DNA from: Lepidurus packardi | Lineage: Eukaryota; Arthropoda; Branchiopoda; Notostraca; Triopsidae | Assembly (NCBI GenBank): GCA_023053545.1 | Contig: JAKZAN010000001.1 | Span: forward strand, 7,894,565 to 7,958,564 | Direction: 5' to 3' | DNA length: 64,000 nucleotides | In this document: one piece after another, positions 1 to 64,000 of the stretch | How the letters are laid out: each line of letters opens with the position of its first letter | How positions within the stretch are numbered: the stretch's first letter is position 1 | Notes under the pieces: model-generated | The model's database searches: none | The model's input: only the letters and a program-made list of their open reading frames with translations | What the model was told of the DNA's origin: nothing | Translations under genes and position numbers: made by a program

Positions 1-107
1 TCGGCTTTCTTTTTTCTTAAGTTTCTTGGAGTGCTCCTCTGCAAGGCGCTCTTTTTCCTCCTTGGCGCGCTTCAGCAGGACTTCTTCCCGTTCAGTATCT
101 GTTAAGT
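1..107 (-). CDS. sls: sls exon 57 (partial): charged helix, runs off the window
   Basis: A frame of 35 codons, open to the left edge, strongly charged (EREEVLLKRAKEEKERLAEE), predicted as a single helix. Fly Sls also enters long charged regions beyond its Ig groups. The exon is cut by the window end. Confidence 0.75.
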
Positions 108-3100
108 CTAATTAGGTAGATTTGAGTAAGCAATTGGTGGATTTTCGTCTTTTTTATTATTTTTTTTACTTTGAACGTGAAGTCTGGCTTTCGTCACTTG
201 GGTACCGGCCGGGTTAGACGCTTGACAAACGTATTCTCCGGCCATTTCAGGAGTTACGCTCTGGATAGTCAAAGTTGAGCGCTCATCTGTTAAGCGTAAC
301 TTTATGTTTGCTGTGCTTTTCACGATCTTATCGTTATAGAACCAAGCCACATCTAAATAATGTATTTTATTTTAGCAACTTAATACGTCTTATAGGAAAT
401 GTACCTGGTTTGGGTTTTCCTGCAAAATAGCACTCGAAAGTGGCCGTTTCAAGCTCCCTGGCCCGGCAGTCCGTCGCCTCGTTTGTAAACTGAGGGGCTT
501 GTTGCGTTTCTGCTCAAAACACAAGTTAAATTGTTGGCTTTCTGCTAGTTCACGTTCGCTTTTATGTTTACTCTGTAAATACCATGCGCAAAGTCAGTCA
601 AACTGCACACCATGCTCAGAAATAACTATGGTTTAGTTAAGGATGCAAACCTCAGTACGGGAACCAATCTGCCCAACTGCAACGGATAGTAGTGCAATTG
701 CCTCAGAAGGCAACAATCAAGCGCGCACAACAGGTTGCGTCTGCGTGCATTCACTTTCGAGCAACAAAAACTCGCGCAAGTCTTCCAAACTGGGTGATAA
801 CGGGGCTCGCTGGGCTACGGAAACAACTCTGCTATTAAGGTAATGAGCAATTAACGGGGAATCCATGCTAGGTGTTTCAGAAGTGGGTGTTTCACTATTT
901 TCCATGATGGGAGATAAGTGAGTTGGCAAAGGTAATTGTAGCGGCAGCGTTAGGCGATCTGGGCTCGTCGGACAGTAACACCGGGTGGGGGACGTGGTCA
1001 TATCAGGTTCCGAATCGTAACCGTTGCGAGCTAGACGGTATTGGGTCCAAATGTACTGCCATACGTCAGGGTGAGTCAATGCTCCAGATCTTGATTTGGC
1101 GTGCAAGGATTCTTCAAGCTGCAAAAACTCTTCGGTGCTTGAGACAGACGCTTTGTCATCGTCCACGTGTTCAGTATTGCTGCTGCTAAGGGTGAGAATA
1201 CTGCCTGAACTATTACTAGGAGCTGACACTACCGTTCGCAGATCGGGCAACGATACGCTTACTTTGCTGTTCTGGTAACTGTCTGTACTTTTGGAAAAAT
1301 TCGAATCGAGTGTTAGTAAGCTGTCTGTGGGTTTGAGATTAGTCGGGAGGCCTTCGCAACTGAGGGCTTCGATGACGGCAGAAATAGATTTACGATGAGA
1401 CTTCAGATACACGGAAATCATGCTTTGAGCGAAAATAGAGGCTGAAGATGACGCCTCCAAGTTCTCGTTCCCGGTTGGTAGTACAAGGGTTTTTGATATA
1501 TCGCTGTCACTGGGGTATTTAACCATAGGAGGTTGAGTTACAGGATCGGAGATAAAGACAGAATCATCCCCAATGGATACATCGTCCATAGAAAGGGAAC
1601 TAGGAACTGCTGATGCTCTGTGATTGACCAATAGCGCAACGTTGGGAAGGAAACTAGATACATGCGGGTCCAAACTGTCTACTGACATGCCGTCACTCTC
1701 TGAATGCGTGGCCGAGCAAGAATTCGGGCGCACAATAGGGGCAGGACTCTTACCTTGCATCTGGGCTTTGAGCATTTCCATACGAGTTACCCATTCTGGC
1801 TTACGATATATCTTCGTATCCAAGTATTCTGCAATAAAAACCAACCAGTTTAAATTAGCTGGAGTTTTTCTGAGCAACAGTTAAGAGCGTGTAAGTGTAA
1901 AAGTGTCAAAGCGATTGTTGTGTAGTTTGTGTTACATATGCGAAGTGTATTTTGGGTATGATGGGAAACGGAAGGGAATAGACTGCAAAATTCAAAAGCT
2001 GCAAAGTAGAAAAAATCACGATTAGTAGCATTGTAATCGAGTAAAAAATACGGGAAGAAGTATTGGCTTTGAAAATCTATGGATGAAGAGAACTGACCAG
2101 CTAACACTAGTTGAGTACTGGTTGTGGCCATGCCCAGCGAGCTTTGTGCCTCGCAGGTAATTTCCCCTACATCGTCAGGGAAAATTTCGCTGATGGTCAG
2201 CACGGAAGTTCCATCCTTGAAGTTATCGATTTGGAAGTCCTTTGAAGGAGTGATGGGCATTTCGTGATAGTACCAGTGAATGATGGGTCTGGGCTGGCCA
2301 GTTACTTGTACTTGGATCCTGTGTAATCAAATATAGCGTATGAGTCCAAGTCTTCATTTTGATACCCGGAAAAAGCTTTACTTGGCAGTTTGGCCATCCT
2401 GCACCTGGATCTCATCTGGCAACTGCTGAACAAATCGCGGTTCGATGTCGAGTTGAGTCGTAGCTTCGTCTTCGATCGGTTTCATTTCTTCAATTGACGG
2501 TTTCGGTTTTTGCGTCTTTTCCGTGGACACCATTTTAGTTTCGACCTGAAGAAGATGTTAGTTTGCAAAAATAATGTTGTTCTCCGTCTACTTTTTCAGT
2601 TAGCAAATCGTCGTCGGAACCACTGGGTTCCGTGAGGTCTTCGACAGCTCCTGGACCGAGGGTTGCAGAGGCACTTTCTGAATCTGGAATGTATTCATAG
2701 CCTGAGGATTCAAGGTAATATTTTTTTTATCTTTGCATTCCATTAAGTGTTAAGTAATTTTACTTTCGACGTTAAGAACAGCTTTGGTCAAGGATTGGCC
2801 AAGTTTGTTCATAGCCTTACAGACATACACGCCAGCGTCCTCAGGGAACACTTCAATGAAGTGTAGCTCACATTCACCCTCCGACGAAAGGGACACGCTA
2901 ACCCCGTTGTGCTCCCGAACAGGCTTTTCATTATGGTACCATTTAACTCGGGGCATAGGCTTACCTTCAATCTAATTAGACACAGGCCGATAAGGTAGAT
3001 AAAAAATATTTCTTTGGTCTGTTTTACTTTGCATACTAGACGAACTTCCTCACCGTCCATTACTTTTAAGGGAACTAACTCGTGTGTGAATACAGGGGGT

Positions 3101-6100
3101 TGTAATTCCTGCACAGCTATTTCCCGTTCGACTTTGAGAGTTGCAGAAGAGGCAACGGCGCCAACAGGATTTTCTACGCGCACGGTGTAGGAGCCAGCGA
3201 ATTCCGGTAGCGCTTCGGGAATGAACAAAGTGGAGCGATTATTTTGGCTCGCGATCTGCATGTGAGGTGAGTTGACAATCGGTTCACCATGCTGTAGCCA
3301 GGTAAAGGTAGCTTCCGGAATCGCGTTCACTTGAACTTCAATAATTGCTGCCTCACCTTCGGGTACCGTTTGCGGCTGGAGGGCTTTGGTGAATTGGGGA
3401 GCCAGAGTGCGAGGTTGATCAGCGGTGCCTTCTAGTGTTAAGTCTAGGGTTGCTAGGCTGCACGCCTCCCCCCCTTCGTTGGTCGCCCGAACTTCGTACC
3501 TACCCACGTCCTCTGTCGTAGAATTCATAATAGTTAATGTCGAAACAATGTTCTGGCTTTCTATTTCGTAACGAGGAGAAGGCGTCAGCTCCTGACCATT
3601 TCTGTACCATTTTATGGTAGGCGTCGGACACCCGTCAAACGTGACACTTAGCTCAACTCGATGGCCTGGCACCACCCTCTGTGGTCTGAGTGGATTGGTA
3701 ATGACAGGAGATTGGATAAGTTCCTGGCGACTAACTACAACTAAATCTCCTAAAGTACGTAACCAGTTGGAAAAAGTTATTATCGAGATATGTGTGAGTA
3801 ACGGAGTACTCTTACCGACTACGAGGTTTGCCTCAGATTCCACCTGTCCATGCTTGTTGGTGGCCGTGCAACGATAGATTCCTTCATCGTCAGGGTAAAC
3901 TTCAGTAATCGTCAAAGTAGCTTGGCCTGTTTCGCTGTCATAAATAGGTTTGAAATCGCTGGAAGGTCTTATTTCCCTCTCGCCGCGATACCAGGTCACG
4001 ATCGGAATTGGTTTCCCCACTATCACGCATTGAAACGTTGCCGGCTCTCCGTCAGAAGCCTTGTTCGTAGTTAAAGGACTGGTAAAGCGTGGAGACTCGC
4101 CAGGCTCTTCTTTGGCTACAATGACAAACGAGCGATTTTTATGTACCTGTTAGTTTCTTTCAGCTGAAAATTGTGTTAGTTGCCAAGTAACTATTTGCGT
4201 GGTCAAAGAATGTCGTCACGAGAAGTCGCGACATAGAAGTTAGCATCGCTGAGTTTTTTTTTTCAGTGTTAAATGTATGGTAGCAGGTTAGTTTGGGCAA
4301 ATCAGACAAGGGGATCTGTTGTTTCAGGTAGAGCCAACCGCATGCCAGAGACAGGGATCGGATTTATCACTTGTTTTGACAAAGATCCGCGTGCAGAGAA
4401 TTATAATCATGTCCACAAAAAAGGTCAAGTTCTATGAATGCTTGGCAAACCATTCTGTTTTTACCGAGGCTTTCGGAATGGTAGCAAGCTGCAGTTGGCG
4501 AGGTTCAGCCATGTTTAGAATGTTTGGCAAACCGCAAAGTTTATAGGAGACGAATTTTGGCAGAACTAAGTAAGACCCCGGGGACTGAGAGTTAGTTTGT
4601 AATTAACCGCAAGCCCAGGCAAGAGAAATAAATAAGTGTGGGATGCATTGGACTTACGCTGAACGAGGAGATTCGCGGTAGTCGAGGCTGTTCCAGCATC
4701 GTTGATGGCCCGACAGCTATACATCCCAACGTCTGTGTCTTTAACGCGAAGAATTTCCAAGACAGACTTGTTGGTAAATGAAGTAATAGTAATGCGATCC
4801 GAGGGTTGGATCGTAGCTTCGTTGCGATACCATGTGATGGTAGGAGTTGGATCGCCTTGCAGTTCCACCTGCAACCGTACATTCTTGTCAATTCGGCAGA
4901 CGAGAGGTTGCAGTTTTTTAATGAAAGTCGGAGCAACCATAGTTTGCAACCTAGTTAGGGTAGCTTTTCGTTTGGGTTTTCCAGTTTTGGTCGTTTTCAC
5001 AAAGGTTTCCGTTGTTTCGGCGACTGAAATGTCCGGTTGGAATACCGAAACCGTTTCTTTGGATAACTCAGGTTCTTTCAGTGGGATTACTTGCAGCGGA
5101 CTTGGTTCAGTTTTTAAAAGCGTTTCAATAGTTTGCTGAGTAATTGTGTTTAAGGATATGTCTGTGGAATCAATGTGTGACTGCTCAATATGTCTTTCTT
5201 CGCTTTGCGTTTGAAGCGTGACCTTCTCTACTTTGGTAACCGACGGTTGCAAGGGACCCAAATGCGCCTCCGGCTCCAACGTTACGGTAGGACGTTCTGT
5301 GGAAGGGGTGGGGAATTTGGTTACAACTGAGCTTTGTGTCACTTCAGTTCCTTCCTGTTCTAGTGCGACTTCTGCGAATTCCTGAAGAGTTGTAGTGGAT
5401 TTTGCCTGTTCGGTTTGTGGTTTGCCACGCCTCCACGGCGCTGCTGCTTCTGGTTTGTCGATCTGCTTTTCAGTAGCCATTTGCTGTGTAGTTGTGTGTA
5501 TTACTGGCTGAACAATTGGGATAATTGATTCAGGAGCAATTTTTGTGTGGCTCTCAACAGTTATGGGAGTGCTTTCAGGCTCTTTTGGCTTTAATGCATC
5601 CGTCTTGGCCTCTATAAGAATTTTAAATTCAGGTCCAGATTTCGTTGGAGGCTTTTTTAATGCTATCCCGCCGTGCGATCCTTCAGTTGTATCAGCTTCC
5701 CGCTTGACGGGTTTCAGCTTTACTTTCATGGGCTCAGGCAAGTCGTCTGTTCGCTTAGGTGAAATCTTTTTTAATGTAAACTCTTCCTTGACTACTTCAA
5801 TTGTATCAGCTTCCCGCTTGACTGGTTTCAGCTGTACTTTCGCAGGCTCAGGCAAGTCTTCTGTACGCTTAAATGGAATCTTTTTTAATGTAACCTCTTC
5901 CTTGACAACTGGTTTGTCCTCATACTTTGTGGGGGTTCTCTTCGGAACAATTTGACTAATTTCTTTTACTTCCGTAGGATGTTTGGATGAAGTTACCTGA
6001 ACAAGAGTTGGCTGATCTAGTTTCTGCTCTGTTACTTGAGTCAAAAGGACAAGTTCAGAACTCAGAGTCGGTTCGTGAATAACTTGTTGGAGTGCTGGCT

Positions 6101-9100
6101 CGGATTTGGATAACTCTATTGTTTGATTTGCGACGAGTATTTCAGAATCGGGTTTGGATGTCTCCTTGACGGTTGTAGGCTTCAATTCAACTTGCTCCGT
6201 GCCAGTATCGTCTGGTCTTGCAGCCCGTTGAGGAGCTTTCTTCAACTGAACAGTGCCCCATGGTGTGCTCGCTTCTGGTTTGGGAGCTTCCAGCCTGCTA
6301 AACTTACCCTGTTTTGGCTTAACTAATTCCGGTGTAGGCTGAGCTGGAGATTCAGTCGCTTCAGGTACTTCAACAGGAGTCGGACTATGTTTCTGTATAG
6401 GAGCTGATAAGGCAGTGGTCAGTTCGGCTGAGGTTTCTTTGGTTGCTTCCTTTTGGCTAATTTCAGTGTCGACTTGGGACTTCTTATTGACAGTTTGGGG
6501 TTCTGGAGTTACTTCTTTTGCGGTCGGAAGCGCTGGTTGTCCATAAATCTTGACTGCAGCCGTAGGCTTAGCTTGTACTGTGACCAGAGGCTCGACCACA
6601 GATGTCTTCGACCCTACCTTAGTTATGTTTGCTACAGCTGGAGAAACTTCTCGGGAAACCGGCTTGCGCAATAGCTGTGCTCCGGACTTCCACGGTACGT
6701 CGCTATCAGTACTAGTCTTGTTTTCCTCTTCGAGCTTACTAGCAGCAGGTTTCAATGATATAGTAGTTTTAACTTCCTCTTTGGGAACAGATAAGGGAGA
6801 CGATTCTCGCGTAGGAGTTCTTTTCAACGACGCCAATCCAGCCTTCCAAGGTATTTCGCTAACTGTGGGCTCCAGAAATTTGACTGGCGACGATTCTCTT
6901 GTCGAGGTCTGTGAAGCCTTCTTGAGTACATGAACCCCAGTTTTCCAAGGTACGTCGTCTTGAGGTTTAACCTCAATCGTGTCTGAAGTAAGACCCTGCG
7001 TTGTATCTTCTTTTGGTTCTTTGCAAGGAATAGGCTTGAGTTCCACCGTACCAAGCGTTTCTTTGGGTATAGTTTTAGGCTCTTGGCCTGGGACTTTCTT
7101 CAGCCCCTGTTTTCCAGATTGCCAGGCAGGAGCTGCAGGCTCTTCTTTCTTCTTAATTACGTGCTGGTCACGTGGTGCGATGGGTAAACGAACATTTGGT
7201 TTGGACCGGGTAGGCCTGGTCTGCTGATTTTCTGGCCGGTCGCGTTGTTGAGTGTCTTGAGATTGGCTTCTATGAGTTCTCCAGGGTGCTACTTCTGTCC
7301 CTTCTGGGGAGTCAGGTTTAGTAGGTTCATGGCTAGATCCTCGTCGGGGTAAGGGTAATGAGGTCTTACGCCAAGGCGTTGTCGAACTCCTTGTTTCGGG
7401 TCGTGACTCGCGCTGCTTCGCTCCAGTCGTATCCTTTTTCGTATCCACCGTTTCTACGTTTTCTACTTTAACTAAAGTTGAATCTCCAATAAAGACATGA
7501 GTCTGCTTCCCCAATATAGTTGAAGTCTTTTGTGGGGGACTTTGCTTAGTTGAAGTGCTATCTGAACGTCTGCCGTAAGCGGTTTTAGTCATGATCGTGT
7601 GCTTATGATCTTGACTTGTTGCAACACGATCGGCCGGATGCGGTGACTTTATGGTTACAGCTCCGGGTTCTGTAAGAAAAGAAAATGCACGCTGTGAAAA
7701 GAAAGCTGAAGCTAACCAACTTATATCATTTCCATTCTGAAAGGGCGTTGTCACGATTAACGGCCATACGGTTACACAGTATACATTTAAGAAAAGATGG
7801 AGGGATGGCATGAGCAGGTCAATTATATCTGGTCGAGCCCTTCTTTTATAGCTATTTTGTTACAGCGAGTCTTGTTTACGTTGGCTCTAGAAGATTTACA
7901 TCTCCAGGCAAAGGGAAAAAATAGGGAAAACTTGGCAGAAACCCACAGAAGAACAGAGTGTGGGAGACCTTGGAGGCAGTAATCCCGTAACCCTGCGTCT
8001 CTAATTATGTGAGTCAGGACCGTAAAAAAGGAAAGTTCCCTGTACTGTACCCGGGGAATCTGCTTGTCGGGTCAGACCTTGCTAATGCAAAGTGTTGTGT
8101 GTTGCTTAGCTGGGCAAGTGATTAGCTGACATTTCATCGACGCTTGGTTTGCGTCAGTCTTCGTTGGAAATCGCGCGTGAGAGGTCTTGGAAGTGGCAGT
8201 GTCTCAAGGGGAAGTTTTCGTTCGGTGTTAGTGCTTACAGTTTTAGTGTTCGTCGTTTTCGGAATTTTAGAGAAATCGTTTTCCGTTTATCACTGTCTTG
8301 GAATGCTTATCCTTAGCGTAGCTTTTCGTGCAATGCATGCTAATTAGTTTAGGTAGAGCCTAGTTATGAGTGGGGATTTCTTAACGGGGACATGTTTTGT
8401 AACTTTCCATCGTTTTTATCGTTGTGACGAGTGTGTGAGTCATTGTAACTTGGTATGGGTCGCTGTTTTCTTTGTAAAAACTTTGACTGCTTGTTAATCC
8501 TTGGAGCGAAGGAAGCAAATGCATCTCCTGAATACAAATCAAATGTGTGTCCAGTATGAAAACTGGCTAAAGCGTCTCGGCTTTTGCCCTTTATAGGGAA
8601 CAGAAGCTACTTGCTGTGGTCCCTAGTTATTCCGAAATAATCTGGCTGAGTCAGAAGTTTTTGGAAAGCCTATTTTTTCAAGCCGTCACGCGAACAAACT
8701 TGACTAGCTACTACGGGACCGAACCTTGTTTAGAAAAAGTGTAGTCTCTCACGCTGGTGGCTCCGAAGGAGAGATATCTGAGTCACAGCGTGGGGTATTT
8801 AGCCCACCCTTAAGAGTTGTAAAAGAGTCTGTAGCTCTTGGCTGCCAGAGCGATAGCTTTTTCTAGACAAATAAATGTGCATGTCCCACACGACCGTTGG
8901 AAGCCGACGCGCATTTTCTTGGACAGGTCACAATAATTGGAATGAAGCGTGAAAAGCTCGCTCCGAGTTTTTTTTGTCCGAAATACTTGAACTTAACGAC
9001 GTGTCCCATAGATTAAAAAAATATGCAAATAAGGGTCTGAAAATGTAGTTTTTCTTTTATGGATGCTGAGGATGTCGCCATCGCGGCTTCTGAACCAGTA

Positions 9101-12100
9101 CACTCAGTTGTTCTACATCGAAACAGCAATGAAGGTTGAAGAGGAGGCAGATTGAAAGTAAATCCTTGTCCTTGAGATCCTTGAGATCCTTGTCCCGCTT
9201 GTTCGCTAGTTGAGATCTCCAGGAGAACGGTGAAGACGCCCGAGTCTGTATCGGAAAGGTGTGGGCGCCTAAGGAGGCTACGTAAAGATGTGTAAAGTAG
9301 ATATTTGAAGGAAAAAGGCGGAACTTGTGAGAGCTAAAGTTTGCTTGACCTAGCACGTTTAATTTTTGCACACTATTGGCGTATAAAGTCTTCACCCATG
9401 GCGATAAAATCGTCTTTGCAAGGCAGTAAGTGAGAGAGGGGGCAGAATTAGGTTAGACAAAAATTAATTTGTCAAATCACTGGGTATAAGGTAAATATAA
9501 TAACAAGAGGCCAAAGGACTTAAAAAGGTTAAAGGCTAGATATTGCGGGAACGGAGGAAGAGGACGTTGTTAATATTCCAGTAGAAAAATCGACACTTAA
9601 AATCGGCTGCTGCAGCGGACTACATAATTCAACATAAACTAAAGCGAACGCACAAAAAAACAAGGCACCAATGGCAGTTTTTCCACCTCTCAGGCTATAG
9701 ACGTAAATCATTAGTTCTAAAATCCCTTGTCTTAATTTGTCGTTTAGCTTATATAAAGCGGTCAAATAATTATGGAAGCTTTTCTCCATGCTTATTCTTT
9801 TTCCATAGCCTGGAGTTTTAACACGACCGATACCATATTTCTTCACTCAATACAATCAAATTTTTTTAAAATATTTTTTGTGACATTTTGTGACAATTTT
9901 TTTGTGACAAATTTCTGTACATTTTCTTTATTCCGCAACTTTTATGACCACCTGACCGCGCCAAACTCCCCGCAAGCCCTCCTCAGGCCTCCAAATCATG
10001 ACATTTCTTTTGAATTCGAAGATATTTTTCTTACAGAAAAAAAGTCAAAGTAAAGATAAGTCAGTGACAGGAAAGCGTGGGGGAAAATGGCGAGCACTTA
10101 GGAATAGAATTCGAGCCCATTGCTGGGGTTCAATTTGATTGTTTTTGGGCATTTTTTGTAGTGAAAAAATCAAAAAGCAAAAAAAAAAACGCAACAACGG
10201 TATCGATCGTGGCGCTGGGATGAAAAACGAAATGTGCGGAAACAAAAAATCGAGACACATTCAGACCTCCCCGTCCAATTATTTTCTGAATATTGTTTTA
10301 TGTGTTCGAATTGTGTTTTTGCCAAAAAATTGCATTGTGTAAGAAATTAAAACAGCGACAAAGCGCCAAGAAATTGGTAAGAAAAAAGAGACTGACGTTT
10401 GAAGGGTATAGTGCAATATGGTTTGTTCGTGCTGCCATTGATTTGTTAAGAAATACGAAGGTGCAGTATTTTTTCAGAAATAAAATTTGGTGGTAGGACG
10501 GGTTAGGTTTTTCATCCAGACGTGGATTAGGAAACGCAGAAAAGTAAGTCAGTGTAGTAAAATGTAACCAACAAGTTTTCTTTTGTTTTGGTTTGAGTAA
10601 TATATCTGAATTTCTGCAATGTCAAAGGAGGCCGTTTGGAGGAGGTGCGAAACAAAAACAAGGGATAGCTTAGACACGCCTAGTTGGATTAGGGTCATGT
10701 CTGAGCTATACACCCACACAGAAAGAGCGAGGGAGTTTGGTTTAGTGCTTACTGGTCACGGTCAGGTAGGCCGAACATTCCGCGGCTCCCACAGGGTTGG
10801 TAGCACGACAGGTAAACAAGCCCGTATCTTCGGGGTACGTCTTTTTGATTAACAGAACTGCATGGTTGCCCTCTTGTATCATCTGAATGAATTAAAAAAA
10901 TTAAAATAATTTTAAAGTTCATATTTATTTGAATATTTTTTACCTGGAAGTCGGTGGAAGGTGGGATAACGGCGCCTTCGCGGAACCATTGCACGTTGGC
11001 TTGCGGAGACCCGGTAACGATGGTCCGAAACTGGGCGGGACTTCCTTCCAGGACAGTGACATTGTCAATGGGCGCAAGAGTTGGAGCGCTTTCTAAGGTT
11101 TCGGGTGCTGAAATGATAGAAATAATCCAAATTGTAGCCAAAGTGCTTATGAAGAAAATTGAGATAAGTGTGTTTAGGATTTACCTGCGACTTTCAAAGA
11201 CGCAGAGGACTGAGCTTTTCCGGCAGAGTTTGATACGACGCATTTGTAGACGCCTTCATCCTCAGGGAAAGCTTCAGAGATGCGCAGGATGAACGCGTCG
11301 CCTTCTTGGGACATAATGAAATAACGCGAGGGTTTGATTTGTTGGTTACCCTTCTCCCATTTCACTTGCGGAAGGGGGTTACCCACAGCGCGGCAGCGGA
11401 AGAAAGCTGTCTGACCTTCTCGCACGCGTTGTTCTTGCAGCGGTTCAGTAATCTTAGGAGCTTGGATGGTACCGGCAGGGGTAGCAGGTTCGGATGGTAC
11501 AGTGCTAGCACCTGAGGGAACTTCAACGTGGCACTGCGCTTCGCAGCGGGCTTCACCAGCTTGGTTAATGGCTACGCATTCATAGGAGCCCGAATCTTCG
11601 GCTGTTGTTTCCAAGACGAGGAGGGTACAGATACCATCTTCCTCAAGCGTTTTGTAGCGGATATCGTTAGAGATCTTGCGGCCGTTCTTGAGCCAGTAGA
11701 TATCCATAGGGTGGGTACCAGCTACCTTGGCGTCAAACCGAATCAATTGGGTGGCTTTGACGGTAGAGTCTTGGATGGTGGTAAGGAAGCTAGGAGGGAC
11801 CACTCCGCCACGACCTTGACGTCGCTCTTCGACCACTAAATTGGCTGAGCATTTGGCGCCTCCGCCGCGATTTTCGGCTAAGACGGCAAATATGCCAGAG
11901 TCTTCCATAAAGACTTCGCGGATGATTAGGACGGACTTGGTGCCAAACGTGTGGATTTGGAAATCGGTCGAGTTCTGGATAGGGAAGTCTTCACGGAACC
12001 ATTTGATGGTCGGGGTCGGATCGCCGTCGTACTCGACTTCAAAACGAGCGCTCTCGTGCTCGAATACGCGGCACGGTTGAACTTTCTTGGTGAAGAAAGG

Positions 12101-15100
12101 CGGGCGAGCGGGTTTGACTGGACCTTGTACCACCCGTTCTTGAGTACGGCCCTTGTGTTCTACCTCCGTAGTTTCCGTGGCTGTGATCTTCCTTGTAATC
12201 TCGAACTGGCCTTTGACCTACAGAGGAAACGACCGTTTAGAAGATTCCAGACTCCAATCAATAAAGCACTTTAAAAATATCAATCCTTACCTCCTTCTGA
12301 GTCTGCTTTTGTGTGGCGACGTGAACTTCACGACCATGGACAGAAGACTCCATGGGATCAGGCGGAACCCCACCAGATTGGGAGTCGAGATGTACTTCCG
12401 TGCGGTGTCCCTCGCTGACTTGCTTGCTTGCCCCACTAGTGAACTGCTGGTCGCTCACCGTTCGGGTTACAGTCGTGCGTTCGTCTCGATCACTGTCCAT
12501 AGAAAGTAACACTTAGCCTTCTACTTCCAAAGCTAGCAATTCTGGCTATTGTGTTAGCAGAGATTGAATGTTATAATAGTTTGTTTTAAACAGTTTTGGG
12601 GGGATTCAACGTCACACACTACCTTCGTCGTTTTTGGCGAGGAGTGAGAGGAGGAGTAGAGACTTTCTCAACCTTGCTGAGTAGTTTGAATAAAGCAGTT
12701 CAAGTAGAAGCAGTTGAAAAGAATGCAGAAAGCAATATGAGATCCAGCCAGTTAGAAAAATATTGGTATTGGAAGTAGTGTCATTAGGCTAATTTGCTAA
12801 CCGATTTTACGTTTCAGAAGTTAGTGTTGGACTTACAGTTTGGTTTCGTAACTGCTGGCCATTCCCTTTGCCAGTGAGTTTTGGACTACGCGTTCGCCAG
12901 GTACGGCGAACTGGTGGGAAGTTTCACGAATCTTTATTTCCTTCGTCACTTGACTATCTTCCAACTGAAAACAGAGATTGTGTTAGTGAAGGGCAAAAAA
13001 GGGCTTAGAGTAGAAGAAAGTACCTCTTTGAGGGTCTTGTAGTAATCTTCGCCCTTCTTTTGCTTGACTTGTTTCTGCCACTCGGTCTCATTTTCTTCGA
13101 CCGTTTTCTTGCGGCCGATTTCTGAAGCGTCCACGTTGAGGCCAACGGTCTGGTGTCGTTCTTCAAAGCGGCGTTCAAGCTCGCATTGTCTGTCTGCTTG
13201 GTAGCTTTTCAAGTCGTAATCATACCAAGCTATACGGGTACCAAACAACAAAACATGCATGATTCACGTCACGGGTTAACGTAAGACAATTCATTTTCAA
13301 ATCAAGATAGCAAGAAGATAAAAATAATGAAAAGGGAAGGCAAGAACGCGGGTTGCAGGTCAATGGTAAACTATCCAGGATTTTTTTTTTTTAGCAAAAC
13401 GTCGTAAGTTGCCTTACATGTTTGATATCCGTGTTAGCAAATAAAATTACAGTCGGTCTACGAGGGATGGAGCCCAAACTAAGGTTTCACGGTTATTGAC
13501 GGACATTTTAAACGAACAAATGAAAGCGTGGAATCAATGATTTACCTGTAACATTCTAGCTCATCTTGCTGAAATGCCGTTAAAGCGTCGAAAATGGAAT
13601 TTATAAAGGTAAAGGAACACGGGGGAATGTTCAATGTGTAATGAGGAGTTTACGGTCAGGGTGAAGCGTGTGTCAGTGAAATGTGCTTTTGTAATGCAGA
13701 GTGGTGTGTGTCGGCATGAAAATGTGTGTGATGTTTTTTTCTTACCGTGACAGCACGAATATATACCAAGTATCGAAATAGAATGGAGCAATGAGAGAAA
13801 ATAAACTTACGTTTAGGAGAGTTCTTCAGGACGTTACGGTAGTCGTCGCCTCGAGCTATGACTTTAAGATCGCACGAGCAATAGGCTTCTCCTTGGGAAT
13901 TGCGAGCGAAGACCTCCAAAGTTCCATTGTCGTACTGGCGGGTTTTGGGGATATCCAAGTGCCACATACCGTCGTATGTCAATTTATAGCGCGTTCCCTG
14001 TAAGTTTGAGTTCAGAAACGTTTAGCATATAATAGACTATGATTGATCAAAGGGCTTACGTTCATGACGGTGTGGCCGTTTATCACCCACATGACGCGAG
14101 GGCGAGGGAAGCCTGTAATGCGGCAACAAAAGCGTGCGCATTCACCTTCCATGACTTCGATTCCAACAGGTTTCAGAACGAAGGTAGGCTTTTCCTTTAG
14201 CCTTTCAGCCTCATCAGGCTCGTCGGGAATCCTTTGAAAACATATTTGTGAATAAGTATATTTTTAATCAAAATCCCTTTCCGGAGAAACTGATTCCTCG
14301 AGGTGTAAGTTTACCTGAGCCAAGAAGCCTCCATTTCACGAATCTTCTCCATACTCTGCATGCCTTTAGGCAACTGCGAGTCGTAGATGATTCCGGGGCG
14401 GCCGGTTGTCTTGATAATAGCGCGAGTTTCGTCGGAGCCGTAGAGATTGGTAGCACGGCAAACGTACTCACCACTGTCTTCGGGGTAAACCCAGCCAAAG
14501 TTCATGGCAACATAACCGAAATCATAGATGGGAGTAAAACGGTTCTTGTAAGGCAAAGGTTTGCCGTTGAAAAACCATTCCACCTTCATGTTGGGGTCAC
14601 CCACAGGGGCCAACTGCGATTCGAATTTGGTGATTTGCATTTCTTTGAGTTCTAACTGGTCTTTGATGTGAACCACGAAACGCGGTGGCTGCTTCTTGTC
14701 AGCGTCGTAGATGTCCTCTTCTGTGAGGAAGATCTCGGAAGTATATTTCTTCAGGGCCGCTTCCATCTGGACCAGCGTTTCCGATTTCTTCATGCCTTTA
14801 GGCATTTGGTTTTGCATGATAATTCCGGGAACAGCTAAAAAGTTACCATAATGAAAACAATTTTGATTAATATTTTTATTATTTGTTCTTAATACGAAAA
14901 AAAAGTTAAACAGATAATTGTAGATAAACGATACATAAAATCAAATTAATTTACCTTTGCAGGTCAGCGTGGTTTTGGTTGCATCCTCGCCTACGGTATT
15001 ACGTGCTGTGCAGATGTACTCGCCAGCATCTTCGGGGTAAGTGTACAGAATGTCAAGGGATACGAATCCCATTTCGTACATTGTCCGGAACCTATGACCA

Positions 15101-18100
15101 GAAGTCAAGGGTTTGCCATTATGGAACCAGTCAACCCTCAAACGAGGATCGGTTTTAGGCTCCACGCGGCATTCAAAGTGGGCGGGTTCTCCTTCGTCTG
15201 CGGCTACTGGTTGGATCTGAATTCCCGAGTTATAAATCTTCAATTTTCTTATGAAATTATGTATGTACCTGGGTGATGAACTTGGGAGCTTGAGCGGGAG
15301 CATCGTCGTGAATCCTCTCTTGGATAGGACCGCGTTCAAGGTCGTGCAACTTCTCTCCGGTAAGTCCTTGAGGTAATTGAGTTTCGAGGACCACATCGCG
15401 TTTGCTGACACAGGTAAGTTGTGCCTTAGTACTGGCGTGGCCCCATTTGTTGACAGCGCGGCACATGTACTCGCCGGAATCGCGAGCGAAAGTCCAGTCC
15501 ATATCGAGGACAACGAGTCCAAAGTCGTGTAACATGCGAACACGCGAACCAGCCGCTAAGGGACGGCCATTGTGGTACCATTCAACGCGTAAGTTGGAGT
15601 CTCCGACGGGTTCTACCCTGCACTCGAAGTGTACGGGTTGTCCTTCGCCCAATTCAAGGACATCCTGTAGAAGGGAAGATTTAAATTCGAGGATTCTTAC
15701 TAAAGAATCTTTTCTTTTATTGTTTACCTTGATTTCGGTTACAAAGCGAGGAGGATGAGGTGTTTCGTCATCCAAAGTAGCACGATCCTCGCGTTTCCAT
15801 AAGTTCTCTTCGAGTTTCTGGAGGCTTTCCGTTCCAGTACGGAACTTCTGGGGCAGTTGCGGTTCCAGAACGATTCCCTGGCGACTGCGCACATGCAGGC
15901 TGCAAGAAACGGTGGCTTCGCCGTGGCGGTTCGTTGCTTTGCAAGTATACAGACCCGTGTCGCGTTGGTAAACGCCGCTTATCTCCAAGATAACGAAACC
16001 AAAGTCCGAGATCGTCTTGACTCGGGAGCCCGCGCTCAAGGGTTTGCCGTTATGGAACCATTCCACACGCAAGCTAGGATCATTGACGGGGATGACCTTG
16101 CATTCGAAATGTGCTAAACCGTTCTCAGGCAGAGTTTGATCCGACGGAGTAGAAATAAACTCGGGTGGCTTGCCGCTGTCAACGTCGCCGACTTGTTCAG
16201 GGACCTGGTAACCTAGTCCTTCCAATTCTGCGATTTTGTCGATAGTACCTTCCATACCCTTGGGTAATTGTGATTCCAAGATGACATTGCGTTTGCCTTG
16301 ACATTTCAGAGTGGCCGATGTTACAGCTTCGCCTAGTTCATTGATAGCGCGGCAAGAATATTCGCCGGAATCTTCGGGGTACACGGGAGAGATTTCCAAA
16401 ATGACGAAGCCGAAATCGCAGAACGTACGAATGCGAGAACCTGTTTTAAGCGTTTTGCCATTCCAGAACCATTCGACCTAAAATATTTGGAAAAGCATTT
16501 GCTTTAGAAAAAGGAACATGTTAAGAACAACGAATTCTACCTTGAGTTTGGGATCGTCAGTTGGAATGAGGCGTCCTTCGAAATGGGCGCTTTCTCCTTC
16601 GCGCAAACCGCTGATGTTGTTCAGCGGTTGTGTAAATACCGGAGCTTGGCGTTTGGCATCTTCTATGCCCTCACCGCGGCGCAGGTAAGAGGATTCCTCC
16701 AGGTTTTGGATCTTCAACAAACCGCTTTCCATACCTTCTGGCAGTTGCGAGTCTAAGATCAAGTTAGCGCGAGAAACACACTTCAAGTTGGCACGGGTGT
16801 TATCCTGGCCTAGCTTGTTGGTAGCGCGGCATTCATAAACACCGGAATCTTCTTCATAAACGTAAAGGATATCCAATATGACCAGACCAAAGTCATGGAA
16901 AGTACGGAAACGATGTCCGCTTGGTAACTTGATTCCATTGCGGTACCATTCCGCCTTAATTCATAAATTTTCATTTAGCAAATAATTCTCAAGAGTCCAT
17001 CTTGGGAGCAGTCAAGGATACTTACAGTTAGGTAAGGATCGTTGACGGGCGTCAAGCGAGCCTCAAAGTGAGCGCTTTGTCCCTCGATCTTGTTCAGGAT
17101 ATCGGTAATCTGAGTGGTAAATTTGGGTGCTTCCTGGACTGGTGTTTCTGGTGCCGCTGTGCGATATTCGTGTTCTTCCAATGCGCGAATTTTGGCCAGG
17201 GAATCTGGCTGCAAGGAATCCAGGTAGACTCCGCCTTTACCAACGCAACGAACAGTAGCTTTCGTGAAATCTTCTCCAAACCTGTAAAATAAACCAAATT
17301 AGCAAGTTAGGTTTTTAAACAAATTTTGGTGTTTGTACTTGTTGTAAGCTTTGCAAACGTATTCGCCAGAATCGTGGCTTTGGACGTAAGCAATGTCAAG
17401 AACGACGAATCCGAAGTCTGAGACAGTCTTGATACGCGACGAGTGGCGCAATGGCTGGCCATTGTGGTACCATTCGACCTTAAGGTTCGGGTCGCCAACG
17501 GGTAAAAGTGTGCATTCGAAATGTGCAGAGTCTCCGTCTTTCAGACCTTCCACGCTCTATTAACACAGGTTCATGTCGAAGTCACGTTTAAACAAATTAA
17601 TTGACTTCATTACCTGGATCTGAGAAGTAAATTGGGGCTTCTGGCCGCTGGATAAGTCAACGCATTCCAAGTTGACGCTGATCTCAGCACGTCCCCATTT
17701 GTTGGTAGCTCGGCACGTGTAGAGGCCAGTATCTTCCACTTTGGTACCCAAGATTTCCAATACAACCATGCCAAAGGCATGTACGGTACGTGAACGATGC
17801 CCTGTGGTAGCCAAAAAGAACAAGGAAGGTTAGAAAACGTGCATTCCAACGTTTTCATCTTCGTTTCGTTTTCAAGTCTTGTTTCATACCCATCTTGAGC
17901 TGTTGGCCATTGAAGAACCATTCCACAGTCATGCTCTGGTCCCCTACTGGCGTAAGAGTAGCTTCAAAGTGAGCAATCTCGCCTTCGGTCAAATTGGTAA
18001 CGTTCTGGAACTGAGACGTGAACACTGGCGCGTGGCCTTCTTCGTCGGGCATAACGCCGTCAGCATGGATCAACGAATCTTCCAACGCTTGAATCTTCTC

Positions 18101-21100
18101 CAAACCAGCTTCACCCTTAGGATGTTGGGTATCTTCAATCAACCCGCGTTTGCCTAAAAAATACCAAGCTTATAAATGTAGGTTTCTGTTTCCATTGACT
18201 GATGTTACCTTGGCAGTAAATAGTTGTGGTAGTAAAGGCCTCTCCGGCAGCGTTGGAGGCACGGCAAGTGTAGACGCCTTGATCGCGTGTATACACGTCG
18301 GTAAGGTCGAGTGTAATGAATCCGAAGTCGTTGCTCATGCGGAAGCGCGATCCATGATCCAACAGCTTGCCGTTGAAGAACCACTCGATGCGGAGCTTAG
18401 GATCTTGCTTGGGCTCCACGTGGCATTCCAAGTGCAATGGTTGAGTCTCACCCAAATTAAATTGTGGCTCCAATGGTACAATAAACATAGGCTTGGGGAA
18501 CGGCGCGTCCGGGGTCGAGGTTTGACGCTGGTACTTGGCATAATAAGCTTGTTCAGCTTGTTCAACCTTTTCAAGACCGGCTTGGCCTTGAGGATGAATA
18601 GTATCCAAATAGATACTCGTCTTGCCTAAGAAATGTTTCAGTAAAATTTTGGATCGAACAAGTTGTGTGAAAATGTCTTACTGGTGCATTTGAGAGTACC
18701 AGTAGTGACTGCCTGTCCCTTGCTGTTGGTAGCTTTGCACGTAAGTACACCAGAGTCTTCCTCATAAGCGTGCAAGATATCCAGGGTAACAAAACCGAAG
18801 TCGTAGGAGGAGTTGAAGCGGGACGCAGTAGGCAACGGTTTTCCGTTCATGTACCATTCTAAGGTGCAGAGATAGTATATATTAAACGGTCACATACGGA
18901 AAAAAAAATTAACAAGATTTCAAGCAGTGAAGTAAGGCTTACGAATAGTCAAAGTAGGATCCTTGGCTGGTTCCACTCGGCATTCAAAGTGAGCAATCTC
19001 GCCTTCGCGACATTCTACGTTGTTCAAATGGGTGATGAACACAGGCATCTCAAAGACAGCGTCAGTCATATCCACCGTGTGGACACGAGGTTGTTCCAAA
19101 GCAGCGATCTTCGGTAGGGCGTCGGGACGCAAGGCATTACCCAAGAGCCAATCACGGCCTAAAAAGAAGAAAATTTAACTCCTTTTCTGGTTTGAATACA
19201 TTTTAAGATTTACCTTCAACTTTAATAGTACAAGTCGAAGTAGCTTCCCCTAACTGGTTGATAGCTTTGCAGACATAAATGCCCGAATCGTCAGGTCGAA
19301 GTCCGGCAATATCGAGCGACACTAGGCCGAAATCCAAAGTAGAGCGCAAACGCGAGCCAGTCATCAACTGGACACCGTTACGATACCATTCAATGCGCAA
19401 CAGAGGATCGGTCTTTGGTTCGACAGTCGCTTCCAAGTGCAAAATCTGGTTCTCCACCAAACGATCATGATCCAACAAGTGTTTGATGAAACGAGGTGGT
19501 TCTTGAAAAATAGCGTCCGGGTAAACAGAAGGAGCACGGTTCATTTCCGTTTCCTTCAGCTGAATCTTTTCCCAAGCTTGCGGTTGCATGGCGTCACCCA
19601 AAATGTAGCCGCGAGTTTTAACCTTCATGGTAGTAGTAGAGACGGCTTCTCCAGATTTGTTAATAGCTTTGCACATGTACATGCCGGAATCCTCGGGAAT
19701 CACGTGTGTGATGTCCAAAGTAACATAACCGAAGTCATGAGTGACCCGGAATCGAGATCCTAATGTAAACCAAAACATAGTTGGATAACCTCTTTGAATT
19801 ACGTTGTGTACTTCATACCTAGCTTGAGTTCGACGCCATTGACGTACCACTCGAAGCGCAAAGAATTGTCTCCTACTGGCAGTACGCGGCACTCGAAGTG
19901 GGCGTTTTGGCCTTCATAGAGCTCTGACGGTCCAGTAAGCAAGGAAGTGAACACAGGCTTGTCGAAGAGACGCTCCTGTTCTTGGGCAGGTTCGTAGCCC
20001 TTGCCGCTTTCCAATTCCTGGATTCTGCGCATAGCTTCGGGGTGCTGAGTTTCCAACTGGATATTGGCTTTGGCTACACAAGGAAAGCTGGTTAATTAAA
20101 ACCTAATGACTCAGTTTGATGACTTTTACTTTTGATGCGGATAGAAGCAGTGGTTACAGCTTCACCCAGGGAATTTGTAGCCCGGCACATGTACACGCCT
20201 TCATCTTCATCGCGCAAATACTTAATGTCCAAAGCCACGTACCCGAAATCGTGGGTCTTTTGAATGCGAGAGCCTTTAAACAATTAAAAGGATGTGAATA
20301 TTAAATTTTTTAAACATGAAGAGAATAGTACTGTTTTCAAGAGGTTGTTCGTTACGGAACCATTCCACTTTCATGGTAGGATCGCCCACAGGAATAAGAC
20401 GGCATTCAAAATGAGCCGCTTGGCCTTCAAGCACATTGTCAATATTCTGCAAAGGAGCGGTGAAAACTGGGCGTTGGAAGGTTTTGGGTTCGATGTAAGC
20501 CTCTTGGCGATACTTGGAAGCATCTTCCAACTCGCGGATTTTGTCCATGCCTTGGGGACACTGGGAATCCAAAATGATGTTGCTCTTAGCTAAACAGAGA
20601 AAGACGTATTAGGTTTCAAATATGTTAGCTCGATTCCGAACATTTACCTTCAACGCGGATATCGATTGAAGCTTTGCATTCACCCAAGTCGTTATAAACG
20701 CGCACAGTGTAAGTACCAGCATCTTCGGGGTATACGTGCTTGATGTCCAGTGCGACGTAACCGAAGTCGCTGGTTTCGTGGTACCGGGAAGCAGAAATAA
20801 GAGGCTTGCCATTGTGATACCATTCCACCTTGAGCTTGGGATCGTGAATAGGCTCTACACGGCATTCGAAATGCGCTGTTTGGCCTTCCACCAATGTTGT
20901 TGTACCCTGCACAATTTAAGCTGTAACAAGCAAACAATTTTTTATTTTTTTTACCTGTAATTCAGTAATGAAACGTGGGGGAGTTGGTACGAAATCTTGG
21001 ATTTCCGTCGGTGCTTGGCGACCTTGGGATTCCAAAACACGGATCTTCTCCCACCCATCCGGATGCTGGGTATCCAAATAAATGCTACGACGAGCTATAA

Positions 21101-24100
21101 AAAGAACGAGAATTTAGTTAACAATTTCATTCCCATTGGAACTGATCTATAAAACCTACAAGAAATGTTAATGGTGCAGGTATTGACTGCTTCGCCGAGC
21201 GCGTTAGTTGCTTTGCAAATGTAGGTACCCGAATCTTCTGGGTACGTGTACAAAATATCCAAAGCCACGTAGCCAAAGTCATGGGTGGTACGGAAACGAT
21301 GACCAGTCTTGATAGCCACTCCGTTAACAAACCATTCGACTTTGAGCTTAGGATCGTTGATGGGTTCTAATCGGGTTTCCACATGAGCGTGTTCACCTTC
21401 CTTCAGGTTGTCTAAGCTAGCCAACGGTGTGATGAAAACTGGACGTTGTTGCGGCGCGACCGCGTCTTCCTTGGCTGGACGAGCATAAGCTTCCAACTCG
21501 TGAATTTTCTTCAATCGCTGAGCATCCAAAGTGTCCAGCTCCAAACCAGCTTGTCCCTTAACGCGTACCGAGCAAGTGGTAACAGCTTCACCGTTCGCGT
21601 TGACGGCTTTGCACATGTAAGTGCCGGAATCTTCAGCATACGCGTACAGAATGTCCAGAGCGACAAATCCGAAATCGTAGATGGTTTTGAAACGGTGACC
21701 CTGGGTAATAGGCTTTCCGTTATGGTACCATTCAACCCGCATATTAGGGTCGTTGACGGGAACCAAAGTCGCTTCCAGATGAACCGTCTGTCCTTCGTTG
21801 ATGTTATCCACGTTACGCAATGGGCGACCAAATACAGGTTTCTCAGCGATGCTTGAATCAGTCTCGTCGGGACGGCGATGGCGCGAATCGTCTTCCAAGT
21901 ACTGAATCTTACTCAACGCAGCTTGATGCTGCGATTCGAGCAGCAATCCAGAGCGGGAAGACACTTGGATGTTCAACGTTGAAACGGCAGTTCCCAGTTT
22001 GTTGGTAGCCTTAATAGTGTACTCGCCAGCGTCTTCTGGGTAGACGGTCAAGATATCCAAAGCTGCAAAGCCAAAGTCGTAGACTGTGCGGAAACGATGT
22101 CCGGCAGTCAAGGCTCTGCCGTTATGGAACCATTCGACCTTCAGGTCGGTATCAGGGTACGGCTCGATGCGGCACTCGAAGTGTGTGCTCTGGCCTTCAG
22201 CCAACTGCGTCGGACCGCTCAGAGGAGCCACAAAGCGAGGAGCTTGGGTAACGACGGTGTCCTCTTCGACCAGGCGTTGATAACGGGAAGTGTCTTCTAA
22301 GTATTGCAACTTTTGTAGAGCATCTTGGTGTTGGGTCTCGGTAATCAACGAGGCGTTAGCTATATCAATATAATTAATTTGACGATCTAGACCAAGGATT
22401 TCAAACATTGACTTACAAGAGACGATTAAAGTAGCTGAGGTTACAGCTTGACCTAAATCGTTTGTAGCGCGGCAAGTGTAGGTTCCAGAATCTTCGGGTC
22501 GCACGTGCTTCATGTCGAAAGCCACGAAACCGAAATCGTGCATTGTAACGATGCGATTAGCTGAAAATAATTTCATATTTATTAGTAAGGCTATTCAACA
22601 TAAGTAAGAACAACAAAAAAACTCTACAATACCATCTTGGATAGGTACACCATTCTTGAGCCATTCCACCTTCAAGCGCGAGTCACCAACAGGGATAAGT
22701 CGGGCTTCAAAATGAGCAGTTTGCTGTTCTTTGAGCACGATGTTATGCATGGGCTGCGTGAAAACGGGAGCTTGGGTAACGGCATCGTCTTGGGTGTTGG
22801 ATTTCTGACCCTTGGAAGTATCTTCCAAGTATTGGATTTGGCTTAAAGCGCTTTGGTGCTGAGTTTCGCTAACGATCGACTTCTTAGCTATAAATTTTAG
22901 AAAGGTGTAAATAAATTGAGATAGTAATAAAGGTTTAATGGTCTTTACAATGGACCGTTAATTGGCAGGAAGTCATCGCATCTCCCAGGGCATTGGCAGC
23001 CCGGCAAGTGTACACACCGGAGTCTTCGGGGTACGCGTACATGATGTCCAAAGCCACAAAGCCGAAGCTGTTGGTCTCGGTGAAGCGAGAGCCCGATTTC
23101 AAGGGTACTTGGTTGTGGAACCATTCTACTTTCAAGGTAGCATCCGAAACAGGGATCAAGCGGCATTCAAAATGAGCCCGCTGGCCTTCGCGAATGTCAA
23201 TGGTCTTCAATGACGTGGTGAATACAGGAGCTTGAGTTGTAATTTCGTCGATCAGTTCGGCACGCTGGTACTTGGATTTGTCTTCCAAATATTGTAATTT
23301 TTCCATTCCGACTTCATGTTGGGTCTCGGACAGGATTTGCTTAGTGCCTGAAAAAGAAAACAGTTGACACATTATTTTGCTAAAAATGTTCTTGAAATTA
23401 TGGTCAAGCAAGCTTACTCTTGCAGGACAAGCTGACGCTAGTTTCGTCAGTTCCGATCAAGTTTTGAGCTCTGCAGGTATAAACACCGCTGTCTTCAGCA
23501 ATAACACCGACAATGTCCAAAGCCACATAACCGAAATCATGGATAGGACGGAATCTGTGTCCTGTAATTCACAAAAATTACTTTTTAGACAGTTGAAAGT
23601 AAACAATAACATAAAAGAGATTTTCTCTTCAATTTTTTCAACTGCTCCAAATTATGGTCATGATCCTTACCAACAGTAATAGGGCGACCATTCTTGAACC
23701 ATTCCACTTTAAGGTTGGAATCAGCCACTGGTTCCAATTTGCATTCGAAATGTGCATTTTGACTTTCGCGCAAGTTTTCTTGAGACTTGGGTTTGGATAA
23801 GAAGCGTGGTTTGATGGTAATGACCTCATCAACCCATTCTTGGCGCTTGTAGCGTGATGCGTCTTCTAAGTACTGGATCTGTTCGAGACCTGCAGCGTGT
23901 TGTGATTCCAAGATCAATTCGCTCTTGGCAATCACGCGTACACTAGCTGAGGTTACAGCTTCGCCCATACGGTTGTACGCACGGCAAGTATACACACCAG
24001 AATCTTCTGGATATACGCTTAAGATATCCAGAGCGACATAGTCAAAGTCAAAGGCTGGACGGAAGCGATGGCCTGTGCGGATCGCTTTACCGTTGACGAG

Positions 24101-27100
24101 CCAGTCAATACGCATGGAAGAATCGCCGACAGGGTTGATACGGCATTCCAAATGGATATTGGTACCTTCGATAGTCTCGATATTGTGCAAGGGTTTAGTG
24201 AAGCTGGGCAACTGTTGAATGCTGACTTCTTCGGCCATGTGGCGTTGGGAGCGCGAAGCATCCTCAAGCCATTGAATCTGTTCCAAGGCAGCTTCGTGTT
24301 GCGTTTCGGTCAAAATGGTCGAGTGACCGATAACACGAACGCAAGCCGAAGTGTGGGCGGAGCCTAAATGGTTGGTAGCACGAACAGTGTACTCGCCAGA
24401 GTCTAGTGTTGATACTCCGACAATATCCAACGCTACAAAGCCAAAATCAAAGTAGGTCTTGAAACGAGAGCCCACAGTGATAGCTTTCCCGTTGAAGAAC
24501 CATTCCACGCGCATGGTAGGGTCACCCATGGGTTCTAATCGGCATTCCAAGTGAACGTTTTTGCCCTCGGCTACCGGTTGTGGGTCGCTTAAAGGGATGA
24601 CGAAAATCGGGCGTGATTTGCTAATCTCTTCAATGTCGTACTGGGGTTCGACGAACTTGGTTTCCAAACGTTGAGTTTTGTCCAAAGTGATGCTATGCAT
24701 GCTAGTGGTATCAATGCTGCTGCGAGCTACGTACAAAGCAAACACAGTGAGTTCTAGAGTTTTGGTTTGCTGGCAGGATAGACTTACTTTCCACACGCAT
24801 GGTAGTGCTCAACTGAGCTTCGCCTATGGCGTTGCGGGCTACTACAGTGTAGGTACCCGCATCCTCTCCGCGGACGTCCAAGATGTCCAAAGCCACGTAA
24901 CCAAAGTCATGATGAATGTGAATACGACTGGCTTGCATAATAACTTTACCATTGAAATACCACTCAACCTATAGCAAAAGAAAATTTATAAAATGTACTT
25001 CAGAAATCGACCAGTGAATTTACGATTAGTGTAGAATCGCTCTGAGGCTCAACGCGGGCTTCAAAATGGGCTCGCTGACCCTCTACAATCTTATTGGTGG
25101 CCTTCATTTCGCCCAAGAAACGAGGCTGGATCTTGACAGTGGTTTCCTCCAAAACAGATCGCGCATAGCGACTGTCATCTTCCAAGTAACGAATCTTTTC
25201 TAACCCTTCGGGGTGCTGGCTTTCGACCATGACGTCGTGTTTGGAGATGACGGTCAGGTTGGCTGAGGTCGAAGTTTCTCCAAGAACGTTTCGAGCGCGA
25301 CAAGTATACACTCCGCGGTCGAGCACGGTAATAGATTTAATGGTCAAAGCCACGTATCCAAAGTTGAAGAAACTGGTAATACGGGAGCCTTGGATGTTGA
25401 AAAAGAGTTTCATTAGAATGAGTTGAAACCATTTTGCTTTCTAAAAATTACTAGCTTCAACAGGTTTGCCGTCCTTAAGCCATTCAACGGACAACCTGGG
25501 GTCACCGACTGGTTCCAGACGAGCTTCGAAATGCGCGAAACCGCCTTCACGGATGTCAATTTGATCCTTGATGGGCGTTTTGAATTCAGGAGGCGTGGTA
25601 GCTTCAATTGGTTCGGGTTGACCCCGAGCGGCCATTTGCAGCTGGTACGCTTCCAACTCCTCAATGCGCTCAATATACCGCTGCTGTTCGGGAATACCCA
25701 GATCTCCAGTCACTGTACCACGAACTGTTGCAGACAAACGATTAGCTTTTGGAGATTTCTTTGAAGGTAACGTACCGTTGACATTCAGAGTAGCAGTACT
25801 GTGCGCATCTCCTGCGCGGTTGATGGCTTTTACTACATAAGCGCCTTGATCTTCAGCACGCAGGTGCATAATGTTGAGGGCAACATAACCGAAATTGAAA
25901 ATTGTCGAAATACGCGAACCTGTAGCAACATTTTTCATCAAAGAACTCTTCCTTGGCTAAGTTTGAATTGTTGACTTACTTGCAGTAATGGAGCGTCCAT
26001 CTTTGTACCATTCGACGCGCATGTAGGGGTCGCTAACAGGAGCGAGCTGGGCCTCAAAGTGGGCATAAGATCCTTCGTTCATATGGCCCAAATCTTTAAG
26101 AGGACGAATGAAAGTTGGCACTTGGTTGTATGTTTCCTCAATGGAAGTGTGGCGCTGGTAACGCGAGTAATCTTCCAGCATTTGAATTTGTTCCAAGCTC
26201 TCGGGATGCTGGGAAGTGCTTTCAATCGTAGCGCGAGCTATTACAGGATCAAAAAAATTAGCACAATGTAATCTAACTTAGATATTTAACTTACGAGAAA
26301 CTTTCATGCGAGCACTGGATTCAGCATAACCTGCTGGGTTGCTCACACGAATTGTGTAGACTCCAGCATCTTGATGAATCACGCCAATCAAAGTTAAAGC
26401 AATGTACCCAAAACGGTAGGTAACATTAACGCGCGAACCTGTGATGAAAGCAAATGAGTAACGATTCGCAAGTAAACGATAAAATGTATCACGTACTTGC
26501 TGCCAAGAGCACTCCATCAATGAACCATTCGACTTGCAATGTTGGGTCGCTCACTGGGTTGACCTTAGCCTCAAAGTAGGCGCGCTCGCCTTCAAACAAG
26601 TTGAGATCGCGTAAAGGCAATACAAAGACCGGTTTTTCGTAAACCCTGTCTTCCTCTTCTTGTTTCGGGGCGTGTGGCCGCGAACGTTCAACATGACGCA
26701 AGTAAATGACTTCCGGTTCGGGCTCTGGTTCTGGCTCGATTACTTTCGTAGGTTTGGGGAAATACAAACGTTTGGGAGCGGAAGCTTGCGATTTGGGTGT
26801 CTCGACGAACAAACGAGCACGAGTGGCGGTAGAGCCCGCAGCGTTTTGAGCAGTACATTGGTACCAAGCAGCGTCCTGGGTTCTGGCGCAAGGGATTTCT
26901 AGCATACTATTGCCTCCTTCGGTGTGAATGGTGGCATCTTGATTGGTTTGAATTGGAACGCCATCCTTTTGCCAGGTTAGTTTCGGGATAGGGGTACCTA
27001 CAGCGCGGGCTGAGAGAGAAACGGGTTCTCCTTCCTTGACGTGAACGGTAGTGAAACGTTCAACGAACTTTGGAGCAACTACTTGCTCCTTTTCAACTAC

Positions 27101-30100
27101 CGACAAATGGCACTAAGAGGAAAATAAAGATTAGTTGTTTTGAAGGTGGATAAGATATTAAGTTCATACCTGAAACGCTGCGTCTCCGCCTTTGTTGCGA
27201 GCGATACAGGCAATAGTACCTGAATCGGCTAAGGAGGCATTGGTTATCATCAGAGCATGGTTGCCCGCTTCATTGACAAGAATTTTGTGGGTAGCATCAT
27301 CGGAGATAAGGCAACCGTTAATGATCCATTGTACTTCGGGGTAGGGTCGGCCGGTTACACGACAGTCAAAACGAACCATCTTACCCTCTCCTACTTCGCG
27401 GTCACCGGGAACTTTAACAAATTGGGGACCTAAAGTTTTGACAGCTTCTGGAGCCTCTTCTTGTTGACCAAAACGGGGAGACTGGTCACTGTCAAAATTC
27501 AATATTAATACTGTAATGTTATAGAGACGGTTGTGAAAATAAGTGTGGTTCTTACGTTCTTTGAGGGGCGTAGGCGCGAGTTGGGGAATCGCCGTTCTGT
27601 ACCCCGTTACCCACGGTTTCTACGGCCAAATAAGAGCTAGCGACGACGCATCCTGCGGCGTTTTCAGCTAGCATGGTATAGTTCCCGGTATCTTCTGGCA
27701 GGATCATACGGATTTTCAAAGTAGCGGCTTGGTTGTTATGCGTAACCTGGTGACGTTGAGACTGGCGAATACGTACGCCGTTCTTGAACCATGTGATGCG
27801 GGCTTTGGGGTTGCTTGACAGACGCGTTATAAAGACGGCGTCTGAGCCCTCCAACAACTTAGTGGTACGCGGCTTCTGTAGAATTTGAGGAGCGGCCAGA
27901 GGACCGTGAGTCTGTTCGCTCTGGTCTGTGTCCATTTCGGTTTCAGTTTCGGTTTCTACGGCAGTACGACGGGTCAGAGACTCGCGGAATTCTACTTCGC
28001 GTAAAATGCGGTATTCAAAAGTGTCCACTTTAAATTCCTAGAGAAATAAGAAGAGAATTAAACGCTGACGACTGGAGAAGAGCACAAATTTCAATACTTC
28101 GACATTTCCATTCGTATAATATGCGACGTCTTCGGAACGTTGCGTTTGATGCTCACGTCGACCGTCCACGTTATGTTCAAGCGATTTTTCGTAATGAGTG
28201 CGGACGTATCCTAGAATACGGTGTTATATCAGGTTGAACTGTCTTTTTACCTTTTTTAAGTATTACCTGTGGAGCGTTGCGTGCTATCCATGCTTTGCGT
28301 GAGTTCGCGCTGGAGACGACCATCGGTGGGTCCCGATTGCAGGCTTTGCACTTGACTTTGTTCTTGTTCTCGCCATTGGACATTCAAGCCTTGTTTGGAG
28401 TCTGCTATTAGTTTAAATTCTGCTTCGTAACAAATAAAGAATTGACTTACCTTCTGGCTGAATGTAAACAGTGCAAATAGCCTCTCCGAACTGATTGATA
28501 GCAGTACAAGTGTATTCTCCTTCATCCCCTGGTCCGATGTGGGAGATGAGAAGAGACACTTGGCCGCTAACGGCATCGTAGTTCATCTGGTGCTTGTTGG
28601 AGGCTGCCAATGAAGCAAAAGTCATTAATTAGGTCTCAGCGAGCCGCTTTGTTTAGCTTACCATGAAGAGGCTGGCTTTGGCGGGTCCAAGAAACGTCGG
28701 GTCGCGGATTGCCCCTGACCTTGCCTTCAAACAACGCATTGCCGCCCTGTGCAAAGCGAGCGTTGCGAAATATTTGTTCGAAGACTGGTGGGGAGCCCTC
28801 CGTCAGCTGACCCATTCTATAGTTAGAAAATAAAGTGCATAAAATAAATGCACATCGTTTCATGCTTTTGCAAAATTAACTTACGTCTGTTGCTGCTGCA
28901 ACTGCTGGGACTGCAACATGGACCCTTGAACTGTAGCGAAAATAATAACAAAAAAGACCAGTTAGCAAGTACATCCATATATCAGGATTTCTTTTAAAGC
29001 ACGTGTCGAAAGAAAGCAAGCGGGTTGCAGATTGCCGGTAATAAACTGTCAGCAGCTAGCAATACTTCACGAAAAATTCCGATGCCAGAAACAGTTAATT
29101 TTTTTGTTGGCTACGATGCACAGAATTTTAAGAACTTGATATATTCGTCTCGTTTACGCTTAAGTTTAGTTCTGAAAAAAAAAACTTGCGCCATTGCGCA
29201 GTAACCTTGTGATGTTTGTCCCGGATGATTCAGGGAATTTTTACCTCTCCAAGTTAACACTTGGTACGGTAGCGGCTTATCTATTTTCGCACTCGCATTT
29301 CCTAAGAGGGGTGCTTCTGTTGATGGTTTTTATACTCAGGCCTAAGAACAGGTTTGTTCTTCTTTTCCAGAACTTTTATGACATGCAAGAATTATTATTT
29401 TTTTTACAAAAAATGCTAACTCATTGCACTTATCAATCCACGCACTGGTAAAATTTTCTGAAACTTGTACTGTTTTTGCTTTAACTGGGGTTGTAAACTT
29501 TTATCTGTGTGCAAGCAAGTGTGTTCGGGATTCTACTAGCCCAGCGTTTGCCGACCAATTATTCTCGGAAGTATAATAATGCCACGTGGCAACCTTGATA
29601 ATTGTCGAAAGCAAAAGGTTGATGATGACAAATCCCGACATATAAGGTATATATTGACCGGCTTAGTTTGCATATCCATTAGCATATGACTAGCTCGGAA
29701 CGTTCTTTTGTACTGGAAAGGCTAGTTTTCCGAAGTTTTTCGGCTTGTTAAAGGATTGAGTTAATGATTCCTGGAGCAGATTTACAAAGAACAACAGAAC
29801 GGGAGCCAAGCGTGTATTCTAAAGCTCAGGGAAGAGTTGCAAGAGAGAGAGAGAGAGAGCTGGGGCCTAATTTTAACACAGCGTGGGCAGCCCCTTGCCT
29901 TGCAGATCCTGTTTCGCTTAAGACTCCATTTTTGGATTCTAGCATCTTCAAAAGTCACCCACAAGACTTCCGAGTCAGCCAAAGCGCTGTGTCATTTCTA
30001 ACTTTTTTTTCTTCTGATTTCCCCCGTGTAATCCAAAGAAACCGCTTAACGTTCCCATCACATCGTTAAAACTCCGACAACGAATGGATTACAGATACTT

Positions 30101-33100
30101 GTTGGATCAACTTTATAGCAATTGACCCCTCAAGTCTTCTGGGTCGATGCCGAAAACGGTCGGAAAAGGAAGAAAGCGTTTTTCCTGAACGTTCGTTCCC
30201 TGCCCACATGGGTCAGCTTTCTTGAATTTTTTAAAACTCACATTCTGCATGCCGTGACTCAGGCTTCGAGCCTTTTAAGGAAACCGGTTCCTCAATGTTT
30301 TGCATGTCAAGTTTGTCTAGGGGACCTTGCCAGTCCCAGCTCCCTGCTTGAAGACTCCTTTTGGTCAAAATTCTTCCCTGAAAACCCGAACGAGAAACTC
30401 TGTAAGAGTTAAAGCCTCATGATCTGCATAACATATCAACAATGCTCCTATCTCCTATCTGACTTTGTTGTATAGCTCCCTCCTTGACTTCTTTTCAGAT
30501 GCCGACGTTTCCAAAGAGTGGGGATCGTCACCTAAAAGGGTCAACTACAAATTCCTAACGTTGTTTCAGCATCATAGCTAATGCTTTTTGCTAATGTGTT
30601 GTCATTTCTCTAAAGCCATAACTTATAACTCTGTTTATTTATTCGCAGATCAGTCAACTCGAGTATCCCTGCCATCTGGACGGAAATTTGGCGCTTTTTG
30701 TAATCTTCTCCTTCACATTTCCTCATGTCAACGGTAAGAGTAATTTTCAAAGAAAAACAAAAAATGGCTGTTCTTTGATGACTTGCCATTCATGCCTCTC
30801 CCTTTCCATTGAGAAAATTAGTCCATTTGAGGTGTTGCGACAGAGGGTTTATAGTGATTTCATTGGGATCGGTTTCAAGTATGAGTTTCCTTGACTTCAA
30901 TGCCGAATATGGCGATGTGCTAAGCTGCAAGCTCACATTATTCGTTGGATCCATAGCCCACACATAAGCAAAACAACAGGTATTGGTTGTGCGTGTTACT
31001 AACCGAATGGTAATTCGTGATAAGTTCTCTTTGATGCACTAAATATGGCCGTAGGGGTCGCTCATCGTGTGCTTCTTGAAAACCTGTTTAGCCCACGATT
31101 GGGAGACTGCCCATTTCATCGGCGCTTCGCAAAGCCAGAAATAAATATAGTTTCCAACACCCAGCGAGTAATTTCTCTTAATTCCATCAGTTAGTGCTTA
31201 GGGAAGATGAAAAGATACGGATTTGCCTGTACGCATTTTGCGTTGAATGGATACAATTCATAAATAAGGTTCCTGTTCTTCCTGGAGGTGCTAAGGGGCA
31301 CCGGGCCTGGTACTTTGACATCGAGTAGAATTTGAACAGCAGGCGTGGTTTTACGTGCCTGTTTTTGTCCGCGGGAATGGCAAAAAAGGACAAGTTTTGC
31401 ATGTTCGTTGCCCTTATTTCGAGTGGAAGGTTCTTGTGCTCCAGAAGATTGAGGACGTGGACAATTTAGCGTCGAGGTACTATTCTTCTCTTCTTGGCAT
31501 TTGTCCTTATTTGGTCATAAAGTTGAAAGTCGAGAGATATTACATCTATTGTCCAGTCCAAAGAGGGCGAAAACAGCGGTGAGATGGACTCGGGTCTTGG
31601 GGAAAACGGAAAACTCTAGCTTCAAGCCAAACTATTCATCTTGTGTTCCCGGAGAGTCACAAAACCCGAGTTTGCTACGATAAATCAGATGTATAAACCT
31701 CTCTTAACGATCCTGAGAAAGAAAATTGGGAAATCGGGGAAATTTTGGAAGCGTTGCAAGGGAAATATATATAGAGAGAGGGGAACGGAAAGTAAAAGAC
31801 GTGATGGAAGGTTTATTAGCATATTCATGGGAGGCATTCTGGGAACGAATATACGCTACGAGGCAGCCCAAAAGACTACAGCATGTGAACAACTTTTTGT
31901 TTGAGTATTACTTAGATTAGGCAAGGTCAAATGGCACCAACAAGTTGAGAAGTTTTAGACCTGTGGAGCCGGTCCGCCTACACAAGGCAGTCGTTTTGGT
32001 CTTTCAGGAGTTTGTATTGCTGTGTCGTCTACTGCCCCGGAGTCTCAGTTGAATGCTGTGAAAAATGAGGCAAATATACAGAAGGCTACAGTGTGAGCAA
32101 GTTAAAGGGGTCGAAGCCCAGTAGGTACACTTCACATTAAGGCGAAAGAGTTTTTGAAAAGCTGAAGGGGGTGGAATATGACGCCTGCTCATTACCCCAG
32201 ACCCCCATCAAGAAGCTGTGGAGCCAACAAGTCTGCGGCCCCTTTTTCTCCAGATGGAAATAGACGTTGAGAAATATTGCATGTTTAGTTCGACTTCAGC
32301 TAATGTTATAATACGCTATGCCAGGCACGTCGGAGTCTCCTCCAAACTTTCTAACTTTTATGTTAAGGTTTTTTGCGCTGAATGCTCTTTCTCTTTCCAT
32401 CGAGTCGCAATTGGCAATGATGAAATGGCAAAACAAGGCGCTTTTTGCAGTGTCCCTATCCGTCACGAGAACGTAAGAAAATGTCATTGTGCTCCTTCGT
32501 CCTAATTCAGTCAGGAAACCGAGTAAGTTGCTTCGAATTTGGCGAGGTAGACGCTGATCTCAGCGACAGCTCGTTTGTCTTCAAAGCCATAGGAAGTCTC
32601 AAATTATGCAGTATTGTTGACCGCAGGGCTGATAGCAAAATCCTTTGCGTCGCTGAGGAGGTATGGGGTGCAGAACCTAGCATTCCTAATGTTCCTGGGA
32701 TGCATTTGAGATCGTTCTGAGCCCTGCACGAGCCCAATAAACCACAGCCAGGAGACCGTGCTAATTTTTACGCTATATTCCGCCCAGACGTGGGAGACCG
32801 GGGTCTCGGGAACCACTTCGATACATTTAGCTGTTCCTAATGACACTTCAACACGAACAAGCATCTTCACTTCTAGCAAACCAGGGTAGGGAAGTAAAAT
32901 AATAGTAGCATTCTTCTTATCGGTGCTCACTAAAGCTGAGGTTTTCGACGCGGATAAAATCCCGCGGACAAAGTCAGGGGTGACCGTAGCGAAGTTGTGT
33001 GCCAAACGTCACGTCAAACTTGGCATCATTAATCAATTTCCTGGAGAGAAGCAGGACACTTTTCTTGCAATCTCATCTTCGGTCGTGTCTGTAGTACGGA

Positions 33101-35316
33101 AGTGACGTTGGGTGCGGAGGAGAAGTAAACTGGCAATTTGTGAGTAGATTTTTCAAGACTTGAGCACATAAACAGGCATAGTTGTGCGGAACCCGTCCTG
33201 CGCTGTTCGTGACTCATATGTGGCCAGCTTCGGTCTCCAGTGTTATGAGTTGCCAGGTAGAGGTAAAAAGGTAATGTTGCCGTGCTATGGCTGTGTGTAT
33301 GCTGCAGACGCGAAAGAAGGGAGTGGAGGCCGAGAGTGAAGGTGTATGTATCTACGCAAGAAGACGAGAAACAGGTAGAGAGAGAGAAAGAGAGACGGAG
33401 GGCAAAAGGTATGATGAAGCGTTAGATGGAAAAAAAAGTTAGACCCAGAGAAAAGAATTGGTGTGGTTCGCCAAACTTGGGAGCGGCTTTTTTATTTTTT
33501 AAAGTAGGGATCAGAATATGCATCCAGTGCCTGAAATTCGGTCCACGCACGTTGACTAGCAGTTTTCGTCATGGGGAGTGAATTGCAACTAGTTTGGGTC
33601 TCCTCAAACGCTTCCAACTGCACTTATCGCGTTGTCCAAGTTACAGGTGTCTGACTGTGCTTACAGGTTTTTGCACGGCCGGTCCCAGGCGCCAGCTTAT
33701 GGTAATGTAGGACGGGGGCAGCAAAGGGAGGGTTGGGGAGAGCATTCAAGGAGATTTCGACTTACTAGAAGAATAGAAACTCGCCCTATGACAAGTTCGC
33801 ATTGGACAGATATAGGCCTACTTGGTTGTGGATGCTGGGCTTGTCGGGTTATAATGCCCTCAACTTTTGTTATTCTTTAGCTTATAGCGAATGTGAGATG
33901 GAGGGCAGCCTTAAATGGATCCAGGGATAGAGAACCAGACAGAGAGAGCGTAGAAAGTTTACTGAGAATGAAGGCAGGTACGTACTCTACATTACCAATC
34001 CATCATACAGAAATTGAATCAGTTTTGACGTTTCTCTCTTAACATAGAAATCAGAGTCCTCTGTGTAAACTCGGCTCGGAAATTTTTTACTTTCAAGGAA
34101 GTATTGCAAAGGATTTGGATTTTTTGGGAACGATCTATGGTTCGATGTTGTTCGTAGAAAGACATTCTTCTGTATTGGCATGCATTTCCGTGAAACAGCA
34201 CCAGAGTATTTTTCCCGGCCGGGCATGAGCTCGGATTGAGGTGAGAGAACATGCTATTTATAAACTTCCTTTAGCTCAGGAGATGCTATTAACAAGGCAG
34301 CCATACGCAACACCAGCTGGGCGCCGTCACGAACTTGAAAGTGGTAGAATAATAAAAAACATAAAAAAAGAAGTGCGGGTGGATTGGCCCCGTTTCAAGA
34401 TTTCCGGCTTTCAACCAAATAATTCCTAAAAGAATGTGGTTCCAAGCTATCTCAACGTTTCTGTTTGCGATTTTAATTTTAGGGAGTCAAGTTTTTCGAA
34501 AACCGGGCGTGTCAAGGGAGGTTGCCTAGGAATTTTATTATGGTTTAGTGTTTGGGCAGGATTGGGGTAGAAATCGCCTCAACTCCAATCCCCTCAACCC
34601 CAATCCCCTCGATCTATCGCCACCAAGGCCCATTTTTATATAGCGTTAAAGGGAACAATGGTGGGCGCTGCTATTTGTACATAGCTTTTATGCAACATAT
34701 GTATGAAGGTGATGATGAGCTGCGTTTAAATAGTTGCACGTTTCCGGTCTCCGGTCGGGGACTAGCTTTCGGTGTCGGGCAGCAAAGCTTAGAAGCTGCA
34801 ATCATGGATTAGATATGACATTTCGGGGCAACTCCAATTAGACATCCCAGCACAATTTTTGATTCATTTTAGAAAATATAAGCATTTTTTTTTTTTTTTT
34901 TTGCCAAGCGAAATGTTTGTGTAAATAGCTGCGAGGCAAATTACATTCTTGATTGTTAAAAGGCTTGTACTCCTATGATCTGGTCTCAAGCTTTTGAATA
35001 GCCAAGTCTATTTTAGAATGAGCGGAAGTTTTGCTAATTTTTTGCTTCGTGTTTGTGTGTAAGTCAAAAGAAAGGAGGTAAAAAAAGAAACTTTCAAGGT
35101 GTAGGGCTGACCTCTGTGAGTCGAAACGGTGGATTGTTGCTGGGATCCAAATTGTTGTTGGCTGACATGGGTTTCGGCAGCGCGCGTATGCGATTCGCGT
35201 ATGACGGTACTGCTGGAGGAAGCTCGTTGTTCCACCGTCCGCTGCTGGACCAGCATTTGTTGCTGTTGCTGGCCTCCTGAGCCCGGGGAGGAAGACACCA
35301 TAGTACGTTGATGCAT
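1..35316 (-). CDS. sls: sallimus (kettin / insect titin-like), 5' part of gene, 57 exons in window
   Basis: Exons chain from ATG 35316-35314 to the left edge with consistent phase at every junction: 6,977 codons and the frame still open at base 1. An in-frame TAA at 35320-35322, one codon upstream of the ATG, fixes the start. The N-terminus matches insect kettin (SPPVFEQIFRNARFAQGGNALFEG; IGPGDEGEYTCTA; DTFEYRILREVEFRESLT). I count 42 Ig domains; the first 35 equal the number known for Drosophila kettin, with ~35-residue linkers typically containing ESQHP or DSQLP. Kettin binds thin filaments at the Z-disc, and longer Sls isoforms reach thick filaments. The gene continues left of the window with the rest of the titin-like region. 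Confidence 0.93.
170..509 (-). CDS. sls: sls exons 55-56: Ig42
   Basis: Exons 405-509 and 170-352. The Ig reads QAPQFTNEATDCRARELETATFEC, then VAWFYNDKIV, then MAGEYVCQASNPAGTQ. The intron (353-404) is 52 bp, splitting the domain after the KPKP turn. Both Cys and the Trp are present. Confidence 0.88.
755..1828 (-). CDS. sls: sls exon 54: Ser-rich disordered exon
   Basis: 1,074 bp, phase 1-1, encoding about 358 residues. It starts with a helical EYLDTKIYRKPEWVTRMEML and continues Ser/Thr/Asp-rich and disordered; one ordered-looking island is HPDVWQYIWTQYRLARN. I place the donor at A|GTGAATGC (754-749), which is weak but the phase fits the next exon (K T Q Q A P Q F). Without it the frame runs only 12 more codons to TGA 717-719, a possible alternative C-terminus. 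Confidence 0.72.
2098..2701 (-). CDS. sls: sls exons 51-53: acidic linker and Ig41
   Basis: Exons 2592-2701, 2382-2545, 2098-2318. Exon 51 is an acidic spacer (YEYIPDSESASATLGPGAVE). Exon 52 is Lys/Glu-rich and enters Ig41 (EPRFVQQLPDEIQVQDG). Exon 53 completes it (PIIHWYYHEMPITPSKDFQ ... DDVGEITCEAQSSLG). The Ig is split in the B-strand region at phase 2. Confidence 0.85.
2764..4115 (-). CDS. sls: sls exons 48-50: Ig37-Ig40
   Basis: Exons 3816-4115, 3028-3734, 2764-2971. Ig37 (SPRFTSPLTTNKASDGE), Ig38 (SPVITNPLRPQRVVPGH), Ig39 (APQFTKALQPQTVPEGE) and Ig40 (PPVFTHELVPLKVMDGE). Ig38 and Ig39 have Val in place of the F-strand Cys (GRYEVRATN, GSYTVRVEN). Linkers are short, as in ordinary titin tandem Ig. 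An intron of 542 bp (4116-4657) precedes this block and contains no exon that I can support. Confidence 0.9.
4658..7669 (-). CDS. sls: sls exon 47: PEVK-like 1,004-residue exon plus Ig36
   Basis: A 3,012-bp phase 1-1 exon. The first ~890 residues are rich in Pro, Glu, Val, Lys, Thr and Ser, as in the elastic PEVK-like regions of insect Sls. A PW motif recurs at least seven times (VPWKTGVHVLKK, IPWKAGLASLKR, VPWKSGAQLLRK, TPWGTVQLKK, APWRRGK and two TPWRKT/APWRTH forms; 5421-7377), often followed by TRESSP. A 38-residue unit (KEEVTLKKIP ... KPVKREAD) is tandemly doubled at 5679-5906. The exon ends with Ig36 (APTFIKKLQPLVCRIDKN ... DVGMYSCRAIN). It should behave as a spring; isoforms can skip it in frame. 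Confidence 0.88.
5679..5906 (-). repeat. 114-bp tandem duplication inside the PEVK-like exon
   Basis: Two adjacent units, 5793-5906 and 5679-5792, each encoding 38 residues with the frame KEE-[VF]-TLKKI...LPEP...KLKPVKREADT. They are nearly identical at the DNA level (for example both contain ttgtatcagcttcccgcttg). A third, decayed start (IALKKPPTKSGPE) follows. High identity points to a recent duplication. Confidence 0.85.
7670..10752 (-). other. sls: sls intron 46 (3.1 kb), between kettin part and PEVK-like exon
   Basis: No convincing coding exon seen. The stretch 9480-10600 is AT-rich with runs such as three copies of TTTTGTGACA (9877-9910) and fits an untranslated 3' region. A TCCTTGAGA tandem lies at 9166-9193. 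ORFs at 9057-9395 and 9529-9846 have no protein-like composition. The intron is placed exactly at the kettin/long-isoform boundary. Confidence 0.6.
9927..9932 (-). terminator. Possible poly(A) signal for the kettin isoform
   Basis: AATAAA on the coding strand in the 3.1-kb intron after Ig35. It would give a 3' UTR of about 0.8 kb. Other weaker hexamers may exist in this AT-rich stretch. Confidence 0.3.
10742..10882 (-). other. sls: Candidate kettin-specific 3' end (read-through of exon 46)
   Basis: If the exon-46 donor is not used, the frame gives Ser-Lys-His and stops at TAA 10744-10742, yielding a 4,916-residue protein that ends just after Ig35. A minus-strand AATAAA (plus tttatt at 9927-9932) lies about 810 nt on. 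Fly kettin is made as a short product of the same gene as the longer Sls forms, so an end here is expected. Use of this exact stop is inferred. Confidence 0.5.
10753..11107 (-). CDS. sls: sls exons 45-46: Ig35
   Basis: Exons 10944-11107 and 10753-10882. The Ig reads APTLAPIDNVTVLEGSPAQF, VQWFREG, then EDTGLFTCRATNPVGAAE. By my count it is the 35th Ig, the number in Drosophila kettin, and brings the protein to about 4,913 residues (roughly 540 kDa, the known kettin size). The donor is A|GTAAGCAC. Confidence 0.9.
11185..12217 (-). CDS. sls: sls exon 44: Ig32, Ig33, Ig34
   Basis: A 1,033-bp exon starting with a short charged lead (ITRKITATETTEVEHK), then three closely spaced Ig domains: PPFFTKKVQPCRVFEHE, PPSFLTTIQDSTVKATQ and APKITEPLQEQRVREGQ. 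Ig33 and Ig34 are separated by about 25 Ser/Thr/Pro residues. These correspond to the C-terminal Ig group of kettin, which lacks the long linkers. Confidence 0.93.
12291..13229 (-). CDS. sls: sls exons 41-43: non-Ig charged spacer
   Basis: Exons 13024-13229, 12837-12964, 12291-12492. About 178 residues with no Ig fold: a charged helical part (WYDYDLKSYQADRQCELERR ... QKQVKQKKGEDYYKTLKE), then polar sequence. Fly kettin also has a non-Ig spacer between its linked array and its last four Ig domains, so the position fits. The introns on either side (13230-13810 and 12493-12836) are longer than average and could hide a small alternative exon. Confidence 0.82.
13811..14231 (-). CDS. sls: sls exons 39-40: Ig31, last of the linked array
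   Basis: Exons 14060-14231 and 13811-13997. The Ig starts KPTFVLKPVGIEVMEGE, keeps MWVINGHTVMN at the C strand, and has a divergent F strand without Cys (GTLEVFARNSQGEAYCSCDL). It follows a short acidic linker (RIPDEPDEAERL). After it the regular array stops. Confidence 0.9.
14315..15664 (-). CDS. sls: sls exons 36-38: Ig28-Ig30
   Basis: Exons 15269-15664, 14955-15216, 14315-14834. Linkers: ETQLPQGLTGEKLHDLER, the longer QNQMPKGMKKSETLVQMEAA, and DSQLPKGMQSMEKIREME. The intron 15217-15268 is only 52 bp. The Ig domains are canonical, with DSGEYMCRAVNKWG, DAGEYICTARN and DSGEYVCRATN. Confidence 0.92.
15728..17281 (-). CDS. sls: sls exons 33-35: end of Ig24, Ig25-Ig27, start of Ig28
   Basis: Exons 17026-17281, 16541-16954, 15728-16477. 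From here on linkers carry a QLP instead of QHP core: DSQLPEGMESGLLKIQNLEE, ESQLPKGMEGTIDKIAELEG, EPQLPQKFRTGTESLQKLEE. Introns are phase 0 and split Ig domains before the VEW strand, unlike the phase-1 introns upstream in the array. Confidence 0.92.
17339..18153 (-). CDS. sls: sls exons 30-32: Ig23-Ig24 joined by a very short linker
   Basis: Exons 17890-18153, 17614-17801, 17339-17556. Ig23 is normal (VEWFFNGQQLKMG ... DTGLYTCRATN). The linker to Ig24 is reduced to about a dozen residues (VDLSSGQKPQFTSQ) with no QHP/QLP core, where neighbours have about 35. The exon phases (0 and 2) also break the phase-1 rule. Ig24 finishes in exon 33. Confidence 0.9.
18209..19759 (-). CDS. sls: sls exons 26-29: Ig19-Ig22
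   Basis: Exons 19214-19759, 18943-19158, 18682-18858, 18209-18625. Linkers diverge from the SQHP core here: DAMQPQAWEKIQLKETEM, GNALRPDALPKIAALEQ, DTIHPQGQAGLEKVEQAEQAY. Ig20 and Ig22 have His in the B strand before Glu (LHLEATVEPKTDP, LHLECHVEPKQDP). All four Ig domains keep the central Trp. Confidence 0.92.
19819..21094 (-). CDS. sls: sls exons 21-25: Ig17, Ig18 and half of Ig19
   Basis: Exons 20955-21094, 20648-20906, 20332-20589 (258 bp), 20130-20273 (144 bp), 19819-20073 (255 bp). Exon 21 is a linker exon (LDTQHPDGWEKIRVLES) ending at phase 0 after RFITELQ. Ig17 lacks the F-strand Cys (GTYTVRVYN). Linker cores: DSQCPQGMDKIRELED and ETQHPEAMRRIQELES. Confidence 0.92.
21160..22359 (-). 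CDS. sls: sls exon 20: Ig14, Ig15, Ig16
   Basis: A 1,200-bp phase 1-1 exon holding exactly three linker-Ig repeats of ~133 residues each. Linker cores are TETQHQDALQKLQYLED, ESQHQAALSKIQYLED and DTLDAQRLKKIHELEAY. Each Ig keeps Trp in VEWFHNG/VEWYHNG/VEWFVNG and DSGTYxCKA or equivalent. It is the cleanest block of the kettin array. Confidence 0.93.
22417..23561 (-). CDS. sls: sls exons 16-19: Ig11-Ig13
   Basis: Exons 23418-23561 (144 bp), 22949-23347, 22633-22887 (255 bp), 22417-22560 (144 bp), all phase 1-1. The 144-bp exons each encode the second half of an Ig domain (from the FGYVALDI strand to the last strand); the 255-bp exon encodes linker plus first half. Linkers: SETQHEVGMEKLQYLEDKSKY and SETQHQSALSQIQYLEDTSK. 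Confidence 0.92.
23671..24726 (-). CDS. sls: sls exon 15: Ig9, Ig10 and half of Ig11
   Basis: A 1,056-bp phase 1-1 exon holding two complete Ig domains with linkers and the first half of a third. Linkers read TETQHEAALEQIQWLEDASR and ESQHAAGLEQIQYLEDASRY. The linker before Ig9 (exon start) lacks the QHP core. The exon ends right after the NGRPITVG strand, the same place where many single-domain exons end, so it looks like a fusion of smaller modules by intron loss. Confidence 0.92.
24788..26438 (-). CDS. sls: sls exons 10-14: Ig5-Ig8 with kettin linkers
   Basis: Exons 26295-26438, 25980-26237, 25452-25919, 25024-25388, 24788-24968. Linkers carry the kettin core (SQHPESLEQIQMLEDYSRY; ESQHPEGLEKIRYLEDDSRY). 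The Ig6-Ig7 linker in exon 12 is longer and divergent (Lys/Ser/Arg-rich, then IPEQQRYIERIEELEAY). Ig5 and Ig6 and Ig8 lack the F-strand Cys (YTIRVSN, YVVKAIN, YTVVARN), a common variation in these arrays. The intron after exon 13 is phase 0, a break in the otherwise phase-1 pattern. Confidence 0.9.
26497..28037 (-). CDS. sls: sls exons 7-9: Ig2-Ig4 and start of Ig5
   Basis: Exons 27556-28037, 27170-27488, 26497-27112. Exon 7 opens with DTFEYRILREVEFRESLT, a marker of kettin, then an acidic TETETE run, then Ig2. Ig3 spans exons 8-9; Ig4 is in exon 9, followed by an EPEPEPEPE linker (near 26720-26750) and the first half of Ig5 (YEKPVFVLPLRDLNLFEGE). Ig2-Ig4 lack the long kettin linkers; the regular linker array starts after Ig5. 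Confidence 0.9.
28098..28816 (-). CDS. sls: sls exons 3-6: Ig1 and Gln-rich linker
   Basis: Exons 28662-28816, 28451-28603, 28267-28401, 28098-28210. Exons 3-4 make Ig1 with the nearly invariant kettin sequence PPVFEQIFRNARFAQGGNA and IGPGDEGEYTC. Exons 5-6 encode a polar linker (QEQSQVQSLQSG ... VRTHYEKSLEHNVDGR) with no fold that I recognise. The same order is found in fly kettin. Confidence 0.9.
28885..28930 (-). CDS. sls: sls exon 2: 46-bp Gln-rich microexon
   Basis: A 46-bp exon, phase 1 to 2, reading VQGSMLQSQQLQQQQ. It is bounded by a clear acceptor (TTCGCTACAG) and donor (GTAAGTTA). It is needed to bring exon 1 (phase 1) into frame with exon 3 (phase 2), which supports it strongly despite its size. 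Confidence 0.75.
33375..33399. repeat. GA microsatellite in sls intron 1
   Basis: Interrupted GAGA run (agagagagagaaagagag). Similar short runs are at 29841-29859 and 31766-31782, and a CT run at 38142-38167. Could be GAGA-factor sites or plain simple repeats. Confidence 0.8.
34254..34319. promoter_or_regulatory. Candidate muscle enhancer core: MEF2 site plus E-box
   Basis: CTATTTATAA at 34254-34263 fits the MEF2 consensus YTAWWWWTAR exactly. CAGCTG at 34314-34319 is the E-box type preferred by myogenic bHLH factors. They lie 850-1,000 bp inside intron 1. Function is inferred from motif and location only. Confidence 0.35.
35112..35316 (-). CDS. sls: sls exon 1: Gln/Ser-rich N-terminus
   Basis: 68 residues plus one base: MHQRTMVSSSPGSGG, then Gln runs (QQQQQ) and a TVEQR/HVSQQQ-type polar tail. 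Drosophila kettin also begins with a disordered Gln-rich stretch before Ig1. Donor GTCAGC at 35111-35106, phase 1. It is followed by the longest intron of the gene. Confidence 0.8.
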
Positions 35317-35790
35317 TATTTAGGCAGTGCCTTTTCTGATCAGACGAGCACAAAATTTCTCCCACGCAAGTAATAAATCAAAAGGTATATTGAAGAGACC
35401 AGCGAAAAAAAAAGGGCAGTAAAAATTCCACAATTTCACCGCAGAAACGCACTGGCACGCAAAACAAATGCTCGCAAAAAATCGAAGCTCGGCCAGGCAA
35501 GGGCACAAAGCTGTGAGGATTTAACAAAATCTCGGCTTTATTTCTTTCTTCTTGTGGAAATTTGACGAGATGTTAGCAGGTCTACGTCTCGGGCACGACT
35601 CAGCCTCCCTAACACTGAACCGCACGCTAAACTTTCTCTGGCTGGATTTTTAGAAGGCTGTCCAAGCGCAAGTTGAGGGTCCTCTGTGCACGGCTACACA
35701 ACGATTTGTGGTGGTGGAGGAATACGACAAAGTCGACGACAATGTCGTTACGACAAAGTCGTTCGAAGTCGACTTGCGAGTTGGAGTTGG
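35317..35790 (-). other. sls: Predicted 5' leader of sls
   Basis: DNA between the presumed start site and the ATG. It has a cluster of short GTCG inverted repeats at 35725-35775 (CGACAAAGTCG twice, ACGACAATGTCGT, and the perfect palindrome AAGTCGACTT). The stop codon directly before the ATG excludes an N-terminal extension. Extent is inferred from the TATA box. Confidence 0.4.
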
Positions 35791-35813
35791 AGTCAGTCAC
35801 AGTTGGCAAAGCT

Positions 35814-35820
35814 TTTTATA
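35814..35820 (-). promoter_or_regulatory. TATA box of sls
   Basis: The minus strand reads TATAAAA here, about 500 bp upstream of the first codon of sls. A start site about 30 nt on (near 35790) would give a leader of about 470 nt with no obvious intron. A clean TATA box fits a strongly tissue-specific muscle gene. The start site itself is inferred. Confidence 0.5.
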
Positions 35821-38800
35821 AGACTCAGGTAGGCGGGTAACAGGGTTTCGAGGTCTGGCCCCGCCTACTGAAGAATTTTTTATAGTAAGGCACTATTGGT
35901 ACTCTTATGAGTCAGGCTCCGTGGTGAGTGACTACTTTCGATGAGAATAGCTCTTCCCGTAATCATGGCTAGCCTTGAAGAAAAGCGAAACGAATTTCCT
36001 TATGAAGCACGTCAGCCAAAGATCAAAACAAGAAAGGGCGTGATTGCAGTAGACTCATAAGTTGTCCGCTTTGCGTAAACGAGGAGAAGAGACGAAAAGC
36101 CAGAGAGGGATAAGGAGAACTTAATTGAGCAATTGGACACATCCGTAACTCGAAGCTTGCGAAGTAATGCGGTGTGGGCGTGGTGGCCTAACAATGCCTG
36201 ACGTTATGTGTTTAGGGTATACAGGAAGTATTCACATAGTGGATGCCAAGTTACAAATATGTGGTTCCACCCACTTTAATCAAGAATTTTAAAAGGATCT
36301 CTTATAAATGAGCTTCAATTTCTTTTTATTTATTGGAGTGGAGGGTGTTAAAGAACATCAGACGAAGAATTACGGTATGCAAAGTAACGAAACGTACTTG
36401 AAAAGGGGATCAACTCCGCCCTCCCGCGACGCAGGCAGAGGACGCCCCAAAATAGCTCTCAAGACGAAGACTCGTGAGGAAAGGCTAAGGATGTCCTTGC
36501 TTGGGGGGTGCTCTCTCGCCAGCATCTTGGCTTGGCTGGAAGATGCTTCACATTGTTGGTTGGCCGTGGCCATACGGCCAAAATTGACAGCTGACAGCTG
36601 ACACGGTCAGATCATCATACGAGGCTTGTGCTGTTCAGGTTTCCCCCGGTCGTAAAATGGTTTAGCCTGACCGCAGTATCCTTGAACACTTATTGCGATA
36701 CTTGCACTTGATATTAATTTGTTTAGTTAGAAAAAAAAGAAAGCAGCGGATACAAGTCTGTGTTTCCTGTTCCTGTACCAAAGTTTTTTTTTTTTGTTTG
36801 TGTGCTCCTTTGTAGCCTCAATATTCTTAGATTGCGCTGCAGAAACCCGGGATGCTGTGGTTCCGATAGGGTGTATTTCATAGTTTCCAGTAGGAGTAAA
36901 GAGGTCAGATTAAAAAAGCTCCGTTGTGAGCGTTAAATGTAAACCACTTGGCTTTTTTGTAGAAGGGGGATGTTGCTAGTGTGTCGTAATGCTGACGTAG
37001 GACCTTCTTGGAGCAGATCGGGAAGGAGTTTATCACCGCGAAGAAAAACGTTACCATATTTGAGCATGTGGCTAGGTTGCACGGCAATCGAAGGGAAAAG
37101 CATTCAAACACGCACACGCCCATTCGTCCTCAAGCATCGGCCGGTTCTACCTGAAGGCTGTGTAAAAAGGTACCTCGCCAGATTCTTGAGCTTGTCAAAC
37201 CACATCATGAGGATGCATGACCATGACGTCATCAGTTCTCGATGTTGTTTGGGAGGTAGACACGATAAATTGCATAGGGCGTTTTCCTCCCTCTTGCCTG
37301 ACTGATGAGTAAATGATGGGCAAGCTTGGCTTAAGAGTGTCCTACGCATAGAATGAACCTTCGATCAGCTGGCGAAGTTTTAGGCTATTCTTGAAAGTTT
37401 CAACGCGTCTTGAAGGTAAAGGGGCCCTCTAGGTAGGCTAAAAACAGGAAGGAAAGGGAAGTTCCTTATGGAAGGCAGTTTGACGATGAAAATTTGGTTA
37501 CTCTGTTAACCCTCCTCGTAAAGTTACGACAGGCAGACGCGAGTGTCAGTGTCGTTGACTAACTATGCCATTCTGCCGTTTGCATGTGAGCTTTTTCATT
37601 TTTCTCTTTTTCCTGTCCTGCTCTGTCGGGAGGTCTTGGGTAAGGCACCAGAAATAACCACTGCGACTCAAGTTTTGGCTGGCATCTCCTAATCTCCGTC
37701 TAGTTCGCTTTGGGAACTGCGGCCTTAGCTACGCCTACTCATTTGGCTTACGACACGCAAGAACCGAGAAAATTCCAGATTTAAGTCAACCGAAGGACAC
37801 CAACAAATTAAATAAAAATAAGCAAAAGCTCCAGGAAACCTTTATAACCACGAGGTGCAGTTATTTATTTGATAGAGATGAGTGTTCGTTGACAAGTGTG
37901 TCATTAAACAGATCTGTTTTCTATTCAGCCGGAGTTTTTATTCTTTATTATTCTTTTTTTTATTAGGATAACATCACAGTTAATACTCTGGCGCCCCTTA
38001 AGAGCAAAGCTTAGTCTTTGAAAAGGGATAAAGAAAAGGGAGAGTTTTAAGTTTTTGAGTTTTGAGACGTCTAGATGGTGGAAAAAAAATTAACAAATGA
38101 AAAGATGATGTCATACGGCAGGAAGTTGGTCAATTGCGAGATACTCTCTCTCTCCCTCTCTCTTTTAGCACAACGGATTCTATACACCAAAACACCAAAA
38201 GAGTATATGACTACTGGCAAAAGCTATTAATGTTAGGTAGTTTTTAAAGAGTCTTTTTGAAGTGCCGCAATTGCAGTGTGTATACTTGTGTTGTTTCTTT
38301 CCTCGTTCCTTGCCCTCCCGTCTCTGCCTACAGCTGGACGGTTTTGTTTATTTGGCTATCCCAGAATGTAGGATGCTCACAGCTCCTCGGCTGTGTGACT
38401 GTTGCCAAACCAAAATGTCAGGTTTGGCGAGAGCGAGAAGGGCTTGCTTGTGTAACTTGTATCTGCTCAGGGAAGGTATAATTAGCCCAGTAATGGGTCG
38501 TCCACCAAAACAAGAGGGAGAAAAGAACCAACATAGCTAAACTGTGACTCGGCCTTCCGCAGAAATATTCATTTGAGTCAACTGTTTTTTTCATGAGCTG
38601 TTTTGGGGTGGGAGAGCACAGAAAGCAACGCATTCCTTTGAGCTTTTTTCCAGCTGAGCTGAACAACCCCGTGATAATTATTTTGCGCAGCATTTTCGGT
38701 CAATTGGTTTGGAATTGCGACTGCCATTTTTCTGCGTCAACAAATTAACGTTTCATAATTCGCTGAGATGTCTATTTAAGAGTTTGAGATTTGCGCGCCA

Positions 38801-39130
38801 AGAACTTTGGAGGGAAATGAGCCAAAACTAATGAACACACCTGGTGTTTTCCGTCAAGTGGGTTCATCTAACGTCCACCCAAGAGGTACAATCAAAATGT
38901 GGGTCTAAGAAATGAGTTAGCTTGGATAGGGTTCAAAATAACATGGAGATATGCGTTTAGGTGACTAGTTGGCAGTGATGAGAAACCACGTATTTTTAGA
39001 AGCTCCGTTGAATATCCGTTTTCCGACCCCAAAATAATCTTTAGGAAAAGTAAGGCATGCGAAATGTGTACATTCCATTTGAGCCAGATTGAGAGCCTCT
39101 TTGTTCTTCGTATCGCAATTTTGACTTTCA
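35821..39130. other. Intergenic DNA between zormin and sls
   Basis: About 3.3 kb with no ORF that looks like protein on either strand; the longest (38418-38693, 38257-38540) have no recognisable composition or homology. Contains a CT-rich microsatellite at about 38142-38167 and a pair of CAGCTG E-boxes at 36588-36600. It must hold the 3' flank of zormin and the upstream regulatory region of sls. Confidence 0.6.
36588..36600. promoter_or_regulatory. Two CAGCTG E-boxes in direct repeat upstream of sls
   Basis: CAGCTG at 36588-36593 and 36595-36600 (tgacagctgacagctgaca), about 770 bp upstream of the TATA box. Paired E-boxes are typical of myogenic bHLH targets. Motif evidence only. Confidence 0.3.
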
Positions 39131-39136
39131 TTTATT
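39131..39136 (-). terminator. Candidate poly(A) signal of zormin
   Basis: The plus strand tttatt is AATAAA on the coding strand, about 420 nt beyond the predicted stop codon. It is the first canonical hexamer I noticed downstream. It would give a 3' UTR of about 0.4 kb. Confidence 0.4.
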
Positions 39137-39552
39137 TCCGTCATCGACAAAATTTCATAGATTCGTATAGTTTTGATTGAAGTTTACTTGAAGCGTGATA
39201 AGGTATAGTGTTAGCCGCAGTTGACTAGAGGTTAATATCGAGTAAATATCGGGGACTACGAGCTAAAATCGGTCGAAAATAGATCTAAGAAGCTTTTCAT
39301 GCGGCTTAAAAGCTTACTTGCTTTTAAAAACTAACTGTTTTCATAAGGAAGCATAACAGTAATAAGGCACACTGGTGAACTTAAACCTTTTCAATCGCCT
39401 TTAGACACTCAATCTGGCGGTGCTTCCGACTACAAGAAGAGACAGTTGAAGTTCGAGACATAGTTACGTGCAAAACAGGGAGATTCTTTTTTTGTTGTGT
39501 AGGCGGGACAAGAACGTGAGAAGTTCGGTATAGGGCCCGACAGACAGAAGAA

Positions 39553-40512
39553 TTAAAATTTGTATCGTAGCTCACCCACAGACTTTCCTTTTCCTCCAAC
39601 AGATGCTCCGATAAACCCTATACGCAACCAGAAACGTATGAGAAAATTTTTTAATAATTTTCAAATAGTAAGAATTTCGTGTTGTACCTGGTAGTGCTTC
39701 GCCTGGTTGCAGACATGTGCTTTCGCGAGGAGACACGCTTAGAGAAGATTGGGGCGACGGAGTGTGTTGTTCTCGGCCAGTACCGCACGGTTGGGGAGGC
39801 TGATAAGGTGTAAAGGAGCTTCGTCTAGTTTCGTAGTATCTCGAAGATCCTTTGTCCGACGATATTTCGCGTTCTATCTCTGACAACTCTGAATCCGTAG
39901 TGAATGGCTCCCATTTGGCAGCTTTAAATTGGGCAAAGCGCTTCGGTTTGAAGAGCGGAGCACCGCCAGGACCACTAGAAGCGGTGGAGGGTACCGGGGT
40001 AGCCTTTGTGGTGGTAATAGTAGGCTGGGTGGTTAATAAAGGAGCGGGAGCGTGCTCATGGAGAACGGGTACTTCGGTATTGCCTTCAGTGCCAATAAGG
40101 CTTTCGACCTTGTCTACCTTCTTGGCTTCACCTGGTAGAACGACTCCGAATTCGTACCCGAAGTCGTATTTGAAGTAAATCAAACCCGTATCCGGATCAA
40201 TATGTTTAGTACCTAAGGTCGTAGGATTACAATTCTCGTATTCATTCAAGAGATGGTCTAATTATGTATTACCGTATTCGGAAACACGGGATTCCTCATG
40301 ATACGCTTGTGGCTCTGAGCCTTTGTCCACTGCACTCGCAACTGTGGTGGTATAGGCAGCTTTACTGATACTTGGGACGGGAATAGGCGCCGGCGCGGGT
40401 GATTCTTGCTGTGAACGAGTATTGTTTACTTCAGTCAATATCTGTTCGGCAAAGTTCTGGGTCTTTTCCTTGAATTTTTGCGACATGGTGCTAAACTCGT
40501 GATTGACCATTT
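39553..40512 (-). CDS. zormin: zormin exons 44-46: C-terminal tail
   Basis: Exons 40273-40512, 39688-40257 and 39553-39617. Exons 44 and 45 are both phase 1-1 and so could be skipped singly. Exon 45 ends in QPGEALP, echoing QPGEAPEFGY at the end of exon 43 and LPGEAKKV inside exon 45. The last exon adds about 21 residues, Gly/Lys-rich (GASVGGKGKSVG), and stops at TAA 39555-39553. Inside it a good donor (GTGAGCTA at 39576-39569) could instead splice onward, so the true C-terminus is uncertain. Confidence 0.6.
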
Positions 40513-43500
40513 CTACGCAACATAATTGTAAGTAGACATTATTTAAGTATTGCATAGTCAAACCTACTGCTGGCAGTTGTATGGGCAGCAATATACCCGA
40601 ATTCGGGTGCTTCACCTGGTTGCAAGTATAGCTCAGGTTCGCTAAAATAAGCGGCAGACGACGTAGGAGCTACAGGATATGCTTTGTAGGGCGTGTAAGG
40701 TTTGTTGGGTTTACTTTGCTCAGCCGCTTTAAGGTTAGACATAGGTTGAAGACGAGGTGGCGCTGGTTTGGAAGGGACCATGTCAACAGCTAAGGCGTCT
40801 TTTACTTTGTCGACATCTTCGGAAGTAAGGACGGGACGGGGTGGCCCGTCAAATTTTGGGGGTTGGTCAAATACTGTGGGCGGTGTAGGACTGCGTTTCT
40901 TTTCTCGTTTGTGAGATTTCGGTAAGGTGTGATTCAGATTAGGCGCTTTAATGGTTTTGAAAGTCGGGTCTTCCGCGTCGCTATAAGCTGGAGTCCACTT
41001 CGGTCGAATCCTGGAGCCTTCGTAGTCACTCTCGTAGTCGCTTTCGCGTGTTTCTCCCGGCAGGAACCTTCTCGGCCGAGCTGGAGGCGTGCTGGTTACG
41101 GCAACAGTTGGTTTGGGTAGATCGGGACTGAAAGGGAACGGCTCTAGGACGAGCGGGGTCTGCGTAGGTTGGGAAGCAGGAGCCACGCCGACCATTGGGG
41201 GCGAACCAGGTGTCAGGGGTGGGGTGTTACCAACCTGACTTTGCAGCAGTCTAGTGGAAGCCGAGTCGCTGAGCTGGATCACGCGACTACTTTGTTCCAT
41301 TGTCACAAACCTTTTCGAGTACTGCGTAGTTTCCGAGAATTGCATGCGCTGGGTTTTCTCGGATAACTCGCCGACACCGTCGGTTTTTACCGGTGAAGCG
41401 ACGGAAGGACGAGACGGGCCTTGAACTGTCTGTGGTGACTCGAACTCCGTAGAAGGTGTCGGGACAAGACCATGAGGAGAAACTTTTGGTTCAGTTTTGG
41501 CTAGCAGTTGGGACTGTATCTCGCGGAACTGCAAGCTGTCTTCATTCTCGACCTCGCTCGGTCCCCGCTTGGGTAAGATACGACCGTCGTAGTTGCTATC
41601 GTAGTCACTTTCGCGAAATTCTCCTTTGATAAATCTGTTCGGTTTCGCAAGCTGTACTATTGGCGATTTAACTTTCTTGGGTGCTTGGGAATCCGCGGTG
41701 AATGGGAAAGGCTCCAAAGGCTTAACCACGTGCTTGATAACAGGTGGACAGGCAACGTAAGGCGTGTCTTTGCGTTGGACTGCTTTGGTCTCCGCACTCT
41801 TGGGAACCTCTGGACCGGAAGACTTTAGGATACTCCTCTGGGTAGAGCTTGATGTCGTAGTTGTGCTGGTGGCAGTGACAGTTTCGGATTGCTCAGCTAA
41901 GGGTCTTGCCTCCCAGAAGGATTTACCCTCGCCGGCCTTAAACCCGGTTGAAGAGTCTACTTCTGAACGAGCTTCAGTTTGGATTGGTCTGCTGATGGGT
42001 CGTTGGCTTTCCACGAGCGTCTCAGTTTTCTGGACGATAGTAGGGAGAATCCGTCTGGCCACCTCAACGTGTTGAACAACCTGTGTTGTTGTGGTGGTAA
42101 AAGGTTCTTCTTCTTCGTCTTTCTTCCTCCAAGGTAAGTCTACCTTGACTGTTTCGGAAGGGGGTGGCGGCCAGGGAACATGCAAGGGTTTCAGAGTGTG
42201 TCCCCAGCGTTTTTCCATTTCGAGGGCTTGTTTGGAAGGTTTACCGGAAGCTTTAGCAACTGTGTTGACATCATAGTCAACTACAAATGCAGACTCGTCG
42301 CCAGAGTTACGTTTAGGGACCCAAGAGTGCTCCATGGCTATCGCTTCGGCGGAGGGCTTCTTCTTAGGGACCGCTTGACGTTCCATAGACTGTGTACTAC
42401 GAGTGGCGGGTTTGCATCCGGAGGTAATAGGGAAAACTGCGGGTTGTTGTTTACTTACTGGGCTGGATTGAAGGACGCGAGTCGGAGGGCGAACTTCGGA
42501 GTCACTGAAGTACCCTGTCTGATTGTACCGCTGAGTGATTGCGCTTGACCTGGTTATCATAGTCGACGTGCTGCTTCTCATGAAAGTTTCCTTTTTATCT
42601 TGATGATCAAATGAGCCCATACTGGTCACGTGGCCGGTCGTTAGAACTTGAGGTCGCGTGGAATCAATTTGTGGAAGGTTATCGAAGACGGTGGCCGGTG
42701 TAGGTTCTTTCTCGGGAGCCTGACTGGTTCCACGCGAATTGGACTGCAAAAGTACTTGAACCGGCTGGTAATTCAGGTCTTCCGTGTCACTACCTTGTGG
42801 TACCCATTTGGGAGGAATTTTGCTTTCATAGTCGCTTTCGTAGTCACTTTCCCGGGATAGGCCTTTGACGAACTTTCTGGGTTTCGGAGGGGAGGCAGTT
42901 TTGAGAGGTTTAGGTTTGGCAGGCGAGGCTTCAAACGGGAAAGGCTGCAATTCAGGAAAAGTATCAAATTGGCTGGCGGACCAGTTTGGTTTAGGTCTTT
43001 CTGTGGTTGAAATTAATCCTGAAGCTAGCGGCGATTGCTTAGGTTTTTCTTCGATTGGTGGAGTGGGGATAGGTAGCAAGCGGACGCCACCTGGGACATC
43101 CGTTGGTGTCTTGGACGCCTCCTCAAGTTTTCGAGCCATTTCGGCGATGTCTTCGCGTAGTTTGGGTGGGGAACCGAGCTTGGGCGCAAAGCCAACTTTA
43201 GGCGGCGGTTCAGGAGTCAAGTCTAAGCCGTTACTAGCTGCCTCGGACGTTAAAGTGGTGTCCAATTTGAGGGTTTTATGAACGACTGAAGAAGCTTTAG
43301 TTTCCATACGCTCCTCTTTCCTGGTTTCCGTGAGGGTGGTGAAATCTGTCCGGTGGCGAGTGATGGTGGTTGCAGATATTTGCTGCGTAGGAGCTACTGT
43401 AGGGGCGCTGAAATCTGTTTGATGGTAAGTGATAGTGGTGGCAGATATTTGCTGGGTAGGAACTACTGTGGGGGTGCTGGTTACGGCTGCTACGTTCACC

Positions 43501-46500
43501 ACGGAAGAATAGGTGGTAGGCGGCAGTGCAGGTGGCGCAGCCCGTACTTCTGATGTAGTTTTGACCGTCTTCTCTTCAAATCGCTTGAAATTAGTTTTGA
43601 AGTCGGTTTCGTCCGAGAAGGCTGTTGAAGTTTCTGCGAGAGTCTGTGTTTCCGCGACTACTAAATCGGCAATACTCTGTGCCTCTCCTGCTCGGTTCGT
43701 TGCTTTGACCGCGTATCTACCGCTGTCGAATTCGCTAACTAAAATACAAAATTCTAGAGTTTCCTGCCAGTGAATGGTTGACATTACCGTTGGCGATAAC
43801 GAGACCATGGCGACATTCTTCAGTTTTGAAGCACATCCGATCGTCTAGGATAATAGGCTTCTCATTTTTCGTCCAAATTACGTCCGGTGTAGGAGTACCC
43901 GTCACTTCGACCTCTAAATTAACCCTGAAGCCAGGTTTTACCAATTGTGCTTGCAAACGACGGCCAAACACGGGCGGGAATTGGGTACCTGTCGTCAGAT
44001 TCAGTGATACCGCATTTTTTCATACTGCTTGTGAGGTTACTTACGCCTAACGACGAGATCAGCCGTACTGCTGGCGGTACCGCCACTGTTGCGCGCCGTA
44101 CAAGTATAGCGACCAGCGTCAGCCTCTCTGGTTTGCTTAAGAACTAGTGAAACCTTGCTCAGGCCAAAAGTAATGTCAATATCGTCATTCGATATTAAAT
44201 CGACGCCGTTTTTGTACCATTTGATCTCCGGCTCAGGATGACCTGGTAAAAAAAAGAAAGAATTAGAATTGCATTACAAATAAGATGTAGTGGGTTGACT
44301 GTATCGTACCATCAACTATGCCTTGGAACACTACCCTTGTGCCATCTTCTACCATAATTCCTACTAAAGGTGTGACAAACTTCGGGGCGATAGCTTTGCG
44401 AGGTGTTTTGACCATTGGTTTAACTATGGATTGGGTCTGGAAGTTGCTGGTAGTGACTTGACCACTTTGAGATGAGAAGAAACTGGCGCGTTGTTTGACC
44501 GAAAGTCCTTCTTCATCGTTTTCGACTTGTTGGACTTTCTGAGCATGGATTACGTCAGCTGGATGACCATCCACTTGGCTGACGCTGGTGTGTGATTCGC
44601 TTGTTGTGCTGTTGCTAATAGTGTTGGATTGTAGTGTCGCTTTGCGTACCAGAGTCGTGGACTGAAACGTAGTTTGCGAATAATTTTCAGAACAACTGCT
44701 TAGCGTAGGGATGACTAACGTTGGCTCTACAGTAAAAATAGAAAAAGATCATTGCGGAATTATTTAATGACTGAGCACTTCCCTGCCTTCCCACCAAAAT
44801 AATGTGTGAACAAAAATTCAAAAGAAAGAAAGAGAAACGTAAGCTGATCTCATTAACTCTTAGTAAGTTTGGAAGAAAAAAAATTTCAATTATGTCTCTT
44901 TTAAAGTGCCAGACTTGTAAAGTGTAAAGTACTTACGATGAACTTGAACTAAGGCGGTGCAGATTGCCTTTCCCGCTTCACTTTCTGCTACGCAGGCGTA
45001 ACGCCCCTTTTGCTCTTCTTTAGCTTGTACGATATTCAACCGGTGGAAGGTTCCTTCTGAGCTTAAGGTCAGTTCTTCGTTTGGAACCACTGGCCTGTCG
45101 TTACACAACCATTTTACCTAAACGAATAAAAATGCTAGTATTTCTTTTCTCTCGTCTGTTGAGGAAGTGTTACTTCCGGATAAGGCTGGCCGTGAATTGC
45201 GCATTCTAATGTAATGGGTGTTCCTTGTAGGACATTCACGTCTGTAAAGAGTTTTTGGAATTGAGGGGGGATCTGCGGTACACGTATCTCGGCTGGTGGT
45301 TCTTTAGGCAACACCACGACAGTAGCGTAGCATTTCGCTTCCCCGGTTTCATTACTGGCTTTCACGGTATAAGTACCAGAATGGTACAGCTGGACTTGGG
45401 GAATCGTTAGTTGTGTAGTGCCGTTAGGATCAACCATAATCTGTAGATTCATGTATTTAAGAAATCAATTATTTTTCTTTAACTTGTCCCAATGGGAGTT
45501 TCTTTTTATCTTGCCGTGAAATACTTACTTGAAAACTGGGAGAAGGTGAGAGAAGGGAGCTGTCCCGGTACCAGAAAATGGAAGGACTAGGTTGGCCAAT
45601 GACTTGGGCCTCAAGTGTGATCTTTTCTCCTACGTTCGCTGACAAATCTTTCGTTAAACGAATGAACTTTGGAGGCTGAGCAGTGAGCTGACTAGTAACG
45701 AGTACTTGCGTATGCATTTCCTGTACGAAAGGCTGGCCTGCAACAATGAAAAGTACAAACTTAGAAGAGTATCCTCTGAAAAATCGCGTTCTTTTGGGTA
45801 CCAAGCACAGTGAGTTGACACTGACTAGAAGCCTCGCCGCCTGAGTTGATAGCAACGACTTTATAGCGACCAGAATCTTCTACAAATGCTTCTTTGATGA
45901 TTAAAGAGCAGCGATCGCCTTGGAATAGCAGTTGAAAATCGACTGACTCTTTCACAGGCCGATCGTTTTGAAACCAAATCACCTGAAATAGGAATAGTTT
46001 TTTAGTGATAATACTCCAAAGAGTTATGTTAAAGTACTTCTGGCTCGGGTTGTCCAGTTATAGTACAATCTAACCGAAGGGCTTGTCCTTCGTTTACTAT
46101 CAAATCTTTCAACGCGTTCTGGATCGAAGGTTTGATAGGCTCTACATCCGAAGCCAATTCAGAATCAGACGTTTCAGTTGGCAGTCGACCCTAGAAAACC
46201 ACATTTGTCTTTAATAAGTTAAGTTTCAGCTTAAATAATTTTACTTTGACGGAAAGCTGGCAAGTACAGGAACACTCTCCTGCTATATTCTTGGCTATAA
46301 CAGTGTAAGCGCCTGCGTCTTTGGGAAACGCTTCTGTTATGGTCAAAAAACCTTTATCGCCTTCAACTTGTGTCTACAGATTACATAATAACAAACACTG
46401 TAAAAACTTTTTTAGAAAGAAAACTTCTTACTTTCACTTCGCGAGTTTCTTTTATTACGCGTCCGTTATGGAACCAGTTTAGGGTTGCAGCAGGTATTCC

Positions 46501-49500
46501 TTTGAATTGGCATTCCAGTTTGACCTTTTGACCCGCCCGGGCCATTACGTTGCTCAGCGGAATCACAAATCGCGGCATTTCCGTAGGTTCGAGGGCTAAT
46601 AAACGAGGTAAATTATTTTTGGAAATATTTACAATGAAAAATTATAGTTTCTCTTACGTTCTACTGTTAAGTTTGCCAGCGTTTCAGCTTCACCAGCGTC
46701 GTTCGAGGCTCTGCAGCAATACTCGCCTTGATCTTCAATAAAAACTTCGGCAAACCGAAGGGAACACAAGCCGTTGTTGAAGGTTATGACATAATCTGGA
46801 TGGCAATCCACACAAACGCCGTTTTTGTACCAAGACACAATAGGCAAAGGATGGCCTTTAACTTGGCACTGCCACTCCAACATTTGACCTTCTTGAACGT
46901 GAGCGGGTTCCAGGAAAGTGACAAATTCAGGCCCTACTAAGTCTTCCATAGCTTTACACTCTAAGAATGATTTAGTTTTGAATCTACCTTATGAAAGTAT
47001 GATTTTGTACCTTGAACTTTGAGAGTAGCAGAAGTATGAGCAAATCCAGCGTCGTTACTCGCTTGGCAGGTAAACTTGGCCGAGTCTTCTGTGAAAGTTT
47101 CGTCGATACTCAAACGGCAATGTCCGTCTTTGAAACTCGTACGATAGTCAGGGTTGTTCTGGATCGGAAGGCCGTCTTTCAGCCAGGTCACTTGGGGGAC
47201 AGGTTCTCCAATTACTTGGCATTCAAACGTAAAACCTTGTCCCTCTTCAACCACCGCATCCCGTAATGGGGTGGTAAAGACCGGGCCAGTTTTTTGGGCG
47301 GGAAGCTCGTTCAGACGAACACGACGACTAGGTGGTGCTGGTGGTTCTACTACGGGCGGGGCGGGGCGCGGCGGGGGAGTCTTTTCCTACGAAAATGAAT
47401 ACACATTTGTATGGGGTGTTTGACTGTTTTTAGGAACTTATTCACTTTGACTTGTTGGAAGAGGAGAGTAGCAGCTTCAGCAGCTTTTCTTGCTTCTTCT
47501 GCAGCAATTGCTGCAGCTTTAGCAGCCGCAGCTTCAGCTCGAGCAGCATTCAGTGATTCTTGGATTTCGATCTGGTTCTAGTAGGATACAGGTTTTAGTA
47601 ACCGTCAAAATAAAAGCAAAAAACTGCCTTACTTGGACCTGCTGCACGCGTTCTTCTTGAGCTGTGTGCAAATTTAGGGCCAAAGAAGACAATTCGGTGT
47701 TAATGACCGAGAAAGAGTCGATCATGTCACGGTTCTCTTGATGAACCCCACCCAATTGGCGAGAATTATCACGACCGTAAAGTTGGATAGCTAGGGTGGA
47801 GATTTTGTTTATTCTCTCATCCTGTAGCACTTCACCAGGCTTTAAAAACAGGTCAACTTCTTCTAAGAGTGTGTTTGCTTCCGCAGGAGTTTTGCAGGTG
47901 GTAGATTTCCGGGCGATGGTCACTAATAACTTGCTTCCTTCTTTAAACCACTCTTCCACCTACGAAAAGTCATTATTCTTACTACTTATTGTCTAGACAT
48001 GTGAATAATTACTTACTTGTTCTACTAAACTAAAGTATTCCAAGCTAATATCGATCATCTTCCGGCTGTCGCCCACTTGTCTATCGAAAGTACTCCATTT
48101 GGAGTCAATTTGAGCCAATTCGTTTTCTATGTACGTACGATCGGCTTCCTCGTCGTTCAGCATCTTTTGAGCAGTGCTTACGAAACTATGAATCCGCTTT
48201 TCGAGTAGCTTTACGAAGTAGGCAGTAATAACAAGTCAGCGTTAAGATCCAAACATGAGTGACTAAATTTCACATTTTTAAGCGTCTATTTTACCTGTAC
48301 TGTTTTCTGAAACTGCCCGAACGCTTGAGACGTTGTCTGAGCTGACGTCAGAGATACGCCAAATGCGCCTGTCATGGCTGATAGCTGGTGCATCAAGTCG
48401 TCTAGTTGGATGTTAATCTGATGCAAATCGCAATTGAACTGGCAGCGTTGGCGGTGTTGGATTAGCTTGCTGTAGCGCTCTTCCCAGTACAAACTCCATT
48501 GCACCTGGCGTTTGGGAAGTTCCGAGGCTATCACTTGAATGTCAGATTTGACAGGATTCGCAGGCTCCTTTCCAAATTGAGTTGCTTCGTTATCTTATGA
48601 TCTAAATTTACACGTTTTAGTGTCTTACTTGACTGCGTAACAAGTTGAGCAGTTGATCGGCTTCGTTGCCAGCAAAGCGCAGTAATTCAGCAATGGTTTC
48701 TTTAGCTGCTGAGTGTTCTTGCAAGGCATGGTCCACTTCCGGAACTGTAATGGGCAATTGCTGGCTCTTCAGCGAGTCTACGACTCGGTCGAACTGACGA
48801 GTTTAACATTTATTCTAGCATTTTTAGAGTGAAAGGGGAAGTCATACTTCTTGTAAGTTTTTATAGAAAGCGGTACTGGTCTGGGTCACAATACGGTACT
48901 CAGCCGTCTTTAGCTCGATACGTTGCTGTAAACGCATCAAATCGCCTACGACCTTGGCTTTGGCTTCCTCGTTGCCCGGTAAGTTGAACTGCTGCAAACG
49001 CTGCAGATTTTCGACAACATTAGTCGCCAAAACAGCCGCTTTTAGCTGCACTTGCAGACATTTATGTTCCACGTCGTTAAGCACGGTTTGAGGTGAAGCA
49101 TTGTTCGTGGGTATAATGGGGTACATTTCCAAATCCAAGTCTTTCTCGATGTGAATTACCTACAAATTCTTTACAGTTCAGCAGATTCTTTGAAATTAGA
49201 TCGTGTCTTACGCTGTAAAGTTCCGTGATGAAGACGGTCCAAACTTCTTTAGTTTCTTTCGTGGTAGTGATGTAAGAGATGATCGTTTCTTTGCGTTGAG
49301 CTACGTGAAGCTGACGATTGCCCAAGTGATCCAAAATGCTGTCTATGCATAAACAAGCTTTCTGCAGGCCCAGGAAACGCTCGTTTGCCTAGATAGCCAC
49401 CCGAAAATAAATTCGCGCAAATATAAAAGTCGGATGTTTCGTAGTAATTACTTGGGAGGCATCAGAAATGAAATTGCGTCCCATCTGGCTCAATTGCATG

Positions 49501-52500
49501 TATTTTTGTTTGGAGTTCAGCCACTGCTCGTCGATGGATTTCAGCCATGCGTCGTCCTTGTTGTCCGTCTGACATTCGGCTAGTTCGTTCTCCAACTCCT
49601 CCAGGCTTTCAGATACTTGGAGGGCCAGTGCGTGGAATCTGACGTACGCTTGTATGAGACTGATGCGAGATTCCAGATGAAAATGGAGTTTATCCCAAGT
49701 ATTTTGCAGCTGATCAATTTTAATCTGCAGATCGTGAGCTTGCGCCTCCTCGGCGACTTCTTGCAGAGAAGGCAAACTCTGCAGCAAGCCCTGAATCTGA
49801 CTGCCTTTGATAACCATGTCGCTCATCAGTTGCGAGTGCAGGTCTAGTACTTCTCGTGCTGCCGGTAAGGTTGTTCCCATTTCGGACTGCGCTTTCATGA
49901 AGGCCTCGGCAATGTTAATGAGCCAGGAATATAGCTATATCAAATCAATCGTAAGTCAACTTTTATATGTATTTACTTTTAAAAGAGTTTTCAAAAAAGC
50001 GGAGTTATTTACCGCGTCATATTGATCAATAAAGGAATGAACCGCTTGCATAATCCGCAAACTTTCTTCCTTATGGGCAGTGCAGAGACTGCCCAAATGA
50101 ATGCCTCGGTTCTCTATTTCTTCCACGGTTTGCTGAATCCCCTAATTAATAAAACCCCAGGGTATTATGAGCTGTTGTTTTTTATTTGGTATAGGAATTA
50201 CTTCGGTGCCAGGTTGTCCACGTCCAGTTTTGTCCAGTAACGTGTGTCCGTGATGTAAAGCAGGCGCCGAAGCATCTTCCAACGCACGTGACACTTGAGC
50301 GTGCAATTGGGCCAATTGAGGGCTTCCGTTATGTAGCTCATGAGCTGTTAATTGGACCTCAAGTTGGTCCAGCTTCGTCAACGCCTAAATAAAATAGACA
50401 AATTGCCTAGGGTACAGCTTAACTTTCAAATCTATGTGCTGTTTACCGTCTGAGCAGTACGGAAGAAAGTAATGGACATTGACAAGAGCGACGAGCGGAG
50501 GTCAACAGCTTCCAAATACTCCGAAATCTTTTCTAATAAAGTGTACGCTTCCGAGCGAACTTCCTCGCCGCCATGGCTATTATTAGCTGCCAATTGCTCA
50601 GCAACGCGTACCAGTTTCAGCGCCTTGTCCTTGAGTTCCTAATGTATCCATTAGCGAGCCAGTGTTAATAATGAAAGTTTCCTTTTTGGTTTCATGACGT
50701 ACTTTGCAGTCCGGCGGCAGTTTGTTGTGCTCAAACAAGTACAACTCGGCGCTGGCTGACGAATCGCCCAGATTGCTTTCATGTAAAAGTTGGTTTTGTT
50801 TCTGCTGCTGTTGTAGCATAACTTCCTGTAGGTCTTTCCGTAGGATTGTTAAAGCCAGGCACTGATCCAGTAGTTTTTTTCGACTGACGTATAACACCTC
50901 GGATAAGCGGCGTCGATCGTGTAGGCTTTCGAGCCACCGTTCCACTTGGTTGATTGCTAGAAAGTTTAGAAAACACTTCAATTAACAAGCTAAACTTAAT
51001 GGGAAACATCTCCGCCATGATTAATGAAACCTTGTCTGACATCCGGGAGGATATGGCCCGGCCTGGAATCCATGGAACCCTGCTCTTGCCAGGTTCGCAG
51101 TCGTTCCAACAAAACTTCCCCTTCTTGGAGGGCCCAGCGATGGGCCTCCAGGGCAGATCTTCGAGACTCGGATTGTTGGGTTAACAGACGTTTGACTTCG
51201 TCTACTTCTCTGGGCAGATGTTCGCTTTGATTTTCTTGGTCCAAAGCCCCTAGTTTGTCCAAGTAATCTCTCTCACGACTGAAAATGAAACGAAAGCATT
51301 AGGTTTTAACAGAAGTTGGGCGAGAGAAAAGGGGACTGATGTTTGAAAAGGCACCTATGGAAAGCTACGTTGGCGTCCAAAATGTGTTTGCGTTGTTCCA
51401 ATTGCCAATTGAGGTCCTTCCAGGCTTGTCCGAGGGATTCGGCCATGGCTGCGTACACTTCAGCTTTCGGCTTTTGAGTCGCGATGAGTTGGTCAGCCTG
51501 TTTGAGCAATTCTTCCACGGGGCTTTGTTTATTCTACGTTAGACAGAATAGTATTGATAGTGATATTGATCTATGTAGGGATGAATCATGTGGACTGACT
51601 TGTAATTTGTTCAGGACGTCATGGTGGGTAGTTTGCAGTTCGTAGGCCTCCTCCCAGGTCTCCCCCAGCTGAGTCAGACTCGGACTCATCTCCAAGATAG
51701 TAAGTCGCAACCATTCTTTGCTCTATAGATCCAAAAATTCAAAAAGAACGTAATAAATGTCTCTATTTGATAAATGGTATCTGTTCTTCATTCGCCGCAA
51801 AACCAGGTAAGGACAGTCTCTTTTTCTATTTTGAAAAGTACCGTTTGTTGTTGGAGTAAGATTTCCTTTCTTGTTATTAAAACTACGATCTTCACTCATA
51901 TTTCAGCGTTTCTTTATCCAGATGGATAGAGATTAGTTCTGCTATCATTTAATGTATTATTGTAAAAAATAAATAACCGTTTTTAAATGACGTGATTGAA
52001 CTTTGGCGGCAAAAAGAAGAAGCTCCACGCAGTGATAAGAGTTATGGTTATTGTCTCGTGCATTGATATCGATCTAAGATTTATTTATTTATTCTACAAT
52101 CTCCACAATAAAAGAACGCCAACTTCTTAGCCTGATTGCGTAGTAACTAAGCATATGGCAAGATTTATTTTTTAAATAAAAAATCTTCTATATTAAGGGC
52201 ATGATGTGAAACACGAAAATAGTCGTCATAGGAGACAAAATAGGACTGGTTCCGATTCTATCGTGTGGGTTGTGACCTCCATTATAATGCAAAAGAGGAT
52301 CCATTTCATTCTTTTATGACTTGTTCAAGAATCGACCTCTGCGACGACTTAAATCATAGGGGACTGCGTGTATTGCCATATAAGGCAGCTTAGACGTGAT
52401 CGGGGAGTTAAAAGCGACAGCTGATATGTAAATCTGTCACTGTCTATTGCAATATAGCTTGGTGGAATTGTTCCCCTAGGAGATTGTTAAAGTTTACTTG

Positions 52501-55500
52501 TAAAAACAATTGTTTTGTTTCATCTGCATATGGACGGGGTTTTGGGTATCAATTACTTATGGTCAAGTACAGTATGGTCAAGGATATAGTATGATAGTAA
52601 TTACAGTATGGTCAAGGATATAGTATGATAGTAATTACAGTATGGTCAAGGATATAGTATGATTGTAATTACAGTATGGTCAAGGATATAGTATGATTGT
52701 AATTACAGTATGGTCAAGGATATAGTTTACCCCGCTTTTGCGTGCATCAGTTGTGTGGGTGTTTGAGTAGGGGAAAACAGTAAACAAAAGTGTTTTGTTT
52801 ATATATGTTCAATTTGTACACTAAAAGCCGGGTTTCGTTTCCTTGTCGTCCCCTGAGACCCTTGTTTACTTTGTCTTACCATTTGTCACCTGTCATCCGT
52901 CATTCGTGGCTACAATGCATTGTGCCCGGGAGCCAAGATTAGCTCTTGACTAATCGTGCGCTATTATAGCACTTATAAAGCGGATGCTTCCGAACGCATT
53001 TGTGTGCTGATTTATGGCAGCTTTTCTTATCGTGAAGTTCTAATCTGGTAGGCTTTTGAAAACGTGGCGCAATGTTCAGAATGTTGTTTGTGATCGTATT
53101 TATGTTTAGAAGAAGAGGACCGAAGGGCGAGAGCTAATGATGGAATAAGATGGAAAGCGATGCACGGTGCACTGTAGTGCAGCTCATTGCTATTTCTGTC
53201 TTGTCTTCCGTTTACACTTGGCGTATACGAACAACCCACGATCCCATGCCAAATTTCTCTCAAGCTGTGGGGAACCATGCATCCGACACCAGCAAAGAGC
53301 TAGTGTTGGGGTGTTTTTCTTTTTCGATTACATAAAAAGCTAAAAACTTTAAAGATCCCTCTCCCGGATTCCCAAGATAACGAAACCCGAAGTAAACAGA
53401 GAAATCTTAGAACTGTTAGTTATCAGTCTTAAGAATCTACACTGCTTTTAAAACTCGGCGGAACGAATGGTTAAGTATCGTTGACCTTTTCGACCCGTTT
53501 GACTCATTAGCAAGATGTTTCGTGCCAAATGTTTCGTTTGGGTAAAACGAGTACCCCCAGTAGCTTTTAAAGTATACCTGTAAGAGCGCAATAACTATAC
53601 GTGTGGCACCGCTTTGCACGGCGATGGTGGAAAGCGTTGTCGTGGGCGGAATAACGGCAGTACTACGCAGAGACGGTGTTAGAGATGCTCGTGAGCCGGC
53701 TACGGACATGGAACTCTCCGATTCGGACAACAAGCCCACAGCTTCCAACATGGTGTTGTCCAGCACTTTTATTAATACCTTTTAAGCACTTAGTAACAAA
53801 AAATAGTCTTCCTCGCGTCGATTTAGCTGGCACGAGCGGGCAGTTGGCAGGCGTTAATCCGTAAACTAATGGACGGCAGGATTTAAACTCATCACACGGA
53901 AGGATGAGAGCAAACTTGGATAGCAAACCAACCACGCCCTAGTAGTTGGGAAACTGAATATGAAAAGTGAAATCCGAGGGATGTTTTTGGATGCTGGCAG
54001 GCTGGCCGAGCGTCCTAAGCGTCTCTACGCCTCTGTAGGAGCACTTCTGGTTTTTGGCGTCTTCTCGCTGGTTTTGGAGAGCCAATTCTGTCCCCACTCA
54101 TTCCTCTCGTTCGCTCTGCCCCTCTTCCTTTTTCACTTTCCCCCTTTTAAACTTGGAAGAAGCGAACTATACCCTTCCCCTAATGGCATTGCGATATCTT
54201 TCCCCGTCCTATAACTGTTGCCATTTCAGTTAAAAGATACCGAAAAGGCTTAGCTCCTGAGCCCTACTCGCAGTTTTCGTAGACTAATTAACGCCCGTAG
54301 CAAGAGCATTAGCACAGTCCCTACTTAATAGATTGTAGTTGTGTTTGTGAGCACAAATTCCACTCCCACACTTATTTTTATTCTTTTGGAGATTGAGATA
54401 AACAGATGCTATCAACTGCAATTGCTTTCGTGAGGTTTCTGCCAGCGTTGTATGCTTGCACATGACGAAGGGAACGTTGGCAAAGAACTGAAAACGAGTT
54501 AACATATGCGTGATGCTTTTGCAGTGGTAACCTAAAGCCATAGCAGACAAGTCAAGCCCCCAAAAACCAGTCCTTGAATGGGAAATCCATGTTTCGCTTG
54601 CAGTTATGGTTTTGTTGTCTTTTTCCAGCTCGGGGTATATATATATATGGCCCTGGCATATAAACACTACGCATGGTGGCCATTGCTTCAGGTTGGGCAA
54701 ATAAAGAGCCGCTAGCTTGTTTAACGAACTGCGACCGGAACTTGAGGTGTTACGAACTAATAAAAAAAAGTAATAAAAAATGTTATCGCGAACATTTCGC
54801 GTCTTTTCACAGTCAGCCAGGATTGCTCTTCTGAGCGCTGACAAGGCATGTGTGGATGGTATCATATGTGCCTGAGGAAATCCGAATCGACAAGAGAGAC
54901 AAAGTGTGCCACCACGCTGCTATTGTTGCTTATCCTCATAGAGCATACCCAAAGCTGAGCCGGAAACAATCCTAGTCATTGCCTGTCCTTCTTTAATGAT
55001 CGTGCGAAAGGGTCCTTGACTGAGAAACGTGGTTTGGCACGATTTCATTGGATTGCGGCGACTCTGCGGCTCGGATGCTGTTTTATTTTTGTTTGTTTGT
55101 TTCTTTTAAGTCTTTTCTTTTTCTAAATCCAAGATTGTAGGTTAGTTAGATGACATCTAACCTGGGAATGATTCTCATGATTTATGATGTGAATGGCTCC
55201 TTGCATGGGAAATATTCCTATGATCTGCTTTGAACTGCATATTTTTTATGTCTATGAGGCACACAAATAGTCCGGAGTCCGGGCAACGATCGTAGATCGT
55301 AGCACTTGACTTACTTGGTAAATATTCTTCGCCAAGGCGTCGGTCTCTCGGTCGTTTTGATCTAACGGAACGCCGTCCAGAATGGCTAACATACGTAGCG
55401 CAAAGGCTGATGGGGACCAAGCGTGTTCGTCATGTAAATTGCTCGGAATTACGTACAACAGACGGAAAAGGACATCCGAATGGATACTAGTGTGAATATT

Positions 55501-58500
55501 CGGACAGGCGTCCTAAAATAAGAACACACAGATGTTCCCAGCGAAGATCCAAAATCAACCAAGTTAAAACAATTATTGCTACCATACAATATGTCCATGC
55601 TGTATTGGCTTGGCGGTTCAGGTTAGCGCGAGTTGATCAATTTGTCGGTCTAATGACACAGGTCTCTTATTTTATTCTATAAATTATGTTATCATTCTTC
55701 AAACCAGGCAAATATGCGTAAAAAGTGAAAGGGCAAGGTTTTGATTTGGCTTAATAGGGAATTACATAGAAATTTAGGTCAAAGAAAAGCAATCAGAAGT
55801 AAGAACTACACGTGGCTGGTGATGGTGGGATGTACCGTGATGCAGAGTAATGAGACAGGAAAAGGTAGTCGTGACTGCCACGGGACAGGTCAGACGATGA
55901 GGTTTGTTTAAAACTTACGGGCAGTTGCATGTTGTTATTCCAACAGTCTACTACCGAGTCTGAAAACGCGCTATCCTTGGACTGATCCGCGTCTGCATCT
56001 TGGTTTTCGGTTTCCGGGGCAACGCAAACGCTGAGGGTCGTCCCGAACCCAGAATCTTCTGACAAACTTGGCGATCTGCCGCCAGGGGGCATAAGTACGG
56101 TGGATTCCGACATCGTGAGGAGCGATGAATGATTCGTATTATTGGAAGTTATATCCACGCTGATACACTCCATGGGGGGCTTAACTCGCAGATTCTGGTC
56201 CACAGCCGAAGAACAAGGGGGACTCTGCAACAAAATGGCGTTGACTTGATCTGCGAACGTCACGGACTTTTCTTTCTTATGCGGTGACGACGGTTTGTTG
56301 GCATCGGTCACGAGAATAGAGTGCTTTTCTATCGTATCGCCATTGGGGGCCGTGGTAGATGGCGAGGTTTCACGACTGAGGTCGCTGCAGGTGCATTCCG
56401 AAGCTGTTTGATAGCAGGATAAGGAAGATTGCTTGTCCAACGACTCGCAGACAGTGACAAATTCATCGCTACTCGAAGCGGATTCGTTGACCTGCCCTTC
56501 GTTTTCCCGCTCCTAGTCATCGTTACAAGAAATTCGTTAGTATGTTATGCACAAGTACGAATTTTCCTTTTTACAAGGAAACTGAGATTGTAAATAGGTT
56601 TTACCTGGTTCTCTTGGTCCATTAGCGTAGCTTTCTCGGTTAGGTTCGATAACCCGAATTCTTGCGCGTGACGACAAATCGCATCGTCCAGCTGCTGAGC
56701 CAAATTGGTAATATCCACTATGGCATTTAGGATAGTTTCGGCAGCCAATTGATTATCCGGAGACGTGTCAAACCTATACAAAGAAATGGACCTTCTTCAT
56801 TCCGGGTTGGGTATGTGTACACTGGTCTCGAGATTTGATGCGACTGCCATGAAAATTCCAGCTCAAAGACGTACAAGCTTGACTGACTTATTTTGCATCC
56901 TTTATGTGGATGGAGGTCACCTGTTCCCCGTTTGCTTATATGCGCGTTTCTAACTTTAGCTTTTCTCCCTCTCCAGACACGCCCCACTTGATTAAAAAGA
57001 CCCGAAAGAAAGCTCAAGACATGATGGATCTGCAATAATTGTAGTTAAAAATTCCCCCTATCGCCCTCCGAAGAAAGAAAATGCCGAACAATTACTATAA
57101 AAGTTTTATGTGTACCCTTCGCCGGGCAGGAGAGGATCCAAGATTCGGCCTTTAAGGAGCTTCCCGAGTCTCATTGTTCGACCGACAGCTTGGAGTAATA
57201 GTTCTCGGTTTTCCAGAAAAGCTTCCAAAGCAGGATTTCGGTTTGAGGGAGACTGCTGTGAAGACGCTACTATAAAAGTAGACTGTTGCCAGATATTTTC
57301 GTTGCTATGCCGGATCTGAGACGCACAGAGTTTTGGCAAGCTTTTCATAAGGCCGATAATGTCCTTTTCGTGCTAGAAGATTTGCCAAAACATTTGCAAA
57401 ATGGAGAAAAAAAGAATGTTGCGTCAGTAAAAGAATAGCGTAAATTGCCGTAATTTATATATTCTATTTACTTGTGCCATGTCGCGGTAGAAGACGCCGG
57501 CTACACGCAGCCGGCTCATTTGTTCCCGTACAGCTGCCAGTAGTAATGTCCATGCATGGCCTAACTCGGCTGCCAAATGACGATTGTTATCTGCCGAAAG
57601 ACCCGCTGACCGACGCAAGACCAATGCGGCCATTAGCAACCCGGACCCGTATTCATACGTGCCCTAAATTGGGAAAAACTGTAACTGAAACCCGTAAATT
57701 GGTACTAGTTTTTCAATTTACTCGTGCGGTTTCCTGAAACTTCTGTTGCTGTTGCTTCAAGCTATGCACTTCAGACACATGGCAGCCAACTCTGCCTTGG
57801 GAAGTGCGCATAACATTACAAAGATCGCGTAACCATGATAAGGCCTGTGTTTGTAAAAAAAGTAATTAAACTAGAGAATATTGAGAATATGATAATTAAA
57901 AGGGTAAGTTTTTTACTTGCTGGGCATCTTTTTCGCAAGTACCGATTTCGATGATTCGCCGCAGTCGCAAGCGTTCCATGACCCAAGCTTGTTGCAATCG
58001 TTCTTGACCATCTTGGATGCGCTGGAGCAAGTTTTGTACATGTTGTCTATCGCCACGTTGGTCGTAACCGCTAAGTTCGCGACCTACTGCATCTCTGGGC
58101 GGAACCGTGAGCATATCAAGTAGTTTCTGGGCTTCGCTTTCTGCATCATTGCAAAGCTCACCTGAGCCAAAGAGAATTTGTTTTTATATGTATAAATAAA
58201 TCCAGAAAAGTTAAATCCAGAAAAGATGAGTACAGTTCCTCTTACCGATTACTCGCTGGTAGTCCTCCAGCAAGGACATGGCAGTTTCTGCAGCTCGAGG
58301 GTCTTCGCCCACGTTAGTGGTTTGAGCTACTTGCAAGGCTTCTGCCAATTTCAGGTGAAACTACCCGGATTGGATGCGGTTAACCATTAAGTTACGTTTG
58401 GGAATGGAAAATTACTTGATCGAGAAGCCGATGGAAGCGAGTTGAGGCTATCAGGACCCTTCTTCTGCGTTCTAACAGACCTGCAAAAGTGCGGCAAACG

Positions 58501-60229
58501 TTATCCATGAAGTTCTTTCGAGATTTGAGGTCCTCAGGAATGATTAGATTGGATCGAAGGAGAGTTACCAGCCGGTGCCGGGCTTCGGCATATTTTCCGT
58601 ACGTTTCCTGCTAGTTGGAAAGCGAAAGAAAAAGAAAGAAAGGAATATGCACTTTAGCCTGTATTCCTTTTTCGCAGGTAAACTAAGTCGTAGAACTCGT
58701 ACTCTGCATTTGAGCTCCACGTTTTCCAGTTCTTGTTGCAAAACACAGACAGAAGTTGAATCATTGCCAATTCCTCGAAGAACCAGCTGCCCGAGTAATT
58801 CGGCGCCAGGTCCCAGGATCCAGGATGTCACTTGTCCCATATGCGTTTCTAATAACCGGACTTGGGTCGCGTGCTGGATCCCACATTGCAATTCCGTATA
58901 CAGCTCCTCGGATTGTCCCACACGGGTCTGGACTTGACTTAAAATATCATTTACCTACAGCCATAAACCAGGTTCATACAAAAAATTTATTTCCCACATA
59001 TGAAGGGGAAGGTAAGCCACAAAATTATACCTTTTTCTGGCAACTGACCGTGTACTCGCTTAATGACCCATCCGCTTTGGCTAACTTGAAACCGGATTCT
59101 TCGTCCGTCTCGAGCTGGACTACCAGTTGGCAGCCTATCAGTTAAAAACCGTAAGGGAGATGCCATGGGTGATTTATAGGTTTTTGTTTTTACCGTTTAG
59201 TTCCAATTTCCGAGCCAGTTCGATATGTTCCTTATACAGGGTTTCCGTAGCTGCCATCCACTCTGCTAATCGAAAACCTCCATCCTTCTTTTGCAAGGCC
59301 ACGCTGTGCTCAAGTCGGGAATGAATCGAGTCTAACCCTGACATGACAACCCGACTTTCCCGTACAAAGTCCTCGAATCTCTGTCACAATCCCAAAATCA
59401 GTCCAAGTCTATTTTTGTTTTTGTTGGGGTGGGGATTCGAAAGAAAATGTGAGAAATATCTTACCAAACGGTTGTGAACCCATTGCGAATGTTGGTACGA
59501 CATCGATCCTCCGAGTTCTTCCGGCAAATCGCTAGGATCCACAAAAAGTCGATGTAGTTTGGGTACTGATACGTACGTCACTTTGTCTTCCTGACGGTCT
59601 CGCATGCAATCCACGTGCTGTTTCTCCCAAAACAGTTCTGGCTTGATGGCTAACAATGCACTAATTGAGTCCGAGGCGGTGACACTTTGGATAATCTCTG
59701 CAGTTCGCCGTAATAATCGCCAACACGATTGTCGTCCGTCCAAAATCACTGTAAACTGGGTCTTATCACTCACTTCCCTGTAAACGGAAAAGTTATTTCG
59801 TAAAGTTACAAGTTAAATGGCTGCAGTTTTTTGTTTAAAAAGAAAGGAGGATTCTTCTGTTTACTTGAGGATTTGATGAAAGTATTGAAACACTGCTTCC
59901 AAATCACGACTGCGGTTTTGGTCTAAGGCATGGTAGTCCCCAGCCAAAGCGGAAGGAAATGGATGTGGTACGTTGGAACCCACCGGCACACTGTTACTCG
60001 ACGGTTCTTCTACCACAACTGATGAGTTTTGGTGGAGAGTAGGTAGGGTTGTAGTAGTGGTAGTAGTGCTGTTGTTGCTAGTGACTGGCACAATGAGGAC
60101 AGGTGCCCCGCTTTTGTCCTGACCCCCTGGGAAATAGGCCAGTTTCCGGGTCAGCAACGAAATGACTGGACGTCCATCCGCCATGGGACTGGTCGACGCT
60201 GGCAAAGTCTTATTCCCTTCGTCCGTCAT
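39553..60229 (-). CDS. zormin: zormin-like giant SEC14-spectrin-Ig protein (whole gene model, 46 exons)
   Basis: Coding exons can be chained from ATG 60229-60227 to TAA 39555-39553 with GT-AG introns and consistent phase at all 45 junctions, giving 4,564 residues. Domain order: SEC14-like (about 1-226), spectrin-like helices (about 230-840), Ser-rich insert (840-1037), more spectrin/coiled-coil repeats (1040-2250), Ala/Glu helix (2250-2293), eight Ig domains (about 2310-3240), long disordered tail. The first half resembles vertebrate SESTD1. The Ig half and position upstream of sls fit fly zormin, a Z-disc and M-line protein. I am sure of the exon chain within each half. That both halves form one transcript is inferred from phase; a break at the long introns (53779-55314, 51723-53577) is possible. 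No kinase, Fn3 or DH-PH domain is seen, which argues against obscurin/unc-89. Confidence 0.78.
40568..43738 (-). CDS. zormin: zormin exon 43: giant disordered exon with RESDY repeats
   Basis: A 3,171-bp phase 1-1 exon (about residues 3217-4273). It opens with the last strands of Ig8 (SGRYAVKATNRAGEA) and then is Pro/Ser/Thr/Lys-rich and disordered. It holds three copies of a ~50-residue unit built as LxPFPF ... RESDY[ED]S[DN]Y[ED] ... PK at about 42772-42951, 41519-41720 and 40942-41150. Two copies of KPSxxAxxMExxW lie around 42190-42390. A short N-terminal repeat (APTQQISATTIT) is duplicated near 43380-43470. These are probably linear docking motifs rather than folds. Partners are unknown to me. 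Confidence 0.82.
43739..47386 (-). CDS. zormin: zormin exons 31-42: eight Ig (I-set) domains
   Basis: Exons 47011-47386, 46658-46951, 46432-46595, 46245-46373, 46038-46190, 45802-45982, 45529-45737, 45174-45440, 44937-45117, 44310-44726, 44045-44242, 43788-43988; Ig8 finishes in the start of the next exon. Each domain shows the I-set signature: start P-x-F, B-strand Cys or equivalent, C-strand Trp, then D-x-G-x-Y-x-C. Ig5 has Val in place of the final Cys (GTYTVKASN). Ig3-Ig6 are each split by an intron at about mid-domain. A Ser/Thr-rich linker of about 90 residues in exon 44310-44726 separates Ig6 and Ig7. Such domains bind other sarcomere proteins and carry force. Confidence 0.87.
47446..47577 (-). 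CDS. zormin: zormin exon 30: Ala/Glu-rich helix
   Basis: A 132-bp phase 0-0 exon encoding 44 residues (2250-2293), mostly Ala, Glu, Lys and Arg (ARAEAAAAKAAAIAAEEARK). It should form a straight single helix joining the spectrin rod to the Ig array. The next exon opens with a Pro-rich stretch (EKTPPPRPAPPVVEPPAPP), which would make a flexible break. Confidence 0.7.
47633..51722 (-). CDS. zormin: zormin exons 16-29: second spectrin/coiled-coil rod
   Basis: Exons 51600-51722, 51355-51533, 51031-51278, 50703-50956, 50447-50638, 50202-50384, 50013-50141, 49452-49934, 49212-49388, 48848-49159, 48629-48793, 48295-48567, 48017-48208, 47633-47959 (residues about 1171-2249). The predicted protein is uninterrupted amphipathic helix with spectrin-repeat landmarks (QAWKDLNWQLEQRKHIL, QNTWDKLHFHLESRI, VQWSLYWEERYSKL). 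Most exons are phase 0-0, unlike the Ig exons. The arrangement, spectrin repeats then Ig, matches vertebrate CCDC141. One donor (exon 18, G|GTTTCATTA at 51030) is weak but is the only one near the exon end that gives the required phase 1. Confidence 0.75.
52376..52423. promoter_or_regulatory. CArG box plus E-box in zormin intron 15
   Basis: CCATATAAGG fits CC(A/T)6GG, the SRF site typical of muscle genes. A CAGCTG E-box follows after 32 bp. Function is inferred from motifs and place only. Confidence 0.35.
52558..52727. repeat. 34-bp minisatellite, about 4.6 copies
   Basis: Units 52571-52604, 52605-52638, 52639-52672 and 52673-52706, then 20 bases of a fifth, preceded by a partial copy. The core is AGTATGGTCAAGGATATAGT. 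Units 1-2 carry GATAGTAATTAC and units 3-4 GATTGTAATTAC, a single-base variant shared in pairs. Confidence 0.95.
53578..55512 (-). CDS. zormin: zormin exons 14-15: junction between the two halves
   Basis: Exons 55315-55512 and 53578-53778 (residues 1038-1170). Exon 14 encodes a non-repeat, moderately hydrophobic helix-rich stretch (SDVLFRLLYVIPSNLHDEHA). Exon 15 starts with a helix and turns into a Ser/Thr-rich segment (SESESSMSVAGSRAS, PPTTTLSTIAV) before resuming a helix. Both are phase 0-0. They are flanked by the two longest introns inside the coding part (1,536 and 1,855 bp), so if the gene is really two transcription units the boundary is here. Confidence 0.6.
53779..55314 (-). other. 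zormin intron 14 (1.54 kb)
   Basis: Non-coding by my reading. It contains an uninterrupted 193-codon ORF on the minus strand (54284-54865) with no recognisable motif, and a TATATATATATA stretch at about 54636-54650. A minus-strand start here could begin a transcript for the second half of the gene, but no promoter is clear. Confidence 0.5.
55671..56512 (-). other. Candidate alternative 3' terminal exon (short SESTD1-like isoform)
   Basis: Reading through the exon-13 donor adds a Ser-rich 42-residue tail ending in ATCSSYF and a stop at 55793-55795. A minus-strand AATAAA (plus-strand tttatt, 55671-55676) lies 117 nt past the stop, a normal distance for a poly(A) signal after a short 3' UTR. 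Using this end would give a protein of about 1,079 residues holding only the SEC14 and spectrin half, like stand-alone vertebrate SESTD1. Seen: open frame and hexamer. Inferred: that it is used. Confidence 0.45.
55919..56512 (-). CDS. zormin: zormin exon 13: Ser/Thr-rich insert
   Basis: A single 594-bp exon, phase 0-0 and so removable in frame, encoding 198 residues (840-1037) rich in Ser, Thr, Asp and Glu with no helical repeats (for example SSSDEFVTVCESLD, SPSLSEDSGFG). It looks like a disordered, phosphorylatable linker after the SESTD1-like rod. The exon ends at donor GTAAGTTT (55918-55917). If the donor is not used, the frame stays open for 42 more codons to a stop at 55793-55795; see the alternative 3' end entry. 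Confidence 0.75.
56605..59134 (-). CDS. zormin: zormin exons 4-12: SESTD1-like spectrin repeats
   Basis: Exons 59031-59134, 58703-58954, 58416-58610, 58246-58360, 57917-58161, 57722-57844, 57472-57663, 57116-57372, 56605-56773 (residues about 289-839). The translation is continuously helical, with heptad-like Leu/Gln/Glu spacing and Trp at repeat cores (VTSWILGPGAELL, ALSWLRDLC, HAWTLLLAAV). The stretch MERLRLRRIIEIGTCEKDAQ...TYEYGSGLL follows SESTD1 over its spectrin region. Expected role: a rod linking the lipid-binding head to the rest of the protein. Introns are 50-340 bp. The donor of exon 11 (GTACAC) and of exon 5 (GTACGA) are non-classical but phase-consistent. Confidence 0.8.
59194..60229 (-). 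CDS. zormin: zormin exons 1-3: SEC14-like domain
   Basis: Exons 59865-60229, 59465-59777 and 59194-59380. Residues 16 to about 226 align in order with the SESTD1 SEC14 domain: RKLAYFPGGQDKSGAPVLIVP, then ILDGRQSCWRLL, then PELFWEKQ, then LGGSMSYQHSQWVHNRL. SEC14/CRAL-TRIO folds bind lipids; the SESTD1 one is reported to bind phosphoinositides and TRPC channels. Between the first strand and the DGR motif there is a Thr/Ser/Val-rich insert of about 45 residues (plus strand about 59960-60090) that I do not recall in vertebrate SESTD1. Exon 3 starts the first spectrin-like helix. Identity of the domain is strong; lipid binding is inferred. Confidence 0.85.
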
Positions 60230-60420
60230 GTTCAATTTGCGGTTGCTGCTTCTCGAGTAAAAACAAAAACGTTAAGGGAAACGTAACAGCCCGGACGTCC
60301 CACATGACTCTCGATTTTATGATTTTTTCCCAAAGGGTGAAACTAATACGCAGTGACGGTCATACTTACTTACGTACAAGATGCGAGACACACGTGCCAA
60401 AAATGTATAAAATACATAGT
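60230..60420 (-). other. zormin: zormin leader region with putative 5' UTR intron
   Basis: Upstream of the start codon the minus strand reads a pyrimidine-rich tract ending in AG near 60250. A strong donor (GTAAGTAAGT) ends a possible non-coding exon whose low end is about 60374. This implies a short leader intron of roughly 120 bp. AT-rich TATA-like sequence lies near 60400-60420 but is not a clean box. The frame stays open upstream of the first ATG, so the start is chosen as the first ATG. A second Met 15 codons in aligns with the SESTD1 start. Confidence 0.35.
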
Positions 60421-63400
60421 ATACATATTGTTGGACGAAAGTGAACCTTTAGATAGCTACTATGGGGTTACAAGGGTTACATTATGAATAAAAAAGGGGT
60501 TGAACAACACAAAAAAGGAAAGACGGCTGCAACCCTAACGCCCTATACAGTTTTCTCTTGTCCCCGTCATGTTCGGGTGACCCATATTCTTTAATAAAGA
60601 AAAGATTGTGATGTTGTGTATCATACGCACATCTAAAAAACAACTGGGATCGAGGTCAAACAGAGCCCACTTTTATACGTAATCCTGGGTCCAGCCAGCA
60701 GCCCGGTGAGTTTTACTCTGAGCAGCTTTTCTCGTCCTAATTTCGCTTTTTTTCCTTGGCATTTCTATAAGCACCTATACCCGTTAAATAAGTAAAGGAG
60801 CGTGGAGAGGGAAGATGCTGCTCTTGGCAGCTCAACTGCTAGGTGGCTCAGGGTACTTGTATATATGACCCAGAATTTTAAAAGAGGAAAGGGGAGCTAA
60901 CAGCGAGGATCCATATTTGCATAATCAGAGACCTAACCTAGTTTTATTCCTAATCAACCCACAAAAGTGTTTTTCTTTTCTGCCGTTTTACCCACATGAT
61001 TATGCCAGGAACGCGTATCAGGAATGCAGGGATTTGTGAAGTTTTTAAGTACCGTGGACACATACAAGAGTCTTACGGTTGTGAATTCTGGCGTTTGTGA
61101 ATAGGAAGAGTTGACCGATTGCGGCCACATGGATCTTCATAACAAGCGACCTAGCGAGCTTTTGTGTCGCACTAACGGAACTCTTCCGAAATGAAGGTCC
61201 TTACTTATGCAATTATGGGCAGACTTTTTGTAAGATATTCCTCTTAACAGTTACTTGTGTAATAACTATTCATGAAATTAATCTCTTTTTGCATTCTTGT
61301 AAGCTTGTTTAGTTGATTTGTCTCTTTTTTATGGGTGTTTAATGTTCGAAGCTCTTTCCATTAACGCGATGTTTCTTGGACTTCACTTCCGAGCTGAGAA
61401 GGCAGTACGTTCGAGAGTCGATGCTCCAACTTTGAGTGTGTTGCAACGAAATAAAAAAGAAATCAAGTTTCTTGTTTTGCAAGGTATAAACGCGCTATTT
61501 GTGCTGAAATACCAAGTTTGAAGCTAAAGAACGATGGGAAAAGAAATTACCGATTAAATTGAAATTTTTCCTTAGGCTAACTTTCTTTTCTTCTTTTGTT
61601 TTTGTTTCTGATGTTGTACCTGTAATCGACACACAGTTAATTGCCGTTACGCTTATTGAATGGGGAGCCTGTAAAGGAAAAGATTTGGCCCGCAGTTATG
61701 AGAACAAGTAAATAACATATGGATATAATGAACATTGCTTGGTTGATTTCAAGCATCTCTCCTGCAACTCCCCTTGAGCGAATATAAGAAGCAATTTGAT
61801 GGAAATTTCCAGACTAATATGAGCCATGTTTGGTGGTTCTGGGCTTTGGGCTTGAGTTGGCGTGTCTGTTGCAGTGATGCTGACGGTGTTGTATACTGAA
61901 AAAAGCGTCAGCACCAATCTCGAGTATAGAGATGTGGTCAATGTCATGTTGAATAAGCATGGTGGTAGATTTCTATGCAAATTAAGTCTTGCCTTGCATA
62001 CATTGTGTTGCTAGTGAAGGGCCCTTTTCTTTTGGCTCGCTCAGGTAATCTGTGGTATGGCTATATGACTCTCGTTTCGTCATGGGTTAGACCACGAACG
62101 GGAGAAAAAGAAGTAAATGAAAAGAGGAGATCGCAGCATCATGTGCACCTGTATGATACAGTCACAACGAAAACGCGCGGTATAACCGCAGCTTGGGAAT
62201 AATCTGACATTGGCCTTCTTCCTCGTTTTGCTTGTAACTACGGCAGGTTGTGTCCTGCACTGGGCAGAGCCCGAGGATGCAAAAGCCGCTATAACATGTT
62301 TTGTTGTGACCGCATCCGATGGAAATGTGCTCCCTGCAACACAACATAGACTGGAAACCGTAGCTGACCGGGCCGTATAATAAAGTAGCAGAGCAGGAAG
62401 CACTAATTCCATTGCACAGCTAGAGTCTGGCGTACCTTCATTGCCAGGGCGCTGGTTAAAAAAGCTTATGACTTTGTACACCGGAAGGAAATTGAGTTAG
62501 GGGGAGGACTAGGACCTGCCCTTGAGCGATTAAAGTTGCGAACGTCTCTCATGTACCATATACTGGTATAGTAAAATGAAGGATGATGGTTTTTGCTAGG
62601 CAGCTTAGTGACTGTATACCAAGTCTCGGGGTACTAGGAATGTGTTGCTAAGGAGCAAGGGGGTAAGAAGGGTGCATAAGCTCGTGTAGTTGTACTTAGA
62701 TAAGAAGGTGGGTTGTTTGGCTGACACATTTTCAACCTTCGGAATAGGTTAAGTATGCTTTGGCACACTTAAAAAGCTAGCTGTTCATCTTTTCCAAATC
62801 TTTGAAATCCTGGAGATGACCGCGATTGATACTTGAAGTATGTATAAGTGTATAAATACGTCCAGGCAAGCCCAAGTTCCAGTAAACTCTTTGTTGGGCA
62901 TGTACTGGATTTACGTACACGATGGAAACAAACAAGTAATTTACCTGATCTGAAAAAAGAAAAAAACGGTAATTGAATCAGTCGTAAGGTATCACTAGCA
63001 TGATGAAGCGATTGTGGTCACAATAGTCTGGTGCGCTCCATCACTCGAATATAGCAGTCACTGTCACCCATTCAACAAAAAAGCCTACTTGCGGAACTTG
63101 ATAACACGAATTTTCTCACGCTCAAGATTAGGTTACGCCGCCAAAAATTACGATCCAAGTATTGAATGGAGCACTGGTATGAAGGCAGGTGAAATTCACG
63201 CGCGTTGAACTTGGCGTTCCATGCGGGGTTCAAACTCAACCGTAACTGGTCACACTTTTGATTCCCGAATCCATCCTGGAGATCCTGAGGCGTGTCTGCA
63301 TACCTGCTTGGTGCTGCTCCTGCTTCCCTTCCAGAGACCCAACAATCCCGACCCCTCCATTCCATATGGATGAGGCATTTAGAGGCGCTGGCAAGGTGAG

Positions 63401-64000
63401 AGACAAGAGAAGCATACGTGAATTCCCGTTGCCTTTTTTACCTGCCGGAGATGCTTTTTGTCCAAGGCCTACTGGGTCCTTCAGTAAAAGCAGGTGGTTG
63501 GGAATGTTTTTCAGTTTACCCCTTCCCTTCTCCCATTGAAAGCTACAGGTAGACACAATTTCAGAAAGAGTGGCATGAAAACGATCCATTGGTTTAAAGT
63601 TAACCAAGTTCGTTTAGCAAAAGGGTTCTGACGCTAGAGCTTTTTTTTCCTAGCCCGCTTTATTTTGTAGCTTTTATGTCGCTTTTTCACTTTGAGGTAT
63701 ACTTACTTTTTTGTGAGTGCATGTGGCTCAGATTAGGGCTCTAGATTGAGACTGTCTGGACGGAATTTATTGTCTCAGATAATGCAGGGAGCCAGAGTAA
63801 TCTAGCTATCCGACTCCTGCCATGGATTATTACTCGCAAAAAATTGACTTTACCCTAGCTGTGCATTTTTTTGAGCAAGGACTCTCGGTTATATACCAAT
63901 AAAGTGTTTAAAGATACGAGTTTGACAAACCATTATAATCACGTGTATTTTTTTATGTATTTGAATTGCAATGGGTGAGAGATTCATTCGGTGAATGACT
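60421..64000. other. Upstream flank of zormin
   Basis: About 3.6 kb without a gene that I can support, apart from the cysteine-rich ORF at 62162-62333. ORFs at 63072-63365 and 63236-63607 overlap in different frames and show no domain. The region must contain the zormin promoter and further leader exons, which I could not locate. Confidence 0.5.
62162..62333 (-). other. Unassigned cysteine-rich ORF (possible exon of a small secreted peptide)
   Basis: From a good acceptor (TTGTGTTGCAG, ending at 62334) the minus strand reads about 56 residues to TGA 62162-62164, with six Cys spaced C-x5-C-x4-C-x4-C-x6-C-x11-C (for example CGHNKTCYSGFCILGLC). A hydrophobic, signal-peptide-like stretch (MELVLPALLLYY) lies just upstream in a different frame, so the 5' structure is unresolved. 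I do not recognise the family. It could be a chance ORF or a decayed copy. Confidence 0.25.

Follow-up and report, generated by a model that had tools for sequence, protein, structure and literature searches.

The window, a 64,000-base stretch of the Lepidurus packardi genome (bases 7894565-7958564 of contig C1, in an assembly of 108.6 Mb and 344 contigs with a G+C near 45%, of which C1 to C6 measure 10.7-14.0 Mb each), carries almost all of its coding signal on the minus strand, in three adjacent genes that are transcribed in the order SESTD1-like, zormin/CCDC141-like and sls/titin-like. The gene models, their order, their strand and their domains were computed here, while what is said below of counterparts in human and fly, and of a common origin, is taken from the literature. 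The features, in window coordinates, are as follows.

55793..60229, minus strand: coding span of the SESTD1-like gene (gene 1), 13 exons, 1077 aa, with a stop codon at its end; hand-corrected model
59465..60166, minus strand: SEC14 region encoded by exons 1-2 of gene 1 (residues 22-226, approximately), with a low-complexity insert
55671..55676, minus strand: poly(A) signal AATAAA past the SESTD1-like stop, from a motif scan
55315..55512, minus strand: doubtful in-frame linking exon between the SESTD1-like and zormin-like genes, an open frame with a coding score of -2.5
39553..53751, minus strand: coding span of the zormin/CCDC141-like gene (gene 2), about 32 exons and about 3,400 aa; certain exon joints are unsure and the last small exon was placed by eye
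53578..53751, minus strand: own first coding exon of gene 2, with an ATG and a donor, 58 codons, phase 0
40568..43738, minus strand: long low-complexity exon of gene 2, 3.2 kb, with the RESDY motif three times
1..35301, minus strand: 5' part of the sls/titin-like gene (gene 3), which continues past the left window edge; gene model of 6994 aa
35112-35301, minus strand: tentative first exon of gene 3, with the following exon at 28930

The gene finder was purpose-written for the window and trained on the window's own long frames. On the minus strand it returned 105 exons with 33,303 coding bases at a log-odds score of 4454, whereas the plus strand scored 15 with the same model, owing to one antisense model within sls exons, and three shuffled copies of the window (in two-base blocks) scored 0.2, 0 and 0. 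Together with the domain matches given below, these scores bear out what a preliminary description of the locus had claimed, namely that SESTD1-like, spectrin-Ig and titin-like modules follow one another in this order on one strand. The finder merged the SESTD1-like and zormin-like parts, and the exons of the SESTD1-like part and of the early zormin-like part were corrected by hand, with frames and splice sites rechecked. Two gene-finder exons at 36455 and 35864 are doubtful and stand outside the final models, and the distance between the zormin-like and sls-like genes is about 4-11 kb.

The SESTD1-like frame opens with an ATG at 60229, the exact end of the interval given in the preliminary description, and encodes, at the N-terminus, a SEC14 domain like those of TRIO, kalirin and SESTD1. 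The N-terminal 234 residues matched the SEC14 domain of kalirin in the PDB (7ur2, E 7.4e-21) in two colinear stretches flanking the low-complexity insert, and no other PDB sequence matched with an E of 10 or better. A Pfam scan of residues 1-839 placed Spectrin_SESTD1 (PF24915) at residues 461-567 with 32.2 bits versus a cut-off of 27, with CRAL_TRIO_2 (17.8 versus 23 bits) and Spectrin (17.1 versus 29.9 bits) below their cut-offs, and it gave no RhoGEF or kinase match at E up to 0.01. The kalirin and Spectrin_SESTD1 matches agree with the earlier assignment of the SEC14/spectrin module as SESTD1-like. When three stretches of the TRIO locus were scanned as a control for PF24915, one matched with 17.6 bits, together with Spectrin at 25.2 bits, both below cut-off, and the other two gave no Pfam match. 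When PF24915 was run exon by exon across the genome, four places came up, all sub-threshold: the TRIO locus (20.6 bits), a place on C5 (18.6), the window (18.3) and a small contig (17.5), so that the window ranks third of the four, below the TRIO locus; one of 14 prokaryote control genomes matched too, below cut-off. Seen beside the TRIO-locus control and this sub-threshold genome scan with its one control match, the Pfam evidence supports a SESTD1 identity of gene 1 but, taken alone, is not overwhelming. A whole-genome protein search (E up to 1) revealed no SESTD1-like paralogue, since all 12 matches fall within the SESTD1-like gene itself.

The same data bear on whether gene 1, instead of being the SESTD1 orthologue, could belong to the TRIO/kalirin or MCF2 type and lie next to zormin by coincidence. 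Its SEC14 region does match kalirin, and PF24915 has weak matches at the TRIO locus too, but kalirin is what the PDB would be expected to return for either identity if it holds no SESTD1 structure, Spectrin_SESTD1 exceeds its cut-off in gene 1, and the 839 aa scanned gave neither a RhoGEF nor a kinase match. Moreover, a distinct TRIO is present on C6, where a GEF1 exon at 8.21 Mb (L017) matches kalirin (6.2e-33), TRIO (2.6e-30) and, at 1.2e-11, DBS. We regard a TRIO-type gene 1 as very unlikely and retain its reading as the SESTD1 counterpart. A large RhoGEF frame at 7.22 Mb on C1 (L015) was rejected as a TRIO candidate, TRIO being on C6. By eye, L015 resembles an FGD-type protein.

Gene 2 encodes spectrin repeats followed by Ig domains, the architecture that the preliminary description had given for its spectrin-plus-Ig module. 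Spectrin, Spectrin_7 and I-set all exceed their Pfam cut-offs, and there are at least six I-set stretches, four in one scanned part of the protein and two in another. In the PDB, the first 655 residues matched three sequences, all of them ordinary spectrins (best E 1.5e-4), and the N-terminus gave no NCBIfam match near the cut-offs.

Human SESTD1 and CCDC141 sequences that were not taken from a database record, and were written down after the window had been read, were compared with a database of 1583 sequences comprising the products of the three genes, 1540 open frames of 24 loci (L001-L024) and 40 shuffles. This SESTD1 sequence aligned at 25% identity (E 1.9e-46) with gene 1 over residues 22-691, and matched six frames of a locus inside the window (L023; best 7.3e-9) and gene 2 (0.065). 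The CCDC141 sequence aligned with gene 2 at residues 31-140 (42%, 2.8e-15) and 979-1064 (31%, 1.3e-9). Neither sequence matched any of the 40 shuffles or the TRIO loci, at E up to 1. Since the human letters have no database record behind them and were set down with the window already seen, these alignments are a lead and not a test. Within this limit, the CCDC141 alignment takes in gene 2's own first exon, which argues for two genes.

An open frame runs without a stop from the last SESTD1-like exon via 55512-55315 into 51722 (1699 aa), the path that the gene finder took, as would be the case if genes 1 and 2 formed a single transcription unit in the style of 'connectitin' in cnidarians and could also terminate early, past the SESTD1 part. 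However, the SESTD1-like frame ends in a stop with an AATAAA about 120 bases further (such motifs are common, 15 AATAAA/ATTAAA occurring across two scanned intergenic stretches), and gene 2 starts with an exon of its own in the CCDC141-like part. The score of the linking exon, -2.5, falls inside the non-coding range (median -20.7 and 95th percentile 2.4 among 1189 overlapping stop-free 198-base windows), though the score cannot decide on this exon because the first exon of gene 2 is likewise near zero (-0.4). Both exons were outside the training set, unlike the 13 SESTD1-like exons, whose scores are 12-68. A single transcription unit is, in our judgement, unlikely, and since a stop and a poly(A) signal close the SESTD1-like part while the zormin-like part opens with a first exon of its own, two genes are the best reading of the SESTD1 and CCDC141 counterparts here, in line with the human and fly arrangement. 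It is equally unlikely that the two genes still splice into one long protein via the 55512-55315 exon; if they did, the spliced fusion would be a living bilaterian remnant of the single ancestral connectitin gene. The earlier proposal that zormin is the counterpart of both SESTD1 and CCDC141 thus needs narrowing to CCDC141: the SESTD1 counterpart looks like a gene apart here, closed by a stop and a poly(A) signal, and is CG15822 in the fly.

The sls-like gene contains 40 Ig-type motifs in its predicted 6994 aa, six occurrences of a strict linker pattern and, in the first 920 aa, six I-set domains. Titin tops the PDB list both for the first Ig (1.1e-36, among 177 sequences) and for an Ig-linker unit pair (1.9e-32, among 74 sequences), with numerous non-titin Ig proteins ranking behind it in the two lists. 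This analysis shows that the predicted product is a long chain of titin-type Ig domains; because many other Ig proteins match as well, the PDB matches alone fall short of proving orthology with titin. The sls module of the preliminary description is therefore sustained as regards the Ig chain and titin as the best match of two pieces, but the window holds the 5' part of the gene only.

A gene cluster of this kind is already in print. According to the available text of Hanashima et al. 2025 (PMC12198301), human SESTD1-CCDC141-TTN equals Drosophila CG15822-zormin-sls, the fly counterpart of SESTD1 being CG15822, a gene distinct from zormin, and both triplets are traced to one 'connectitin' gene, a TRIO/KALRN paralogue that is proposed to have arisen by duplication from TRIO/KALRN. 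The same source describes one-gene connectitin forms in cnidarians and placozoans, refers to earlier reports of transcripts spanning CCDC141-TTN and zormin-sls (Labeit 2006; Burkart 2007) and, in the text available, leaves open whether sls or projectin/twitchin is the titin counterpart. In fly muscle zormin serves as a Z-band marker alongside kettin (PMC4095857), and PMC8534295 names it as one of the proteins without which the Z-disc is compromised. Judged by titles and the openings of abstracts, no publication beyond PMC12198301 among those listed draws the link between SESTD1-CCDC141-TTN and CG15822-zormin-sls. The window is therefore another instance of a known conserved cluster, published in 2025 for human and fly, and not a new idea. 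The preliminary description, whose interpretation is partly supported, was mostly right but anticipated in print: the order and orientation that it likened to human SESTD1-CCDC141-TTN, and the origin that it placed before the arthropod-vertebrate split, fit both the window and the available text of PMC12198301.

We hold it to be highly probable that the window contains the orthologues of SESTD1 (CG15822), CCDC141 (zormin) and titin/sallimus, and that the three are what is left of a single TRIO/kalirin-like locus in an ancestor. Were the genes instead unrelated spectrin and Ig genes that became neighbours by chance, the commonness of both domain types and the generic PDB matches of gene 2 would be accounted for, but three architectures, their order and their strand match human and fly, and gene 1 has family-level matches; chance neighbourhood is, in our view, extremely improbable. 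On the preferred reading of common descent, a single ancestral TRIO/kalirin-like locus (the 'connectitin' of Hanashima et al. 2025, as given in the available text) would have become three genes in bilaterians, and their linkage was probably kept by shared muscle regulation or enhancers, or by read-through transcription. The neighbourhood would then offer a compact example of gene order kept since before the protostome-deuterostome split, which supports the view that sls is titin's counterpart by position, and the presence of three co-oriented genes within 60 kb of a small genome makes the cause of the linkage, be it shared enhancers or read-through, testable. What is established for the fly and vertebrate genes points to an adaptor with SEC14 and spectrin domains as the product of gene 1, to a sarcomeric Ig scaffold of Z-disc and M-line for gene 2 and to a Z-disc-anchored elastic filament for gene 3, and the three genes would presumably have these roles in this animal as well.

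The linkage may not extend to TRIO. In amphioxus, TRIO is on the chromosome of the titin gene, according to the available text of PMC12198301, whereas here the three-gene cluster lies on C1 at 7.9 Mb and TRIO on C6, two contigs that, from their size, are assumed to be separate chromosomes. With TRIO on a different large contig, the arrangement suggests that the wider TRIO-titin linkage of chordates is not kept in this genome.

Three known systems can be set beside the window, as they are described in the available text of PMC12198301. The connectitin of cnidarians and placozoans and TRIO/KALRN resemble it in that a SEC14 domain, spectrin repeats and Ig domains follow one another, but each is a single gene with RhoGEF and kinase, whereas here the parts are divided among separate genes, with no RhoGEF or kinase match in the parts of their proteins scanned with Pfam. 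Human SESTD1-CCDC141-TTN on 2q31 is alike in order, in co-orientation (the human orientation being general background) and in domain types; it differs in that human CCDC141 has one Ig domain and gene 2 at least six, and in that vertebrate titin unites I-band and A-band parts, whereas the sls-like gene is seen in the window for its 5' part only. Drosophila CG15822-zormin-sls, compared through its published description, differs from the window, where genes 2 and 3 lie about 4-11 kb apart, but has in common with it the gene order, the SEC14-spectrin, spectrin-Ig and I-band titin-like architectures, and a SESTD1 counterpart that is a gene of its own.

Within the long low-complexity exon of the zormin/CCDC141-like gene, a motif resembling RESDY(E/D)S(D/N)Y occurs three times (window positions, all within this exon):
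42854-42840, minus strand, RESDY motif, copy 1
41615-41601, minus strand, RESDY motif, copy 2
41048-41034, minus strand, RESDY motif, copy 3
Each copy is followed by acidic and proline-rich sequence, and this short motif may serve in binding. Elsewhere in the same gene, its long first intron carries 4.7 copies of a 34-base unit at 99% identity (52568-52726). The large unstructured exons of the sls/titin-like gene harbour a motif of their own, PW(K/R)xG, which is found four times on the minus strand at about 6950-5438, and this gene also contains a 114-base duplication (5681-5910).

The whole assembly comprises six contigs of 10.7-14.0 Mb and some 338 others. Among the matches listed, at least seven small contigs (52-96 kb) have good CRAL_TRIO (SEC14-type), RhoGEF or spectrin matches; unplaced pieces, haplotigs or foreign DNA are candidate readings for these small contigs. 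On C2, one of the six large contigs, CRAL_TRIO matches follow one another in series on one strand within 7.5 kb (12110249-12117689), an arrangement that suggests SEC14-like lipid-transfer genes in a tandem array.
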